Part shown: positions 1 to 64,000 of the stretch, in pieces
Layout of the letters: each line of letters begins with the position of its first letter
Position numbering within the stretch: the first letter of the stretch is position 1
NCBI GenBank assembly: GCA_021414115.1
Contig: JAIOPD010000012.1
Span: forward strand, 1 to 64,000
Direction of reading: 5' to 3'
Source of the DNA: Planctomycetia bacterium
GTDB lineage: Bacteria > Planctomycetota > Planctomycetia > Pirellulales > UBA1268
Length of the DNA: 64,000 bases
Made by a program: the position numbers and the translations under genes
Notes under the pieces: generated by a model
The model's input: the letters and a program-made list of their open reading frames with translations, nothing else
What the model was told of the DNA's origin: nothing
Databases searched by the model: none

Positions 1-471
1 GCTGCCGGCGTGCAACGGATGCTGATCGACGCGGCGATTCCGACTGCCGGCAAGCACGTGGTGATCGTGGGTCGCAGCGACATCGTGGGCAAGCCTTTGG
101 CGCTCCTGCTCGCGTCGCGTCCACCGCATGGCTGCCCGCCGGGCGAAGCCGGCGGCTGTGACGCGACGGTGACGATTTGCCATAGTCGCTCCGGCGACAT
201 CGCCGGGTTGACGCGGCAGGCCGACATCGTGGTGGCGGCGGTGGGCCGCCCGAAGTTGATCACGGCCGACATGGTGAAGCCCGGCGCGGCGGTGATCGAT
301 GTCGGCATCAATCGGGTCGATGGATCGCTTGTGGGCGACGTCGACTACGACCGGGTTCGTGAGGTCGCGGGATGGATCTCGCCGGTGCCGGGTGGCGTGG
401 GGCCGATGACCGTGGCGATGCTCCTCGCCAACACCCTCCTTGCCGCCGAACTCCGCCTCGGGAAGCGCTGA
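1..471 (+). CDS. folD: FolD, C-terminal part (methylenetetrahydrofolate dehydrogenase/cyclohydrolase)
   Basis: This is the 3' part of a bifunctional cytosolic enzyme that oxidises 5,10-methylenetetrahydrofolate with NADP+ and hydrolyses the product to 10-formyl-tetrahydrofolate, feeding purine and formyl-Met synthesis. The reading frame is open from base 1, so the N-terminal catalytic half lies outside the window; 156 residues are visible. The NADP-binding motif [14 protein letters not shown] lies near residue 24 of the visible part and the C-terminal family signature [15 protein letters not shown] near residue 130. A Gly/Cys-containing loop ([13 protein letters not shown]) between the first strands of the NADP domain is slightly longer than usual. 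The gene is followed at once by REP-type repeats. Family assignment is secure; the start is not visible. Confidence 0.95.
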
Positions 472-667
472 CGCGGAGCGGGTTGGGGTGGAGGCCGTCT
501 ACCCCGCGCTCGCCATTGGGGCTTCCCGACCCACGAACCGTGCCTGCCGGGATTCCGGGAAGCCCGGAGCGCGAGCGACGGGTATACGCATGGCGACCCA
601 AAGAGCCGACGCGGAGCGGGTTGGGGTGGAGGCCGTCTACCCCGCGCTCGCGCTTGGGGCTTCCCGA
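472..667. repeat. REP cluster 1, upstream of the RAYT gene (1.4 units of a 138-bp repeat)
   Basis: Three copies of the 32-nt element occur: form A reversed at 497-528 and 635-666, form B forward at 556-587. Blocks beginning at 470 and 608 repeat with an exact offset of 138 bp. Each A copy is preceded by a conserved GC-rich stretch that includes GGGGTGGAGG. Form A can fold as CCCC...GGGG around an inner GC stem; form B has CCCG...CGGG instead. The cluster begins immediately after the folD stop codon and ends just before the RAYT promoter. Confidence 0.9.
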
Positions 668-681
668 CCGGAAGCGGCGGG

Positions 682-709
682 TTGACAAAGTAATATACGC
701 ATGTACACT
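682..709 (+). promoter_or_regulatory. Predicted promoter of the RAYT gene
   Basis: A perfect -35 hexamer TTGACA (682-687) is followed after 16 nt by TACACT (704-709), a 4 of 6 match to the -10 consensus. The ATG at 717 is only 7 nt further on, so transcription should begin at or next to the start codon and give a leaderless mRNA. No Shine-Dalgarno sequence is present, consistent with that reading. Confidence 0.45.
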
Positions 710-716
710 CACGCGA

Positions 717-1241
717 ATGTTTCATGAACCCGGGTCTGTCGTGTGCTCCGAACCCGTCGCGTGGTTTCTCACGTGGACGACCTACGGGTCGTGGCTTCCC
801 GGAGATGACCGTGGGTGGGTGGATCGACGACGTGGTGTTCAGGGTGGAAACCAGTTCGTGGAACAGGCCGCCCGTCGGCGGATGTCGATGCAGCCGATCA
901 CACTCACGCCGCTCGAGCGAGGATTGATCGCAGAGTCCGTGTCAGCCCATTGCCGTATTCGTGGCTGGACCCTGCATGCGTGTCAGTGCCGCACCCAACA
1001 CGTGCATGTGGTGGTGACCGCCGCCAATTCTTCCGCGCGGGCAATGATGAGCGAACTCAAGGCATGGGGGACACGAGCCCTCGACGGGCAGCCCTCGCCG
1101 ATCAGAGGGCCGCGAAGCACGGCGACGTCGCGGCGCTGGTGGGCCAAAGGAGGAAGCTGCCGGGTGGTGTTCGACCAGCGCGGACTCGAGAATGTCGTGA
1201 CCTACGTGCGTGAGTGCCAAGATCGACCCCGGGAGAAATAG
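717..1241 (+). CDS. REP-associated tyrosine transposase (RAYT, IS200/Y1 family)
   Basis: A 174-residue Y1 (HUH) single-strand DNA transposase-like protein of the RAYT group, which is thought to spread REP hairpin elements without carrying its own insertion-sequence ends. The N-terminal family signature WFLTWTTYGSWLPGDDRGWV is at residues 16-35. The metal-binding HUH motif is HVH at 95-97 (QHVHVVV) and the probable catalytic tyrosine is Tyr163 in VVTYVRECQ. The length and the Trp-rich stretch near residues 141-150 fit an intact protein. ATG 717 was chosen because it lies just downstream of a promoter-like sequence and ahead of the conserved block. Tandem 138-bp REP units lie on both sides (472-667 and 1249-1573), the standard arrangement for a RAYT and its substrate. 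Activity is inferred, not shown. Confidence 0.85.
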   Translation: MFHEPGSVVCSEPVAWFLTWTTYGSWLPGDDRGWVDRRRGVQGGNQFVEQAARRRMSMQPITLTPLERGLIAESVSAHCRIRGWTLHACQCRTQHVHVVVTAANSSARAMMSELKAWGTRALDGQPSPIRGPRSTATSRRWWAKGGSCRVVFDQRGLENVVTYVRECQDRPREK

Positions 1242-1248
1242 CGGCTCC

Positions 1249-1573
1249 GTGGGGTGGAGGCCGTATACCCCGCGCTCGCGCTTGGGGCTTCCCGACCCAC
1301 GAACCGTGCCTGCCGGGATTCCGGGAAGCCCGGAGCGCGAGCGACGGGTATACGCGTGGCGACCCAAAGAGCCGACGCGGAGCGGGTTGGGGTGGAGGCC
1401 GTCTACCCCGCGCTCGCCCTTGGGGTTTCCCGACCCACGAACCGTGCCTGCCGGGATTCCGGGAAGCCCGGAGCGCGAGCGACGGGTATACGCATGGCGA
1501 CCCAACGAGCCGACGCGGAGCGGGTTGGGTTGGAGGCCGACTACCCCGCGCTCGCCCTTGGGGCTTCCCGATC
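1249..1573. repeat. REP cluster 2, downstream of the RAYT gene (2.4 tandem 138-bp units)
   Basis: Five copies lie in strict alternation: form A reversed at 1263-1294, 1401-1432 and 1539-1570, form B forward at 1322-1353 and 1460-1491. The array has an exact 138-bp period with 59 nt from A to B and 79 nt from B to A. The units are almost identical to those upstream of the RAYT gene and closer to each other than to most copies elsewhere in the window, which suggests recent amplification here. Confidence 0.9.
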
Positions 1574-1816
1574 GGGAGAGGACGCGTTCCGGGCCGCGTT
1601 GGCCCGTGTTTCCCCCGAAAACCCGCCCTTGAACGGCTTTCGGAGGATCACTACCTTCCCCACCCGCATGGCAGGTTCGACGGGCAAGGTCCGCCCATCC
1701 TGCCGGCTCATGCGCAGCCTTCGCTGGCGGACGTTCGCCAGGCTGCCATGGGCTCGACCCACCGCGATGTCCGATCACTTCCCGAACCCGTCCCAGCCCG
1801 TGCGAGAAGTTGGTAC
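1574..1816. other. Unassigned spacer before the ABC exporter
   Basis: I see no convincing gene in these 243 bases; the open frames that cross them are mostly made of repeat-derived sequence. A short inverted pair CATGGCAG (1667-1674) / CTGCCATG (1743-1750) is present. The stretch probably holds the promoter of the ABC exporter, but I could not pick out convincing hexamers. Confidence 0.4.
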
Positions 1817-3766
1817 ATGAACTATTTTCTCAGGGCTTTGAGGGAGGCCGCGAAGAGCTGGCCGCTGCTCGCAGCGGCGCTGCTCTGCTCCGCCGGCGTT
1901 GCCGCCCTGTGGGGCGCGAACATCGCCGCCCTGTTCCCCATCATTGAAGTCACGCTCAAGGGCGACTCGTTGCAGTCGTGGAACGAGCGGCGGCTCGAGG
2001 AGTCGAAGCAGCGGATCGAGGCGGCGCATGCCACGATCGCCGACCTCGAGAAACGGCTGGCGGCGGGGATTCCCGACGCCCGTGAGGCCATGAAGGCCCA
2101 AAACAAACTCGACACCTTCCGGTTGGCGGTGCGGGGCGACCAGGCGATCGCCCTCTCGGCCGAGCACCTCACGCCCTGGATCGACCGTTTCCTGCCCCGC
2201 GACCCGTTTCAGACGGTGCTCCTCGTGGTGGCCTTCGTCGTGATCAGCACCTTCATCAAGCACGTGCTGCTCATGGGCAGCACGCTGCTGGTGAGTTGGG
2301 TGGCGATGACCATCAGTCGAAACATCCGGCTCAAGGTCTTCGACAAGGCCCTCGCGCTCGACCGCGCGCAGTTCATGAGGTGGGGCTCGGCAGGATTCAT
2401 GGCGCAGGTCACGAGCACGTCGGACATGCTTGCCAGCGGCATCACGAGCGTCTACGGCGGTGCGATCACCGAGCCGCTCAAGATCATGACCTGCCTCGGT
2501 TTCGCGTTCATGGTCTCGTGGCGACTGACGCTCGCCTGCCTGACGCTGGCGCCCGTCGTGGGCTTTTTGATGGTCTGGCTCAACCGCCGAATCCGTGGGG
2601 TCTCGAAGAACATCCTCGCCCGGTCGCGAGGGTTTCATCATGTGCTCCTCGAAGCCCTCAACAACGTGTTGACCGTGCAGGCCTACACGATGGAAGACTT
2701 CGAACGGCAGCGATTTCGCACCTGCACCGGCGACATGATGCGAACGGGCATGTGGCATTCGTTCTATCACGCCCTGGCCAATCCGATCACGGAGATCCTC
2801 GGCATCGGTATGGTCGCCACGTCGATCGCCGTCGGGGCATGGCTCGTGATCAATCAGGAGACGAAGATCTTCGGGATCACGATGACGGACCAGCCCATGA
2901 CGGTGCCGGGCATCATGATCTTCTTCGGGTTTTTGATCGGGGCGAGCGACCCGGTGCGGAAACTCTCCGGCGTGATCACCGGCCTCAACATCGGAATCGT
3001 GGGCGCCCAGGGGCTGTATCCCCTGCTCGACATGCCGTCGAAGCTGACCGAGGCGGTGAATCCCCGCGAACTGCCCTCGCCCCACCGGGAGATCCGGCTC
3101 GAGAACGTGTCTTTTTCCTACGACGGGATCGACACCGTGCTCAAGGACGTGAACGTCGCCATCCAGTTCGGCGAACGGGTGGCGATCGTGGGGCCGAACG
3201 GCGGCGGCAAGAGCACGCTCATCAACGTCATCTGCCGATTTTACGACCCGACGAAGGGCCGCGTGCTCCTCGACGGCGTGCCGTTGACGGAGGTCGCGCT
3301 GCACGACCTTCGGCGGCGGATCGCCATGGTCACGCAGCAGACCGAGCTCTTCAACGAGTCGATCCTCTACAACATCCGGTATGGCCGCTGGGAGGCCACC
3401 GACGAGGAGATCGAGGAGGCGGCCCGCCGGGCGCACGCCCACGAGTTCATCTCGGAGTTTCCGGAGGGCTACCGCACGATGGTGGGTCCCAACGGCTTCC
3501 GGCTCTCGGGTGGCCAGCGGCAGCGGATCGCGCTGGCCCGGGCGTTCCTGCGGAACGCGGAGATCCTCGTGCTCGACGAGGCCACGAGTCAGATCGACGT
3601 GGACAGCGAGCGACTCATCCACGAGGCCCTCTCGACCTACGTCGAGAACCGCACCGTGATCATGATCACGCACCGCGCCAGCACGCTGGCGCTCGCCGAT
3701 GCGATCATCGAGGTCGATCATGGCGTCGTCACCAAGCGCCCGGCGCGGCAGCACCAGGCTGCCTGA
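1817..3766 (+). CDS. ABC exporter half-transporter (MsbA-like, fused membrane and ATPase domains)
   Basis: A 649-residue ATP-driven exporter half-molecule that should act as a dimer in the cytoplasmic membrane; lipid or drug export is typical of the family but the substrate is unknown. The membrane domain (about 1-400) is followed by an ATPase domain with Walker A GPNGGGKST near 459, signature LSGGQ near 563, Walker B ILVLDEA near 582 and the H-loop in IMITHR. An unusual feature is a charged, coiled-coil-like insertion of roughly 80 residues between the first two membrane helices (about 47-125, including EESKQRIEAAHATIADLEKR), longer than the short loop seen in MsbA. ATG 1817 is preferred because the frame upstream runs through REP repeats. 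The gene stands alone. Confidence 0.88.
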   Translation: MNYFLRALREAAKSWPLLAAALLCSAGVAALWGANIAALFPIIEVTLKGDSLQSWNERRLEESKQRIEAAHATIADLEKRLAAGIPDAREAMKAQNKLDTFRLAVRGDQAIALSAEHLTPWIDRFLPRDPFQTVLLVVAFVVISTFIKHVLLMGSTLLVSWVAMTISRNIRLKVFDKALALDRAQFMRWGSAGFMAQVTSTSDMLASGITSVYGGAITEPLKIMTCLGFAFMVSWRLTLACLTLAPVVGFLMVWLNRRIRGVSKNILARSRGFHHVLLEALNNVLTVQAYTMEDFERQRFRTCTGDMMRTGMWHSFYHALANPITEILGIGMVATSIAVGAWLVINQETKIFGITMTDQPMTVPGIMIFFGFLIGASDPVRKLSGVITGLNIGIVGAQGLYPLLDMPSKLTEAVNPRELPSPHREIRLENVSFSYDGIDTVLKDVNVAIQFGERVAIVGPNGGGKSTLINVICRFYDPTKGRVLLDGVPLTEVALHDLRRRIAMVTQQTELFNESILYNIRYGRWEATDEEIEEAARRAHAHEFISEFPEGYRTMVGPNGFRLSGGQRQRIALARAFLRNAEILVLDEATSQIDVDSERLIHEALSTYVENRTVIMITHRASTLALADAIIEVDHGVVTKRPARQHQAA

Positions 3767-3798
3767 CGCCCGTTCGCCCTGCAGCGGCGCTCCAGTGG

Positions 3799-3804
3799 TA
3801 CACT
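3799..3804 (+). promoter_or_regulatory. Predicted -10 element of the zinc-ribbon protein gene
   Basis: TACACT lies 7 nt before the ATG at 3812, with no Shine-Dalgarno sequence between them. This is the same hexamer and spacing as in front of the RAYT gene and suggests a leaderless transcript. No strong -35 is visible. Confidence 0.3.
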
Positions 3805-3811
3805 CATCATC

Positions 3812-4201
3812 ATGAGCGGAAACGTCGCCTGTTCCTGCGGATATCGCGGCCCCGGAATCGCCGATGGCCTGTCGGTGGTGTGCCCCATCTGCCGCACGCC
3901 CGCCGCCGCGGTCGAGCGGGCCTACCGGATTCCCTGCCCCAATGGCCATGTGCTCAAGGCGCGGGACGAGTGGCTCGGCCGCGAGATGGTCTGCCCGACG
4001 TGCAACGAACCGTTCGTGCTCCGGGCGACCGACAGCCTTGAATACCGCAAGGAGCAGAAACTGCGGCAGGACGCTGCCGACGCCCGCCAGGCGCAGGTCT
4101 GGCTCAAGCGGGCGATCTTCGCCGGCGTGATCGTCGTGCTGTCGTTCGTGGTGATGGTCGTGCTCAGCATGAATCCGCAGTGGTTCCAGCCGAAGAGCTG
4201 A
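3812..4201 (+). CDS. Small zinc-ribbon membrane protein of unknown function
   Basis: A 129-residue protein with two probable zinc-ribbon modules: Cys7, Cys9, Cys24 and Cys27 form one set, and Cys42, His46, Cys61 and Cys64 the other. A charged helical linker (about 75-98) leads to a single C-terminal membrane helix at about 101-120 and a short tail, so the ribbons should face the cytoplasm if the protein is tail-anchored. There is no close functional homologue I can name. It lies 45 bp after the ABC exporter and converges with rhaB. The function is unknown. Confidence 0.75.
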   Translation: MSGNVACSCGYRGPGIADGLSVVCPICRTPAAAVERAYRIPCPNGHVLKARDEWLGREMVCPTCNEPFVLRATDSLEYRKEQKLRQDAADARQAQVWLKRAIFAGVIVVLSFVVMVVLSMNPQWFQPKS

Positions 4202-4230
4202 GTACCGTCGACCACGGTGCGTCGCCGACC

Positions 4231-5721
<1,491 letters not shown>

Positions 5722-5864
5722 GATCCCTGTTCCTCGGGGGTGAGGAGGAGATTGTGAGGTTTTCCGTGGGCAAGGCGAGGGGGACAGCGTGCCGGCCGGG
5801 GCAGGCCTGCGAAACCCTGCGGGTCGGGCGGGGGCGGACGCGTGCCGCGGGGCGGAACAACCGA

Positions 5865-5894
5865 TTGACAAAACCGACGGTCGATTCTTGCAAT
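5865..5894 (+). promoter_or_regulatory. Predicted cysH promoter with a small dyad
   Basis: A perfect -35 TTGACA (5865-5870) is followed after 18 nt by TGCAAT (5889-5894), a 4 of 6 match to the -10 consensus, and the ATG of cysH is at 5923. A short dyad TTGC...GCAA (about 5888-5904) overlaps the -10 region and could be a binding site for the Rrf2 regulator encoded downstream. The operator assignment is speculative. Confidence 0.4.
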
Positions 5895-5922
5895 AGTTGA
5901 GCAACGTGGTAAGGATTCGGTC

Positions 5923-6660
5923 ATGACGACCACGACCGCTGCGGCGGAACTGAAACCGGACGGAGTGTCGGACGCGCTGCGCGAGGAGCTCGCCCGTGCC
6001 AGCCGGTCGCTGGAATCCGCGACCCCCGAGGAGGTCATCCGTTGGGCCGTCGGCCGGTTTGGCGACAAGCTCACGATGGCCACGGCCTTCGGGCCGGAGG
6101 GATGCCTGATCATCCACTGGCTCGCGGCGATCGCCCCGCAGACCTACGTCTTCAATCTCGACACCGGCTACCAATTTTCAGAGACGCTCGACCTCCGCGA
6201 CCGGATCGCGAAGCGGTATGGAATCGAGGTCGTGCTCGCACGCCCCGAAACCACCGTCGACGAGTACGAGCGGCAGCACGGCGGACCGATCTACCGCACG
6301 GACCCCGACCGCTGCTGTGCCGACCGGAAGCTGGCGGTCGTGAAGCGAGTACTCGTGAACTACACCGCCTGGATGAGCGGCATCCGCCGCGATCAGAGCC
6401 CCGACCGGGCGGCCGCGCCGATCGTGGGCTGGGACCACAAGTTCGGGGTGGTGAAGATTTCGCCCCTGGCAAACTTCACGAAAGCCGCCGTCTGGGACGC
6501 GATCGTCCGCGAGAACGTGCCCTACAACCCGCTCCACGACAAGGGCTACGTGAGCATCGGCTGCGCGCCCTGCACGCGGGCCGTGACCGCGGGCGAAGAC
6601 GAGCGCGCCGGCCGCTGGAGCGGCACGGTCAAGACCGAGTGCGGACTCCATTCCCGCTAA
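5923..6660 (+). CDS. cysH: APS reductase (assimilatory adenylyl-sulfate reductase, CysH family)
   Basis: A 245-residue cytosolic enzyme that reduces adenylyl-sulfate to sulfite and AMP in assimilatory sulfate reduction, with thioredoxin as electron donor. The Cys pairs that bind a [4Fe-4S] cluster in the APS-type enzymes are present, CC at 131-132 and C214/C217 in GCAPC, so the substrate is predicted to be APS rather than PAPS. The catalytic cysteine is Cys240 in the C-terminal motif ECGLH. The binding-loop motif TGYQFSETL starts at 81. A probable promoter lies just upstream, and an Rrf2-type regulator follows after 17 bp, so the two are likely co-transcribed and the regulator may sense sulfur or cysteine status. 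Confidence 0.92.
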   Translation: MTTTTAAAELKPDGVSDALREELARASRSLESATPEEVIRWAVGRFGDKLTMATAFGPEGCLIIHWLAAIAPQTYVFNLDTGYQFSETLDLRDRIAKRYGIEVVLARPETTVDEYERQHGGPIYRTDPDRCCADRKLAVVKRVLVNYTAWMSGIRRDQSPDRAAAPIVGWDHKFGVVKISPLANFTKAAVWDAIVRENVPYNPLHDKGYVSIGCAPCTRAVTAGEDERAGRWSGTVKTECGLHSR

Positions 6661-6677
6661 ACCCGCGAGGCCTTGCC

Positions 6678-7115
6678 ATGCGCCTGTCTGCGAAGACCGA
6701 ATACGCCGCGATGGCCGCGGTCGAGTTGGCGCGACGCTGCGACGCGGTGCAGCCGGTGGGGATCAGGGCGATCTGCGAGGCGCAAGGCGTGCCCGCGAGA
6801 TTTCTCGTGCACATCCTCCTGCAGTTGAAGGCGGCCGGTATCGTGGCGAGCACCCGGGGCGCCGCCGGCGGATATCGGCTCGCCCGGGCTCCGGACACGA
6901 TCACGCTCGCCGACATTCGCCGCGCCGTGGATGGCCCGGGTGACGCGGCGGCCCCGGTGACGGCCGAACTCGCCCGGCGATCGCGGACCGCGACCGTGCT
7001 CGCGGCGGCCTGGCACGAGGCCGCGGAAGCGGAGTCGGAGGCGCTCAGCGGCGTCACGCTCGCCGATCTCGCAGGCCGATGCCGCTCCGTGGCCGACGCG
7101 ATGTATTACATCTGA
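6678..7115 (+). CDS. Rrf2 family transcriptional regulator
   Basis: A 145-residue winged-helix DNA-binding protein. The N-terminal block MRLSAKTEYAAMAAVELAR and the wing RGAAGGYRLAR (60-70) are typical of the Rrf2/CymR/IscR family. The cysteines present are C21, C33 and one near 135; the cluster-binding trio found around residues 92-104 in IscR is missing, so this is more like CymR, which does not bind iron-sulfur and controls sulfur metabolism in Firmicutes. Co-directional placement 17 bp after cysH supports a sulfur role. The exact signal is not readable from sequence. Confidence 0.85.
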   Translation: MRLSAKTEYAAMAAVELARRCDAVQPVGIRAICEAQGVPARFLVHILLQLKAAGIVASTRGAAGGYRLARAPDTITLADIRRAVDGPGDAAAPVTAELARRSRTATVLAAAWHEAAEAESEALSGVTLADLAGRCRSVADAMYYI

Positions 7116-7178
7116 CGCGCCGTTCACGCTCCCGGCGCCCGCCCCAATCGCTCCGCGCTATCGTCGACGTCGTCACCC

Positions 7179-7352
7179 GTATACCCGTCGCTTGCGCTCC
7201 GGGCTTCCCGAAATCCCCGACGCCACGGGTCACGGCTCACGCCGCTTCCCGCTTGGAAGCCCCAAGCGCGAGCGCGGGGTATACGCTCTCCACCTCAACC
7301 CGCTTTCCGCTGCGTCCCGTCGGGAAGCCCCAAGCGCGAGCGCGGGGTATAC
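7179..7352. repeat. REP cluster 3
   Basis: Form B reversed at 7179-7210, then form A forward at 7253-7284 (first bases altered to TTGG) and 7321-7352. The spacing is 74 and 68 nt, less regular than in other clusters. The copies lie between the Rrf2 gene and the structured region at 7.4 kb. Confidence 0.85.
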
Positions 7353-7398
7353 GTTTTCCACTCCGCAAGTCGCCGTGCAGACCCACATGGTCGCGGCG

Positions 7399-7610
7399 CA
7401 AAAAAAGGGCCCCCGGAACGGTCCAGGGTCCAGGGGGGCGGAGAACCTGGACCGTTTCCGGGAGCGATTGGACGATCAACGCCGGGAAGGACACGGTCCC
7501 GACGTCGGCGGCGAGCATCCGTGCTGCCGGCGACGTCGGGCGGGATGAACCTCGTAAGGCAACCCCGTGGCCTTCAGGCGGGGGGACAGTACGGATCGTT
7601 TTTTTCAGGG
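7399..7610. other. Structured intergenic region, possible small RNA with minus-strand terminator
   Basis: Three successive inverted repeats occupy this gap. The first (about 7410-7462) pairs CCCGGAACGGTCCAGG with CCTGGACCGTTTCCGGG and is flanked on the plus strand by a run of A at 7400-7407, so on the minus strand it reads as a long GC-rich hairpin followed by T8, a textbook intrinsic terminator. The second (about 7498-7540) pairs CCCGACGTCG with CGACGTCGGG. The third (about 7563-7584) pairs CCCC with GGGG and is followed by TTTTTTT at about 7599-7606 on the plus strand. I do not recognise a known RNA family and open frames here look accidental. A minus-strand RNA of about 200 nt, or a bidirectional terminator, are the main readings. 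Confidence 0.45.
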
Positions 7611-7792
7611 TCAAGGTCGTTCCCACCGGTGTTCCGAGCGTGTTTCACGCATCTCCGCCGGCCCGCATCCAGCCCAGCCTGCCGGCATTCCGCCACGTGG
7701 CGGCAGACAGACGTGTCGGCGCGGACTGGGAAAGAACGGGTATGATCGCCGCGGCCCGACCGACATCGACCCGACCGAGGAGTTTTGCCCCG

Positions 7793-8410
7793 ATGGCGAC
7801 CGTCACCCCTACCCTGCCGATCCCGTCCGCCGGCGCACCGCCGACCCCCGAGGCCTGGGCGGCTGCCTTCGCGGCGGCGCTGCCCTACGCTGCATTTTTG
7901 GAGCGGCACGGCACGACCGAACAGCGTGATCGGTGGCACGCCTTTCATGGGAAGGTGGTACTCACGCCGCCGCAGCGGCAGCTGCTCGGCAGTTTTGTCC
8001 GGAAGATGCCGGTGCTCGTGCTCGCCGGCGCCTGGTGTGGAGACTGCGTCAACCAGTGCCCGATCTTCGCTCACTTCGCGGCGGCCGCGGCCTCGATCGA
8101 CCTGCGGTTTCTCGACCGCGACGCCCTGCCCGACATCGCCGCCCATCTCAAGGTCTGCGGCGGACAGCGGGTCCCCGTCGCCGCCTTCTTCAGCGAGGAC
8201 TTCACGCCCATCCTCTTTTACGGCGACCGGACGCTCTCCGCATACCGCGCAGCGGCGGCGGCTCAGCTCGGCTCCTCGTGTGCGTCGGGCGCCGCGCCGC
8301 CCCCGGCGCAGGCGATCGCTGCGGTCGTCTCCGACTGGCTCGACCAGTTCGAACGGGTCCATCACATCCTGCGACTGTCCGCCCGCCTGCGCGAAAAACA
8401 CGGCGACTGA
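7793..8410 (+). CDS. Thioredoxin-family protein
   Basis: A 205-residue thioredoxin-fold protein with the redox motif WCGDC at residues 81-85, preceded by the core strand VLVLAGA. There is no signal peptide, so it should act in the cytoplasm. The start at 7793 is preferred over ATG 7742 because a GAGGAG ribosome-binding sequence lies 10 nt before it. The C-terminal third is Ala-rich and ends in a helix (LDQFERVHHILRLSARLREK). A third cysteine follows the pair in CVNQCP. The partner is unknown. The next gene begins 2 bp after the stop. Confidence 0.8.
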   Translation: MATVTPTLPIPSAGAPPTPEAWAAAFAAALPYAAFLERHGTTEQRDRWHAFHGKVVLTPPQRQLLGSFVRKMPVLVLAGAWCGDCVNQCPIFAHFAAAAASIDLRFLDRDALPDIAAHLKVCGGQRVPVAAFFSEDFTPILFYGDRTLSAYRAAAAAQLGSSCASGAAPPPAQAIAAVVSDWLDQFERVHHILRLSARLREKHGD

Positions 8411-8412
8411 TC

Positions 8413-8790
8413 ATGACAAGCCGCGAACGCTGGACCGTCTATCCGCTGTTGTTCCTCGCCATCGGACTGGCACTCCGCGCCGTGGCCGTGCCGCCCGACA
8501 AACTCGCCGTGGGTGTCGTCGAGGCCAGCCGGATCGTCTGTGGTGAGATTGTCGTCGCGGCGGACGGGGGCACGAAGCTCGTGCACATCGGCCGCGTCAA
8601 AGGGGGCGGCGGCGGTCGGATCGAGGTCAACGACGACTCGGGTGTCGAGGCGATCGCCATCGGCACCGGCCTGGAACACCGCGACGGCTTCGTCGAGTTT
8701 TTCAACGGCGAGGGGCAGCCGATCGGGCGGCTCAGCCCGGGCGGACCGCCCGCGGAACCGCCACCCGTTCCGGCATCAGTCGAAAACTGA
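8413..8790 (+). CDS. Small membrane-anchored protein of unknown function
   Basis: A 125-residue protein with one N-terminal hydrophobic helix (about 9-26, YPLLFLAIGLALRAVAV) that is a membrane anchor or uncleaved signal. The body (27-105) is a beta-rich region with VEASRIVCGEIVVAADGG and a glycine run, followed by a Pro-rich tail. It lies 2 bp after the thioredoxin-family gene and is probably co-transcribed with it. The stop codon overlaps the duplicated tRNA 3' end. I could not assign a function. Confidence 0.65.
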   Translation: MTSRERWTVYPLLFLAIGLALRAVAVPPDKLAVGVVEASRIVCGEIVVAADGGTKLVHIGRVKGGGGGRIEVNDDSGVEAIAIGTGLEHRDGFVEFFNGEGQPIGRLSPGGPPAEPPPVPASVEN

Positions 8791-8818
8791 AATACACCCG
8801 GCAGGACTCGAACCTGCA
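8790..8818 (-). pseudogene. Duplicated 3' end of tRNA-Arg (29-bp direct repeat)
   Basis: The 29 bases 8790-8818 are identical to 8854-8882, which hold the T arm and acceptor 3' strand of the tRNA-Arg gene. No D arm or anticodon arm follows, so this is a fragment. The 64-bp offset resembles a tRNA attachment-site duplication left by an integrated element that is now gone, or a local slippage event. Confidence 0.85.
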
Positions 8819-8856
8819 GACTGGTTTCACGCGGCGCGAGCCATGTGCCCCGAAAA

Positions 8857-8929
8857 TACACCCGGCAGGACTCGAACCTGCAACCCTCGGTTCCGAAGAC
8901 CGATGCTCTATCCATTGAGCTACGGGTGC
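8857..8929 (-). tRNA. tRNA-Arg, anticodon TCG
   Basis: The 73-nt sequence folds as a complete cloverleaf: acceptor GCACCCG paired with CGGGTGT (first pair G-U), D arm GCTC/GAGC, anticodon arm TCGGT/ACCGA with loop CTTCGGA, T arm GCAGG/CCTGC with loop TTCGAGT, discriminator A. The anticodon TCG reads CGA and related arginine codons. The CCA end is not encoded. The T-rich TTTTCG directly after the 3' end could help termination. Confidence 0.96.
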
Positions 8930-9098
8930 CTGGCGACAATCGTACCGGTTTTGGGGATCGGTCAACCGGGTGGCCGCGGGACCGGCGGAGAGCCTGGCCG
9001 CCTGGGGGCTGGCGTCGTGTATCTTTGAGGAGATTCTTCTGGGCGGACGGCTCTGGGACGCTCCCCGCGGCTGAGGGCCCATCCGCGGGCGGTTTTGC

Positions 9099-9773
9099 AT
9101 GGCACACATCACACTCCGCGTGCTCCACGGCGCCGACCGGGGCCGGGTATTCAGCGACCTGCCCACGCCGGTGACCATTGGCCGCGAGGAAGGCAACTCG
9201 ATCCAGCTCAACGACGAGCGGATCAGCCGTTACCACCTCAAGCTCCAGCAGGACAACGACAAGATCGTCGCCACAGACCTCGAGAGCACCAACGGCACCA
9301 AGGTCAACGGCGAGGACATCCAGGTGAGGATCGTCCGCCACGGCGACATGATCTCCCTGGGTCGATCGCTCCTGCTGGTCGGTTCCCACAGCGACATCGA
9401 CCGCCGCATCGTAGCCCTCGCGGCGAAACACCCGCCGGCCGCGGCTGGCCACGCGCGGGAACTCGAAGAACGGATGCGGCGGATCGCCGAGCACCATTCC
9501 GACGTGATCGAAGACGTTTCGGCGGTGCGATCGCCGCTCTTGCCCGCGGGTCCGCCGCCGCTGCCCGAACGACTCAGCCCGGCACAGTCGGCGGAACTGA
9601 GCGAACTGCTCGAATACGTCCAGAACGTTCTTCGCGACGCGAGCGAGGGAGCCGTGATGCGAGCCAACGCCGAGAAGGTGGAACTCGAGTTTCCCAACTG
9701 GCAGGCGGTGCTCGAGCTTCAGGCCCGGCTCGCCGAGTTGCTCCGCCAGATCGGCGAGCCGCTCTCGGACTGA
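9099..9773 (+). CDS. FHA-domain protein
   Basis: A 224-residue cytoplasmic protein with an N-terminal forkhead-associated domain (about 5-95), which binds phosphothreonine peptides. Diagnostic residues are GRE at 28-30, SRYH at 43-46 and STNGT with VNG at 63-71. After residue 105 the chain is helical with a Pro-rich hinge (PLLPAGPPPLPERLSP) and an amphipathic C-terminal helix (WQAVLELQARLAELLRQIGE) that may mediate self-association. No protein kinase or phosphatase is adjacent, so the partner cannot be read from context. It is transcribed in the same direction as dnaE but separated from it by three REP copies. Confidence 0.88.
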   Translation: MAHITLRVLHGADRGRVFSDLPTPVTIGREEGNSIQLNDERISRYHLKLQQDNDKIVATDLESTNGTKVNGEDIQVRIVRHGDMISLGRSLLLVGSHSDIDRRIVALAAKHPPAAAGHARELEERMRRIAEHHSDVIEDVSAVRSPLLPAGPPPLPERLSPAQSAELSELLEYVQNVLRDASEGAVMRANAEKVELEFPNWQAVLELQARLAELLRQIGEPLSD

Positions 9774-9849
9774 GCAGCCGCCCGCGGGTTGCCTCGCCGC
9801 GCCGCTCCGCCACTCGCGGGTTGCGCAAGGCCTCGGCGCTGCCTCTCGT

Positions 9850-10037
9850 CGGGAAGCCCCAAGCGCGAGCGCGGGGAATACGTCCTCCACCCCGTCCCGC
9901 TCCGCACCACAATCGCGGTCGCCACCCGTCTACCCGTCGCTCGCGCTCCGGGCTTTCCGAGAGTCGCCCGACGCCACGTCAACTCGCTCGGCCACGCTTC
10001 TTCGTCGGGAAGCCCCAAGCGCGAGCGCGGGGAATAC
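9850..10037. repeat. REP cluster 4
   Basis: Form A forward at 9850-9881, form B reversed at 9928-9959, and form A forward at 10006-10037, each 78 nt after the previous one. Both A copies end in GGGGAATAC rather than GGGGTATAC and are followed by the conserved CTCCACCCC linker. The cluster fills most of the 360-bp gap before dnaE. Confidence 0.88.
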
Positions 10038-10079
10038 GTCCTCCACCCCGATCGGCTCCGCACCACAATCGCGGGGAAT

Positions 10080-10107
10080 CCGACACGCCTGCGGCGTTTG
10101 CTAGACT
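10080..10107 (+). promoter_or_regulatory. Predicted dnaE promoter
   Basis: CCGACA (10080-10085, 4 of 6 to the -35 consensus) is followed after 16 nt by TAGACT (10102-10107, 4 of 6 to the -10 consensus). The ATG of dnaE is 26 nt further on. The same TAGACT hexamer precedes the genes at 27607 and 28584. Confidence 0.35.
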
Positions 10108-10133
10108 CCCGGCTTCCTTCGCGAGGCCCACGG

Positions 10134-13100
10134 ATGAGCACGCAGTCGTTCGCCCACCTTCACTGCCACAGCCACTACAGCCTTCTCGACGGCGCCAGCT
10201 CGATCGAGCGGCTCGTCGACCGGACGGTGGAACTGGGCATGAACGCCCTGGCCATCACCGACCATGGCAACCTCCACGGCGCCTTGGAGTTTTACGAGGC
10301 CGCGAAGGCCGCCAAAATCAACCCGATCATCGGCTACGAGGCCTACATCGCCCCTGGCAGCCGCTTCCAAAAAGACGCCGGCAGCCAAAGGGATTCGAGT
10401 TACCACCTCACGCTCCTGGCCCGCGATCGCACCGGCTTCGCCAACCTCCTGAAGCTGGCCACGAAGGCCTACCTCGAGGGCTTCTATTTCAAGCCGCGGA
10501 TCGACCGCGAACTGCTCGAGCAATACGGAGAGGGACTGATCTGCCTGTCGGGCTGTTTGTCGGGGGAGTTCAGCCGCTCGCTCATCGGCAGTTCACGCGA
10601 GCAGCGGGAGTCGCTCACGCAGGCCCGTGAGGTGGCGGGCTGGTTTCAGAAGACGTTCGGCGATCGTTACTTCATCGAGATCCAGGACAACGGCCTCGAT
10701 GTGCAGCGGCAGGTGACGGACGTGGCCCTCGAGATCTCGAAGGAGCTCGGCATTCCGCCGGTCGCCACCTGCGACTGTCACTATGTCAACCGTGAAGACG
10801 CCGAGGCGCAGGACATCCTGCTGTGCGTCAACACCGGCCGGTTCCGCAACGACGCCTCGCGGATGCGGATGGACTCGAGCGAGTTCTATCTCAAGAGCCC
10901 CGAGGAGATGCACGAGGCGTTCGTCGGCCTCGACCGCGGGCTGGTGTCGGCGGCGGTGAACCGCAGTCAGGAGATCGCGGAGTCGGTGTCGATCGACCTC
11001 GACCTGGGCAAGCGACACTTCCCCGGCTTCGACGTCCCGGGCGGCCTGACGGCCTCGGAGGAGCTCCGCCGGCTCTGCCTCGAGGGTCTCCGCGAGCGCT
11101 ATGCGGGCGTGCCCAAGCGCTGGGCCGGGGGCGTCGTGCCGGCCGATACAGCCACTGGCGAACTCGACGAGCAGGCGGTCGTGCGACTCGACCGCGAACT
11201 CTCCGTGATCGATACGCTCGGCTTCGCCAGCTACTTCCTCATCGTCTGGGACTTCGTCCGACACGCCCGTGAGAAAGGTATCCCGGCCGCGGCACGAGGC
11301 TCGGGCGTGGGGTCGCTCGTTGCCTATTCCCTCTACCTCTCGCACGTCTGCCCGCTCGAATACGACCTGCTCTTCGAGCGGTTCCTCGACGTCAATCGCC
11401 GCGAGGCGCCCGATATCGACATCGACTTCTGCAAGGAGCGTCGCGGCGAGGTCATCGACTACGTCAAGAAGAAATACGGCGAGGCCAACGTCGCGCAGAT
11501 CGGCACGTTCGGCACGCTCGCCGCCCGGGCCGCGATCCGCGACGTCGGGCGGGCGCTCGGCATGCCCATCCCGCGGGTGGACCAGATCGTGGCTCTCGTG
11601 CCCGACCAGCTCGGCATCTCGCTCGAAGACGCCGCGGCCACCGGCTCGCAGCTCGCGGCCGCCTGCGAAGCCGACCACGAGATCCGCGAGCTCGTGGGCC
11701 TCGCCAAGCAGATCGAGGGGCTGGCCCGCAACGTCGGCACCCACGCCGCGGCCGTCGTGATCGCCGATCGGCCGCTCGTCGAATACGTGCCACTGCAACG
11801 GGTGACGGGCAAGGAGGAAGTGATCACGCAGTGGGCCATGGGCGACGTCGAGCGCGCCGGCCTCATGAAGATGGACTTTCTCGGCCTCCGCTACCTGACC
11901 GTCGTGGCCAAGACGCTCGAGATCATCGAGCAGACAACCGGGGCCCGACCCGACCCCTTCGCCTTCCCGCTCGACGACAAGGCCGCTTTTGCCACGCTCT
12001 GTCGCGGCGAGACAAAGGGTATTTTCCAGCTCGAGAGCGGCGGCATTCGCGACCTGCTCCAGCGGATGAAGCCCGACCACTTCCTCGACATCGTCGCCGT
12101 CAACGCCCTCTACCGGCCGGGACCGCTCGAGGGCGGCATGGTCGACGAATACGTCAACGTGAAGCACGGCCGCAAGCGGCCGGAGTTTCTCCATCCCGTC
12201 ATGAGGGACGTGCTCGGCGAGACCCACGGCGTGATGGTCTACCAGGAACAGGTGATGCGGATCCTGGAGCGGCTCGGGGGCATCGAGCTCTCCAGCGCCT
12301 ACACCTGCATCAAGGCCATCAGCAAGAAGAAACTCGAGACCATCGCCGCGTTTCGCGAGCAGTTCGTCGCCGGCGCTCAGGCCCAGGGGCTTTCCAAGCA
12401 GCAGGCGGAGGAGGTCTTCGCGCTGATCGAGAAGTTTGCCGGCTACGGCTTCAACAAGAGCCACTCCACCGCCTACGCCCTGCTCGCCTTCCAGACCGCC
12501 TACCTCAAGACCCACTTTCCCACCGAGTTCATGGCCGCCCTGCTCTCGGGCGACATCACGGGCCGCAACTTCAAGAAGAAAGACTCGCTCGTCGAGCACA
12601 TCGAGGACTGCCGCCGCATGGGGATCGAGGTCGCGCCGCCCGACGTGAATGCCTCGGCTCCCGATTTCAGCGTGGCCGGCGGCCGGATTCTGTTCGGGCT
12701 CGCGGCGGTGAAGGGCTGCGGCGTGCAGGCCTCCGAGACGATCGGCGCCGAGCGGGCCAAGCGGGGGCCGTTCCGCGACCTCCACGACTTCTGCGGGCGG
12801 CTCGATTCATCGCTCGTCAACAAGACGGCGATCGAGAACCTCGCGAAGGCCGGCGCCCTCGATTCGCTCGGTGGCCACCGCGGCGGCCTGCTCGCCGGCA
12901 TCGAGCGGGCGATGGCGGCGGGCGCCTCGCAGCTCGCCGACCGCAAGAGCGGGCAGAAAAACCTGTTCGCCGCCCTCGACGACCCGCAGCCGGCCGTCGC
13001 CGCTGCGGCCCCAACCGGCCTTCCCGACGTGCCGCCGCTCTCCGACCTCGAGATGCGGTCCAACGAGAAGGAGGTGCTCGGCTACTACATCCACAGTCAT

Positions 13101-13772
13101 CCGCTCGCCGAGTTTCAGGGCGTGCTCGACGCGATCTGCACGCACGGCACGGGCGATCTCGGGGCGACCAAGGCGAAAGACAACGTCGTCATCGGCGGCC
13201 TCGTCGCCGCCCTCAAACTCTCCAACACCAAGCAGGCCCGGCCTGGCTCCACGCACACGCGGTATGGAATGTTCGACCTCGAGGACATGAACGGCCTCGT
13301 GCGGAGCATCTGCTGGCCGGAAGACTACGCGCGGCTCGGGGAGCACCTGCAGCCCGATGCCGTGGTGGTCGTCGGCGGATCGATCGACCGCCGCGCCGGC
13401 AGCGAGGAGACCAACCTGATCGTCAACGAGCTGCTGCCGATCGCCGACGTCTGGCGGCTGCAGCCGCGGAGCGTCACGGTGAAGATCGTCGAGGGTGTGC
13501 ATGACGCCGCGGTGCTCGACCGGCTCGCCGAGATTTTCCGCCGGCATCCGGGGAAGTCGTCGCTGCGGCTGGTGCTCGACCTCGCGGACGGCTCGCGGGT
13601 GCTCATGGAGGCCGACCGCGACAAGGTCGGCTGGTCGCAACAGCTCCATCACGAGCTCGTCGACCTGCTCGGCTCCGGCTGCGTGCGGGCCCCCGTGTCG
13701 CTGGGTGGCCGTCGGGAGGAGAGCTCGTCGCGGCGCGGCCCGGCCGGCCGGGCCGCCGCCGGCGTGGGCTGA
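10134..13772 (+). CDS. dnaE: DNA polymerase III alpha subunit
   Basis: A 1212-residue replicative polymerase of the DnaE1 type. The N-terminal PHP domain starts with HLHCHSHYSLLDGAS and includes AITDHGNLHGA. The polymerase active site has RGSGVGSLVAYSL and the metal-binding aspartates in PDIDIDFCKERRGEVIDY (about residues 425-440). Further along are helix-hairpin-helix and OB-fold regions (about 930-1130). The length is close to the family norm of about 1160, with a slightly longer Arg/Gly-rich tail (RREESSSRRGPAGR). ATG 10134 starts exactly at the conserved PHP block. The gene stands alone, as is common for dnaE. It is a core component of the chromosomal replisome. Confidence 0.96.
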   Translation: MSTQSFAHLHCHSHYSLLDGASSIERLVDRTVELGMNALAITDHGNLHGALEFYEAAKAAKINPIIGYEAYIAPGSRFQKDAGSQRDSSYHLTLLARDRTGFANLLKLATKAYLEGFYFKPRIDRELLEQYGEGLICLSGCLSGEFSRSLIGSSREQRESLTQAREVAGWFQKTFGDRYFIEIQDNGLDVQRQVTDVALEISKELGIPPVATCDCHYVNREDAEAQDILLCVNTGRFRNDASRMRMDSSEFYLKSPEEMHEAFVGLDRGLVSAAVNRSQEIAESVSIDLDLGKRHFPGFDVPGGLTASEELRRLCLEGLRERYAGVPKRWAGGVVPADTATGELDEQAVVRLDRELSVIDTLGFASYFLIVWDFVRHAREKGIPAAARGSGVGSLVAYSLYLSHVCPLEYDLLFERFLDVNRREAPDIDIDFCKERRGEVIDYVKKKYGEANVAQIGTFGTLAARAAIRDVGRALGMPIPRVDQIVALVPDQLGISLEDAAATGSQLAAACEADHEIRELVGLAKQIEGLARNVGTHAAAVVIADRPLVEYVPLQRVTGKEEVITQWAMGDVERAGLMKMDFLGLRYLTVVAKTLEIIEQTTGARPDPFAFPLDDKAAFATLCRGETKGIFQLESGGIRDLLQRMKPDHFLDIVAVNALYRPGPLEGGMVDEYVNVKHGRKRPEFLHPVMRDVLGETHGVMVYQEQVMRILERLGGIELSSAYTCIKAISKKKLETIAAFREQFVAGAQAQGLSKQQAEEVFALIEKFAGYGFNKSHSTAYALLAFQTAYLKTHFPTEFMAALLSGDITGRNFKKKDSLVEHIEDCRRMGIEVAPPDVNASAPDFSVAGGRILFGLAAVKGCGVQASETIGAERAKRGPFRDLHDFCGRLDSSLVNKTAIENLAKAGALDSLGGHRGGLLAGIERAMAAGASQLADRKSGQKNLFAALDDPQPAVAAAAPTGLPDVPPLSDLEMRSNEKEVLGYYIHSHPLAEFQGVLDAICTHGTGDLGATKAKDNVVIGGLVAALKLSNTKQARPGSTHTRYGMFDLEDMNGLVRSICWPEDYARLGEHLQPDAVVVVGGSIDRRAGSEETNLIVNELLPIADVWRLQPRSVTVKIVEGVHDAAVLDRLAEIFRRHPGKSSLRLVLDLADGSRVLMEADRDKVGWSQQLHHELVDLLGSGCVRAPVSLGGRREESSSRRGPAGRAAAGVG

Positions 13773-13910
13773 GACAGGTTTCCACCGGCCAAAACCATGG
13801 GAAACATGGCCAAACCTCGCATTGCCCCCTGGCCCCCGCGGCACTACGCTCCACCTCTGTTTTCGCCGCCCATCTCTTGTCGCTGATCCTTCCCGTCCCG
13901 GGTGAACTCG

Positions 13911-15302
13911 ATGCACACGACCCTCAACAGCTCCCGCATCTGTCGCGTGATCATGGCCGTTGCCACGGCGTTTGCCCCCATGGCCAACGGCACGGCTTTC
14001 GCACAGGTCGGCGCTGCTCAGGCAGCCGGTGTCCTGGTCGATGCCAATGGCGTGCTGCGGACGAAGGCGGTCGCTGACCCCGGGCTTTCCCAGGAGCGTC
14101 GCAAGGCGGCGGTGGCCACCCTGCCCGGCGATCTTCAAAAGCGGGTGCCGCTGCGCAAAGTCGCCCTCTCGCGGCTCGAGGCGGCTCTCGCCACGCATGC
14201 GGCCGATGGCCGCGGCATCCCCGACTCGATCGAGAAACTCGCCGGCCTGACCCGCGTGCACTACGTCTTCGTTTATCCCGCCGAGGGCGATACGCCCGGT
14301 GAGATCGTCATCGCGGGCCCGGCCGAACCCTGGATGACCGATGCCGCAGGCCGCGTCGTCGGTGTCGAGACCGGCAGTCCGACCGTCCTGCTCGAGGATC
14401 TTGCCACTGCCATCCGTGCCTTCGCCCCCGGCCAGCCGCAGGATCGTCTCGTCGGCTGCTCCATCGACCCGACGAAGGAAGGCCTCGCCGCGATGCAGGA
14501 CTTCCTCCGCAAGACCGGCCGACTCAACCCGCAGGGCGGAGCCGATCAGATCGTGGCCGGCATGAAGGAGGCACTCGGGCCGCAGACGGTGAGCGTGCAG
14601 GGCGTGCCTGCGGCGACCCACTTTGCGCAGGTGATGGTCGAGGCCGACTATCGCATGAAACTGATCGGCATCGGGCTCGAGCAGCCCCCGGTGAAGATGC
14701 CCACGTGGATCGATCTGGCCAGTGCCGGTGCCGTGGCGGCCAACGCCCTGCAACGCTGGTACTTCGTGCCCGACTACGAGTGTGTGAAGATCGCCGAGGA
14801 CGACCTCGCCATCGAACTCGTCGGTCAAGGAGTAAAACTCTGTGGTGCCGACGAGGTGGTCCGAGCCGACGGCACCCGCCTCTCCGCCACTCGCGCCGAC
14901 AAGCCGAGCAAGACGTTCACCGAGGCATTCACCCGCGACTACACGAAGATCGCCGCCAAGAGTCCGGTCTACGCCCAGCTCCGCACCATGATCGACCTCG
15001 TCGTCGCCGCGGCGTATCTGCAGGAGCACGACGGCTACGGCAAGGCGGCCTGGGCCGCCGAGACGCTCCGCGACGAGAAGGCCTATCCGATCGAGCGGCT
15101 CACGCCGCCGGCCCAGGCCGAGACCGCGATCCATGCCGTGTGGCGCAACAACCGGCTGCTCACGCCGATCGGCGGCGGGGTGACGGCCCATCCGCGAATG
15201 GCTCTTGAAGCCCCCAACCTGATCATGGACGAGAAGGGCGAGGTCGCCGCCGCCCGCACCGCCGCCAAGGATCTGCCCGCCGAAGGCTGGTATTGGGACT
15301 GA
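13911..15302 (+). CDS. DUF1598 family secreted protein
   Basis: A roughly 463-residue exported protein. The N-terminal signal peptide ends near NGTAFAQ (about residue 30), after a hydrophobic stretch VIMAVATAFAPMA. The rest is a long alpha/beta region with conserved blocks such as KLAGLTRVHYVFVYP, CSIDPTKEGLAAMQ and WYFVPDYECVKIAEDD, which I match to the planctomycete DUF1598 family. ATG 13911 was chosen over GTG 13902; both keep the signal peptide. No catalytic motif is apparent and no neighbour suggests a role. The family assignment rests on recall of the sequence pattern, so treat it as probable. Confidence 0.75.
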   Translation: MHTTLNSSRICRVIMAVATAFAPMANGTAFAQVGAAQAAGVLVDANGVLRTKAVADPGLSQERRKAAVATLPGDLQKRVPLRKVALSRLEAALATHAADGRGIPDSIEKLAGLTRVHYVFVYPAEGDTPGEIVIAGPAEPWMTDAAGRVVGVETGSPTVLLEDLATAIRAFAPGQPQDRLVGCSIDPTKEGLAAMQDFLRKTGRLNPQGGADQIVAGMKEALGPQTVSVQGVPAATHFAQVMVEADYRMKLIGIGLEQPPVKMPTWIDLASAGAVAANALQRWYFVPDYECVKIAEDDLAIELVGQGVKLCGADEVVRADGTRLSATRADKPSKTFTEAFTRDYTKIAAKSPVYAQLRTMIDLVVAAAYLQEHDGYGKAAWAAETLRDEKAYPIERLTPPAQAETAIHAVWRNNRLLTPIGGGVTAHPRMALEAPNLIMDEKGEVAAARTAAKDLPAEGWYWD

Positions 15303-15365
15303 GCCGCGGAGCCCTGGGAGGGCTTCGTAGGTGCGGGGCTGCCCGCGCCAGGAGACGCTCTGCGT

Positions 15366-15475
15366 CGGGAAGCCCCAAGCGCAAGCGCGGGGCATACGCC
15401 CTCCACCCCAACTCGCTCCGCATCGCCGACACGCCCGCCACCCGTCTACCCGTCGCTCGCGCTCCGGGCTTCCCG
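15366..15475. repeat. REP cluster 5
   Basis: Form A forward at 15366-15397 (variant GCGCAAGCG, ending GGGGCATAC) and form B reversed at 15444-15475, 78 nt apart. The pair lies between the convergent ends of the DUF1598 and universal stress protein genes, where the two arms could act as a bidirectional terminator or RNA stabiliser. Confidence 0.88.
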
Positions 15476-15499
15476 AGAGAGGCACACGCCGCCGCGGCG

Positions 15500-16393
15500 C
15501 TACTTTTCGACGGGCACGATCAGGACGTTGGCGGCGGAACGCGTGAGCACGGCCTCGGAGGTGCTGCCGAGCAGCCAACGGGTGAGTGCGTCGGTCGGCG
15601 TGCGACCGATCACGACGAGGTCGATCCCGTCGGCCGCGGCTCGTTCGAGGATCTTCTCGCCGGCGTTGCCCTGCGACACGATCGGCTTGGCCGCACGGAA
15701 GGCCGGCGGCAGAGTCGCGGCAAACGCGGTGAGGGTGCCCTCGAGTTCCGTCACCTCGTCATCGTGCTCCTGTTGCCAGGCCTTCGCCACGGCGGCCGTG
15801 TCGGGGTCGCGGACCCGCTTCTCGAGCCACGTCGGCAGCGGGCCGGCGAGCAGTGCCTCCGCGACACCGATCACGCAGCCCTGGGTGCCGGTTGCCCAGT
15901 GAACGTGTCCCAGCGCTTTCGCGACCGCGGCGGCGCTGGCGGGGTGATGGCAGGCGAGCACCTTGAGCCCGCGGTCCTGCGGCGGCGCCGACCGTACCAC
16001 GAGCACCGGCAGGCGTGCCCCATGCACGACAGCGCGGGAGACGCTTCCGAGGAGGAGTTGCTGCAGCGAGCCGTGTCCGCGGGCACCGACCACGATCATG
16101 TCGGCCTGCCACGTGACGGCGGCGTCGAGGATGCCCAAGGCGGCGGCCGCGTCGTTCTGGATGAACTCGGCCCGGGAGGCGACATCGGCCGGGAGCAGGT
16201 CGCGGGCGTCGGCAAACACGGCCGCCGCGGCGCCGCCGATGATCGACCGCGAACCATCGGGCACCCGCTTCTCGAGCTCGCGTGGCGAGTAGTAGAGCGC
16301 GAGCAGATCCACGGCCGGGTCGCAGATGCTGGCGGCCACTCGCACCGCGTTCAACGACGTTTCCGAACCGTCCACCCCGATGAGCATTCTCAT
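15500..16393 (-). CDS. Universal stress protein, two UspA domains
   Basis: A 297-residue cytoplasmic protein with two tandem Usp domains (about 1-145 and 150-297). The first domain carries the ATP-binding pattern GARGHGSLQQLLLGSVS and begins with the conserved MRMLIGVDGSE. The second has GRTPTDALTRWLLGSTS, in which the first glycine-rich part is altered, so it may bind nucleotide less well. ATG 16393 is preferred because GGAGAG lies 8 nt upstream and the family start matches; the frame continues to 16453. Proteins of this family help cells survive starvation or oxidative stress, but the mechanism here is unknown. Confidence 0.88.
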   Translation of the reverse strand: MRMLIGVDGSETSLNAVRVAASICDPAVDLLALYYSPRELEKRVPDGSRSIIGGAAAAVFADARDLLPADVASRAEFIQNDAAAALGILDAAVTWQADMIVVGARGHGSLQQLLLGSVSRAVVHGARLPVLVVRSAPPQDRGLKVLACHHPASAAAVAKALGHVHWATGTQGCVIGVAEALLAGPLPTWLEKRVRDPDTAAVAKAWQQEHDDEVTELEGTLTAFAATLPPAFRAAKPIVSQGNAGEKILERAAADGIDLVVIGRTPTDALTRWLLGSTSEAVLTRSAANVLIVPVEK

Positions 16394-16449
16394 TGCGATC
16401 TCTCCACGTATGTCGGTCTTGGTTCGGTATCCCAGTACGGTGTCACGAT

Positions 16450-17466
16450 TCATCCCATCCAGACTTTCGCCGGTTCGCCCGGAACCTCGCGGACAAGCCG
16501 TGGTACCGCGTAGCCCGGAAGCGAGTCCCGTAACTGGCGGTGGAGGGGAAGGGCCCGTGAGTCCGGCACGTCGAAGTGCGCGGCCCCGCGGACGCGGTCG
16601 AGCAGATGGAGATAGTAAGGCACCACGCCGAGTTCGACGAGCCTCTCGGACAGCGACCCTAGTACGGCCGCGGAGTCGTTCACGCCGGCCAGCAGGACAG
16701 CCTGGTTGAGAACGACCGCCGGGGCCGAGGCCAGCCGGCGGACCGCATCGGCGACCGCCGCGTCGAGTTCGGCCGGGTGATTGGCATGCAGCACGACGAC
16801 GCGGGCCAGCCGCGAGGCTCCCAGCAGAGCCACGAGGTCCGACGTGATCCGCGACGGCAGCACGACGGGCAGCCGGGTGTGAATCCGCAGTCGGCGGAGG
16901 TGCGGGATGCCATCGAGTCGCGCGACCAGGCCGTGGAGGAAGGCATCGTCGGCGAGCAGCGGGTCGCCGCCCGAGAGGATGACCTCGGTGATCGATGCGT
17001 CGGCGGCGATCGCGGCCAGCCCCTCGTCCACGCCGCGGCGGGTGGCGCCGCTGGCCGCGTAGGGAAACTCACGGCGGAAGCAGTAGCGGCAGTTGATGGC
17101 ACAGCCGCCGGTCAGGAGCAGCAGGGCGCGACCGGCATATTTTTTGACGAGCCCCGGTGCCGCGAGCGCCGTCGTCTCGCCGAGCGGATCGGCGGAGTAG
17201 CCCGCGGCGTCGGTCGTTTCCGCCGGCTGCGGCAGCACCTGAAGCAGCAGCGGGTCGCGGGCGTCGCCCGGCCGCATGCGGGCGGCGAAGGCCCGCGGCA
17301 CGAGCAGCGAAAAGTTCCCGGCCGATGCCCGTGCCGCGGCGGCGAGGCCGGGGTCGAGCCCAAGCACGCGGCAGAGTTCGTCGGGGTCGCGAATGGCGTC
17401 GGCCAGTTCCCGCTGCCATCCGGAGGCAACGCCGACCGTATCACGCTGGAGAGTGGCGGTGGGCAT
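16450..17466 (-). CDS. epmB: EF-P beta-lysylation protein (radical SAM lysine 2,3-aminomutase)
   Basis: A 338-residue radical SAM enzyme of the lysine 2,3-aminomutase family that makes beta-lysine for attachment to elongation factor P. The cluster-binding motif is C122-x3-C126-x2-C129 (CAINCRYCF). The conserved block EVILSGGDPLL follows, as in EpmB and lysine aminomutases. The length and the N-terminal domain fit EpmB rather than the longer catabolic KamA. It is divergently transcribed from efp, whose product carries the target lysine, so the function is well supported by context. ATG 17466 is inferred from family alignment. No epmA ligase gene lies in the window. Confidence 0.9.
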   Translation of the reverse strand: MPTATLQRDTVGVASGWQRELADAIRDPDELCRVLGLDPGLAAAARASAGNFSLLVPRAFAARMRPGDARDPLLLQVLPQPAETTDAAGYSADPLGETTALAAPGLVKKYAGRALLLLTGGCAINCRYCFRREFPYAASGATRRGVDEGLAAIAADASITEVILSGGDPLLADDAFLHGLVARLDGIPHLRRLRIHTRLPVVLPSRITSDLVALLGASRLARVVVLHANHPAELDAAVADAVRRLASAPAVVLNQAVLLAGVNDSAAVLGSLSERLVELGVVPYYLHLLDRVRGAAHFDVPDSRALPLHRQLRDSLPGYAVPRLVREVPGEPAKVWMG

Positions 17467-17585
17467 CGGGAGCGGACGGCGGAAGTTGACAGGCCGGGGC
17501 GGTGCGGCCACTCTGGACGTCCCGTAAGGATACGGGCGTGCGACCCGGAAGAGAAAGCGGTCATCTACAGGAGCGTCGAGCAGCA

Positions 17586-18155
17586 GTGGCAGGCTACAAC
17601 ACGAGCGAGTTCAAGAAGGGCCTCAAGGTCCAGATCGACGGCGACCCGTACATCATGATCGAGTGCAACTTCGTGAAGCCGGGCAAGGGCCAGGCGCTCT
17701 ACAAGTGCAAGTTGCGGAATCTCCTCCGCAACACCGTTCTCGACCGCACCTACAAGAGCGGCGACTCGCTCGATGCCGCCGACATCTCCACGATCGAGGC
17801 CCAGTTTCTCTACAAGCAGGGCGACCAGTTCGTGTTCATGGATCAGGAGAGCTACGAGCAATACGAGCTCTCCAAGGAACAGGTTGACGACTCCTGGAAG
17901 TGGATCAAGGAGGGCACCGTCTGCTCGATGCTGCTCTACAACGGCAACCCGATCTCGATCGAGCCGCCGAACCACATGGTGCTCAAGGTCGAATACGCCG
18001 AACCGGCCATGCGGGGCAATACGGCGACGAACCTCACCAAGCCCGTGAAACTCGAGACGGGCGCCGACGTGATCGTGCCGGCGTTCATCGAGCAGGGCGA
18101 CCAGATCAAGGTCGACACCCGCACGGGCGAGTATCTCGAACGCGTGAAGGCCTGA
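17586..18155 (+). CDS. efp: Elongation factor P
   Basis: A 189-residue translation factor that relieves ribosome stalling at polyproline stretches. The three-domain fold is complete, and the modification loop PGKGQA places Lys34 exactly where beta-lysine is attached in EpmAB-type systems. The start is a GTG at 17586 (V-A-G-Y-N-T-S-E-F), with GGAG about 11 nt upstream; ATG-initiated extension upstream lacks family similarity. The divergent neighbour is epmB, so modifier and target are paired. It is followed by a small membrane-protein gene and a 2-oxo acid decarboxylase gene. Confidence 0.95.
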   Translation: MAGYNTSEFKKGLKVQIDGDPYIMIECNFVKPGKGQALYKCKLRNLLRNTVLDRTYKSGDSLDAADISTIEAQFLYKQGDQFVFMDQESYEQYELSKEQVDDSWKWIKEGTVCSMLLYNGNPISIEPPNHMVLKVEYAEPAMRGNTATNLTKPVKLETGADVIVPAFIEQGDQIKVDTRTGEYLERVKA

Positions 18156-18244
18156 CGCCGGTCGTGTCCGGTGCCCGCCTCGCCGTCCGCGGGTGGCGGG
18201 GAGGGCGACGCGGATTTTTTGCCGGTCATTCCGTCGCGGCGGCG

Positions 18245-18250
18245 TAGAAT
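18245..18250 (+). promoter_or_regulatory. Predicted -10 element before the 69-residue membrane protein
   Basis: TAGAAT (5 of 6 to the -10 consensus) ends 5 nt before the ATG at 18256, with no ribosome-binding site between. This again fits a leaderless transcript. The -35 is not clear; TTGCCG at 18219-18224 is too far for standard spacing. Confidence 0.3.
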
Positions 18251-18255
18251 AGGGC

Positions 18256-18465
18256 ATGGACTCGCCCGTTCCACCGCCCGGCGCCGAGCGGATCATCCGC
18301 TGGATCATGATCGGGATCGCGGTCTGGGGCTGCTTCCACGCCGTCGGTGCGTGGCGACTCAACCACGATCCGCGGCGACTGCTCGTCGTGCTCGGCTGCG
18401 TGGCCGTGTTTCTCGGTTTCTGGCTCGTGATGCTCGCCGCGTTGCGGCGGCGGCTCGCGAAGTGA
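18256..18465 (+). CDS. Small two-helix membrane protein
   Basis: A 69-residue protein with two predicted membrane helices, about 14-32 (IIRWIMIGIAVWGCFHAVG) and 42-62 (LLVVLGCVAVFLGFWLVML), joined by a short basic loop containing NHDPRR. The tail RRRLAK is basic, which puts both ends in the cytoplasm. It is short but has a plausible start, consistent high-GC codon use and sits in tandem 25 bp before the next gene. The function is unknown. Confidence 0.6.
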   Translation: MDSPVPPPGAERIIRWIMIGIAVWGCFHAVGAWRLNHDPRRLLVVLGCVAVFLGFWLVMLAALRRRLAK

Positions 18466-18490
18466 TCATGCACCTTCCGAGGAGAAACCC

Positions 18491-20215
18491 GTGTCGATCA
18501 TCCTTGGTTCGAGCCTCGACAACGGTCTGGCGCCCCCGCTGAATCGGCGGCCCGCGGTCCAGTGGGCCAAGAGCGTCACGAGCCTCTCCATCGGCGAGTA
18601 CCTGATTCGGCGGCTCTCCGACTACGGCATCCGCCACGTCTTCGGGCTTCCCGGCGACTACGTGCTCTCCTTCTACAGCATGCTGGAAAAGAGCCCGCTC
18701 GATCTCGTGAACTGCACCCGTGAGGACTGCGCCGGCTTCGCGGCCGACGCCTACGCCCGCGTCAACGGCATGGGAGCGGTGTGCGTGACCTACGGCGTGG
18801 GCGGCCTGTCATTGGCCAACTCGATCGCCGGGGCCGCGGCCGAGAAGAGCCCCGTGGTGCTCATCTCCGGAGCGCCGGGGCTCGGCGAACGCGCCGACAA
18901 TCCTCTTCTCCACCATCGCGTTCGCGGGTGGCGCACGCAGCTCGAAGTCTTCGACAAGATCTGCGCGGCCAGCCGTGAGATCGCCGATCCCGCAACCGCC
19001 TTCCGCGACATCGACTTCCTCCTCGACACCGCCCAGCGCACGAAGGCTCCGGTCTACATCGAGTTGCCCCGGGACATGGTCGCCGTGGTGCCCGACCAGA
19101 TCCGCCCCTTCGTGCCCGTCCCGAGGCGGAGCGACCCCGAGGCGCTCGCGGAAGCGGTGAAAGAGGCGGTGGCCCGCATCAACGCCGCAGAACGGCCCGT
19201 GATCGTCGCCGGCATCGAACTCCATCGCCATGGTCTGCAGGCCGATACGGTCGCCCTCGCCGAGGCCAGTGGCATCCCGATCGCGGCGACGATGCTCGCG
19301 AAGAGCGTGGTCAGCGAGGTCCATCCGCTTTACATCGGGCTCTACGAGGGTGCGATGGGCCGCCGGGAGGTGACGCAGTTCGTCGAGGAGAGCGACTGCC
19401 TGATCCTGCTCGGCACGCTGCTCACCGACATCGACCTCGGCATCTTCACCGCCAAGCTCGATCCCGCGCGGACCATCTTCGCAACCAGCGACGACCTGCG
19501 AATCAGCCACCACCATTTCCACGGTGTCTTGCTCGACGACTTCATCCGGGGCCTCGCGGCGGCCCGGCCTGAGGGAAGACAGCGGCCCCTGCCCCCGGGC
19601 CCGACGGCCGCCGCCGGGCCGTTCACCCTCCAGCCCGACGCGCTGATCACGACCACGCGGCTCGTCCGCCGGCTCGACCAGTCGCTCGACGACAAGACGA
19701 TCGTGATCGCCGACGTGGGCGATGCGCTCTTTGCCTCGAGCGAACTTGTGATCCGCGGCCAGACCGAGTTCATCGCGCCGGCCTACTACACGTCGATGGG
19801 CTTCGCAGTGCCCGCAGCCGTCGGCGCCAAGACCGCCCGGCCCGACCTCAAGGTGATCGCACTGGTGGGCGACGGCGCCTTCCAGATGACCGGCATGGAA
19901 CTATCTACGATCGTCCGCCGCGGACTGGCCGTGACGGTGATCGTGCTCGACAACAAGGGCTACGGCACCGAGCGACTGCTGCACGAGGGCTCCTTCAACG
20001 ACATCAACCCCTGGCAGTACCAACTCCTTCCGCAGGTCCTCGGGGGCGGTACCGGCCACGAGGTTCGCACCGAGGGAGAGTTTGACGTGGCGCTCGCGAA
20101 GTCTCTGGCTGACACTTCGGGCATGAGCCTGATCCGCGTCCACATCGGCATCGACGACCGCAGTGTGACGCTCGACCGCCTCGCCAGCGGACTCGCCCGC
20201 AGGGTGGGCCGCTGA
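18491..20215 (+). CDS. ThDP-dependent 2-oxo acid decarboxylase (pyruvate/indolepyruvate decarboxylase family)
   Basis: A 574-residue thiamine-diphosphate enzyme that should decarboxylate a 2-oxo acid such as phenylpyruvate, indolepyruvate or pyruvate to an aldehyde. The N-terminal PYR domain has the cofactor glutamate in TREDCAGFAADAYAR (about Glu78) and a catalytic-type histidine pair near 141-142 (NPLLHHRVRG), typical of this decarboxylase group and unlike acetolactate synthase. The ThDP/Mg motif begins GDGAFQMTGME near 460 and ends at NKGYG. The GTG start at 18491 follows GGAG by 7 nt. The substrate cannot be settled from sequence alone. Confidence 0.85.
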   Translation: MSIILGSSLDNGLAPPLNRRPAVQWAKSVTSLSIGEYLIRRLSDYGIRHVFGLPGDYVLSFYSMLEKSPLDLVNCTREDCAGFAADAYARVNGMGAVCVTYGVGGLSLANSIAGAAAEKSPVVLISGAPGLGERADNPLLHHRVRGWRTQLEVFDKICAASREIADPATAFRDIDFLLDTAQRTKAPVYIELPRDMVAVVPDQIRPFVPVPRRSDPEALAEAVKEAVARINAAERPVIVAGIELHRHGLQADTVALAEASGIPIAATMLAKSVVSEVHPLYIGLYEGAMGRREVTQFVEESDCLILLGTLLTDIDLGIFTAKLDPARTIFATSDDLRISHHHFHGVLLDDFIRGLAAARPEGRQRPLPPGPTAAAGPFTLQPDALITTTRLVRRLDQSLDDKTIVIADVGDALFASSELVIRGQTEFIAPAYYTSMGFAVPAAVGAKTARPDLKVIALVGDGAFQMTGMELSTIVRRGLAVTVIVLDNKGYGTERLLHEGSFNDINPWQYQLLPQVLGGGTGHEVRTEGEFDVALAKSLADTSGMSLIRVHIGIDDRSVTLDRLASGLARRVGR

Positions 20216-20231
20216 CGCGTGTGCTGAGGCC

Positions 20232-20362
20232 GGGGTTGCCCGTGCCCTCTCGTCGGACGTTCGCCTCGGCCTTCCGGGCCTCGGCTCACTGCGTGTCCGC
20301 TGCGCTTCGCCATCCATGGCTTCGCTTGCTTCCACAGCCCGCTCGAGGGCACGGGCAACCCC
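20232..20362. repeat. Large palindromic repeat, family 2, copy 1
   Basis: A 131-bp element that begins GGGGTTGCCCGTGCCCTC (20232-20249) and ends with the exact reverse complement (20345-20362), an 18-bp terminal inverted repeat. The interior contains GGACGTTCGCC near the left end and CTGCGCTTCGCCATCC in the centre, both shared with the copy at 30159. It lies just after the decarboxylase gene and is inverted relative to copy 2. Confidence 0.85.
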
Positions 20363-20386
20363 TTCCGCCAGAGTCCGAGTACGGGA

Positions 20387-20529
20387 GGTGAGGGGCTGAC
20401 CATGCCCCGGAGCCGGCGTATGCCGCCAAGCGCAGCCACGATGGCGAAGCGCAGGCGGCATCCGAGTGAGCGGAGCCCAGGATGGGCGGAGTGAACGTCC
20501 GGCTCTCGGGGCATGGTCAGCCCCTCACC
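20387..20529. repeat. Large palindromic repeat, family 2, copy 2
   Basis: A 143-bp element with a perfect 22-bp terminal inverted repeat: 20387-20408 begins GGTGAGGGGCTGACC and 20508-20529 is its exact complement. Read on the minus strand the interior matches copies 1 and 3 (CGGACGTTC near the left end, CTGCGCTTCGCCATC in the centre). The terminal stem sequence differs from copies 1 and 3 yet stays fully self-complementary. It ends 36 bp from the stop codon of the minus-strand HEXXH gene. Confidence 0.85.
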
Positions 20530-20565
20530 GGTCCCGCATTCACACGCCGAAGTGCGTCACGTGGG

Positions 20566-21780
20566 CTACCGCGTGAGGGCCGGAACCCCGATCGCGGTGC
20601 CGTAGGATTTCACCAGTGCGTCGAGCGATGCACCGTATGCCTGCTCGAGACTCTCCTCGACGGGCACGCCCTCCTTGATGGCCCGCACGAAGACGGCAAA
20701 CTTCTTGAGATCGCGGGCCAGGAACTTCACCAGTCCCGAGGCCATGCCGTACTGCACGCTCTCGATGTTGGCGGCATCGAAGAAGTCGGTGCCGAGAGTG
20801 CCCTTCTGCTGCATGTATTCCAGCGCCTGAGCCTCCTTGAGCGGCACCTGATTACTCCCGGGCACGAGTTTCGTGCCCACCCACTCCGCGATCCCCTCGT
20901 TGAGCCAGTTCGGCAGGCGGGTGGGCGAGAGCCAGCGGTAGTTGAAGCCGTGGCTCGTCTCATGCACGAGCATGTGGGCAAACGCCGGGGCGTCGTCGCC
21001 GCGGTGGCAGGCCATGATCACGCGGCCGTCGCTTCGCTGGTGGCAGAGCCCGTGCATGCCCCGCAACTTCGACTGCATGAAGCGGTCTTCAAAGGCCTGG
21101 AAATCCTCCTCTTTCAGGAACGCCACCACGAGGCATTTTCCCTTCCACACCGGCTCGCCCGGCGGAATGCCGTAGAGCGTGCAGAGGAAGTCATGCATCG
21201 AGTCGAGGTTGGCGACATACGGCTTGATCTGCGGCGTGGGAATGTCGGTGAGCATGATGAACTCGTGCGTTTCCGCCTTCTCGAGCGCGGGAAATGCCTG
21301 CGACACCTGCTCGGCGAATCCCCGCAGCTCTTCGAGTTCCGCGTCGTGCTCGGCGGCGGAGAGCCGTGGCCAGGGTGCGACCCCTCGCTTCTGCATGCGT
21401 TCGGCCGCCGCAGCCTGCTCCTTCGCGTAGGCCTCCTTCGCCCTGGCATGCTTGATCGCTGCGGCGCCGCCCCGCTTCACCTCGGCGGTATGCACCGTCT
21501 CACGGTTGGCGTCGATTCGCGTGATGCCGCTGAGGAGGAGCGGCTTCGACCTCGTCTCGCCCTCGGGCACGATCCGCAGCGACTTCACGTCGCCGTCGCG
21601 GACGACGACGCCCTCGAGCTTCGGCCGCACGTACCGCGTGCCGGTGCCGAGTTCGATGAGGTCGATCGCATGGCCGACGTGGGGCTCGAGTTTCTCGGCG
21701 AGGGTGTCGGCGGCGGCGGAGGGCAGCGTCGCCAGCCACGCGATCATCATGATGATCCGTCCGGGAGATGGAGGTGTCAT
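20566..21780 (-). CDS. Secreted HEXXH metallopeptidase-like protein
   Basis: A 404-residue exported protein with an N-terminal signal peptide (RIIMMIAWLATLPSAAA, about 8-24). A gluzincin-type zinc site is present: HETSH near residue 272, followed about 22 residues later by the third ligand region NEGIAEWVG. The family resembles planctomycete DUF1570-type putative peptidases, with the Lys/Glu-rich helical region at about 95-150. ATG 21780 overlaps the stop of the upstream CinA-nucleotidyltransferase gene by 4 bp (ATGA), so the two should be translationally coupled. The substrate is unknown and cleavage activity is inferred from the motif. Confidence 0.8.
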   Translation of the reverse strand: MTPPSPGRIIMMIAWLATLPSAAADTLAEKLEPHVGHAIDLIELGTGTRYVRPKLEGVVVRDGDVKSLRIVPEGETRSKPLLLSGITRIDANRETVHTAEVKRGGAAAIKHARAKEAYAKEQAAAAERMQKRGVAPWPRLSAAEHDAELEELRGFAEQVSQAFPALEKAETHEFIMLTDIPTPQIKPYVANLDSMHDFLCTLYGIPPGEPVWKGKCLVVAFLKEEDFQAFEDRFMQSKLRGMHGLCHQRSDGRVIMACHRGDDAPAFAHMLVHETSHGFNYRWLSPTRLPNWLNEGIAEWVGTKLVPGSNQVPLKEAQALEYMQQKGTLGTDFFDAANIESVQYGMASGLVKFLARDLKKFAVFVRAIKEGVPVEESLEQAYGASLDALVKSYGTAIGVPALTR

Positions 21781-22991
21781 GCGTCGGTCTCCGGGATGGG
21801 CTCGACCGCCTCATGCCGCAACTGCGTGCTCGAGATGTCGAGCCGAAACTCGCGTTGCGACACGAAATAGCTGATGTCTCGCAGGGCCTGCGGCACGTCG
21901 AGCTGCGAGGCATCCTCAAACACACCCTGCCGAGCGCGGCCAAACACGATCAGCCCGCGAGCCTGCGTGGCGATGCGCTCGACCGCCGCCTCCGCAGCCG
22001 CGACCGAGCCGCCGTAATACCGCGGGTCGGCGAGCCGCACGTAAGTGTCGGCCCCCATCACGAACGTGCTCTCAGGAAAGATGGCGAGTTTTTCCACGAA
22101 CGTCGCCGCCCGCGTGAGCCAGACTCGCTGTCCGGCGAACTGTGCCGCGCGGTCGCGAATCTCGATGAAGTCGAGCAGCGGCTTGTCGACGTTGGTCAGC
22201 GAGATCTCGTAGGCGAGTGGTCGTTCCGCGATCTCCTCGGCGATCCGCGCCATGAGCCGGTGCCCTTCATGGAGCGGATTGAATGATCCCGGAAAGACGA
22301 GCCCGCCGGCGGTCGGCGTTGATTCGGTTCGTGACTCGGCTCCTGGCGCGGCGTGGAGCGGCACGACCGTCCGCGTGCCCGCCAACAGATCCCGCCACGC
22401 CGGCGGCGCCACGACCTGCTCGCGCACCACCCGCTCTCCCGGTCGCAGGTCGCTCTCCACTCCTCGGCCGCAGGCCGTGCCAAGCCCGCAGGCGTCGATG
22501 AGCACGTCGAAGAGCAGCGCCGCCGCGAGCAACTCCTCCTCGCCTCGGGTGCGGGCCGACTTCTCCAACGACAGTTCGACGACGTGCGTCGATTCGAGCC
22601 GCTGCACAGCAACGCATACGCGATGGCCGCCCCGCTTCGGTCGGCTCGTCCGGAGGCTCGCCGTCACCGCCACGCCCACGGCATGCGCGGCGGCGACCGC
22701 CTGCTCCAGTCCCGCGTCGGCCTGTTCGAGCAGGCACGCCCGTTGCCAGGCTGCGGCGGCGAGTCGTCGGGCCGTGAGCGTCGAGCAGTAGGTCTCCTGG
22801 GGGCCGCCGAGCAACTGATCGATAGCCGCGCGGGCGTAGGGCACCAGCGCCTCCAACACCGCATCGCTGGCACCTGGAGTGGTGAGCAGGTGGGGAATCG
22901 CCTGTGAGCCGCCCCCCGTGGCCACGATGGCGAGCTTGTGCCCCGCGTCGGTGAGTGCCGCGATCAGCCCTGCCGGATCGGGAAAGTGCAT
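21777..22991 (-). CDS. CinA-like domain fused to a NadD-like nucleotidyltransferase
   Basis: A 404-residue predicted cytoplasmic fusion. The N-terminal part (about 1-165) resembles the CinA C-terminal (PncC) amidohydrolase fold, with ATGGGSQAIPHLLTTPGAS and a Gly-rich strand near 120. The usual ESCTGG start of the PncC active site is altered, so activity there is uncertain. The C-terminal part (about 225-395) is a nucleotidyltransferase with GSFNPLHEGH and the family-end motif DISSTQLR, as in nicotinate-mononucleotide adenylyltransferases. The pair would fit salvage of nicotinamide mononucleotide to an NAD precursor. This is an inference from the families; a different nucleotide substrate is possible. 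Confidence 0.8.
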   Translation of the reverse strand: MHFPDPAGLIAALTDAGHKLAIVATGGGSQAIPHLLTTPGASDAVLEALVPYARAAIDQLLGGPQETYCSTLTARRLAAAAWQRACLLEQADAGLEQAVAAAHAVGVAVTASLRTSRPKRGGHRVCVAVQRLESTHVVELSLEKSARTRGEEELLAAALLFDVLIDACGLGTACGRGVESDLRPGERVVREQVVAPPAWRDLLAGTRTVVPLHAAPGAESRTESTPTAGGLVFPGSFNPLHEGHRLMARIAEEIAERPLAYEISLTNVDKPLLDFIEIRDRAAQFAGQRVWLTRAATFVEKLAIFPESTFVMGADTYVRLADPRYYGGSVAAAEAAVERIATQARGLIVFGRARQGVFEDASQLDVPQALRDISYFVSQREFRLDISSTQLRHEAVEPIPETDA

Positions 22992-23144
22992 GGGAAGCAG
23001 CCCGGAACGACGATCATGAACAACCCGCCATATTACCCCGTCCGCCAGGGCCGTCCTGTTTGACGCGACCCCGCTGGCGCCGGCCGCCGTCGCTTCAGCA
23101 GAACGTCGGCTGCGACCGATGGAGAAGGGCAGGAGACCGCCCCG

Positions 23145-23900
23145 ATGATACCCGCCCTTGCATCCCGTCGCCGAGACACCGTTCGCGTGCCGTACGCCGG
23201 GGCGATTCTGGCCGCCGCGCTCGTGGTGTCAGCCGGCGGTGTCTTCGGCGGCGACATCGATCCGCTGCTCGGCGGTGCCGTCGCCGCAGTCGGCCGCGCC
23301 GAGGACGCTGGCATCGTGCTCGTGGGAACGGATACTCCCGGTGATCCCGGCTTCACGTCCGAGTCGGCCGCCGACTCGCCCGCGGAGTCTTCCGGACCAT
23401 TCGATGTCAACCGGGGCGACGTCGGTGAAGACGACGATCTTGGCGGCACGAACGGTCAGGGCGGAAAGAAGCGTCGCCGCCGCCTGCGTCCTGACGAGCA
23501 ATCGGTAGCCGACAAGTTCGCCGATCCGCTCGAGGGCACCGAACGGATCGATCCCGCGACCACGGCACCGGAAGCTGCCGCCGTCAAGCTGGCAAAGCTG
23601 CTGCCGCCGCGGACCGACACGGCCGCCGACTGGTTCGCTCCGCTCGAACCGCTCCACTGGTGCGGCGAGCCCCGGGCCCTGCCGACGTGTGTGCCGCCGC
23701 CACCCTGCCATCCCAGCCTCCCGCCCCGGCCCCTCGATCTCGTGGGCATCCGAGGCTGCCCCACGTGTGGCCCGATCTACCGCGGGCCCTGCGCGCCGCG
23801 GACAGGCTCGCACGACGATGGCCCGCTGCCGCATCTGCACCGGGTGCACGACAGGCTCTTCGACTGGTTTTACAACCCGCGCACCCCGATCCTTCCCTGA
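23145..23900 (+). CDS. Predicted exported protein of unknown function
   Basis: A 251-residue protein with a basic N-terminus and hydrophobic segment (PYAGAILAAALVVSAGGVFG, about 16-35) that reads as a signal peptide. The middle is acidic and low-complexity (DVNRGDVGEDDDLGG) and is followed by a basic patch (KKRRRRLRPDE). The C-terminal third is Cys/Pro/His-rich, with CVPPPPC, CPTC, CAP and a terminal HDRLFDWFYNP. The cysteine arrangement suggests disulfides or metal binding, but no family is evident. It stands alone upstream of the sugar-type operon. Confidence 0.65.
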   Translation: MIPALASRRRDTVRVPYAGAILAAALVVSAGGVFGGDIDPLLGGAVAAVGRAEDAGIVLVGTDTPGDPGFTSESAADSPAESSGPFDVNRGDVGEDDDLGGTNGQGGKKRRRRLRPDEQSVADKFADPLEGTERIDPATTAPEAAAVKLAKLLPPRTDTAADWFAPLEPLHWCGEPRALPTCVPPPPCHPSLPPRPLDLVGIRGCPTCGPIYRGPCAPRTGSHDDGPLPHLHRVHDRLFDWFYNPRTPILP

Positions 23901-24020
23901 CCGCAGCTGCCGTGAATGCCCGCCGCCCACGCGTTTGGGTGGCCTCTCCGCTTGTGCCGCCACCCGTCGGCCGCGACACTGGGCGGCCACGGGCCGAGTT
24001 CCGGCTTCGGGAGATCCTGC

Positions 24021-25124
24021 ATGCGGGCCGCCATCATCGGTATCGGAGCGATCGCGCGACTGCACGCGCGGGCCCTGGCCGACATCCCGGGCGTCGAACT
24101 GGTGGCCGCCACGTGCCGCACCGAAGAGAAGGGCCGGGCGTTTGCGGCGGAGTTCGGCTGCCAGTGGTATGCCGACACCGCACGGATGCTGCGTCGCGAG
24201 AAGCCCGACTTCGTCACCGTGGCCACACCCTCGGGCGCGCATCTGTCGGCCGTGCTCGCGGCCATCCGGCGAGGCGTGCACGTGATCTGCGAGAAGCCGC
24301 TGGAGATTGCCGTCAAGCGCATCGATCGCATGATCGCTGTTGCCGACAAGGCGGGCGTGCATCTGGGAGCGATCTTCCCGCAACGGTTCAACCCCGTCGT
24401 GCACGCGGTGCACGAGGCCGCGGCCGCCGGTCGGTTCGGCACGCTCGCCATGGCGGCGAGTTACGTGCCCTGGTGGCGCGACGATGCCTACTACGGCCCC
24501 GGCCGCTGGCAGGGCACCAAGGCCCTCGACGGCGGCGGAGCCCTGATGAACCAATCGATCCACGGTGTCGACGCCCTGCAGTGGATCGTCTCCGCGACGA
24601 TGCCCGGGCTGGCCCCGGGTGAAAACTCGGTGGAGAGCGTGATCGCGATGACGGCCGTGCGGTCCCACGACGCCGAACGACTCGAAGTGGAAGACACCTG
24701 CGTGGGGATCCTGCGGTTCAAGAACGGCTGCCTGGGCCAGTTGCTCGCCGCGACCAGCCTTTTTCCCGGGCAGCTGCGCCGGTTGCTCGTGGGGGGCCGC
24801 GACGGCACTGCCGAGGTGGTGGAGGAGCAGCTCACCTGCTGGCGGTTTCGCTCCGAGACGCCCGACGACGCAGCCATCCAGGAACGGTTCGGCGGTTCGA
24901 GCGGCACCAGCGGTGGCGCCTCCGACCCGATGGCGATCAACTACGCCTGCCATACCCGCAACTTCGAGTCGTTCCTCGACGCGGTGCGGGCCGGTCGCCG
25001 GCCGACGCTCGACGGCCTCGAGGGTCGCAAGGCCGTGGCCATCGTCGAGGCCTGCTACCGCTCCGCCCGCACCGGTCGGCCCGCGAAGGTCGATGATCCG
25101 AAGTCACCCCCGCACGGCCACTGA
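24021..25124 (+). CDS. Gfo/Idh/MocA family NAD(P)-dependent oxidoreductase
   Basis: A 367-residue oxidoreductase with an N-terminal Rossmann fold (AAIIGIGAIARLHARAL, from residue 3) and the family motif CEKPL near 92, whose lysine is catalytic. The C-terminal alpha/beta domain has GGGALMNQSIHGVDALQW, giving the expected histidine. Members oxidise or epimerise sugars and inositols. The start ATG follows GGGAGATCCTGC, a good ribosome-binding site. Its stop codon overlaps the start of the TIM-barrel isomerase gene by 1 bp and an MFS transporter gene follows, so the three form an operon for uptake and breakdown of an unknown sugar or polyol. Confidence 0.88.
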   Translation: MRAAIIGIGAIARLHARALADIPGVELVAATCRTEEKGRAFAAEFGCQWYADTARMLRREKPDFVTVATPSGAHLSAVLAAIRRGVHVICEKPLEIAVKRIDRMIAVADKAGVHLGAIFPQRFNPVVHAVHEAAAAGRFGTLAMAASYVPWWRDDAYYGPGRWQGTKALDGGGALMNQSIHGVDALQWIVSATMPGLAPGENSVESVIAMTAVRSHDAERLEVEDTCVGILRFKNGCLGQLLAATSLFPGQLRRLLVGGRDGTAEVVEEQLTCWRFRSETPDDAAIQERFGGSSGTSGGASDPMAINYACHTRNFESFLDAVRAGRRPTLDGLEGRKAVAIVEACYRSARTGRPAKVDDPKSPPHGH

Positions 25125-25957
25125 TGAACGCTCCCTTCCGCTACGCGATCTGCAACGAGACGTTTGGCGACTGGCCGCTCGCAAAGGCCTGCGACTTCGC
25201 GGCCGCTGCTGGATACGGCGGGATCGAGGTCGCTCCGTTCACGCTCGCGTCGCTCGCCACCGAGATCTCCGCGACGGCCCGTGGAGAGATGCGCCGCACG
25301 ATCGCCCGCTCGGGCCTCGATTGCGTGGGGCTCCACTGGCTCCTGGCGAAGACGGAGGGCTTCCACGTCGCGCATCCCGACGCCGCCGTCCGCAGTCGTA
25401 CGGTCGAGTACCTCGGTGAGCTGGCCCGGCTCTGCAGCGACCTCGGTGGCCGTGTGCTCGTGTTCGGCTCGCCGAAGCAGCGGAGTCTGTTGCCCGGCGT
25501 GTCGCCCGAGCAGGCCGTCGATTTCATCCAGGAAGTGTTCGCGAAGCTCGTGCCGGTGCTCGAGACGACCGACACCGTGGTCGCCCTCGAACCGCTGTCG
25601 CCGGTCGAGACCGACGTGCTCACCACGGCCGCCGAGACCTGTCGGCTCATCGACCGCATCGGGTCGCCGCACGTCCGCTTGCACCTCGACGTGAAAGCGA
25701 TGTCGTCGGAGCGGGATCCGATCCCTGACATCATCGTGGCGAGCGCCCGCCACCTCGAACACTTCCACGCCAACGACGCCAACCTCCAGGGGCCGGGATT
25801 CGGTGCGATCGATTTCGGCCCGATCTTCCGCGCCCTGGACGAGATTCGCTACGCCGGGTGGGTGAGCGTCGAGGTGTTCGACTATGCTCCCGGTCCGGAA
25901 CGACTCGCCCGCGAGAGCATCGACTACATGCGGCGAGTCGAGGAAGACTTGGGCTGA
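25124..25957 (+). CDS. Sugar phosphate isomerase/epimerase (xylose-isomerase-like TIM barrel)
   Basis: A 277-residue TIM-barrel protein of the AP-endonuclease-2 superfamily, the type that includes IolE, IolH and tagatose epimerases. Conserved elements are GYGGIEVAPF near 30, VALEPLSP near 160 with a metal-ligand Glu, LHLDVKAM near 190, and FHANDANLQGPG near 208. The ATG overlaps the preceding stop by 1 bp, so expression is coupled to the Gfo/Idh/MocA oxidoreductase. The exact substrate is not clear from sequence. Confidence 0.85.
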   Translation: MNAPFRYAICNETFGDWPLAKACDFAAAAGYGGIEVAPFTLASLATEISATARGEMRRTIARSGLDCVGLHWLLAKTEGFHVAHPDAAVRSRTVEYLGELARLCSDLGGRVLVFGSPKQRSLLPGVSPEQAVDFIQEVFAKLVPVLETTDTVVALEPLSPVETDVLTTAAETCRLIDRIGSPHVRLHLDVKAMSSERDPIPDIIVASARHLEHFHANDANLQGPGFGAIDFGPIFRALDEIRYAGWVSVEVFDYAPGPERLARESIDYMRRVEEDLG

Positions 25958-25981
25958 GTCCCACTGAAAGGACCAGAACGC

Positions 25982-27376
25982 ATGGCACGCACGCCGACCG
26001 CCACCACGAACCGCGTCTCCGACGCCGCCGCGGGCCCCTGGTATCGCGACCTCACGCCTTACCACTGGTTCGTGTTCATGGTCGCATCGCTGGCGTGGCT
26101 GTTCGACTGCCTCGACCAGCAGCTCTTCCTCCTGGCCCGCAACAGCGCGATGGAATCGCTGCTGCCGGCGGGCATGGATCCCAAGCTCTACGGCGGCTAC
26201 GCCACGAGCATCTTCGTGGCCGGCTGGGCCATGGGCGGCCTGATCTTCGGCTCGCTCGGCGACTGCTATGGCCGGGCCAAGATGCTCACGCTCACGGTAC
26301 TTATTTATTCGGTCTGCACCGGGTTGTCGGCCTTCTCGAAGGGTTGGATCGACTTTGCCACCTACCGCTTTTTGACCGGGCTGGGAGTGGGCGGGGTGTT
26401 CGGCCTGGCGGTGGCCCTCGTCGCCGACACGCTCCCCGACCGCTCGCGAACCGGCGCCCTCGGCCTGCTCCAGGCGCTCTCGGCGCTCGGCAACATCACC
26501 GCGGGCTGCGTGAGCATGTATATGGGCCACCTCGAAGCCACGAAGGCGATCGTGCCGGGGAGCGGCTGGAAATACATGTTTCTCGTTGGAGCGATTCCCG
26601 CTTTTCTCTGTGTCTTCATTCAAATGCGGCTCAAAGAACCGGAGAAATGGGTGCAGGCGCGGGCTGCGGGCAAGGCCGCCGGGGTGCGGTTTGGGTCCTA
26701 CACGGCGCTGCTCGGCGACCCGCGGTGGCAGCGGCCGGCGCTGTTGGGGATGATGCTCTGCGTGGCGGGGGTGATCGGCCTCTGGGGCATCGGGTTTTTC
26801 AGCCCCGAGCTCGTCGGCGACGTGATGCAGCAGTCGCTCCTGAAGGAGGGTGTGCCCGCCGACAAGATCGCCGGCACGAAGCAGTTCTGGATCGGCGTCA
26901 ACTCGATCGTGCAAAATATCGGCGCGTTCTTCGGGATGCTGCTGTTCACGCGAATGGCCCAGGGCATGGGACGCAAACCCGCATTCGCGATCGCCTTCGT
27001 CGCGGCGCTGGTGGCGACGGTGGCCTACTTCCAGATGTTCAACGGCCGCGGCGACATCTGGATGAGCGCGATCATGGGGGCGTGCCAGCTTGCACTGTTC
27101 GCCGGGTTCGCGATCTACCTGCCGGAGCTTTTCCCCACGAGCCTGCGGAGCACCGGCACGAGCTTCTGCTACAACGTTGGCCGGTTCGTGGCGGCGAGCG
27201 GCCCGTTCACACTCGGCACGCTCCAGGCCGCGCTCAAGGCCGGGGCCACGACGCCCGAGGCCAAGCTCGTCGCTTTCCGCAACGCCTGCTCGTTCATGAG
27301 CGTGATTTTCCTGCTCGGGTTGGTGGCGCTGGTTTTCCTCCCGGAAACCAAGGGCCGCCCGCTGCCCGAGGATTGA
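25982..27376 (+). CDS. MFS transporter, sugar-porter-like
   Basis: A 464-residue membrane protein with about 12 hydrophobic segments. The major-facilitator loop motif appears as GSLGDCYGRAKML after the second helix, a variant of GxLaDrxGRr, and the chain ends with the sugar-porter-type PETKGRPLPED. The motif FDCLDQQLF in helix 1 is typical of acid- and sugar-transporting MFS members. It lies 24 bp after the isomerase gene, with AAAGGA in front as a ribosome-binding site, and should import the substrate of the operon. Confidence 0.88.
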   Translation: MARTPTATTNRVSDAAAGPWYRDLTPYHWFVFMVASLAWLFDCLDQQLFLLARNSAMESLLPAGMDPKLYGGYATSIFVAGWAMGGLIFGSLGDCYGRAKMLTLTVLIYSVCTGLSAFSKGWIDFATYRFLTGLGVGGVFGLAVALVADTLPDRSRTGALGLLQALSALGNITAGCVSMYMGHLEATKAIVPGSGWKYMFLVGAIPAFLCVFIQMRLKEPEKWVQARAAGKAAGVRFGSYTALLGDPRWQRPALLGMMLCVAGVIGLWGIGFFSPELVGDVMQQSLLKEGVPADKIAGTKQFWIGVNSIVQNIGAFFGMLLFTRMAQGMGRKPAFAIAFVAALVATVAYFQMFNGRGDIWMSAIMGACQLALFAGFAIYLPELFPTSLRSTGTSFCYNVGRFVAASGPFTLGTLQAALKAGATTPEAKLVAFRNACSFMSVIFLLGLVALVFLPETKGRPLPED

Positions 27377-27420
27377 CGCCGCCTCCCGCGGCTCCCCATC
27401 GCCGCCACCGAGCGCCACCC

Positions 27421-27508
27421 GTTTACCCGTCGCTCGCGCTCCGGGCTTCCCGAACACCAAACGCGTCACCTCCCGCAAGGAAGCCCCAAGCGCGAGCGCG
27501 GGGAATCC
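27421..27508. repeat. REP cluster 6
   Basis: Form B reversed at 27421-27452 and form A forward at 27477-27508 (start altered to AAGG, end to GGGGAATCC), 56 nt apart. The second copy is partly decayed. The cluster lies between the MFS gene and the YpfJ-type gene. Confidence 0.85.
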
Positions 27509-27529
27509 GCGACCCATTCCGCCAGACGG

Positions 27530-27558
27530 ATGCAACCGCCGGGGCAGTTCTCTAGACT
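27530..27558 (+). promoter_or_regulatory. Predicted promoter of the YpfJ-type gene
   Basis: ATGCAA (27530-27535, 3 of 6 to -35) is followed after 17 nt by TAGACT (27553-27558, 4 of 6 to -10). The leader would be about 45 nt and contains AGGAG at 27591-27595, in front of the ATG at 27607. Confidence 0.3.
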
Positions 27559-27606
27559 CCCAGGGACGCCGATCACCGGCGGCATACCTCAGGAGATGAC
27601 ACGGAC

Positions 27607-28473
27607 ATGCGTTGGGAAGGAAGACGGCAGAGCGAGAACGTCGAGGATCGGCGGAGCATGGGACAGCAGGCGGTGGTCGGAGGCGGCCTGCTCACGCTCG
27701 TGATCATGATCGTGATGATGTTTCTCGGGGTCGACCCGATGCAGCTCATGCGGATCGCGCCCGACCTGGCGGGCGGACCCGCGCCTCAGGCCGCACCCGG
27801 CAAGCCCGTCAACGACGAGGTGAGCAAGTTTCTCAAGACGGTGCTCGCCGATAACGAGGACGTCTGGACGTCCGTCTTTCCGAAGGCCTTCGGCAAGCGG
27901 TTCGTGCCGACGCGGCTCGTGATGTTCACCGGTCGCGTGCAGAGCGGCTGCGGCACCGCCGACGCGGGGGCCGGACCCTTCTACTGCCCGCTCGACAAGA
28001 CGGTCTACATCGACCCCGTCTTCTACGAGGAACTCAAGCGGCGGTTCGGCGCGCCGGGCGACTTCGCGCAGGCCTACGTCATCGCGCATGAGATCGGGCA
28101 CCATATCCAGAATCAGCTCGGCATCAGCAATCGCGTGCAGTCGATGCAGCGGCGGCTTTCGCAGGCCGACTACAACAAACTCTCCGTTCGCATGGAGCTT
28201 CAGGCCGACTACCTCGCCGGCGTCTGGGCCCGCCACATGGCCCAGTATGCGGGCGTGCTCGACGAGGAGGACATTCGCGAGGCGGTCAACGCGGCGGCTG
28301 CGATCGGCGACGACCGGATTCAAAAGCAGGCACAGGGCTACGTCGTGCCCGAAGCGTTTACGCACGGCTCCAGCGAGCAGCGGGTGCGGTGGTTTCTCTA
28401 CGGCCTCAAGACCGACACGCCGCCGCTCATCGCCGAACGCATGAACGAGGCGTTTGAGCGAGATAATCCGTAG
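27607..28473 (+). CDS. YpfJ-type neutral zinc metallopeptidase-like protein
   Basis: A 288-residue protein with a short basic N-terminus, one membrane helix (about 20-45, GGGLLTLVIMIVMMFLG) and an outer domain with a zinc-binding HEIGHH motif at about 161-166. The block ELQADYLAGVWARH that follows carries the third ligand, as in the YpfJ/zinc metallopeptidase family. The conserved SGCGTADAGAGPFYCPLDKT is also present, confirming the family. Proteolytic activity in this family is inferred from the zinc motif. The gene stands alone. Confidence 0.9.
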   Translation: MRWEGRRQSENVEDRRSMGQQAVVGGGLLTLVIMIVMMFLGVDPMQLMRIAPDLAGGPAPQAAPGKPVNDEVSKFLKTVLADNEDVWTSVFPKAFGKRFVPTRLVMFTGRVQSGCGTADAGAGPFYCPLDKTVYIDPVFYEELKRRFGAPGDFAQAYVIAHEIGHHIQNQLGISNRVQSMQRRLSQADYNKLSVRMELQADYLAGVWARHMAQYAGVLDEEDIREAVNAAAAIGDDRIQKQAQGYVVPEAFTHGSSEQRVRWFLYGLKTDTPPLIAERMNEAFERDNP

Positions 28474-28487
28474 CGGTGGCGGTGGGC

Positions 28488-28519
28488 GTATTCCCCGCGA
28501 TTGCGCTTGGGGCTTCCTG
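28488..28519. repeat. REP copy 7 (single, decayed)
   Basis: One form A copy in reverse orientation, with GTATTCCCC at the left and CTTCCTG at the right. No B partner is found within 150 bp on either side. Confidence 0.75.
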
Positions 28520-28571
28520 ACGGGACGCAACACCCGTGAGGCCTCGCCAAGGGTGGGTCGGGCCGTTCCCG

Positions 28572-28577
28572 TAGACT
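28572..28577 (+). promoter_or_regulatory. Predicted -10 element of the SDR/DUF2867-like gene
   Basis: TAGACT ends 6 nt before the ATG at 28584, with no ribosome-binding site in between, the pattern of a leaderless transcript. The -35 region (AAGGGT at the right distance) is weak. Confidence 0.3.
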
Positions 28578-28583
28578 GCTGGT

Positions 28584-30014
28584 ATGCGAATTCTCCTCAC
28601 CGGCGCGACGGGCTATGTCGGCGGCTGCCTGCTCGAGGAACTCGAGCGCCGCGGCCTCGATGTGCGCTGCCTCGTGCGCCGGCCCGAAAAACTCGTCGGC
28701 AAGACGGCCGCGACCACGGAGGTGATGACGGGCGATGCAACCAACCTCGCCGACCTCGCGCGGGCCTGTGCCGGCATCGACGTGGCATATTGGCTCGTCC
28801 ATTCGATGGAAAGCGGCGTCGACTTCGAGCGCGCCGATCGACTGGCAGCGGAGCAGTTCGCGGCGGCGGCCGTGGCGGGAGGCGTGAAGCGGATCGTCTA
28901 CCTGGGCGGTCTCGGGGCCGACGACGACCGGCTTTCAGCGCATCTCCGCAGCCGGCAGGAGGTGGGGTCGATCCTCCGAGCCAGTGGCCTCGACGTGGTC
29001 GAGTTTCGGGCGTCGATCATCGTGGGGGCAGGCAGCTTTTCGTTCGACCTGGTGCGGACGCTCGTCGAACGGCTGCCGGTGATGATCTGCCCGGCGTGGC
29101 TCGCCACGCCCACGCAGCCGATCGCGATCGCCGACGTGGTCGCCTATCTGTCGGCCGCCATCGACCTGCCCCCGGGAGCTCCGAGGATTTTCGAGATCGG
29201 GGGCCCGGACAAGGTGTCGTACGGCGCCATCATGCACGAGTATGCCCGGCAGCGTGGGCTGCGGCGGCTGATGATCCCGGTTCCCGTGCTCACGCCCCGG
29301 CTCTCGAGCCTGTGGCTGAAACTGGTCACGCCCCGATATTCGAAGGTGGGACGCAAGTTGATCGACGGCTTGAAAAACCCCACGGTGGTCACGAGCGATG
29401 CCGCTCGGCGGGAGTTCACGATCCGGCCCCGGGATCTGCGGACGGCGGTCCGCGAGGCGGCTCAGCACGAGGACCGCGAGTTTGCCGGCAAGCGCTGGGC
29501 CGACTTTGCCGACGTCGAGGATCTGCCCCACCGCTACGGCGGACGACACGCGGGAACGCGGCTCGTGGACCACAGACACGTGGTGGTCGCCGTGGCACCA
29601 GCGCAGGCGTTCGCGGCCATCGAACGGATCGGCGGCGTCAACGGCTGGTATGCCTGCAACTGGCTCTGGACGCTCCGCGGGTGGATGGATCGGATGATCG
29701 GCGGTCCGGGAATGTCGCGCGGCCGTCGTGATGCTGAAAAGCTCCACTCCGGCGAGGCGCTCGACTGCTGGCGGGTGGAGATCTGCGACCCGCCGCGCCG
29801 ACTGCGGCTTGCAGCCGAGATGAAAATGCCCGGCCGCGGCTGGCTGGAGTTCGAGGTGGTGCCCCGCGACGGCGACGTCACGATTCACCAGACGGCGGTC
29901 TTCGACCCCCGAGGTCTTGGGGGACTGGCCTATTGGTATGCGATCTGGCCGCTTCACGAGCTCGTGTTTCGGCGGATGCTCGCCGGCATCGCCCGCGCCG
30001 CCGTCCGCGGCTGA
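28584..30014 (+). CDS. NAD(P)-binding SDR protein with C-terminal DUF2867-like domain
   Basis: A 476-residue two-domain protein. The N-terminal half is an atypical extended SDR/NmrA-like Rossmann domain with GATGYVGGCLLEEL at 7-20 and YLGGLGAD near 112. The C-terminal half (about 330-476) resembles DUF2867, with NGWYACNWLWTLRGWMDR and GRGWLEFEV. The same domain pair occurs in many bacterial proteins annotated as SDR oxidoreductases of unknown substrate. The ATG is preceded at 6 nt by a -10-like hexamer. The gene stands alone and its role is unknown. Confidence 0.82.
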   Translation: MRILLTGATGYVGGCLLEELERRGLDVRCLVRRPEKLVGKTAATTEVMTGDATNLADLARACAGIDVAYWLVHSMESGVDFERADRLAAEQFAAAAVAGGVKRIVYLGGLGADDDRLSAHLRSRQEVGSILRASGLDVVEFRASIIVGAGSFSFDLVRTLVERLPVMICPAWLATPTQPIAIADVVAYLSAAIDLPPGAPRIFEIGGPDKVSYGAIMHEYARQRGLRRLMIPVPVLTPRLSSLWLKLVTPRYSKVGRKLIDGLKNPTVVTSDAARREFTIRPRDLRTAVREAAQHEDREFAGKRWADFADVEDLPHRYGGRHAGTRLVDHRHVVVAVAPAQAFAAIERIGGVNGWYACNWLWTLRGWMDRMIGGPGMSRGRRDAEKLHSGEALDCWRVEICDPPRRLRLAAEMKMPGRGWLEFEVVPRDGDVTIHQTAVFDPRGLGGLAYWYAIWPLHELVFRRMLAGIARAAVRG

Positions 30015-30158
30015 AGACGGAGCGGTGGTTTATACGGGTCACCCATGAGCCTCGCGAATGACGCGTCGCTTTGCACCGAGTGAACGGACTTCCGCCCGAC
30101 GGAACGAGAGCGGATTCGATTTTGGTGGATCGTCTGACGGGGGCCCGAGTGGTGGGTC
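30015..30158. other. Spacer without a recognised gene
   Basis: Together with 30431-30574 this stretch flanks the repeats in a 560-bp gap. I see no gene. An 11-bp inverted pair ATACGGGTCAC (30032-30042) / GTGACCCGTAT (30565-30575) brackets the gap and could be a chance match. Confidence 0.35.
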
Positions 30159-30291
30159 GGGGCTGCCTGTGCCCCGAGAGCCGGACGTTCGCTTCGGGCA
30201 TCCCTGCCCTCCGCTCTCTGCACGCCGGCTGCGCTTCGCCATCCGGGCTTCGCTGGCCGCCGAGCCCGGCTCTCGGGGCACAGGCAGCCCC
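30159..30291. repeat. Large palindromic repeat, family 2, copy 3
   Basis: A 133-bp element with a perfect 24-bp terminal inverted repeat: 30159-30182 begins GGGGCTGCCTGTGCCCC and 30268-30291 is its exact complement. The interior shares CCGGACGTTCGC and GCTGCGCTTCGCCATCC with copy 1. The stem differs from the other two copies at several paired positions while staying complementary. Confidence 0.88.
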
Positions 30292-30319
30292 TCTCGGGTT
30301 CTCGATTGTGTCCGTTGCT

Positions 30320-30430
30320 CGGGAAGCCCGGAGCGCGAGCGATGGGTATCCGGGTGGCTGAGCGTGAGGGTGTCGTGGAACGAGACGGGGTGGAGGGCGT
30401 ATTCCCCGAGGTCGCGCATGGAGATTCCTG
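30320..30430. repeat. REP cluster 8
   Basis: Form B forward at 30320-30351 and form A reversed at 30399-30430, 79 nt apart. The A copy is the most decayed in the window (GTATTCCCCGAGGTCGCG), which indicates an old insertion. Confidence 0.8.
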
Positions 30431-30574
30431 ATCGGAGGCAGCACCGAGGGTCACTACGGCACCGTCTCGAGGCGGTCCGTATTCCTTGACCCATCGCCAG
30501 TCGGCGTTCCCCACCAGAAACCTCAATCGGCAGGAAATCGAGCCTTGACGCGCAAGGTTCGCGTGTGACCCGTA

Positions 30575-31516
30575 TCAGAGCGCGTCGGTCGGCCGTTGCG
30601 GGCACGCGGTGCCTGCGGTGTCGCTCTCGATCTGGATCGTCGCGTGTGCGATCTGAAACCGCTCACGAAGCATCGCGTGCGCCGCCTCGAGCATCACGTC
30701 GCGATCCGCTCCGTCGGGTGTGACGAGATGAACGGTGAGCGAGATCTCCGAGGTGCTCGCACCCCACACGTGGAGGTCGTGCACCTCGCTCACGTCGGCG
30801 ATCGCTGCGAGCGCCGCCGTGAGCGCCTCGGGTTCCACGCCGCGGGGCACCGCGTCGAGCGCGAGGTCGAGGCTCTCGCGAAACAGTCCCCAAGTGCCGG
30901 CCACGATCGCGGCCGCGATCGCGATGCTCACCAGCGGGTCGATCCAGGTCGCCCCCGTGACGGCGATCGCGAGGCCTGCCAGCGCCACGCCCACCGACAC
31001 CGCCGCGTCGGCCGCCATGTGGAGGAAGGCCCCGCGGACGTTGGCGTCGGCCTGGCCGCGGGCGAAGAGCAGGGCGGTGAGCGTGTTGACGACCACGCCG
31101 ATGGCCGCGACCACGATCACGATCGGGCCCGCGATCCGTTCCGGTGACGAAAGCCTGTGAACGGCCTCCCAGACGATCACGCCGCAGGCGACGAGCAGCA
31201 GCACCGCGTTGGCGAGGGCGGCGTAGATGGTGGACCGACGCAGCCCCCAGGTGTAGCGACGCGACGGCGGCCGTCGCGCCAGCCAGCTCGCCCCCCAGGC
31301 GAGCAGCAGGCCGAGCACGTCGCCGGCGTTGTGTCCTGCGTCGGCCAAGAGTGCCAGCGACCCGGCCCACAGCCCCGCGGCCACTTCGGCCGCCACGAAC
31401 GCCAGATTGAGTCCGATGCCGATGCTCATCGCCCGGTCGAGCTTTTCCGGCGTGAGCCCATGTGCGTGCCCATGCCCGCAGTGTTGTCCGTGGTGGTGTG
31501 AATGATCGTGGGCCAT
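30575..31516 (-). CDS. Cation diffusion facilitator (CDF) metal exporter
   Basis: A 313-residue inner-membrane proton/metal antiporter, most likely for zinc or cadmium. The N-terminus is His-rich (HDHSHHHGQHCGHGHAHG), as in CzcD/ZitB. Membrane metal-site motifs HNAGD and HMAAD, both of the HxxxD type, lie in helices 2 and 5. The cytoplasmic C-terminal domain has VHDLHVWGAST. ATG 31516 starts at the His-rich tail; the frame stays open upstream without family similarity. The 5' end is near the divergent marC start at 31577, so the two share a short promoter region. Confidence 0.9.
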   Translation of the reverse strand: MAHDHSHHHGQHCGHGHAHGLTPEKLDRAMSIGIGLNLAFVAAEVAAGLWAGSLALLADAGHNAGDVLGLLLAWGASWLARRPPSRRYTWGLRRSTIYAALANAVLLLVACGVIVWEAVHRLSSPERIAGPIVIVVAAIGVVVNTLTALLFARGQADANVRGAFLHMAADAAVSVGVALAGLAIAVTGATWIDPLVSIAIAAAIVAGTWGLFRESLDLALDAVPRGVEPEALTAALAAIADVSEVHDLHVWGASTSEISLTVHLVTPDGADRDVMLEAAHAMLRERFQIAHATIQIESDTAGTACPQRPTDAL

Positions 31517-31576
31517 GGCTTGCCGGTGAGCCGACCGGGGGTGATGATCCTGGAGGACTTCCCGAGGATCATACCG

Positions 31577-32170
31577 ATGACGCTGGCATCCGCGGCGATT
31601 CTGCTTTTTTTCGTCATGGACCCGCTGGGGAACGTGCCGCTGTTTCTCGCTGCGCTCAAGCCCGTCGATCCGAGTCGGCGGCTCTGGATCGTGGGCCGTG
31701 AACTGCTCGTGGCCTATGCGTTGCTCGTGGGATTCCTTTTCGTGGGTCGGCCGTTGCTGTCGCTGCTCGGGATTTCCGAGCCGGCACTGACGCTCGCCGG
31801 CGGCATCGTGCTCTTTCTGATCGCACTGCGGATGGTGTTTCCTGCCCACCACGGCTCACTGGGGGAAGACATCGACGGCGAACCGTTCATCGTGCCCCTG
31901 GCGGTGCCCTACATCGCGGGCCCGTCAGCGCTCGCCACGGTGCTCCTGATGACGAGCCGCGAGCCCGGCCGGCATGGTGAGTGGCTGCTGGCGATCACGC
32001 TCGCGTGGAGTGCCTCGGCCGTGATCCTGCTGTTGGGGGCAAAGATCAGCGAGTTTCTCGGCCCCAAGGGGCTGACGGCCTTCGAGCGGGTGATGGGCAT
32101 GGTGCTCGTCGCCTCGGCGGTGCAGATGTTTCTCGACGGCCTCGCGAAGGCCGGGTTTGCCGGTGCGTGA
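31577..32170 (+). CDS. MarC family membrane protein
   Basis: A 197-residue inner-membrane protein with about six hydrophobic helices, beginning MTLASAAILLFFVMDPLGN, whose MDPLGN is the hallmark of MarC. IPLAVPYIAGPSA-like sequence (VPLAVPYIAGPSALATVLLM) is present in the second repeat. The ATG at 31577 was chosen because GAGGA lies 8 nt upstream and the length then matches the family. The function of MarC proteins is unsettled despite the old link to antibiotic resistance. Confidence 0.88.
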   Translation: MTLASAAILLFFVMDPLGNVPLFLAALKPVDPSRRLWIVGRELLVAYALLVGFLFVGRPLLSLLGISEPALTLAGGIVLFLIALRMVFPAHHGSLGEDIDGEPFIVPLAVPYIAGPSALATVLLMTSREPGRHGEWLLAITLAWSASAVILLLGAKISEFLGPKGLTAFERVMGMVLVASAVQMFLDGLAKAGFAGA

Positions 32171-32253
32171 TCCGCGTCGGCGGGTAGGATGTGCGGCCGA
32201 AGCCTGCTCGCGTTGCATGCAGGAAGGCCCTCGAACCTCGATCGGAGTTCACG

Positions 32254-33375
32254 ATGAATCCTCTGCGGGTGGCGGTGATCGGCCGGACGGGCCGCGGCGA
32301 CTGGGGGCATGCGATCGACGAGCTCTGGACCGACATCGAAGCGGCGGAGGTCGTTGCCGTGGCCGATGAGTCGGAGGAAGGGCTCGGCAAGGCGATTGCG
32401 AGGCTCGAACTCGACAGTGCCAAGCCGGGCACGGCCTATCGTGACTGGCGAAAGATGCTCGCCGAGGTGAAGCCCGACATCGTCGCCCTCTGCATGCGGC
32501 ACGTGGACTGCCATGCCGAGATGGCGATCGCGGCCGCCGAGGCCGGCGCGAAGGGGATCTTCATGGAGAAGCCCTTCGTCCGCACGCTCGCCGAGGCCGA
32601 CGACGTGATCGCCGCCTGCACGAAGGCCAACACGAAACTCGCCCTGGCGTTCGTCAACCGTCATTCGCCCGCCTACTCCGCGGCCAAAGACCTCATCGAA
32701 GCGGGCCGGATCGGCAAGGTGCTCGAGGTTCGGGGCCGCGGCAAGGAAGACAAGCGGGGCGGCGGCGAAGATCTCTGGGTGCTCGGCTGTCATGTCCTCG
32801 ACATGATGGCCGATCTGGCGGGCGAGCCGAAGTGGTGCGAAGCGGCAGTCACGGTCGGGGGCAGGGCGATCACCAAGGCCGATGCCGTCGACGGTCCGGA
32901 GGGGCTCGGTCTGATCGCCGGCGATTCGGTCGCGGCGATGTTCGGCATGGCAGACGGGCCGGTGGGCTACTTCGCCAGTGTCCGCGATGCGGGGCTCAAA
33001 CAGCCCAACTTCGGGCTGACGGTCGTCGGCACTGCGGGCGCGATTCAGATCTGGCCCGATCACATCCCCCACGCCTACTTTCGGGCCGCGCCGCTCTGGC
33101 GGGTCGACAAGGATTTTCCCTGGCAGCCGATCGGTCCCGAGGGGCTGGAGTCGCCGCTTCCGGAGGCCGATGTCGACCGCGCGGCGGAACGAGCCTCGTG
33201 GGGCCGACGCGCCGCCCTTGATCTCCTCGATGCGATCGCCGAGGACCGTGAGCCCGAAACAGGCATGTACGCCGGCCGGACGACGGTGGAGATGGTGGCC
33301 GCGGTCTACGCGTCGGCCCTTACGGGCCGACGCATCGAGTGGCCGCTCGTCGAGCGCGGCAACCCGCTCGCGTAG
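32254..33375 (+). CDS. Gfo/Idh/MocA family oxidoreductase
   Basis: A 373-residue NAD(P)-dependent oxidoreductase. The N-terminal Rossmann motif VAVIGRTGRGDWGHAID is at about 6-22, with an unusual R-T-G-R-G loop, and the family lysine is in FMEKPFVRTLAEAD near 111. Domain two includes DLWVLGCHVLDMMADL. The start follows GGAG by 7 nt. It differs from the protein at 24021 and is not part of that operon, so it probably acts on a different sugar derivative; the neighbours give no clue. Confidence 0.85.
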   Translation: MNPLRVAVIGRTGRGDWGHAIDELWTDIEAAEVVAVADESEEGLGKAIARLELDSAKPGTAYRDWRKMLAEVKPDIVALCMRHVDCHAEMAIAAAEAGAKGIFMEKPFVRTLAEADDVIAACTKANTKLALAFVNRHSPAYSAAKDLIEAGRIGKVLEVRGRGKEDKRGGGEDLWVLGCHVLDMMADLAGEPKWCEAAVTVGGRAITKADAVDGPEGLGLIAGDSVAAMFGMADGPVGYFASVRDAGLKQPNFGLTVVGTAGAIQIWPDHIPHAYFRAAPLWRVDKDFPWQPIGPEGLESPLPEADVDRAAERASWGRRAALDLLDAIAEDREPETGMYAGRTTVEMVAAVYASALTGRRIEWPLVERGNPLA

Positions 33376-33392
33376 GCTTCGCAAATCAAAAA

Positions 33393-33516
33393 GGCCATGC
33401 CCGGAGGAGGTCCCGCGGCAGCATCCGTGCTGTTGTGGGCCGTTCCGTGGTTATCGAATTTCCTGACCGGATGGAACCGACAGGGAAAAACCGTTTCCTC
33501 CCACCCGGGCATGGCC
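33393..33516. other. 124-bp palindrome between convergent genes, probable terminator or small RNA
   Basis: GGCCATGCCCGG (33393-33404) is the exact reverse complement of CCGGGCATGGCC (33505-33516), and the arms extend imperfectly inwards with AGGAGG/CCTCC. On the minus strand the second arm is followed directly by TTTTTGATTT, a terminator-like tail for mraZ. A 5-bp hairpin CAGCA-CGGA-TGCTG is nested inside. The gap has no gene. It could be a long terminator or a structured RNA of about 125 nt. Confidence 0.5.
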
Positions 33517-33536
33517 GAAGATCGTCTTATGATTTG

Positions 33537-34022
33537 TCAGGCGGTCAGTTCGTCGATGCGGCGACGGAAGCCAGGCATCTCGCTGGTCACGTAGGCGGTC
33601 CACGCGGCGGGCTGCCAGAGCTCCACGCAGACGGCTGCCCCGACCACCAGCAGGCTGCCGCCCGGTTCCACGCCGAGGAACTCCCGAAATCCCTCGGGCA
33701 CGACCAGCCGTGCCCGTCCAGCCAGCGACACCGTCTGATGTCGTGTCGAAAGCAGCCGGCCAAGTTCCTGAAGTTGGCCCACTCGTTGGGCCAGAAGACC
33801 CGCCTCCATCTTGCTGCGGACCACGTCGACTGCCGCATCCATGCGGGGCTTCCAGAGTGCCGCCGACCAGAGCGATAGGCAGCCGGCTCGTTCCTTGGCG
33901 AGCACGAGCTTCGGGCCGGCCGCGAGGAGCGGGTCGAGGAGTTCCTGCGGAATGGCCAGCCGGAAACGCTCGTCGAGCGTCCGCACAAACTCGCCAATCA
34001 GCAGGTCGGCCGCAGCGGCCAT
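33537..34022 (-). CDS. mraZ: MraZ family transcriptional regulator
   Basis: A 161-residue protein with two SpoVT-AbrB repeats, seen as GEFVRTLDERFRLAIPQEL (about 10-28) and SLAGRARLVVPEGFREFLGV (about 98-118). The usual DxxGR signature is changed to DERFR in the first repeat and AGRAR in the second. MraZ normally heads the division/cell-wall gene cluster, but no rsmH, ftsL or ftsI follows here; it is alone. The upstream region holds repeat boxes that could be its own operator (34096-34158). The start at 34022 is the first ATG that keeps the family N-terminus. Confidence 0.85.
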   Translation of the reverse strand: MAAAADLLIGEFVRTLDERFRLAIPQELLDPLLAAGPKLVLAKERAGCLSLWSAALWKPRMDAAVDVVRSKMEAGLLAQRVGQLQELGRLLSTRHQTVSLAGRARLVVPEGFREFLGVEPGGSLLVVGAAVCVELWQPAAWTAYVTSEMPGFRRRIDELTA

Positions 34023-34090
34023 AGGGTTCCGCTCTGCTCAATCGCCCGCCTCCGCGGGAAGTCCCTCGCCGGCCATCCGATTTGGCCAGC

Positions 34091-34158
34091 ATTATTCAAA
34101 AAGGGCTCAAAACCCACGAGATCGTCTAATAACGATCTCAAAAGGGTTTCAAACCCAC
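34091..34158 (-). promoter_or_regulatory. Predicted mraZ promoter and operator: two direct repeats around a palindrome
   Basis: Read on the minus strand, two similar repeats GTGGGTTT-N-AAACCCTTTTGA (34138-34158) and GTGGGTTTTGAGCCCTTTTTGA (34096-34117) lie 41 nt apart. Between them is the perfect palindrome GAGATCGT-TATTAG-ACGATCTC (34118-34139). AATAAT (34091-34096), a 5 of 6 match to the -10 consensus, touches the proximal repeat. MraZ of Escherichia coli binds TGGGN repeats near its own promoter, so these boxes are candidate autoregulatory sites. The spacing is wider than in the known cases. Confidence 0.5.
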
Positions 34159-34258
34159 AGGCGGCAGTCTAGCGACTGGTGCGAAGCGTGCAACCATCCT
34201 GGGGGGCGAAGCGTTTTTACGCGTTATTCCGGGGCTTTTGCGGCAACGGGCCGCCTTC

Positions 34259-34368
34259 ATGGAAGCCCCAAACGCGAGCACGGGGTATACGTCCTCCACC
34301 CCGACTCGCTCCGGGGCACGACTAGGGTCGCCGCGCGTCTACCCGTCGCTCGCGCTCCGGGCTTCCCG
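34259..34368. repeat. REP cluster 9
   Basis: Form A forward at 34259-34290 (start altered to ATGG, one base change in CAAACGCGAGCACGG) and form B reversed at 34337-34368, 78 nt apart. The pair lies between the start of mraZ and the 3' end of gltD. Confidence 0.87.
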
Positions 34369-34407
34369 AGGGGGTACGTTTCCCGCATGGAGCGCAAGGG
34401 GTACCCC

Positions 34408-40615
<6,208 letters not shown>

Positions 40616-40682
40616 TGCGATGCTCGTGCTTGCTGCGTTGGGGAATCGAAAACGGAAGGATCTGTGAGGACTGCCGGAAAGA

Positions 40683-41648
40683 TCAGGCGTGCGCCACATC
40701 GGTGGCCGGTGCCGCATCGACGTCGTGGGCGTGGCCGCGGAGGAGTTCGATGAAGCGATCCACGGTCGGTGCGAGCGGCTTGCCGCGGGCCCGGATGATG
40801 CCGAGCGGTCGGACGAGTTCGTCGTCCGCCAGCCTCACCGTGCAGAGCGTGCCGGCTGCGAGTTCGCGACCGACTGTCGGCTCCGGCAGCAGGGCCAAGC
40901 CCGCGTCGATCTCGACGGCGCGTTTGATGGTCTCGATGTTGTCGAACTCCATCACCACGTTCGGTTCGGCGTTGTGGGCCGCGATGGCCCGGTCGAGTTC
41001 GTGCCGGATGACGAGATCGCTGTCGAAGCCGACCATCCGCTGACCGTGGAGTTCACCGAGCGACATCTGCACCCGTCCCGCAAAGGGGTTGGTCGGCGCA
41101 CACGCGAGCACGATCGGCTCTTCCCGCCAGGGCTCCGCCTCGACGGTGCGGGTGCTCCGCGGATAGCTCACGATGCCGATGTCGGCCTGTCCCTGCTCGA
41201 CCGATTCGAGCACCCGGTCGGGATGGAGGTATTCGAGCCGCACGTTGGCCTTTGGATGGCGGCTCATGAACTCCTGCACGTAGCGGCTCATGTGGTGCAG
41301 GCCGACGGAATAGATCGCCGCCACGCGGACCCGGCCGGCGACCTCGTCATGCAGCGTGCGCACGGCATCTTCGAGCGCGTCGTAACTGGCGATGATCTTT
41401 CGGCAGCCGTCGTAAAACACCTGCCCCTCACGGGTGGGCACGAGTGGCCGCTTCGACCGCTCGATGAGCTGCACGCCGAGCCGGTTTTCGAGTTGGCCGA
41501 CGACCTGGCTGGCCCCGGATTGCGAAATGCCGTTGTCCGCCGCCGCCTTGGAAAAGCTCCGGCGGGACACGATGTCGCAGAAGATTTTGAGAGACTTGAG
41601 GTTCACCGGAGCCCGCAAAAGCGGCCCAGAAACGCCGATCCGCCTCAT
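40683..41648 (-). CDS. LysR family transcriptional regulator
   Basis: A 321-residue regulator with an N-terminal helix-turn-helix ([40 protein letters not shown]) and a periplasmic-binding-like effector domain (about 100-310). A GTG at 41606 gives the classic LysR N-terminus NLKSLKIF and is an alternative start; ATG 41648 is kept here because TATTTA lies 6 nt before it, in the leaderless pattern, and CAGGG could serve as a ribosome site. It precedes gltB-gltD on the same strand, so it may regulate nitrogen assimilation, or it may be co-transcribed. The effector is unknown. Confidence 0.85.
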
Positions 41649-41772
41649 CCCTGATAAATAAAACGAATGTTGCCGCCGTGCATCATCCGGAAATCAAATA
41701 CAAGATAGCCGGTCGAAACCCCCGGTCAAGCGACCACGAGTGGACATCCGGAGCCCTCACGCGAAACCACCC

Positions 41773-41940
41773 GGATACCCGTCGCTCGCGCTCCGGGCTT
41801 CCTGAGCCCCCGACGCTCCGCCTCTTCTTCGGGAAGCCCCAAGCGCGAGCGCGGGGTATACGGCCTCCACCTCGCGTCCCTCCGCGGAGCCCTCGCGCGA
41901 AGCCACCCGGCTACCCGTCGCTCGCGCTCCGGGCTTCCTG
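41773..41940. repeat. REP cluster 10
   Basis: Form B reversed at 41773-41804, form A forward at 41830-41861 and form B reversed at 41909-41940, giving spacings of 57 and 79 nt. Both B copies end in CTTCCTG rather than CTTCCCG. The cluster fills much of the gap between the LysR gene and the porin gene. Confidence 0.88.
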
Positions 41941-42056
41941 ACACGACAAAATCGCTTCCGTCACGCATTCTCTGCCTTCCCATCTCTCCTAAGTTCCGCT
42001 GTCGGAAAATCCTGCACAACCGGCATATCCGGGCCCGATTTTAATGGTGGGCCTCT

Positions 42057-43478
42057 ATGCGCGCATTCCCTTTCCCCGCCTGGTTTTTCCTGCTCGCCTG
42101 CCACTTCCTGGCAGCGTCCGTGCCCACCCGCGCCGACGAGGCTGGCCCGCTTCCGGACGAGGTCGAGCAGGCCCAGTACCTGGAGGAAGGCCTCACGCAT
42201 GTCGATCCCGCGCAGGAGGCCCGTATCCGCGAGCTGGTGGACGAGGCCGTCGAGGCCCGGCTCGCCGGCATTCCCCGGCCGAAATACATCCCCGCCACCG
42301 ACATCGCGCCGCCCAAGGGACTGCTTCTCTACCAGTCGACGAAGGGCTTCCCGCTCTCCGTGGCGATGAACGGATTCATGCAGTTGCGCTGGCTCGAGTT
42401 CGCGCGATCCGCCACCTCGTGGACCAACTCGGCCGGCACCACCCTGCCGATCAACAACATCAACACATTCAATCTCAATCGCGTGCTGCTCTCCTTCGGC
42501 GGGTACGTCGCCGATGAGCGGCTCGTCTACCGCATGGCGCTCTTCGGCACATCCGACATGGGCGTGCGGTCGGCCTTCGTGCCGCTGGGCATCATCGGCT
42601 GGCAGTTCAGCGAGGCGGCCACGCTCGCCGGCGGTGTCACGAACGTGCCGAGCTCCCGCGAATGGGTCGATGCCCAGCCGTGGACGGTGGGCATCGACCG
42701 CAGCATGACCAACACCTTCTTCCGTCCCGGCTTCAGCCCCGGCGTCTTCGCCGTCGGCTCGCTCTTCGACAAGAGCGTCAACTATCAGGCCGGCGTCTGG
42801 AATGCGATCGACGGCGGTCAGGCGGGCGTGCTCCGTCGCGGCACGTCGATGGCCTGGGCGGGCAATACCTGGTGGGAGCCTCTAGGCCCTTTCGGCCTCG
42901 GTTATTCAGACATGGAGGCGCACGAGGACCAGGCGATCCGCGTGGGCATGAGCGGCACCTACGCGCGGACCCAGGCGATCATCTTCCCCGGTCTCAACCC
43001 GGAAGACACGATCGTGCGACTTTCCGACGGCACGCCGCTGGCACTTCCCGGCGCGCTCGGCCCCGGTAGTCGGCTCTCGCAATACGCCTTCCAGCTCGCC
43101 ACGGTCGATGCGGGCTGGAAGTACAACGGGTTGGCGGTGAACTTCGAGTATTACTTCCGCCTGCTCGACGACTTCGTCGGCACCGGCACGTTCGAGCGGT
43201 CGAGCATCTACGACCACGGCGGCCTGGGCTACGTCTCGTGGTGCTTCGTGCCGCGAACCTACGAGGTCTATGCCCGCTCGAGCGCGCTGACCGGCCCCTA
43301 CGGCACCGGCCAGGAATACGGCGGTGGCTTCAACTGGTATGTGAACCAGTCGCGGCAGGGTCGGTTCACGCTCGAGGCCCTGCACATGAACCGCAACCCG
43401 GCGCAGAACATCCTCTACCCCTACCGTGCCGGTTACACCGGCACCGCCATCCAAACGCAGTTCATGATGACCTTCTGA
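42057..43478 (+). CDS. Outer-membrane porin, OprP-like
   Basis: A 473-residue exported beta-barrel protein. The signal peptide (PFPAWFFLLACHFLAASVPTRA) ends near residue 26, followed by a short helical segment (EARIRELVDEAVEARL) that may form an N-terminal coiled coil. The rest is rich in alternating aromatic and polar residues with many beta strands (WTVGIDRSMTNTFFRPG, VNFEYYFRLLDDFVG) and ends in phenylalanine (MMTF), which fits an outer-membrane barrel signal. It resembles phosphate-selective porins O/P. Substrate choice cannot be judged. Confidence 0.72.
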   Translation: MRAFPFPAWFFLLACHFLAASVPTRADEAGPLPDEVEQAQYLEEGLTHVDPAQEARIRELVDEAVEARLAGIPRPKYIPATDIAPPKGLLLYQSTKGFPLSVAMNGFMQLRWLEFARSATSWTNSAGTTLPINNINTFNLNRVLLSFGGYVADERLVYRMALFGTSDMGVRSAFVPLGIIGWQFSEAATLAGGVTNVPSSREWVDAQPWTVGIDRSMTNTFFRPGFSPGVFAVGSLFDKSVNYQAGVWNAIDGGQAGVLRRGTSMAWAGNTWWEPLGPFGLGYSDMEAHEDQAIRVGMSGTYARTQAIIFPGLNPEDTIVRLSDGTPLALPGALGPGSRLSQYAFQLATVDAGWKYNGLAVNFEYYFRLLDDFVGTGTFERSSIYDHGGLGYVSWCFVPRTYEVYARSSALTGPYGTGQEYGGGFNWYVNQSRQGRFTLEALHMNRNPAQNILYPYRAGYTGTAIQTQFMMTF

Positions 43479-43619
43479 ACATACGGCCGCGGGGCCATCC
43501 TGGCCCCCGCGGCCTTGAGGCGGGCGGGGCGAAGCCGTGGTTCGCCGCGCCCGCCCGGCCGCCCTCCCGGCGGCCGTCGAAGACGCGTCGGCACTCACGG
43601 CGGTGACACGCTTCCCCGC

Positions 43620-43932
43620 CGGGAAGCCCCAAGCGCAAGCGCGGGGAAAACGCCCTCCACCCTCACCTGCTCCGCGGCACTCTCACGCGAAGCCACCCGT
43701 CGACCCGTCGCTCGCGCTCCGGGCTTCCCGCGCACCCGATGCCACGGCTCCCGGTTCGCTGCGCCCTCCCGGCGGCCGTCGAAGACGCGTCGGCGCTCAC
43801 GGCGGTGGCATGCTTCTCCGCCGGGAAGCCCCAAGCGCAAGCGCGGGGAAAACGCCCTCCACCCCGACCTGCTCCGCGGCACCCTCACGCGAAGCCACCC
43901 GTCTACCCGTCGCTCGCGCTCCGGGCTTCCCG
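43620..43932. repeat. REP cluster 11 (two A-B pairs)
   Basis: Form A forward at 43620-43651 and 43822-43853 (both with GCGCAAGCG, ending GGGGAAAAC) and form B reversed at 43699-43730 and 43901-43932. Each pair has the 79-nt A-to-B spacing, and the two pairs are 202 nt apart as a direct repeat that also contains the shared sequence GGCGGCCGTCGAAGACGCGT. Both lie in the 620-bp gap between the porin and argB. Confidence 0.9.
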
Positions 43933-44053
43933 CGCACCCGATGCCACGGCTCCCAGTTCGCCGCGCCCTCCCGGCGGCCTATGGGTCACGGGCAGCCCCG
44001 ACCTGCCCGAACCCCCAGGTTTCAGGCACCGTATTCAACTCCCCGAGGGGTGT

Positions 44054-44059
44054 TAGAAT
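44054..44059 (+). promoter_or_regulatory. Predicted -10 element for the argB-argD-argF operon
   Basis: TAGAAT (5 of 6 to the consensus) lies 42 nt before the GTG start of argB. No strong -35 is visible, so confidence is low. Confidence 0.25.
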
Positions 44060-44101
44060 CGTCGGTTTGGTTTTCGCTCCCCGCAAGGACCGCCCGCTCT
44101 C

Positions 44102-45058
44102 GTGCCCCCCACCCCGTCCGTCAGCAAGGCCCAGCAGAAAGCGATCCAAAAGGCCGACACGCTCATCGAGGCCCTCGGCTGGATTCGCAAGTTCCGCGAC
44201 ACGACCACCGTCATCAAACTCGGCGGCAGCGTCGTTGAACATCCCGACTCGCTCCGCCACCTGCTGCTCGACATCGTTTTTTTGTCGACGCTCGGCATGC
44301 GGATCGTGGTCGTCCACGGTGGCGGCAAGGCGATCAGCCGGGCGATGGACGAGGCCGGCATCGAGCCGAAGTTCGTGCAGGGCCGCCGCTATACCGACGA
44401 TGCCACGCTCGCCATCGTCGAGAAGGTGCTCGCCACCGAACTCAACCATGATCTGGTCGCCAAGATCGAGGAGTTCGGCGGCCGGGCTATGTCGCTCAAC
44501 TTTCTCTCGACCAATGTCCTGTTCGGCGAGCGGCTCACGCTCGACGGCCCCGATGGCGAGCCTCTCGACCTCGGCCATGTCGGCGAGGTCAACCGTGTCG
44601 ACCGGCTCACGATCGACAACCTCATGTATGCCGGCCAGGTGCCGGTGATCCCGTCGATGGCCATGGGCCCCGACGGCGAAAAACTCAACGTCAACGCCGA
44701 CACCGCCGCGACCGCGGTGGCCGCCGGCATCGGCGCCGAGAAGCTCGTGGTGCTCTCCGACATCCCCGGCGTGCTTCGCGACGTCGCCGATCCCGAGAGC
44801 CTGATCTCGCACCTCACCGCCGCCGAGGCTCGTCGGCTGATCGCCGACGGCACGATCGTCGCCGGCATGATCCCCAAGATCGAGGGCTGCCTCCACACGC
44901 TCGACCAAGGCGTGAAGAAGATTCACATCATCGACGGCCGCCTGCGGCACTCGCTCCTGCTCGAGATCTACACCACCAGCGGCGTCGGCACGGAGCTCGT
45001 TCGTGACGAGTCGCTGGCATCCCCCAAGCCCACGGCCGCAGCGGTCGCCAGACGGTAG
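44102..45058 (+). CDS. argB: Acetylglutamate kinase
   Basis: A 318-residue cytoplasmic kinase catalysing the second step of arginine synthesis, ATP-dependent phosphorylation of N-acetylglutamate. The N-terminal nucleotide site is [13 protein letters not shown] and the catalytic region [16 protein letters not shown]-terminal motifs [12 protein letters not shown] and [10 protein letters not shown] are typical. The N-terminal helix extension before VIKLGG (about 36 residues) is of the type that mediates arginine-sensitive hexamer formation. The start is a GTG. It is the first of three arg genes, followed by argD after 40 bp. Confidence 0.93.
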
Positions 45059-45098
45059 CGCACGGTTCCCTTTCCTTTTTCCGTACGGGAGTCCACGA

Positions 45099-46322
45099 AT
45101 GGCCACGATTGATTCCGCCGTCGGATCCAAGACGCAGCGTGTCATCGACACGTTCGACCGCTACGTCGTGCCCAACTACCGGCGGTTCCCCGTGTGCCTC
45201 GTGAAGGGCGAGGGCTCGCGGGTGTGGGACGCCGAGGGCCGCGAATATCTCGACCTGTTTCCGGGCTGGGGCTGCAACCTCCTGGGCCACTGCCCGGAGC
45301 CGGTCGTCCGCGCGGTGCAGGAGCAGGTCGCCAAGCTGATCCACGTGCCCAACACCTGGTACACGGAGCCGCAGGGCGAGTGGGCGAAGCTGCTCTCGGA
45401 GAGGTCGTTCGGCGGGCAGGCCTTCTTCTGCAACTCCGGCACCGAGGCCAACGAGGCGGCGATCAAGCTCGTTCGCCTTCGCACCAACGGCGAGAAGTAC
45501 AAGATCATCACGTTTCAGGGGGGCTTCCATGGCCGCACCATGGGCAGCGTGACGGCGACGGCCCAGCCGAAATACCACGAGGGCCTCGGGCCGATGCTCG
45601 CGGGCTTCCAGTATGCCCCGCACGGCGATCTCGCCGCCGTCGAGAAGCTCGTCGACGACCGCACCGGCGGCATCCTCGTCGAGCCGATCCTCGGCGAGGG
45701 GGGCGTGGTGCCCGCGCCGCCGGGATTCCTGCAGGGTCTGCGGAAGATCGCCGACGACCGCGACCTGCTCCTCGTGTTCGACGAGGTGCAATGCGGCTGC
45801 GGCCGCACCGGGAAGTGGTTCGGCTACCAGCACTTTGGCGTGGTGCCCGACGTGATGACGCTCGCCAAGAGCCTCTGCGCCGGGGTCGCCGGCGGCGCCA
45901 TGCTCACCACGGTCGAACTGGCCAAGCACCTCCGGCCGGGGATGCATGCCTCCACGTTCGGCGGCAATCCGATCGCCGCGGCCGCGGGCATCGCCACGAT
46001 CCGCATGATCGAGGAACAGGGGCTTCTGGCTCACGTCGACCGCGCCGCCGAGGCCTTCCGCACGCGGCTCGAGGCGTTGCAGAACAGGTGCGACGCCGTC
46101 CGCGATGTGCGCGTGATGGGCATGATGATCGGCGTCGAACTCTCGATCGACTGCGCGGCCGTCGTGCAGGCGTGCCTCGACCGCAACCTGCTCGTCAACT
46201 CCACGCAGGGCCGCGTCATCCGCCTCCTGCCGGCGATGACGATCACCCAGGCCGACGTCGAGGACGGCTGCGATCGGCTGGCCGAGGCGATCCTCGAAGT
46301 GGCGTCCCGCACAGCCGCCTGA
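45099..46322 (+). CDS. argD: Acetylornithine aminotransferase
   Basis: A 407-residue PLP-dependent class-III aminotransferase that converts N-acetylglutamate semialdehyde to acetylornithine. The PLP lysine is in VMTLAKSLCAGV, and the cofactor-binding block FCNSGTEANEAAIKL is intact. The substrate motif FHGRTMGSVTATAQ is also present. The gene sits between argB and argF, which supports the arginine role over other class-III transaminases. Spacing to argF is 10 bp. Confidence 0.93.
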   Translation: MATIDSAVGSKTQRVIDTFDRYVVPNYRRFPVCLVKGEGSRVWDAEGREYLDLFPGWGCNLLGHCPEPVVRAVQEQVAKLIHVPNTWYTEPQGEWAKLLSERSFGGQAFFCNSGTEANEAAIKLVRLRTNGEKYKIITFQGGFHGRTMGSVTATAQPKYHEGLGPMLAGFQYAPHGDLAAVEKLVDDRTGGILVEPILGEGGVVPAPPGFLQGLRKIADDRDLLLVFDEVQCGCGRTGKWFGYQHFGVVPDVMTLAKSLCAGVAGGAMLTTVELAKHLRPGMHASTFGGNPIAAAAGIATIRMIEEQGLLAHVDRAAEAFRTRLEALQNRCDAVRDVRVMGMMIGVELSIDCAAVVQACLDRNLLVNSTQGRVIRLLPAMTITQADVEDGCDRLAEAILEVASRTAA

Positions 46323-46332
46323 AAAACATCCC

Positions 46333-47250
46333 ATGCTCCGGCACCTCATAGTTCCCGAAGACCTGAACGCGGCCGAGATCGAGGCCGTGTTCGCGATCTC
46401 GCGCGACCTGCAGGAGAAGTTCGTCGCGGGCCGCCGCGACGCGCTCCTGCCGGGCCGCGTGCTGGCGCTCGTGTTCGAGAAGCAGAGTCTCCGCACGCGG
46501 GTGAGTTTTCAGGCGGCGATGACCCATCTCGGCGGCTCGAGCCTGTTTCTGGGCGCCGACACCGGCTTCGCCTCGTCGCGAGAGAGCATCGCCGACTTCG
46601 GCCGCGTGCTCAGCGAATACGTCGACGCGATCGTCTGCCGCTCGAAGGCCCACGACACGATCGTGCAGCTCGCGAAGGTGGCGGGCGTGCCGGTGATCAA
46701 CGGGCTGTCCGACGAGTCGCATCCCTGCCAGGCGCTGGCCGACGTCTACACGCTTCGGCAGGCGGTCGGCAGGGTGAACGGCCTCACGCTCGCGTTCGTG
46801 GGCGACGGCAACAACGTGGCGCGGTCGCTTGCGGTCGTGTGCGGGCTCTTGGGCATGCGGTTCGTGCTGGCCGCGCCGGAACGATACCAGTTCGACGACG
46901 CCTTCCGCTCTCATCTGAAGGCGATCCTCCCCGACGCCGACATTTCGGAGACGACCGACCCGGTGGCCGCGGTGCAGAACGCCGCCGTCGTCTACACCGA
47001 CGTCTGGGCGAGCATGGGTCAGGAGTCGGAGCGACGGGAGCGGATCGCCGCCTTCACGCCCTATCAGGTCAACGCCGCGCTCATGGCCCACTGTCCGGAT
47101 GCGATGTTCATGCACTGCCTGCCGGCCCGCCGGGGCGAGGAGGTCACCGACGAGGTGATCGACGGCCCGCAGAGCGTCGTGGTGACGCAGGCTGCCAACC
47201 GCATGCACGTGCAGAAGGGCTTGATCGCCTGGCTGCTCGGCCACGCCTGA
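46333..47250 (+). CDS. argF: Ornithine carbamoyltransferase
   Basis: A 305-residue cytoplasmic enzyme that joins carbamoyl phosphate and ornithine to citrulline. The carbamoyl-phosphate site appears as FEKQSLRTRVSF (usual form SxRTR), the second site as DESHPCQALADV and the ornithine/catalytic loop as HCLPARRGEE, with FMHCLPA. All are intact. It closes the argBDF operon and is followed by REP cluster 12. Confidence 0.94.
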   Translation: MLRHLIVPEDLNAAEIEAVFAISRDLQEKFVAGRRDALLPGRVLALVFEKQSLRTRVSFQAAMTHLGGSSLFLGADTGFASSRESIADFGRVLSEYVDAIVCRSKAHDTIVQLAKVAGVPVINGLSDESHPCQALADVYTLRQAVGRVNGLTLAFVGDGNNVARSLAVVCGLLGMRFVLAAPERYQFDDAFRSHLKAILPDADISETTDPVAAVQNAAVVYTDVWASMGQESERRERIAAFTPYQVNAALMAHCPDAMFMHCLPARRGEEVTDEVIDGPQSVVVTQAANRMHVQKGLIAWLLGHA

Positions 47251-47264
47251 GCGGGTCGCGACCC

Positions 47265-47430
47265 GGATACCCGTCGCTCGCGCTCCGGGCTTCCCGACGG
47301 GGGACACGCGATGCTTTCCGTCGGGAAGCCCCAAGCGCGAGCGCGGGGTATACGTCATCCACTGCCTCCCGCTCCGCGTCACCCCACGGGTCGCCCCCGC
47401 TTTCCCGTCGCTCCCGCTCCGGGCTTCTTG
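47265..47430. repeat. REP cluster 12
   Basis: Form B reversed at 47265-47296, form A forward at 47322-47353 and form B reversed at 47399-47430 (the last one decayed: GCTTTCCCGTCG...CTTCTTG). Spacings are 57 and 77 nt. The group lies between the convergent ends of argF and the glycosyltransferase gene. Confidence 0.87.
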
Positions 47431-47438
47431 AAAACGGC

Positions 47439-49199
47439 TCACACGCTGCGGGAGACGGTGAGTCCGAGCAGATCGAGCAGCCTCGTCGCGTACGCGTCGA
47501 ACGAATGGGCCCGCGCGTAGCCGAGTCGGGCGGTGTCGTGACGGGTGTCATGGGCGGCGGCCGCGATTGCGGCGACCAACCGCGTGGCAATCTCGTCGGG
47601 AGCGAGCCCATCGCCCACCCGCATCACATACCCGGGCGCATCGACCGCGTCTGCCAGATCGGTGTTCGCCACGGTGGGCAGCCCGGCCGCGATGCAATCC
47701 ATGAGCCCGCCGGAAATCGCGCCCGTCCGCACCGTGCGGAGCTGGATCGCGAAGTCGGCCGCCTGGAGATGGCGGCGGTAGTCGTCCTCATCGATCCAGT
47801 CGCGTGTGAACGACACGGCCTCGGGCCCGCCCGCCCGGGCGGTCAGCCGCTCGGCCGAGTCGCCAGGGTTGCCGACAAACCGCAGATGTGCCGGCACGCC
47901 CCGGGCCCGCAGCATCGTGACCGCATCAACGACCACCTCGGGCGCCTTCGACGGGATCACCCAGCCGAAGCTCACGATCAACACGGCATCCTCCGGGATG
48001 CCGAGGCTCCGCCGGGCCGCGCGACGCGCGTCGGGAGCGAGCAGGTCGTCGGCCAGTTGGCGGTAGACGCAAAACGGCAGCGGCTCGACTCGCACGCCGG
48101 GCGTCGATGCGACCTGCCGCGCGAGTGGCTGGCTGTGCACGATCGCCGGGTGGGCGTTGGCGAGGATTCCGCTCAGGAAAGGCGTCGGCAGCGTGTCGGG
48201 TTCGGCCAGCCAGCCGCGCAACTCGGCCTCGGTCACATCGCGGTGGAGTTCGCGGGTGGCGACCGCGCGGGCGGCGTCGATGCCGTCGCGCCACACATAG
48301 AAGTCGATCAGCCGTCCGTCATGAATGATGCACGGGCCCCCGAACCGCCCATGAAGGTCGATGATCCGGCGGTGAAACGGCGAGTTGCCGATCACCGCGA
48401 TCGTGGCATCGTAATCCGGCCGCAGCCAGGCGGCGGCCGACAGGGGATACGTGCGGCGGACACTCGCCGACGGCACGGCCGCGGGCTGCTCGGTGTAGAC
48501 ATCCACATCGACATGCCGCGCGAGGGCTTCGACGCACCGCAGCGTGTAGTCGGCGACCCCCGAGCGATCGGGCGGCCACGGCGAGGCGAGCGCAAGTGCC
48601 GGCCGACGGGCCCGGCAGCGACCGGCCCGGCGAACGAAGGCGTCGAAATGCTGCCGCAGCGCGGCGGCGAACCGCCGGCCCACCGCATCGTCCTGCACCG
48701 GCTCGCCGATCGCCGCCCCGGTGACGGTCATGCGGCGTCGCGAGATGCCGAGTCGCCGCTCGAGGTCGGCGGCGGCCGACTCGCCACTCGGGAAAAAAAC
48801 GCGGTAGGCCGCCAGCCATACGAGGGCCGCGGCGCCGGCGCGTCGGGCGGTTGTGTCGGGGAAGTCGGCGGCGGCGAACTCGTGGACGACGGCAGCCGGC
48901 AGCACATGGCCGCGATCGAGGAGCCGGGCTGGCAGCAGCGCGTCGTGCGTCAGCGGCGCGAGTGCGAGAAACACTGCGGGCGTGTGAATGTCGTCGTTCA
49001 CGAACGCCGCACGCGTCGTGTCGCAGAGGGCCGCAGCGGCCGCGTCCAATTCTCCGAGCCGCGGGTCGGTGAGGCCGATGATCTCCACGTCGCCGGCCCC
49101 GTCGCGCGCTCCGCGGAGCAGGCAGGCGGCATGGGAGCGGATCTCGTGACAGGCGGCCCGCGGGTCCTGGAGCGAGCGGAGGTCGGCGAGGATGCGCAT
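47439..49199 (-). CDS. Glycosyltransferase, GT-B type (GT4-like) with N-terminal extension
   Basis: A 586-residue protein. Residues from about 205 to 586 resemble a GT4 enzyme: PPDRSGVADYTLRCVEAL carries the acceptor-domain loop, and the donor-domain part includes SFGWVIPSKAPEVVVDAV and RTVRTGAISGGLMDCIAAG. The first 200 residues are less clear and look like a second, degenerate Rossmann-like domain (MRILADLRSLQDPR...). No signal peptide or membrane segment is evident, so it probably acts at the cytoplasmic face on cell-surface glycans. A small co-directional gene lies just upstream. Confidence 0.78.
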   Translation of the reverse strand: MRILADLRSLQDPRAACHEIRSHAACLLRGARDGAGDVEIIGLTDPRLGELDAAAAALCDTTRAAFVNDDIHTPAVFLALAPLTHDALLPARLLDRGHVLPAAVVHEFAAADFPDTTARRAGAAALVWLAAYRVFFPSGESAAADLERRLGISRRRMTVTGAAIGEPVQDDAVGRRFAAALRQHFDAFVRRAGRCRARRPALALASPWPPDRSGVADYTLRCVEALARHVDVDVYTEQPAAVPSASVRRTYPLSAAAWLRPDYDATIAVIGNSPFHRRIIDLHGRFGGPCIIHDGRLIDFYVWRDGIDAARAVATRELHRDVTEAELRGWLAEPDTLPTPFLSGILANAHPAIVHSQPLARQVASTPGVRVEPLPFCVYRQLADDLLAPDARRAARRSLGIPEDAVLIVSFGWVIPSKAPEVVVDAVTMLRARGVPAHLRFVGNPGDSAERLTARAGGPEAVSFTRDWIDEDDYRRHLQAADFAIQLRTVRTGAISGGLMDCIAAGLPTVANTDLADAVDAPGYVMRVGDGLAPDEIATRLVAAIAAAAHDTRHDTARLGYARAHSFDAYATRLLDLLGLTVSRSV

Positions 49200-49228
49200 G
49201 GCGGCGTGCGGCGGCAGAGCAGCCGGCG

Positions 49229-49549
49229 TCAGGCGGAGTCGCCCCGACGGGCGGGATCGGGCATGTCGAGCATCGCGGTCACGAACTGGTCGATCATCCC
49301 CGGTTCGGCACCGGATGTGGCGAGGCGACGGAGGGCGTCGCGGTCGGCCGCCGGCACGCCGAAGGCTGCCCGCCGCCGCAGTTCCGATCGCAGAAGCGCG
49401 ATGAGCAGCGGATCGAGAGCGGTCGTCTCGTCGGCAAAGCCCGCCTGCACCGCGGGCGTGGCCGCCGGCCGCACCGGCTCACGCCAGCGGAACAGCGGCG
49501 CGAGCCGCCGCTGCCGAAAGCGTCGCCATTCATCCCTGATGCCGCCCAT
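49229..49549 (-). CDS. Small protein of unknown function upstream of the glycosyltransferase
   Basis: A 106-residue, basic, mostly helical protein (IRDEWRRFRQRRLAPLFRW at the N-terminus) with an acidic C-terminal half (MIDQFVTAMLDMPD). It is co-directional with the glycosyltransferase gene 29 bp downstream and with msrB 11 bp upstream, so it is likely part of the same transcript. Codon use matches the neighbours. No family was recognised. Confidence 0.55.
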   Translation of the reverse strand: MGGIRDEWRRFRQRRLAPLFRWREPVRPAATPAVQAGFADETTALDPLLIALLRSELRRRAAFGVPAADRDALRRLATSGAEPGMIDQFVTAMLDMPDPARRGDSA

Positions 49550-49560
49550 GCCGCGGGTGC

Positions 49561-50163
49561 CTACTTCCCGGCCGCTTTTTTATCGTCGGGCTTCTCGTCG
49601 CGCTTCTCGTCGAGCGTGATGGCGCCGGAGTTGATGCAATACCGCAGGCCCGTCGGCGGCGGGCCGTCTTCGAACACGTGGCCGAGGTGGGCGCCGCACC
49701 GGCGGCAGGTCACCTCCGTGCGCACCATGAAGTGCGTGCGGTCGTCGTGCTCCGCGACCGCCTTGCCCTTCACGCCGTCGATCGGCGCGAAAAAACTCGG
49801 CCAGCCGCAGCCGCTGTGAAACTTCTCGCCGGAGGCAAAGAGCGGTTCCCCGCAGCAGACGCAGCGGTAGGTGCCGGGGGTCTTGGTGTCGGTGTATTTG
49901 CCGGTGAAGGCCCGTTCGGTCGCCTTCTTGCGGGTGATCTCATACTGCAGCGGAGTGAGCCGCTTGCGCCACTCGGCATCGGTCTGCGGGATGTCGTCGT
50001 CCGACACCCGTCCGGCGAGGGCGGGGTTTTCCGGCGGTGTATTTTCGTGAGGAAAATCGGCGGGCATCGGTGGCGCTCCGTGAATGTGGGGCATGGCGAC
50101 GGCAATCGTGACCATGGCAACGACCGCTGCCGCGCGGGTGTGCTTCGATAAAACTCGCTTCAT
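49561..50163 (-). CDS. msrB: Peptide-methionine (R)-S-oxide reductase, exported
   Basis: A 200-residue enzyme that reduces methionine-R-sulfoxide in damaged proteins. The zinc-binding Cys pairs are CVCC and CRRC, the catalytic cysteine is in RYCINSGAI, and [11 protein letters not shown] forms the substrate site. An N-terminal signal peptide-like segment ([20 protein letters not shown]) suggests an envelope location. ATG 50163 is chosen because GGAGG is centred about 7 nt upstream. A C-terminal Lys/Asp-rich tail ([15 protein letters not shown]) follows the domain. It is in line with the cyclophilin gene 26 bp upstream, forming a protein-repair pair. Confidence 0.93.
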
Positions 50164-50189
50164 GGTGGCCTCCGTGGCAACGTGCCGGG

Positions 50190-51326
50190 TCACTCAGGCG
50201 GCCGGGCCCGCGTGTCCGGCTGCGTCTTGGGGACATACGGATGGTCGCGCTTTCGCAGCACCTCCGCCTTGATGATTCTATCCGGCGGCACGCCCGCGAC
50301 CGTCCGCCCCTGGTCGTCGGTGGTGCGCATGATCTTCGACAGCACGTCGAAACCCTCGATCACACGGCCAAACACCGTATGTTTGCCGTCGAGGTGCTCC
50401 GTCGGCCGGAAGGTCAGGAAAAACTGCGATCCGCCCGTGTCGGGGCCGGCATGGGCCATCGAGAGCGTGCCGCGGAAATGCTTGCGGGCCCCCGGAGCAT
50501 CGACCTCGCAGGCGATCGTGTAGCCCGGTCCACCTCCGCCGGTGCCGGTCGGATCGCCACCCTGGGCCATAAAGCCCGCGATCACACGATGAAACGGCGT
50601 GCCATCGTAATACTTTTTTTCGACGAGGTTCACGAAGTTGGCCACGGCGTTGGGGGCCTCGTTCTCGAAGAGTTCGACGACGATATCGCCCACGCTGGTC
50701 GAGATCTTCACGCGGGGCAGGTCGTCGGCCTCCGTCTCCGCCTTGCGCTTCGCCATCTCGGTCTCGACCTTCGGCCGCTCTCGTTCGATCGCTTCCTCGA
50801 GTTCCAGGAGGCGATCTTTCCGCGCCCCGGCAGCCTTGGCCTTCGCCGCCCACGCCGTGGCTTCGTCGAGCCGCGAGAGCGTGAGTGCCGCGGCGGCGGC
50901 GGCTCCGTAGGTGTCGGCATCGGCCACGCCGGCCGCGTCGAGTTCGACCGCCTTCTCCAGAGCGATCTCGGGAGCGTCGGCGCGCACGGCCGCGGCCACG
51001 GCCGCTCCACTGATCTGCCGCGCCTCGACGCTCTTGGGGTCGGCGATCGCGAGCGCCATCGCGGCTGCCTCGAGCCGTTTGCTCGCCGCTTGGGCCTTCG
51101 TTGCCGACTCCTTGAACTTGGCCTCGACGGCCGCCTTGTCAGCCTTGGGCTGATGGTATTGGGCCTGAAGCACCGTGAGTTCGGCGACCAGGTCTTTCAT
51201 CTCCTTGCTCGCCGCGTCGAACTCGGCCTTCGCCGCAGCCGGATCGGTCGCGGCCGCGGCCACGCCGCCCATTCCACAGGCTGCCGTCACCACGGCTACC
51301 GCCACCACGTATCGGATTGCTTCCAT
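50190..51326 (-). CDS. Exported cyclophilin-type peptidyl-prolyl isomerase with helical N-terminal region
   Basis: A 378-residue protein. The N-terminal signal peptide ([21 protein letters not shown]) is followed by a long Ala/Glu/Lys-rich helical region (about 28-205) with coiled-coil heptads. The C-terminal cyclophilin domain (about 210-365) has [34 protein letters not shown] and [14 protein letters not shown], with the catalytic Arg in FHRV. It should act outside the cytoplasmic membrane and catalyse proline isomerisation. GGAGG precedes the ATG by 9 nt. msrB lies 26 bp downstream. Confidence 0.9.
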
Positions 51327-51390
51327 GCGATTGATGCCTCCTGATCCCGGGTACCATAGCATCCCACGATTGTCCGCTGGAAACACGCCC

Positions 51391-52056
51391 ATGCCCCGTC
51401 CCGCACGCCGCCCCACCCGCCGCCCCGATCGCCACCAGACGCCCGGCGGCGGCCCGCAGCCGCCCCCCGAAGAGGCCGCCAGCGCCCCACGAATCATCGG
51501 CGGCGAACTCCGCCACCGGCGGCTCGCCCACCAGCCCGATGGCCGTACGCGGCCCATGAAAGACCGCGTTCGGGAGTCGCTCTTCGACCTCCTGGGCACC
51601 GACGTCCGCGGGGCCCTGGCGATCGATCTCTTTGCCGGCACCGGCGCCCTGGGCTTCGAGGCCCTCAGTCGCGGCGCCACCCGCGCGGTCTTCGTGGAGC
51701 GTCATTTTCCCACGGCCGATGTCCTGCGGCGGTCGGCCAAGGGGCTCGACGTCGAGGCACACTGTGACATCCGTTCGGGAGACGTGCTCCTCTGGGGCAA
51801 ACGGATGCCGGAGCTGTCGCGCGACCTGCACTGGATCGTCTTCGTCTCGCCCCCCTGGGCGTTTTTTGCCGAGGGCCACGAACGCCGTGGCGACTTGCTC
51901 GGACTTATCGACAGCCTGCGGCTCGCCGCCCCGCCCCGCAGCACGATCGTGGTCGAGGCCGACACCGAGTTTGACGGGGCGGCGCTCCCCGACGCGGAGG
52001 CGTGGGAGCGTCGGCCGATTCCGCCGGCCGTGCTCTATCTCTACCGGATGGCCTAG
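51391..52056 (+). CDS. rsmD: RsmD-like 16S rRNA (guanine-N2)-methyltransferase
   Basis: A 221-residue SAM-dependent methyltransferase that methylates G966 of 16S rRNA. An N-terminal Pro/Arg-rich stretch (about 1-30) precedes the conserved RIIGGELRHRRL and KDRVRESLFDLLG. The SAM-binding motif is DLFAGTGALGFEALSRGA. The catalytic motif, usually DPPY/F, here reads SPPW (VFVSPPW), a (D/N/S)PP(Y/F/W) form that is still acceptable for amino-methyltransferases. It is oriented away from the cyclophilin gene, and its end overlaps the chrA end by 4 bp. Family fit is good; the motif change is notable. Confidence 0.82.
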   Translation: MPRPARRPTRRPDRHQTPGGGPQPPPEEAASAPRIIGGELRHRRLAHQPDGRTRPMKDRVRESLFDLLGTDVRGALAIDLFAGTGALGFEALSRGATRAVFVERHFPTADVLRRSAKGLDVEAHCDIRSGDVLLWGKRMPELSRDLHWIVFVSPPWAFFAEGHERRGDLLGLIDSLRLAAPPRSTIVVEADTEFDGAALPDAEAWERRPIPPAVLYLYRMA

Positions 52057-53348
52057 CGAGCGCCGAGCAGGTGGACCACCATGCCGATCACCGCGGCCGC
52101 GATCACCACGAGCGGCGTCGAGGCCCAGCCGCGAACAAGCGCGATCCCGCTGACGATGGTCACGATGATCGGCAGCGCCGCCGGCACGCCCTCGGGCAGC
52201 CAGGCGGCCCGCGCGAGGCCGAATGCGAGCAGGAGGATCGCCGCCACGACGGCTGCCCCGATCCCTGTCATCGCCCGCGCCAGCCACGATCCGGGGCGAA
52301 TGCGCGACACGAACGGGGCCAGCGGCAGCACCATTGCAAACGACGGGATGAACGCAAAGAGCGTGGCGATCGCCGCCCCCTCGAGCCCGCCGCTGAGCGA
52401 CTGCCCCGGCCCCGTCCGCCAGCCGGCGAGAAACCCGATGAACGTCACCACAAGGATCAGCGGCCCCGGTGTCGCCTCGCCCATCGCCAGTGCATCGAAG
52501 CGTTCGTCGGGCTCGAGCCAGCCGCGGGTCACCGATTCCTCGAGGGCCCAGGGCACCACGGCATAAGCACCGCCGAGCGACATGAGCGTGGTCTCGGTGA
52601 AGAGCGTGGCAATGTCGCGGCCACGGCCGCCGGCCGCCTGAGCGAGCCACACCACGGCATAGGCGGCGCACCACACCCCGATGGCCGCCGCCGCAATCAT
52701 CACCGCCTGCCGGACGGTGGACGTTCCGCGGATCCCGTCGCTGGAGTCGGCGGCAAGTGTCGCCGCCGCATGCAATCCACCCCTGGCGTAATCCGGGAAG
52801 GGCATCGCCGCCCCGACCGCGCCCGCCACGACCACGACGAGCGGAAAGGGCAGGCCCCCTGCCAGCGCCGCCAAAGCCGCCGCCGCGATCGCGAGCGCCC
52901 CAGGCGAGGTGAGCGACTTGCGTCCGATCCTCCAGGCCGCGAGGGCCACGAGCGCCACGACGGCCGGCCGCGTGCCCGCGAAGGCGGCCGCCACCAGCGG
53001 CAGCGACTCGCCCGCCGCATGCGCCCACGCCAGCGCGGTCACGAGCGCCGCCCCCGGGAGCACGAAGAGCGTGCCCGCGAGCAGGCCGCCGGGAATGCCG
53101 CCGCGTCGCCAGCCCGCGTAGGTCGCGAGCTGCTGCGCCTCTGGCCCCGGCAGGAGCATGCAGAGCCGCATGGCCGCGAGAAACTCTTCCTCGCCGAGCC
53201 ACCGCCGCCGCTCCACGAGTTCCCGGTGCAGCAGGGCCACCTGTCCTGCCGGCCCGCCGAAGCCCAGGCCGCCGATCATGAGCCACACGCGCCAGCCGGA
53301 GCCGTGGTCGTGGGCTTGGTCAGGGGGGGCTTGGTCGGATGGCGACAC
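52053..53348 (-). CDS. chrA: Chromate transporter, ChrA family
   Basis: A 431-residue membrane protein with two homologous halves of about six helices each. The first half has the signature GGLGFGGPAGQVALLHRELV and LPGPEAQQLATYAGWRRGG; the second has SLGGAYAVVPW and EATPGPLIL. This is a long-chain ChrA that should expel chromate from the cytoplasm. The start is a GTG at 53348; a later start cannot be excluded, because the first 15 residues are not conserved. It converges with rsmD with a 4-bp overlap at their ends. The gene symbol rests on family resemblance only. Confidence 0.88.
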   Translation of the reverse strand: MSPSDQAPPDQAHDHGSGWRVWLMIGGLGFGGPAGQVALLHRELVERRRWLGEEEFLAAMRLCMLLPGPEAQQLATYAGWRRGGIPGGLLAGTLFVLPGAALVTALAWAHAAGESLPLVAAAFAGTRPAVVALVALAAWRIGRKSLTSPGALAIAAAALAALAGGLPFPLVVVVAGAVGAAMPFPDYARGGLHAAATLAADSSDGIRGTSTVRQAVMIAAAAIGVWCAAYAVVWLAQAAGGRGRDIATLFTETTLMSLGGAYAVVPWALEESVTRGWLEPDERFDALAMGEATPGPLILVVTFIGFLAGWRTGPGQSLSGGLEGAAIATLFAFIPSFAMVLPLAPFVSRIRPGSWLARAMTGIGAAVVAAILLLAFGLARAAWLPEGVPAALPIIVTIVSGIALVRGWASTPLVVIAAAVIGMVVHLLGAR

Positions 53349-53464
53349 GTTTCGGTTCCGGCGCCGTTTGGTATCTTGGGTCGCAGAGTATGGTCCGTGG
53401 AGCGGCCGCGGAAGCCCTCATGATCGGTCGAGTGGTTTGTGACGGGGAGGCGAACACAGCAGCC

Positions 53465-53842
53465 ATGCCGATGGACATCGTCAACCAGCAAGACGCGGTG
53501 CCGTTCACCACCGTCGACGGCTCGACGATCCGCGAGCTGCTCGCCCACCGCAACTCCTCGATCCGCCAGCAGAGCCTGGCCGAGGCCCGCCTCGCCGCCG
53601 GATGCGCCACGGTGCCCCACCATCACGCCGTGACCGAGGAGATCTACTACATTCTCACCGGCACGGCCGACATGACGCTCGCCGACGAGACGCGGCCGGT
53701 CCGCCCCGGCGACGCGATCGCCATCCCGCCCGGCGTTCGACACACCATCCGCAACACGGGCCCGGGCGAGCTCGTCTTTCTCTGCACCTGCGCCCCCGGC
53801 TACGAGCACTCCGACACGTTTCTCGAACAGCCCGCCACCTGA
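53465..53842 (+). CDS. Cupin-domain protein
   Basis: A 125-residue single-domain cupin. Motif 1 is HHHAVTEEIYYILTG with metal-ligand His and Glu residues, and motif 2 is VRPGDAIAIPPGVRHTIRN. The fold commonly binds a metal ion in small-molecule enzymes or sensors, so the function cannot be set. ATG 53465 was chosen as the nearest start to the domain, though ATG 53420 is possible. It is divergent from chrA and lies 50 bp ahead of the pilus/secretion ATPase gene. Confidence 0.85.
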   Translation: MPMDIVNQQDAVPFTTVDGSTIRELLAHRNSSIRQQSLAEARLAAGCATVPHHHAVTEEIYYILTGTADMTLADETRPVRPGDAIAIPPGVRHTIRNTGPGELVFLCTCAPGYEHSDTFLEQPAT

Positions 53843-53892
53843 CCGTCCCGCCGCCACCAAGCCTCCTCATCCCTCACCGTCTGCCCCACCGC

Positions 53893-55593
53893 ATGTCCAA
53901 CGCGTTCCCCCAGATTCTCGTCGCCGAAGGGATCGTATCCGCCGAGCAGCTCGCGGAGGCCGTCCGGATCGCCGGCACCTCGGGCAAGCAGGTGCACGAC
54001 GAGGTGGTCCGGCTCGGTTACGCGCCCGGTGAGAAGGTGATGAAGGCCCTCGCCAAGGCCCATCGCCTCAAGTTCGTCAACCTCGCCGACATCGCGGTGC
54101 CCGAGGAGGTGATCGACCTGCTGCCCGAGAGCGTGGCCCGCGAAAACACGATCTTCCCGCTGTCGGAGTCGGGCGGCTCGCTCCGCATCGCCACCTGCGA
54201 TCCCACCGACATGGACGCGCAGGAGAAGCTGCGGTTCATCCTCAATCGCGACATCGAGATGGCCCTGGCCGTCCGCGAGCAGATCGTGGAGGCGATCAAC
54301 CGCCACTACGGCCTGTCCGACGGCGAGAGCGCCGACTCGATGCTTCAGGAGTTCACCGACACCGCGATCGACTTCACCGAGACGGCGGTCGAGCAGCAGG
54401 CCGCGGCCGCCCAGGAAGAGACCTCCGACGCGCCGGTGGTGAAGCTCGTCAACCTCGTGATCACCGAGGCGGTGCAGTTGCGTGCCAGCGACATCCACAT
54501 CGAGCCCTTCGAAGACCGCGTCCGGATCCGCTACCGCATCGACGGCCGGTTGGTGGAGCGCGACAACCCGCCCCGCCGGCTCCTGGGCGCGATCCTGTCG
54601 CGCATCAAGATCCTCTCCAAGCTCGACATCGCCGAGCGGCGTCGGCCGCAGGACGGCCGTATCAAGCTCACCGCCGACGGCAAAGACTACGACCTTCGCG
54701 TGAGCGTGTTGCCGACCAACCACGGCCAGTCGGTGGTGATGCGGATCCTCGACAAGGACAACATCAAGGTCGGCATCCGGCAGCTGGGGCTCGCCGAGAA
54801 CGAGTTTCGCCAGTTCAAGAACCTGATCCGCCGGCCCAACGGGATCATTCTCGTGACGGGCCCCACGGGCTCGGGCAAGACGACCACGCTCTACGCCTCG
54901 CTCAACGAGCTCAATCGCCCCGACACGAAGATCATCACCGCCGAGGATCCGGTCGAGTATTACCTCGCCGGCATCAACCAGGTGGAGATCAAGCACCAGA
55001 TCGGCCTCGACTTCGCGCGGGTCATTCGAGCCATGCTGCGGCAGGCGCCCAACGTGATCCTCGTGGGCGAGATGCGCGACACCGAGACGGCGCAGATGGG
55101 CATCCAGGCCTCGCTCACGGGGCATCTTGTGTTTTCGACGCTCCACACCAACGACGCTCCCGGCGCCATCACGCGGATGATCGACATGGGCGTGCCGGCC
55201 TATCTCGTGGCGTCGAGCGTGATCGCGGTGCTCGCGCAGCGGCTCGTCCGCGTCAACTGTCCGAAGTGCAAGCAGCCCTTTCAGCCGCTCGACACCCAGA
55301 TCGAGGCGGCGGGGATCACCCCGGAGATGCTCAAGGGGGCGACCTTCATGAAGGGCCGCGGCTGCGCCCATTGCACGAAGTCGGGCTACAAGGGCCGGTT
55401 GGGCATTTTCGAGCTGATGGTGATGAACAACAAGATCCGCGAGCTCGCCTTCCAGGGGGCGGCCACCCAGGAAATCCGCCGGGCGGCCGTGGGCAGCGGG
55501 ATGAAGGTGATGTTCGACGACGGCATCCAGAAAGCCCTCCGCGGGATCACGACGCTCGACGAAGTCTTCCGCGTGTCGAAAAAAGCCGAATAG
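53893..55593 (+). CDS. Type II secretion/type IV pilus assembly ATPase (GspE/PilB), copy 1
   Basis: A 566-residue hexameric ATPase expected at the cytoplasmic base of a pilus or pseudopilus. The N-terminal MshEN-like domain (about 10-150) is followed by the ATPase core with Walker A GPTGSGKTTT and the Asp box EDPVEYY; the zinc-binding cysteines are in CPKCKQP and GRGCAHCTKSGYKGR. The C-terminal end FDDGIQKALRGITTLDEVFRV is typical of PilB. It is separated from the rest of the locus by a 495-bp gap with two REP copies, and a second GspE/PilB gene lies at 57649. Confidence 0.92.
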   Translation: MSNAFPQILVAEGIVSAEQLAEAVRIAGTSGKQVHDEVVRLGYAPGEKVMKALAKAHRLKFVNLADIAVPEEVIDLLPESVARENTIFPLSESGGSLRIATCDPTDMDAQEKLRFILNRDIEMALAVREQIVEAINRHYGLSDGESADSMLQEFTDTAIDFTETAVEQQAAAAQEETSDAPVVKLVNLVITEAVQLRASDIHIEPFEDRVRIRYRIDGRLVERDNPPRRLLGAILSRIKILSKLDIAERRRPQDGRIKLTADGKDYDLRVSVLPTNHGQSVVMRILDKDNIKVGIRQLGLAENEFRQFKNLIRRPNGIILVTGPTGSGKTTTLYASLNELNRPDTKIITAEDPVEYYLAGINQVEIKHQIGLDFARVIRAMLRQAPNVILVGEMRDTETAQMGIQASLTGHLVFSTLHTNDAPGAITRMIDMGVPAYLVASSVIAVLAQRLVRVNCPKCKQPFQPLDTQIEAAGITPEMLKGATFMKGRGCAHCTKSGYKGRLGIFELMVMNNKIRELAFQGAATQEIRRAAVGSGMKVMFDDGIQKALRGITTLDEVFRVSKKAE

Positions 55594-56088
55594 GCCCCCG
55601 CCGCCGGCGCGTCGATCCGACGCCGCCTCCCGGCCACCGCCGCCGTCCGCCGTCCGCCGTCGGGAAGCCCCAAGCGCGAGCGCGGGGTATACGCGTCGCC
55701 CTAAAATCGGCGTCCGAGGCGCCTCCCGGCCGTGCCTCGATGCCACCCGTATACCCGTCGCTCGCGCTCCGGGCTTCCCGGGGCACTCGACGCCCCGCGT
55801 CCACCTCGCGCGCCGGGATTTTCTGGCCCGGGGGAGACTTTTCTGCCGATCCTGCGCATAATATCGAGACAAGACGCCGACGTCCGTCAGGGGCTACGGT
55901 TCGGCGCTTCAAGAAACGCTTCCCGTGACCGGGCTCGCCTCTCTATTCTCGCCCCCTTCCCGCTTCGCCGTTTCCGCGGCCAGGCAACTGTTCCGGCAAC
56001 GTGTTTCCGGTCAGAATAGAGGTGCCTTTGGAGGAAGCTTCGAAGGCGTTCCATCGCCCGCCGAGCCCATCCACTTGGGGACGTATCC
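55594..56088. other. Intergenic region before the PilT/GspE/GspF locus
   Basis: No gene is seen in this 495-bp gap. It holds the two REP copies at 55661-55780. A -10-like CATAAT at 55857-55862 and CAGAAT near 56012 are possible promoters for the downstream locus, but neither has a good -35. GGAGG near 56032 is too far from the ATG at 56089 to serve as its ribosome-binding site. Confidence 0.5.
55661..55780. repeat. REP cluster 13
   Basis: Form A forward at 55661-55692 (full GGGGTATAC end) and form B reversed at 55749-55780, 88 nt apart, somewhat wider than the usual 77-79. The cluster lies between two ATPase genes of the pilus/secretion locus. Confidence 0.88.
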
Positions 56089-57645
56089 ATGACCGCCACC
56101 GCAGGAAGTTCCGCGCAGGCCCAGCAGCTCGAAAAACTGCTGCAACTGGCCTTCGATAATGGGGCGACGGAGATCCGCCTCTCGGGCAACGCCGCGCCCA
56201 TGCTGCGGATCGACGGCCAGCTGCGGCCCCTCAAGAGCAAGCCGCTCACCGCCGAAGACGTCGCGGGCTTCGCCGCCGCCATCATGCCGCCGGGCTCCGA
56301 TCCGGCGAAGTTCGTGTTCACCGCCACGCACGGTGACTGCGCAGGCGCGCTGCTCGACGTGCAGGGCACGAAGGTGCTGGTCCTGAGGCCCGGCCAGGAG
56401 GCGGCTCCCGTAGTTTCGAACGAGATGCCGCTCGAGCTCGACGTGCAGCGCGACGCACCGCCCGCGGCGGAGGCAGGCGGAGCGGCCGAAGACGCCTACG
56501 CGATGCCACAGGCCGCCGTCGGCACGATCCAGATCGACAAGCTGCTCACGGCGGCCGTGAAGAACGGCGTCAGCGACATCCACATCACGTCCGGCCTGCC
56601 GCCGGTGTTTCGCGTCGACGGCCACATGAAGCCGCAGCCCACGAAAGTGCTCACCCCGGACGATACCAACGGCCTGATGAAGGCGATCACGCCGGAGCGT
56701 TGCCAGGCCGAACTGGCGGAGAAGGGGGGCTGTGACTTCGGCTTCGCCTTCAAGGATCTGGCCCGGTTTCGCGTGAGCGTGTTCAAGCAGCGTGGCAGCG
56801 TCGCGATGGTGCTGCGGCAGATTCCCAACAGGCTGCTCACGCCCGAGCAGCTCGGCGTGCCCGAGGTCTGCAAGAAGCTCGCCACCCGTCCCCGCGGGCT
56901 GTTCCTCGTCACCGGCCCGACGGGCTCTGGCAAGAGCACCACGCTCGCCTCGCTGATCGACTTCATCAATAAAAACTACGACCACCACATCATCACGATC
57001 GAAGATCCGATCGAGTTTTATCACTACTCGCAGAAGAGCACGGTCAACCAGCGGGAGATCGGCACCGACGTGCCGAGCTTCTCCGAGGCGCTCCGCCGCG
57101 CCCTGCGGCAGGATCCCGACGTGATCCTCGTGGGCGAGCTTCGCGACCTCGAGACGATCGAGGCGGCGATTTCGGCCGCCGAGACGGGCCACGTGGTCTT
57201 CGGCACGCTCCACACGACGGGCGCCCAGGGCACGGTCAACCGCATCATCGACGCGTTTCCGACCAACCAGCAGGAGCAGGTCCGCACGCAGCTCTCGACC
57301 GCGATCCTCGGCGTGGTCTCGCAGACGCTCCTGCCGAAGATCGGCGGCGGCCGCTGTGCTGCCTACGAGGTGCTCGTGGTCACGCCCGCCATCGGCAACC
57401 TGATCCGCGAAAACAAGACCTTCCGGATCAACTCGGCGATCCAGACGGGGGCGAAGCTCGGCATGAAACTGCTCGACGACGACCTCTTCCGCCTCTGGAA
57501 CGAGAAAAAGGTCACCGAGGAAGACGTGCTCGCCAAGGCCCAAAACCTCGACGAGCTCGCCAAGCGGATCGCCAACGCCAAGCAGGGCATTTTCGACGAC
57601 GAGGAAACGGTGGCCCGCAAGGGCGGCAAGGACGGAGAGAAATAG
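56089..57645 (+). CDS. PilT-like retraction ATPase with a duplicated N-terminal domain
   Basis: A 518-residue hexameric ATPase. The C-terminal part (about 145-490) is a standard PilT, with its own N-terminal PAS-like domain (ITSGLPPVFRVDGHMKPQ), Walker A GPTGSGKSTT, Walker B-type ILVGELRDLETI and the AAETGHVVFGTLHT helix. In front of it is an extra copy (about 5-115) of the same N-terminal domain type, seen in EIRLSGNAAPMLRIDGQLRP. This explains the length beyond the usual 345 residues of PilT. The two domain copies are joined by an acidic Ala/Pro-rich linker. It lies 4 bp ahead of the GspE gene. Confidence 0.9.
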   Translation: MTATAGSSAQAQQLEKLLQLAFDNGATEIRLSGNAAPMLRIDGQLRPLKSKPLTAEDVAGFAAAIMPPGSDPAKFVFTATHGDCAGALLDVQGTKVLVLRPGQEAAPVVSNEMPLELDVQRDAPPAAEAGGAAEDAYAMPQAAVGTIQIDKLLTAAVKNGVSDIHITSGLPPVFRVDGHMKPQPTKVLTPDDTNGLMKAITPERCQAELAEKGGCDFGFAFKDLARFRVSVFKQRGSVAMVLRQIPNRLLTPEQLGVPEVCKKLATRPRGLFLVTGPTGSGKSTTLASLIDFINKNYDHHIITIEDPIEFYHYSQKSTVNQREIGTDVPSFSEALRRALRQDPDVILVGELRDLETIEAAISAAETGHVVFGTLHTTGAQGTVNRIIDAFPTNQQEQVRTQLSTAILGVVSQTLLPKIGGGRCAAYEVLVVTPAIGNLIRENKTFRINSAIQTGAKLGMKLLDDDLFRLWNEKKVTEEDVLAKAQNLDELAKRIANAKQGIFDDEETVARKGGKDGEK

Positions 57646-57648
57646 GCC

Positions 57649-59367
57649 ATGGCTCTCAAGCGCATCGGACAGATCCTCCTCGACCTCGGCCTCGTCGACG
57701 AGCAGCAGCTCGAGACGCTGCTCGAGGAACAGTCGAACCGCGGGGGCGAGCTCCTCGGCAAGATCGGAGTGACCCTCGGCTTTTACACCGACGAGCAGCT
57801 CGGCGAGGCGTTGGCCGAACAGTGGGGCACCACGTTCGTCACGCTCTACGATCGGCCGATTCCGCCCGAGGTGGTCCGCCTCATCAGCGAGCCGATGGCC
57901 CAGCTCTACCGGGTGGTGCCGCTCGAGCTTTCGGGCGACCGGCTCACCATCGCCTCGGCCGAGCCGCAGAAGTTCCAGATCGCCGACGAGCTCCGCACGC
58001 TTCTCGGCTACGACATCCACGTCTGCGTGGCGACCGAGCCCGAGATCACCAAGACGATCGAGAAGCTCTTCTCCTCGGAAAATGAGAGCGTGGAGTCGCT
58101 CGTCGAAGATCTCGAGGCCGACGATGCCCTCGCCGCCGCCGCGGCCGCCGCCGGCAAGGAGGGCGTGACCGACCTCACGAGCGTCGAGGCGCTCGCCGAG
58201 AGCGCCCCGGTGCGGAAGCTGCTCAACATGGTGCTCCTCCTCGCCATTCGCGACGGCGCCAGCGACATCCACTTCGAGCCCTTCGAGACGGAGTTTCGCA
58301 TCCGCCTCAAGGCCGACGGCGTGCTCCAGGAGATGGTGCCGCCACCCAAGCATCTCGCCTTCGCGATCACCACCCGCATCAAGGTGATGGCCAACCTCGA
58401 CATCGCCGAGCGCCGGCTGCCGCAGGACGGCCGCATCGAGCTTACGGTGGGCGGCCACCCGGTCGATCTCCGCGTGAGCGTCCTGCCGACGCTGTTCGGC
58501 GAGAGCGTGGTGATGCGGGTGCTCGACCGCGGCGTGGTCTCCCTCAATCTCGAGAAAATCGGGATGGAGGCGACGATGCTGCGGAAGTTCCGCGAGGTGA
58601 TCAAGCGGCCCAACGGCATCGTGCTGGTCACCGGTCCGACGGGCTCCGGCAAGACGACCACGCTCTACTCGGCCCTCTCCGAACTCAACGACATCGAAGA
58701 CAAGCTGATCACGACCGAAGACCCGGTCGAATACGACATCGACGGCATCGTGCAGGTGCCGATCGACGCCGACATCGGCAACACCTTCGCCGCCTGCCTT
58801 CGCTCGATCCTCCGCCAGGATCCCGACCGGATCCTCGTGGGCGAGATTCGCGACGTGGAGACGGCCGAAATCGCGGTGCAGGCGTCGCTCACCGGCCACA
58901 TGGTGTTTTCGACGCTCCACACCAACGACGCCCCTTCCACGGTCACGCGGCTCCGCGACATGGGAGTGCCGCCGTTTCTGATCACGGCCACGGTCGAGGC
59001 GATCCTCGCTCAGCGGCTCGTGCGGCGGATCTGCACGGGCTGCCGCGAAGAAATCGTTCCCGGAGCCGACGTGCTGGCCGACCTCGAGCTGACCACCGAC
59101 CAGGCCGTCGGCAAGAAGTTCTTCCGCGGCAAGGGCTGTGACAAGTGCAACCGCACCGGCTACAAGGGCCGGCTCGGCATCTACGAGCTCCTGATCATGA
59201 ACGATGAAATGCGGGATATGATCATGCGCAACGCCTCCACCGAGGAGCTGCGTGAGGCCGCCCGCCGCAATGGCATGGTGACCCTCCGTGACTCGGGCAT
59301 GGAGGGCATCTTCGGCGGGCTGACGACGGCCGACGAAGTGATCCGCGAAACCATTCTGGATGCGTGA
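57649..59367 (+). CDS. Type II secretion/type IV pilus assembly ATPase (GspE/PilB), copy 2
   Basis: A 572-residue ATPase, paralogous to the one at 53893. The N-terminal MshEN domain starts KRIGQILLDLGLVDEQQLE; the core holds Walker A GPTGSGKTTT and the zinc-binding cysteines CTGCREE and CDKCNRTG. The Asp box reads TEDPVEYD and Walker B-type ILVGEIRD. It starts 4 bp after the PilT gene and its end overlaps the start region of the GspF gene, so it is the assembly ATPase of this operon. Confidence 0.93.
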   Translation: MALKRIGQILLDLGLVDEQQLETLLEEQSNRGGELLGKIGVTLGFYTDEQLGEALAEQWGTTFVTLYDRPIPPEVVRLISEPMAQLYRVVPLELSGDRLTIASAEPQKFQIADELRTLLGYDIHVCVATEPEITKTIEKLFSSENESVESLVEDLEADDALAAAAAAAGKEGVTDLTSVEALAESAPVRKLLNMVLLLAIRDGASDIHFEPFETEFRIRLKADGVLQEMVPPPKHLAFAITTRIKVMANLDIAERRLPQDGRIELTVGGHPVDLRVSVLPTLFGESVVMRVLDRGVVSLNLEKIGMEATMLRKFREVIKRPNGIVLVTGPTGSGKTTTLYSALSELNDIEDKLITTEDPVEYDIDGIVQVPIDADIGNTFAACLRSILRQDPDRILVGEIRDVETAEIAVQASLTGHMVFSTLHTNDAPSTVTRLRDMGVPPFLITATVEAILAQRLVRRICTGCREEIVPGADVLADLELTTDQAVGKKFFRGKGCDKCNRTGYKGRLGIYELLIMNDEMRDMIMRNASTEELREAARRNGMVTLRDSGMEGIFGGLTTADEVIRETILDA

Positions 59368-59369
59368 CC

Positions 59370-60701
59370 ATGCCCACCTACATGTTCGAAGCCATCGACG
59401 CGGCCACCGGCAAGGAAATCCGCGACACCGTAGACGCGGCGACCGAGGCCGAGGCCCAGGCCACGATCCGCTCGATGGGCTACATGGTCACGAAGCTGAA
59501 GGCGCAGCGGGCGAAGGCCGGCAAGGCGTCTTCCGGTGGTGGCAAGAAGCCGGGCCGAACCTTCGCGATGGGGAAGGTGAAGGGCAAAGACCTCACGCTC
59601 TTCACTCGCCAACTCTCGATTCTCCAGGACGCCGGCCTGCCGATTCTCCGCAGTCTCAAGGTCCTGGCCGAGATGCAGAAGCCGGGCCGACTGAAAAACT
59701 CGCTCCTCGACGTCTGCGACGAGATCGAGGGCGGCTCGACGCTCTCCGAGGCGATGTCGAAGAGCCCCAAGGCGTTTGACCGGCTGTATTGCAACATGAT
59801 CCGGGCCGGCGAGGCGGGTGGTGCGCTCGAGGTGATTCTCCGCAGGCTTGCGGAATTCATGGAGCGGAGCGAGTCGCTCAAGCGGAAGGTGAAAGGCGCG
59901 CTCGTCTACCCGATCGTGGTGGTGTGCGTCGCCGTCGGCATCCTCACCTTCATCATGCTGAAGATCGTTCCCCAGTTCAAAAAGATCTTCGACGACTTCG
60001 GCAGCACCCTGCCGCCGATGACGCAGGTTCTGATCGACATCTCCAACTGGGTGTCGAACTACTGGTATCTGATCCCGGCGATCCCGTTCGGCATCAACCT
60101 GATCATCAAGGCGATCAAGCTCATTCCCTACGGCCGCTTCGGCTGGGACCTCTTTACGCTCAAGATGCCGATCTTCGGCCAGCTCGTCGAGAAAAACATC
60201 CTCTCTCGCAGCGCCCGCACGCTGGGCACGCTGCTCTCCAGCGGTGTGCCGATCCTCGAGGCTCTCAACATCACGAAGGAGACCTCGGGCAACATGATGT
60301 TCGAGCGGCTCTTCTCGAAGGTGTCCGACTCGATCCGCGACGGCGAGTCGATCTCCAAGCCGCTGAAGATCTACGCCATCCCGCCGTTCAACGTGGTGGC
60401 GCTGCTCTTCTGGGCGTTCTTCGCTCCGGTGATCGGCGTGCTCATGTATCTCACCCGCTACAAGAAGACCGTCGTGGACGATCTCGTGGTCAACATGGTG
60501 GACGTGGGCGAGGAGTCGGGCGAGCTCGACACGATGCTCTACAAGGTGGCCGACACCTACGACGAGGAGGTGGCGGTGCTCACCGAGAGCCTGACGAGCC
60601 TGATGGAACCGCTGCTCATCATCTTCCTCGGCGGTGCGGTGGGCTTCATCGTGATCGCCCTCTTCATGCCGCTGATCAAACTGATCCAGGATCTGTCATG
60701 A
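59370..60701 (+). CDS. Type II secretion/pilus inner-membrane platform protein (GspF/PilC)
   Basis: A 443-residue inner-membrane protein with two cytoplasmic helical domains (GspF repeats, about 80-200 and 285-405) each followed by membrane helices. The first repeat shows FTRQLSILQDAGLPILRSLK, and the second FSRSARTLGTLLSSGVPILEA-like sequence (SRSARTLGTLLSSGVPILE), the usual pair of motifs. An N-terminal domain of about 60 residues (TYMFEAIDAATGKE) matches the family. A GTG at 59364 overlaps the preceding stop; ATG 59370 is the better start. Its stop overlaps the next gene by 4 bp. Confidence 0.92.
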   Translation: MPTYMFEAIDAATGKEIRDTVDAATEAEAQATIRSMGYMVTKLKAQRAKAGKASSGGGKKPGRTFAMGKVKGKDLTLFTRQLSILQDAGLPILRSLKVLAEMQKPGRLKNSLLDVCDEIEGGSTLSEAMSKSPKAFDRLYCNMIRAGEAGGALEVILRRLAEFMERSESLKRKVKGALVYPIVVVCVAVGILTFIMLKIVPQFKKIFDDFGSTLPPMTQVLIDISNWVSNYWYLIPAIPFGINLIIKAIKLIPYGRFGWDLFTLKMPIFGQLVEKNILSRSARTLGTLLSSGVPILEALNITKETSGNMMFERLFSKVSDSIRDGESISKPLKIYAIPPFNVVALLFWAFFAPVIGVLMYLTRYKKTVVDDLVVNMVDVGEESGELDTMLYKVADTYDEEVAVLTESLTSLMEPLLIIFLGGAVGFIVIALFMPLIKLIQDLS

Positions 60702-61471
60702 GAAACCATTTGATGCCGACCGCCAACGTGCGACAAACTCGCCATATGCTCACGACTGCACACCGTAGCGGCTTCACGCTCGTGGAGTTGCTTGCGGTGG
60801 TCCTCATCATCGCCATCCTGGCCGCACTTGTGACGCCCGCCGTGATGCGGGCCCGCAACTCCGCCCGCAATGCAGCGGTCAAGGCAGAGATCGACATGCT
60901 CCACATGGCCATGATGAACTACAAAAATGAGTACGGCTCATTCCCGCCGAGCGCGGACGCTGTCTTAAGCACCGCATCGCCTGCGGGTCGGCACCTCCTG
61001 CGGTTGTTCCCCCGCTTGCCCTCGGCAAATGTGAACGCTCAACTCGTAGCGACAGGAACGACCCTCTCGGCAGGAAACGCATTGGCATTTTGGCTGCTTG
61101 GATACACAACCAATCCGACAAGCCCGCTTATGCCGACAAAGCAAAGACAGAAACTCTTTGACTTTGACGTGAGCCGGGTAGATGCACAGTCCGGTGCGTA
61201 CGCGATGCCCGGCAAGCCCGGTAGCCCTTATATCTACGTGGTTTCAGGAACGTACGGCACGATTTCCGGAACGGCTACGAACGTGACGCACAGTTTCGCT
61301 TCCCAGTCATATACAGCCCAGGTTCAGGTGCTGAAAAGCAGTACTACGTTCTTCAACCCCGACACGTTCCAAATCTTATGCGCGGGTCAAGACGAAACCT
61401 GGGGAACGGACGACGACCTTTCCAACTTTTGGAAGGGCACGCGGAAGGAGTACACGGACAGCCTGCAATAA
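60698..61471 (+). CDS. Pseudopilin, GspG-like
   Basis: A 257-residue prepilin with the type III-type N-methylation/cleavage motif SGFTLVELLAVVLIIAILAALV at about residues 24-46, cut between G and F and carrying the conserved Glu+5. The leader before it is about 24 residues, with an alternative ATG at 60746. It continues as a helix (RNAAVKAEIDMLHMAMMNYK) and then a beta-rich region with a GspG-type calcium-region-like pattern (EYGSFPPSADA). It overlaps the GspF stop by 4 bp. Base composition is less GC-rich than the ATPase genes. Confidence 0.85.
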   Translation: MRNHLMPTANVRQTRHMLTTAHRSGFTLVELLAVVLIIAILAALVTPAVMRARNSARNAAVKAEIDMLHMAMMNYKNEYGSFPPSADAVLSTASPAGRHLLRLFPRLPSANVNAQLVATGTTLSAGNALAFWLLGYTTNPTSPLMPTKQRQKLFDFDVSRVDAQSGAYAMPGKPGSPYIYVVSGTYGTISGTATNVTHSFASQSYTAQVQVLKSSTTFFNPDTFQILCAGQDETWGTDDDLSNFWKGTRKEYTDSLQ

Positions 61472-61486
61472 CTGGCCTGCCGAACC

Positions 61487-62416
61487 ATGCGATCTTCCAC
61501 AGGTTTTCACCGACGCAAAACGCCAGGTCTCGGTTTCACGCTCGTTGAGTTGATGGTGGTGCTTGTCATCATCTCGATGCTTGCCGCGCTAACCCTCGCC
61601 GGCTTAGCGGGCGCTCGGCAGCGGGCAAAGATCGACAAGACGCGAAGCACGATCCGCAAAATACATGAGATCGTGATGCCGCAATATGAGTCATATCTGT
61701 CGCGCCGAGTGCGTGTTGGCGGGACCACCACGAGAGAACTCGCGAGCTCCAGGCTTCAAAATTTACGATTGCTTCAGGCGTTGGAAATGCCCGACCAGTG
61801 GGCTGACGTGTTGACGACAGGCGGGACAGGCTCGCTCACTGCAATTGCTTCTTCAAAGCCGTGGGCCGTCACGGCACCGGTTCGTCAGTTTGCTGCTGTC
61901 AGAACGGCTCTCATGAACACGGGCACTGCCGATTTCACCAGGTACGAGAGCGCTGAGTGCCTCGCCCTGATCGTGATGCGTGGCGGGTTCAATCCTGATG
62001 CGTCTGAGGTGTTTCGCAACGATGAAGTCGGCGATCTTGATTCCAATGGCGCGCCCGAGTTTTGGGACGGGTGGGGCCGTCCGATCGCGTTCGTCCGGTG
62101 GCCAGCTGGGTTCGCCTCGCCGGTTCAAGTTCTCAATGCTTCGGAAAATCCAGATCCGATGGATCCGATGAAAATTAGCGGTGACTACGGCCTCACGCCA
62201 TTGATTTTTTCCCCGGGGCCTGACGATCCGCTCATTTCCGGCGGTCCAACTTACGGGGGTGTCGTGTCATCGGGTACGGCAGTGTCGGGGGGGTGGTACG
62301 CGAAAAACCTACTCTCAATTACGGGTACAAGCGTCTCTTTGACTCTGTCCGGATCGATCGCCGACCCAGCCGCCGCTCGGGACAACGTTACCAACCACGA
62401 TCTGATCAAGAAGTGA
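61487..62416 (+). CDS. Pseudopilin with a large C-terminal domain
   Basis: A 309-residue prepilin. The cleavage motif GLGFTLVELMVVLVIISMLAAL lies at about 14-35. After the long helix the C-terminal region is beta-rich with an unusually long extension (to 309 residues) containing DSNGAPEFWDGWGRPIAFV and GPDDPLISGG, which resembles the calcium-binding turn region of GspG-like pilins. It is probably a minor subunit. The gene is separated from its neighbours by 15 and 8 bp. Confidence 0.8.
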   Translation: MRSSTGFHRRKTPGLGFTLVELMVVLVIISMLAALTLAGLAGARQRAKIDKTRSTIRKIHEIVMPQYESYLSRRVRVGGTTTRELASSRLQNLRLLQALEMPDQWADVLTTGGTGSLTAIASSKPWAVTAPVRQFAAVRTALMNTGTADFTRYESAECLALIVMRGGFNPDASEVFRNDEVGDLDSNGAPEFWDGWGRPIAFVRWPAGFASPVQVLNASENPDPMDPMKISGDYGLTPLIFSPGPDDPLISGGPTYGGVVSSGTAVSGGWYAKNLLSITGTSVSLTLSGSIADPAAARDNVTNHDLIKK

Positions 62417-62424
62417 TTCCTTTC

Positions 62425-63408
62425 ATGGTTGCCATATCAAAACTCCGCGCCGGCATGACGCTCGTCGAGTTGCTCGTCGTGGTGAGTATACTCGGCCTTC
62501 TTGCTGTAGCCGTCCTGCCGAACATCGCCAACACGGCCGATGATAGGCGGAGTCGTGAGGCAGTTCGGTCATTGACATCCTTCATCGCTAAGGCCCAGTC
62601 GCGGGCGATCGGCCGAACGGAATGGGCGGGATTTACCCTGAAGCCTGCGACTACCAATGCGGCCTTTGCCATCGACCTTTTCCTCGCTGACGTGCCCCTC
62701 GCATACCGTGGCGACAGCTTCAATGCGTCCGTTACCCTGACGGCGAGCGGGGCTGGTGCTGCCCCGCGACAGTTGTCATTCCAGGGAGGGTCGCCTACTA
62801 GCGCCGGAGTGCTCGCGGGCGATCTCATTCGTTTCGATGGTCACGGACCTTGGTTCGAACTCTCGACGGGCGCAGCTACATGCAGCGTGCGTAGTCAGTC
62901 GGGCAACGAGGAGATGGCAGGGCAAAACCCCCTCAACACACCCTGGCCGGCGGAGTCGGTAGGTCATTCCTTTGAGATCTTACGACAGCCAAGTCAAGCC
63001 GGGTCGCCGTTTACAATGGCCGACGGGCGGTGCGTTGATCTCTTCTGGTCGGGTCACGGATCGTCATCCGCATTCAGCAACTTTGGGTCGGCGGCCGTCG
63101 GTCAGTCGCTGACCGTTCTCTTCGATGCTTCCGGTCGCCTTCGGCAGATCGTGCAGGGGAATACACGTATCACGCCTCAAGGCCCGCTCATGCTTCTCGT
63201 TGGTAAGTCGGACCGTGCCGGGCAATCGGCGGTAAGTAATCCAACCGATGACACGCTCGGAGCGAACTGGCAGTACGCCGACTCATACTGGATTTTGGTC
63301 GACCCTCAGTCGGGTATCTGCAAGTCGGCAGAGTGCGTTCCCAGTGCTGCCGGGGTCGACGCCTCCCAGGCATTTATTCGCTCAGAAATAACGACTGGGG
63401 CTCGCTAA
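62425..63408 (+). CDS. Pseudopilin, GspH/FimT-like
   Basis: A 327-residue prepilin with the motif AGMTLVELLVVVSILGLLAVAV at about 10-31; the leader is short. The helix DRRSREAVRSLTSFIAKAQSRAIGRT continues the pilin stem as in GspH. A variable C-terminal domain follows. A GTG at 62413 overlapping the previous stop is an alternative start; ATG 62425 is taken. It is part of the operon with the other pseudopilins, all in the same direction. Confidence 0.8.
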   Translation: MVAISKLRAGMTLVELLVVVSILGLLAVAVLPNIANTADDRRSREAVRSLTSFIAKAQSRAIGRTEWAGFTLKPATTNAAFAIDLFLADVPLAYRGDSFNASVTLTASGAGAAPRQLSFQGGSPTSAGVLAGDLIRFDGHGPWFELSTGAATCSVRSQSGNEEMAGQNPLNTPWPAESVGHSFEILRQPSQAGSPFTMADGRCVDLFWSGHGSSSAFSNFGSAAVGQSLTVLFDASGRLRQIVQGNTRITPQGPLMLLVGKSDRAGQSAVSNPTDDTLGANWQYADSYWILVDPQSGICKSAECVPSAAGVDASQAFIRSEITTGAR

Positions 63409-63412
63409 CGTC

Positions 63413-64000
63413 ATGACCCGCGCCTCCGCCCATTCCCGGCACGGCATCTCGCTCCTTGAGGTGCTGATATCGATCGGCATCCTTGCTGTTGGCCTGACGA
63501 GCGTGATATCGCTCGTCCCAGCCGGAAAATCGGAGGCCGGCCGGGCGGTGATGCTCGATCGGGCCGCACTTCTTGCGGCAAACGTTCTCTCCGACGCGGT
63601 CAGCTTTGGCTATGCGCGGCCTCATTCTTTCGTGAGCTCATCGGCCACTAGTTCTTTGGTCGTATTCGATCCCGCGGTGGTCGCTGGCCCCTGGCCCGCC
63701 GCTGCCTCGCTCAAGAATCAGGGAGTGTTTGGCGCCTCTGGCTCATCCGCCACGGCGGCGCCCCAGGTATCGGCGCTCGTCACGCAGGGCCGCGACGACC
63801 TGATCTATGAACTCCCGACCACGGCCGATGAGCCGCCCGTCAACAAGTTCAGCGAGGGCACGCGGGCCTTTCAAGGCCGCACGACTAGCCTTATTGCGCT
63901 GGCCCGCGCGGGGGGGGGCGCGCCGCTCGCGGCAGGGGCCCTCGCAAAGCTGACGGTCGTAGTGTTTCACGGTCGCGATCTGGCCAATCCGTTCGTCACC
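63413..64000 (+). CDS. Pseudopilin, GspI/PilV-like (cut by the window end)
   Basis: The frame starts at ATG 63413 and runs open to the last base (196 codons), so the 3' end lies outside. The N-terminus RHGISLLEVLISIGILAVGL carries the prepilin cleavage motif (G/I-S-L-L-E) and hydrophobic helix at about residues 10-29, with the conserved Glu+5. The remainder is beta-rich (LVVFDPAVVAGPWP). It follows the preceding pseudopilin by 4 bp and completes the expected set of minor pseudopilins. Confidence 0.82.
   Translation, partial: MTRASAHSRHGISLLEVLISIGILAVGLTSVISLVPAGKSEAGRAVMLDRAALLAANVLSDAVSFGYARPHSFVSSSATSSLVVFDPAVVAGPWPAAASLKNQGVFGASGSSATAAPQVSALVTQGRDDLIYELPTTADEPPVNKFSEGTRAFQGRTTSLIALARAGGGAPLAAGALAKLTVVVFHGRDLANPFVT

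Follow-up and report, generated by a model that had tools for sequence, protein, structure and literature searches.

The locus at 472–1573 of the window (the whole 64,000-nucleotide stretch analysed here, from the 95%-complete genome, G000, of a freshwater planctomycete) reads, with good support, as a REPtron: a single-copy, host-maintained class 3 Y1/HuH transposase (RAYT) together with the REPIN population that it serves. We put the probability of this reading at roughly 0.86. The window opens within folD (10–471) and continues with a hairpin-repeat block around one central gene (472–1573), followed by an ABC transporter gene (ATG 1817, stop 3766); Rfam returned only one tRNA in the window. 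The features of the block are as follows.

472..1573 (+): whole REPtron module, missing from the folD–ABC intergenic site of relatives
507..527 (−): REP core, A type, core pattern match
557..577 (+): REP core, B type, hairpin CCCGGAGC-GCGA-GCGACGGG, foot GAAG
645..665 (−): REP core, A type, hairpin CCCCAAGC-GCGA-GCGCGGGG, AA/GC internal mismatch
557..665 (unstranded): complete REPIN, B+ and A− at 88 bp
682..709 (+): promoter-like TTGACA-N16-TACACT, 7 nt before the ATG, kept in species G017
694..707 (unstranded): dyad TATACGCATGTACA, overlapping the −10 element
717..1241 (+): class 3 Y1/HuH transposase (RAYT), 174 aa, HVH 95–97, Y163, Q168
1273..1293 (−): REP core, A type, core pattern match
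1323..1343 (+): REP core, B type, core pattern match
1411..1431 (−): REP core, A type, core pattern match
1323..1431 (unstranded): complete REPIN, converging B/A pair
1461..1481 (+): REP core, B type, core pattern match
1549..1569 (−): REP core, A type, core pattern match
1461..1569 (unstranded): complete REPIN, converging B/A pair

As the original prediction held, the open reading frame at 717–1241 encodes a Y1-type transposase, with H95-V-H97 and Y163 where they had been placed. The start at 717 is supported by the N-terminus, MxHEPGS, which is kept in relatives, and by the promoter-like element that ends just before the ATG. Among 75 relatives, H95, H97 and Y163 were invariant and Q168 nearly so, and a TWTTYGxWLPGDxRGW block was nearly invariant in the family profile. 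The protein fits TnpA-Y1 class 3 (Quentin et al. 2018, PMC6006769), with which it shares the H-V-H HuH motif, the tryptophan (W117), the Y----Q motif (Y163, Q168), a planctomycete host and a long conserved N-terminal region (a profile of about 155 aa in the class, 157 positions here). Pfam Y1_Tnp matched the window protein weakly (E 0.05), yet matched 69/75 family members. Sequence searches of solved structures gave no more than a chance match with the single protein and weak IS200 matches with the profile; fold search settled the identity. The AlphaFold model (pLDDT 88.7) had as its best Foldseek match 4er8, the E. coli RAYT with a REP hairpin (E 9.8e-5), with IS200-type enzymes close behind, placing the predicted Y1 fold close to TnpA-REP; VIA Z was 10.2 over 115 residues for 4er8 and higher, 12–13, for IS200 enzymes. 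A Y1_Tnp search and a protein search of the 95%-complete genome found no second Y1 gene, and REPs lie on both sides of this single copy. Compared with G017, the dN/dS of the RAYT was 0.29 (0.10 for folD, 0.08 for the ABC gene), indicating that the gene is under purifying selection.

Tandem 138-bp repeats flank the gene, as had been predicted: eight A/B hairpin cores lie within 507–1569, three 5′ of the RAYT and five 3′, and TRF gives a 138-bp period for 1250–1571. The predicted alternation of two hairpin forms at fixed spacing also stood, with start-to-start distances of 50 and 88 nt (sum 138); the 59 and 79 nt given earlier describe the same period from other reference points. Similarity among the three complete units beside the RAYT is 95–97%, against a genome mean of 80%, in line with the claim that units are closest to each other here. 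However, tandem units elsewhere reach 97–98%, so this closeness is not special to the RAYT, and near identity, which had been taken to suggest recent activity, by itself shows local tandem duplication.

Genome-wide, the core GGGAAGCCCNNAGCGCNAGCG occurs in 692 copies at ≤2 mismatches, compared with 2 for a reversed-pattern control; the repeats are therefore not a product of chance, and the structures flanking the gene are in high genomic copy, as described for class 3. Cores are of two types, A with CA and B with GG at the first Ns. In a 438-kb sample of G000 holding 162 cores, A and B converged at 87–88 bp nearly always (54 pairs at 86–89 bp), joints between REPIN pairs varied, mostly from 28 to 68 bp, and isolated cores numbered only 18. 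Column conservation was 95% in the two hairpins and 71% in the spacer. A REPIN pair folds as one hairpin (−40.8 kcal/mol, z −5.8), whereas single hairpins did not exceed composition-matched shuffles in stability. At 82% coding density, 160/162 cores lay outside predicted genes, as called by a simple codon-usage script. Spacing, joint fold and extragenic sites together match a REPIN as defined, namely a pair of inverted REPs a fixed distance apart that can form one long hairpin.

Extragenic placement, over-representation between convergent genes (60/155 versus 49/320 gene pairs) and the near identity of tandem copies at loci distant from the RAYT would also suit hairpins that are terminators or mRNA-end stabilisers between converging genes, spread by gene conversion and tandem duplication, with the RAYT merely having landed among them. 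We consider this improbable, as it predicts neither that congeners without a RAYT should lack the repeats, nor that each RAYT should be flanked by its own flavour, nor a population-wide change in the foot of B between two species. The hairpins may have a host role alongside the action of the RAYT. Beyond the block, the REPs of the window are these.

7189..7342 (unstranded): REP cluster of 3 cores, core pattern match
9851..10027 (unstranded): REP cluster of 3 cores, core pattern match
15367..15474 (unstranded): REPIN, core pattern match
27431..27498 (unstranded): REP pair, also at the orthologous site of G017
28498..28518 (−): single degenerate REP, with no counterpart at the orthologous G017 site
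30321..30341 (+): single REP; the surrounding intergenic DNA is about 500 bp shorter in G017
34260..34367 (unstranded): REPIN, core pattern match
41783..41939 (unstranded): REP cluster of 3 cores, core pattern match
43621..43931 (unstranded): two tandem REPINs, 202-bp period
47275..47429 (unstranded): REP cluster of 3 cores, core pattern match
55662..55779 (unstranded): REP pair, core pattern match

The REPtron reading predicts that repeats follow the enzyme, and in a genus sample of 22 genomes they did. The window's core was present in 692, 386, 175, 71, 21, 20, 10, 1 and 1 copies in the 9 RAYT carriers and in 0–3 copies in each of the 13 congeners without a RAYT, tying A/B copies to RAYT presence as the original prediction proposed. 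In the three carriers where typical copies are scarcest, another flavour, AAGCCCAACGNCGTNAGNCGTGGG, flanks the RAYT and is present in 286, 99 and 133 copies, so in each of the 9 carriers the repeat type around the RAYT occurs in tens to hundreds of copies. A general pattern gave the same association, with p-values that are all optimistic owing to the shared ancestry of the genomes: at least 15 elements in 7/9 carriers versus 0/13 non-carriers of the genus (p 2e-4), at least 20 in 10/13 versus 2/35 of the family (p 2.5e-6), and at least 10 matches in 14/45 versus 8/199 of a phylum sample of 244 genomes (p 9e-7). Many carriers in the phylum sample have zero pattern matches, as expected if their flavour differs. 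REP density was 2.86/kb near class 3 genes versus 0.135/kb farther off. As close relatives without a RAYT almost never have the hairpins, the enzyme very probably spreads them. In distant planctomycetes (for example, G278, G248 and G087), perfectly paired relatives of the hairpins, AGCCCATAGCGTAAGCTATGGG, AGCCCACTGCGTAAGCGGTGGG and AGCCCAGGGCGTAAGCCCTGGG, are repeated, in some cases with no class 3 gene found.

Abundance of the repeats in relatives that lack any RAYT had been named as the result that would overturn the link. Within the genus this was not seen for the window's core, but 243 and 213 elements were counted in G028 and G044, respectively, which belong to a sister genus and in which no class 3 gene was found. 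Two class 3 RAYTs are present in their congener G037, and the repeats of G028 and G044 are probably remnants. One member of the genus, G021, likewise has 55 flavour-2 copies and no RAYT found; RAYT loss or assembly gaps could lie behind all three cases. In G037 the msrB–argF gap is occupied by a class 3 REPtron (L209 528–1501). In G044 the same gap (L210 361–1501) contains another RAYT (NHVH, YVEYNP; class 2 type) with CACGGACAAGTTGAAAACTTGCCGCCACGG palindromes and, ahead of its ATG, TGTATATCCGTACA, which departs from the promoter dyad at one position, and in G028 (L211 2415–2852) it contains REPs and no RAYT. No class 3 remnant was found at this site in G028 or G044.

Comparison of G000 with G017 suggests that RAYT and REPINs diverge together. 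The two species carry the RAYT at the same site, in the same gene order and on the same strand; the neighbours are 93–95% identical and the RAYTs 71%. Two bases ahead of the AAG foot, B has G in 73/74 copies of G000 and A in 14/14 of G017, a change that runs across the whole repeat population. Across the related, and hence not independent, genomes, REP flavour, which had been judged by eye from the flanks prior to tree building, followed the RAYT tree with 5 changes versus a shuffled mean of 8.1 (0/200). Some REP positions are shared between G000 and G017 and some are not, and their intergenic DNA is too diverged for precise target-site duplications to be read at empty REPIN sites.

In six relatives (G014, G021, G005, G016, G004 and G002), the folD–ABC gap is about 240–290 bp long, holds no RAYT and can be aligned with the G000 gap when 472–1573 is left out; by this alignment, the module is a discrete insertion at the site. 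It sits at the folD stop codon in G000 and slightly after it in G017. Discrete insertion, a class 3 Y-motif related to that of IS200 transposases (PMC6006769), and NCBIfam IS200 and REP transposase models that score about equally would also accord with an ordinary IS200/IS605-type insertion sequence with A/B hairpin ends whose internally deleted derivatives are the scattered repeats; this is the least probable account, as the genome has one gene copy against about 690 repeats rather than mobile gene-bearing copies, the repeats are A–B dimers and not the left and right ends of a gene-bearing element, and the gene is held at one site under purifying selection in G000 and G017. A second folD copy, its protein 96% identical, lies at L123 1453–1911 (G000:C72) and is followed by one REP A and unrelated DNA in place of the RAYT and ABC gene; it represents either a mixed-in strain or a duplication.

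The hairpins share a code. In both A and B, an unpaired 5′ foot with AAG at its end leads into an 8-nt arm that starts with CCC; a GNNA tetraloop follows, and then a second 8-nt arm with GGG at its end. The internal mismatch is AA/GC in A and GA/GA in B. In relatives, the repeats beside class 3 genes have a foot whose end is mostly AG; it is followed by CCC, a variable stretch, GC-GNNA-GC with GNNA as the loop, a second variable stretch and GGG. The variable columns covaried (0.152 versus 0.070 in shuffles, 0/500; slid controls 0.004–0.085) in a set of 40 sequences that were chosen by pattern and are related to one another, so the covariation is support and not proof. The CnGA foot reported for class 3 (PMC6006769) can be read, in a register of our own choosing, as CGGA, CCGA or CTGA before an inner GC-GNNA-GC hairpin within the stem of B and in most relatives, but not in A, which has CCAA. 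The canonical GTAG/GTGG foot is absent, being GAAG in G000 with other bases before AG in relatives; this is therefore not a canonical class 2 RAYT/REP system. A CGTC tag at the far end of A and B was considered and dropped, as the bases adjacent to the hairpin vary.

Set against known systems, class 3 has been reported from planctomycetes, acidobacteria and proteobacteria with atypical flanking structures, in about 600 copies in Solibacter, and has been likened to a REPtron (PMC6006769). The view that RAYT/REP systems are little described in planctomycetes thus holds in part, class 3 RAYT-like proteins and structures having been reported in 2018. As in that report, the gene here is flanked by atypical hairpins of a kind that can reach hundreds of copies; unlike there, the repeats are resolved as A/B REPINs with 87–88-bp spacing, GNNA loops and an AAG-ending foot, and RAYTs are matched to REP flavours within one genus. 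The E. coli RAYT/TnpA-REP and its REPs/BIMEs (4er8; PMC8266576) share with the present system the fold, a single-copy gene amid REPs, two REP types in opposite orientation and a short foot 5′ of the hairpin. A-type repeats also have the same AA/GC mismatch, which is required for cutting in E. coli (PMC8266576) and may have arisen here by convergence. The two systems differ in foot (GAAG, not GTAG) and in motif (Y----Q, not YI..NP-type), at about 11–15% identity. Pseudomonas REPINs (Bertels and Rainey 2011, PMC3116915) are likewise inverted REP doublets that form one long hairpin and disperse as a unit, whereas the two REPs here are of unlike types (A and B) and the RAYT is of class 3. The GTAG/CGTC superfamilies (Di Nocera et al. 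2013, PMC3733652), which include REPs from the PVC superphylum and CGTC REPs without a transposase, are also short extragenic palindromes with opposite-orientation dimers, but neither tag adjoins the GAAG-footed hairpins of A and B.

The position of the promoter-like element so close to the ATG leads us to infer that the RAYT mRNA is leaderless. A dyad of the form TRTWC-N4-GWAYA, as at 694–707, is kept before 12/14 class 3 RAYTs read in the family (control windows matching, 0.14%), with further copies directly before RAYT starts at L061 8762, L062 780, L063 7779, L064 2273, L065 4355, L066 8801, L068 3455, L069 821, L070 1261, L071 8083 and L074 3539. It was not seen away from RAYT starts in 773 kb of DNA examined; one further chance-level match lies in later G000 stretches (L226 4724). 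As a guess, the dyad might be an operator of the RAYT. Its use as the mark of a wider, LexA-like regulon is unsupported, with 2 occurrences in 784 kb of G000, as often as chance; the only paper located on LexA motifs and planctomycetes dealt with no such box.

In the REPtron as we picture it, the RAYT would bind the folded single strand of a REP when exposed, for example, on the lagging-strand template, cut beside the hairpin through Tyr163 and rejoin the ends. REPINs, each one A and one B facing at 87–88 bp, would be the copied unit; the RAYT would excise, insert or amplify them in trans and leave its own gene in place. The predicted fold and catalytic residues, the hairpins with their covariation, the REPIN architecture, the co-occurrence of RAYT and REPs, the matching of flavours and the discrete insertion at folD can be read from sequence; hairpin binding, DNA cleavage and movement are attributed to the RAYT by inference. 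More tentatively, and at somewhat less than even odds, class 3 REPtrons may form a REP–RAYT lineage in which, species by species, the RAYT changes in concert with its entire REPIN population, giving near relatives private cognate flavours within a shared hairpin code (AG-CCC...GNNA...GGG); the family's RAYTs would be driven by a leaderless promoter that has a dyad operator of its own, found almost only before RAYTs, and whole REPtrons would be replaceable at one site by another class. As far as the open-access literature shows, the REPIN anatomy, hairpin code, flavours matched within a genus, empty site and promoter dyad are new here, and prior reports are possible. The RAYT/REP experiments that we found come from a small number of gammaproteobacteria. 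Close species of this genus form a natural series in which the RAYT is present, absent or matched to other flavours, and there is an empty insertion site as well. Specificity, in the sense of each RAYT acting on its own REPs alone, and co-evolution are thereby testable in a third class, one that has been suggested to connect IS transposases with domesticated RAYTs.

A second intergenic palindromic family, GGGGCTGCCCGTGCCCCGAGAGCCGGACGTTCGC ... and its inverse, yielded no matches in 69 kb of G017 and about 69 core matches in 784 kb of G000, among them 20232–20525 and 30159–30290 of the window and L083 8155–8285 and 13272–13400.

Follow-up and report, generated by a model that had tools for sequence, protein, structure and literature searches.

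The window, by which we mean the whole 64,000-nt stretch analysed here, belongs to contig JAIOPD010000012.1 of a Planctomycetia bacterium and contains a gene for a class-3-like HUH Y1 transposase, situated between two clusters of a 32-nt hairpin element (Table 1). The initial annotation counted 35 copies of this element, 19 of form A and 16 of form B, a count that we reproduced (span 496-55779); the transposase gene had been missed there. The copies were also said to be intergenic and, indeed, no called gene shares 16 nt or more with any of the 35. The gene calls came from a crude in-house caller that missed the transposase at 717-1241, and by coordinates this gene is likewise overlapped by none of the copies.

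Table 1. Features of the window. Signs after A and B give the orientation of each copy; G017 is the sister genome.
Feature	Position	Strand	Details
REP cluster, left of transposase gene	496..665		A- (496-527), B+ (557-588), A- (634-665)
Promoter-like sequence	682..709	+	Putative, by eye; TTGACA (682-687), 16 nt, TACACT (704-709); upstream of transposase
Class-3-like HUH Y1 transposase (TnpA_Y1 / RAYT-like), 174 aa	717..1241	+	Motifs TWTTYG, QHVHVVV, WAKGGS, YVRECQ
REP cluster, right of transposase gene	1262..1569		A- (1262-1293), B+ (1323-1354), A- (1400-1431), B+ (1461-1492), A- (1538-1569); 138-bp tandem unit
REP cluster	7178..7353		B- (7178-7209), A+ (7254-7285), A+ (7322-7353); at inversion breakpoint relative to G017
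REP cluster	9851..10038		A+ (9851), B- (9927), A+ (10007); single A at orthologous place in G017
REP dimer	15367..15474		A+ (15367-15398), B- (15443-15474); orthologous place in G017 without REP
REP pair	27420..27509		B- (27420-27451), A+ (27478-27509)
REP singlet, form A	28487..28518	-	
REP dimer	30321..30429		B+ (30321-30352), degenerate A- (30398-30429, 7 mismatches)
REP dimer	34260..34367		A+ (34260-34291), B- (34336-34367)
REP cluster	41772..41939		B- (41772), A+ (41831), B- (41908); orthologous place in G017 without REP
Two tandem dimers, A+ B- A+ B-	43621..43931		Starts 43621, 43698, 43823, 43900; one dimer at orthologous place in G017
REP cluster	47264..47429		B- (47264), A+ (47323), degenerate B- (47398, 6 mismatches); common to G017
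REP dimer, 118-nt subtype, 54-nt spacer	55662..55779		A+ (55662-55693), B- (55748-55779); common to G017

Across the whole assembly (4.35 Mb), 26-nt cores with at most three mismatches occur 363 times for form A and 328 times for form B, while the same pattern read backwards gave no match in that assembly, which excludes chance as the source of the copies. The most constant foot of the element is GGAA, found in 111 of 119 copies, where REPtron hairpins carry GTAG (or GT[AG]G) on their 5' side. The two forms differ at positions 10, 11, 22 and 23 of the 32-nt element, and not at 9, 10, 21 and 22 as originally numbered. The paired switch proposed for them holds at positions 10 and 23, where C-G becomes G-C, but at positions 11 and 22 A.C is replaced by G.A, neither of which is a standard pair. 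When folded as DNA, single hairpins are no more stable than shuffled sequences (z 0.06 and -0.43), and at the Rfam gathering score only a tRNA was matched in the window.

These elements are REP elements arranged as BIMEs, that is, as alternating inverse REPs with a linker, often in tandem. The BIME-like reading, proposed from the window, extends to a 464-kb sample, in which 58 of 62 neighbours lying less than 130 nt apart run in opposite orientations and belong to different forms. Regular spacing had also been proposed. Tail-to-tail A/B pairs are nearly fixed, with start-to-start distances in the window of 75-77 in 11 of 12 dimers and 86 in one, and the regularity persists outside it, the 41 dimers of the 464-kb sample measuring 109 (21 dimers), 108 (11), 118 (7), 107 (1) and 110 nt (1). 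Head-to-head neighbours are less regular, at 58-61 in six of nine cases in the window (the others being 76, 80 and 125) and from 35 to 125 in the larger sample. The spacer of the heterodimer is semi-conserved and mostly 44-45 or 54 nt long; the further conserved flank ascribed to form A, GCGGAGC...GGGGTGGAGG, is a portion of it. Pairing A with B probably prevents the inverted pair from forming a long, perfect palindrome, or else provides it with two distinct ends.

An empty search of this genome with the Pfam Y1_Tnp model had suggested REPs without a transposase, a reading overturned by a profile made from weakly matching relatives; the profile from four relatives of the genus matches 717-1232 with an E-value of 4.9e-67. 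A second match in the same genome (C86:56612, E 0.0465) has a stop inside it and was not accepted, and the gene at 717-1241 is the only clear class-3-like transposase found in the assembly. The Pfam and NCBIfam models score the protein under their cut-offs (E 0.051 and 0.0019, respectively), and searching PDB sequences with the profile gave no match. The best PDB match of an AlphaFold model built from 28 sequences (pLDDT 87, pTM 0.79) is 4er8, a REP-associated transposase with its REP hairpin (E 2.5e-5, TM 0.50/0.52, 12% identity), presumably an E. coli protein; the IS608 and ISDra2 transposases follow.

As in a REPtron, the predicted protein joins an HUH motif (HVH) to a single catalytic tyrosine (in YVRECQ), its model matches the structure of a REP-associated enzyme, and its gene is flanked by REPs that are also dispersed between genes elsewhere. 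Judged against the text of PMC6006769, the class 3 TnpA_Y1 features Y....Q (YVRECQ), W[TA] (WA) and the N-terminal block FLTWTTYGSWLPGD are present, but the full printed motifs, NHVH and YV[VI][AENY]EQ, are replaced by QHVH and YVRECQ, and NHVH occurs in none of nine proteins from the genus; the enzyme is therefore called class-3-like. The foot, GGAA (GGGA one base out), also departs from the class 3 5' foot CnGA, with a register relative to PMC6006769 that is uncertain.

The association between gene and hairpins recurs in relatives. Nine class-3-like genes were found in 22 genomes of the genus, and all nine have two hairpin forms on either side. For more distant class-3-like loci an automatic hairpin scan was too strict, and shared 14-mers with a control were used: a 14-mer common to both sides of the gene was present at 52 of 64 named planctomycete loci versus 4.4% in mismatched controls. 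The 64 are those of 80 loci for which 300 nt or more of sequence was available to each side of the gene; all eight from the genus were positive, as were 44 of the 56 outside it, and 24 loci were taken into a further look. REP counts are higher in gene-carrying genomes (Mann-Whitney p 8e-5, on capped counts), although high counts are lower bounds, since each genome contributed about 150 scored candidates; the two count searches differed in their E-value limits (0.01 and 0.0001). Two observations count against the explanation that we favour below: no class-3-like gene was found in the assemblies of G020 and G021, which are REP-rich (at least 115 and at least 90 matches), and six genomes of the genus, G021 included, encode other Y1_Tnp proteins (39-70 bits). 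No A/B-like copies were found at the loci of those proteins.

Selection on the structure of the hairpin had been proposed from the A/B differences. The comparison of the two forms amounts to one swapped pair and was rejected as evidence on its own, but the proposal is backed by stems compared across species. Of the 128 cells in 18 hairpins from nine genomes (16 of the hairpins distinct), 111 are paired, whereas shuffles give 88.3 and none of 2000 reached the observed value; five of the eight pairs show more than one Watson-Crick type; the extra pair types alone are borderline, with 105 of 2000 shuffles as high. G010_b, with its bulge elsewhere, was excluded from this joint count, and one covariation analysis used the best 150 of 203 model matches. 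Across species, base changes in the stems compensate each other, and the location of the transposase gene between two clusters favours recognition of single-stranded DNA by this enzyme over a role in RNA.

We consider it highly probable that these are single-stranded-DNA REP hairpins mobilised by a class-3-like REPtron, with a variant foot, GGAA, instead of GTAG, CGTC or CnGA. Most likely, the transposase would recognise the hairpin on one of the two strands, once the DNA has become single-stranded. The features read would be the GGAA foot, a short lower stem of GC, the mismatch inside the stem (AA/GC in A, GA/GA in B), an upper stem of two base pairs and the GNNA loop. Cleavage would fall near the foot, and A-spacer-B heterodimers (~109 or 118 bp) would be moved or copied between intergenic sites; the strand read and the cut site are what we infer. 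The absence of GTAG from the foot, the unexceptional stability of the DNA hairpin, the scores of the protein below the Pfam and NCBIfam cut-offs and the empty search of PDB sequences count against this explanation.

Clusters have been gained or lost in both directions between the sister species, and these lineage-specific clusters argue against a dead system, in which REPs spread in the past, the transposase was domesticated and is stable, and homogeneity comes from gene conversion only. Such a relic would agree with a transposase at the same locus in both sisters, with the one cluster that switched spacer type in place, and with the sharing of most alignable clusters (10 of 13 and 9 of 12, our clusters at C61 10888 and 11355 both being counted although they map to one G017 gap). 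This sharing counts against mobilisation, as do insertion ends that could not be fixed to the base in the sister comparison. The HUH motif and catalytic tyrosine are, however, intact in all nine proteins of the genus, and the 1.5-kb flanks of the gene show no mutual match outside two sister pairs; we regard a relic as possible but doubtful.

Copies at orthologous sites resemble one another no more than randomly drawn copies from different species do, which suggests concerted evolution. Variants are shared species-wide at orthologous sites: position 1 of form A goes from G to A in 10 of 10 orthologous pairs, and 6 of 230 letters differ at positions 4-26 of the same pairs. The pairs (10 A and 10 B) were chosen by hand, and the matching of copies within arrays rested partly on judgement; we left out surplus copies lacking a one-to-one partner, as well as the A copy at C61 40242, which has a one-base deletion. 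If the REPs are mobilised by the class-3-like REPtron, as we favour, the transposase may be active today and drive this homogenisation. A bolder proposal is that A and B are the two distinct ends, as in IS200-type elements, of a near-obligatory heterodimer, and that the foot is a guide co-evolving with the resident transposase, a change of specificity having swept through hundreds of copies in place. We rate this as speculative and rather unlikely; if true, a class-3-like enzyme would rewrite existing REPs, beyond inserting new ones.

The gaps that hold clusters are codirectional in 25 cases, convergent in 21 and divergent in six, with convergent favoured over divergent placement against all such junctions (Fisher p 7e-4). 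This preference would suit RNA elements retained by the host, hairpins of 3' untranslated regions that stabilise or terminate transcripts and persist through selection on gene expression, but avoidance of promoters fits a tolerated mobile element too. The same RNA reading draws on the mean identity in 34 dimers of the stem-loops (0.955 for A and 0.983 for B) versus the spacer (0.758), and on the folding of form B as RNA (z -2.79, 2 of 200 shuffles as good; form A, z -1.19). The consensus, however, has no T-run after the hairpins, whole clusters come and go in orthologous gaps, copies are few or absent in 11 of 22 genomes of the genus (with models tuned to known forms), and the association with a transposase would be left unexplained; we find such a role very unlikely. 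It is scarcely credible that the family belongs to the published superfamilies of CGTC- or GTAG-tagged REPs and depends on a different transposase: 36 of 119 copies do end in GACG (CGTC on the other strand) and CGTC REPs reportedly lack a transposase (PMC3733652), but this ending is a minority beside the GGAA foot and is mostly absent from the hairpins of relatives.

Quentin et al. 2018 (PMC6006769) described 'atypical secondary structures' on the flanks of class 3 TnpA_Y1 genes; such structures can be high-copy in their host, with about 600 in Solibacter usitatus. The present system shares with the class 3 genes the motifs noted above, a planctomycete host and a hairpin-flanked gene, and differs in its foot and in the fuller motifs; no description of strict two-form heterodimers such as these was found for class 3 in the available text. 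Inverted pairs of different forms, often in tandem, and a transposase adjoining its REPs are also known from the E. coli REPtron and the BIMEs of its y, z1 and z2 REPs (PMC8266576), 4er8 being such a protein-hairpin complex. The conserved AA-GC stem mismatch of E. coli REPs is matched by form A; unlike that system, with its GTAG foot and class 2 transposase, the stem here is shorter and form B has GA/GA. REPINs (Bertels and Rainey 2011, PMC3116915) similarly consist of inverted REP doublets with a cognate RAYT nearby, whereas the doublets here are two-form heterodimers with a semi-conserved spacer. Heterodimers and a mainly convergent or codirectional placement are shared with the GTAG and CGTC superfamilies (Di Nocera et al. 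2013, PMC3733652), in which the GTAG-24 dimers of P. aeruginosa likewise combine forms with different stems; the conserved foot here corresponds to neither tag.

Our searches found only PMC3733652 and PMC6006769 joining the REPtron with Planctomycetes, no mention of 'REP-associated tyrosine transposase' in the papers listed, no work combining REP sequences, concerted evolution and RAYT and, judged from the search results, none on this hairpin family. Class 3 was profiled from 24 proteins, which may be intermediates between insertion-sequence and REP transposase classes, and further experiments on it were called for (PMC6006769); the preference for heterodimers was left unexplained (PMC3733652). 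Most likely, the window holds a mobile-element system whose kind is known but has been little studied, with the likely hairpin-spreading enzyme encoded between its clusters. The genus offers nine sets of transposase and hairpins of graded divergence, with two forms each, together with a close sister genome, so that the recognition rules, the preference for heterodimers and the apparent homogenisation of REPs are directly testable.

The hairpins of the window are the REP/BIME family of a class-3-like REPtron (a system whose Y1 transposase is akin to class 3 TnpA_Y1 of Quentin et al. 2018, PMC6006769), and its transposase lies inside the window. The 35 copies listed in the initial annotation were borne out: 19 lie closer to form A and 16 to form B. 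The assembly (4,346,575 bases, 144 contigs) contains 363 A and 328 B cores at ≤3 mismatches, with a small number of intermediate copies perhaps entering both totals; a backwards-pattern control returned 0 cores. At ≤8 mismatches, a 464-kb sample (the window plus 20 stretches of 20 kb) yielded 119 copies: 61 A, 56 B and 2 intermediate. The distribution is uneven, since five of the 20 stretches (L017, L020, L034, L035 and L036) carry none, while one carries 17; genome regions or binning may be the cause.

Form A reads GGG-AAG-CCCC-AA-GC-GCGA-GC-GC-GGGG-TATACG on the top strand, and form B differs by CCCG, GA/GA and CGGG. GGAA occupies positions 2-5 in 111 of the 119 copies and AAG is present in 116. 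In 118 copies the loop belongs to the GNNA type, with GCGA in 90. Internally, 56 copies have the mismatch AA/GC and 54 have GA/GA; E. coli REPs likewise conserve AA/GC as their bulge (PMC8266576). The two forms differ at four positions, as proposed initially, and only pair 10/23 among these shows a Watson-Crick swap.

Stem covariation was compared with shuffles, which overstate independence because the hairpin sequences are related. Twelve unbulged hairpins in an ungapped alignment scored 0.133 versus 0.054 (2/500 shuffles as high), and at most 0.085 in a slid alignment; they showed 3 double-change pairs versus 1.8 (19/500) and 6 further pair types versus 4.0 (42/500). The score of 80 distinct model-fitted rows, 0.122 versus 0.035 (0/500), came nearly entirely from pair 10/23, and these rows had no excess of pair types (140/500). 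Among the 7 distinct hairpins with a bulge, pairing occurred in 98.2% of the cells, four pairs had changed on both sides (1/500) and the covariation score was matched by 0/500 shuffles. Finally, 18 hairpins joined by hand (16 distinct) paired in 111 of 128 cells versus 88.3 (0/2000), with 6 extra Watson-Crick types versus 3.7 (105/2000).

The BIME-like layout suggested at the outset was found in the sample: among 62 neighbours separated by under 130 nt, 58 differ in form and are opposite in strand, three share strand and form, and one is of the same form on the opposite strand; 104 of the 119 copies have such a neighbour. The TATACG tails of A and B face one another across a spacer mostly of 44-45 nt (54 nt in a second subtype), and head-to-head distances are more variable than tail-to-tail ones. 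Across 34 dimers of ≤110 nt, the hairpins stay closer to consensus (mean identity 0.955 for A and 0.983 for B) than the spacer does (0.758). By a crude gene caller, 115 of the 119 copies are intergenic, one is inside a gene and three are at stretch edges. The gaps that hold clusters are codirectional (25), convergent (21) or divergent (6), against 53 convergent and 57 divergent among all junctions (Fisher p 7e-4).

Features of the window and their coordinates
Feature	Window coordinates	Context
Transposase ORF	717-1241	between A-B-A cluster and A-B-A-B-A cluster
Match to four-relative profile	717-1232	E 4.9e-67
Segment inverted versus G017, the sister species	7401-18165	10.8 kb
Inversion breakpoints	7116-7401, 18165-18244	G017 REP clusters at both, A copies oppositely oriented
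Dimer with 54-nt spacer	55662-55779	G017 contig C26 28717-28834
Probable type II secretion or type IV pilus cluster (from sequence motifs)	53602-63408	three ORFs with Walker A motif of secretion/pilus ATPase type; stretches GFTLVEL, GFTLVEL, GMTLVEL

A Pfam Y1_Tnp search of the genome gave no match, and the window protein alone falls under cut-offs (Pfam E 0.051; NCBIfam REP_Tyr_transpos E 0.0019); a profile built from four relatives detects it. We call the protein class-3-like because it shares Y....Q and W[TA] with class 3 TnpA_Y1 and lacks the full printed motifs. The best structural match of its AlphaFold model (28 sequences, pLDDT 87, pTM 0.79) is 4er8, a REP-associated tyrosine transposase with bound REP hairpin (E 2.5e-5, TM 0.50/0.52, 12% identity), followed by the IS608 and ISDra2 transposases.

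Long blocks aligned with G017 are mostly 82-90% identical. Thirteen of 56 clusters could be placed by alignment on the portion of G017 that was covered, where 10 places are occupied and 3 empty; in the reciprocal comparison 12 of 33 G017 clusters could be placed (9 occupied, 3 empty). A further comparison added one occupied and one empty place. Array length varies at common places, and at C61 (own contig) 15465 the orthologous G017 dimer carries the other spacer subtype. The tabulated dimer has an identical spacer within a block of ~90% identity, position 1 of A being the sole hairpin difference. The inversion likely arose from REP-REP recombination.

Ten A and ten B orthologous pairs, chosen by hand, were compared with G017. 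Orthologous A copies differ by 2.80 on average versus 2.83 for non-orthologous cross-species pairs (3076/5000 shuffles gave an equal or smaller distance); the within-species means are 1.56 and 1.62. For B copies the distances are 4.6 versus 4.81 (1573/5000), and 2.53 and 3.84 within species. Same-place copies are therefore no more alike across species than different-place ones, which suggests concerted evolution. The pattern could also result if elements had inserted independently at these places; however, the common clusters keep their order and neighbours. Position 1 of A is G here and A in G017 in 10/10 orthologous pairs, positions 27 and 29 differ in five each, and over positions 4-26 there are 6 differences among 230 letters. 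Position 1 nevertheless varies across this genome as a whole (GGG in 39 of 61 A copies, AGG in 17), versus AGG in 36 of 38 in G017.

Relatives of the transposase are encoded on 297 stretches of genome_contigs; the best 80 comprise 77 with planctomycete titles (three naming Kuenenia, an anammox genus) and three titled only 'bacterium'. At the 64 of these 80 loci with ≥300 nt on both sides, comparison of 400-nt flanks revealed a common 14-mer in 52 (44 of 56 with the genus excluded), versus 4.4% of mismatched pairs. Among 24 loci inspected by eye, many carry repeats resembling AGCCCGA.GC-GNNA-GC.A.GGG, and the hairpin family therefore looks wider than the genus. GCTAGC-containing hairpins lie beside the class-3-like gene at four loci of other planctomycetes (L101, L137, L144, L153), several having a GA-ending foot that approaches the CnGA foot reported for class 3.

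Within the genus, Pfam Y1_Tnp matches 11 of 22 genomes, some weakly, with REP-like hairpins around two weak ones. A clear class-3-like gene occurs in nine, the present genome included (E 2.3e-60 or better), and all nine bear AAGCC...GNNA...GGG hairpins of two forms on both sides of it, each form being constant in orientation relative to the gene in eight and mixed in G015. REP model counts (larger of two models, with a cap at about 150 scored candidates) are 83 to at least 157 in carriers versus 0 to 12 in the 13 non-carriers, except G020 (at least 115) and G021 (at least 90), in whose assemblies the gene was not found (Mann-Whitney p 8e-5, high counts being lower bounds). G021 encodes another Y1_Tnp protein. 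Among 60 genomes searched, the exact pattern GAAGCCCNNAGCGCGAGCG occurs in five (395 times here, 205 in G017, 28 in G010, 26 in G014, once in G008), none outside the genus.

The form pair varies by lineage: form A is common to this genome and G017, grouped in the transposase tree (99/95), and both forms are nearly common to G005 and G016. G013 groups with the latter two (93/85, under the tool's full-support mark), and the three have in common bulged hairpins that contain an A-T pair; hairpin type thus appears to follow the transposase. That the transposase is active, which strand it reads and where it cuts are inferences. In architecture the system matches known REPtrons, from which it is set apart by its foot, transposase type, near-strict heterodimer and shared species-specific feet.
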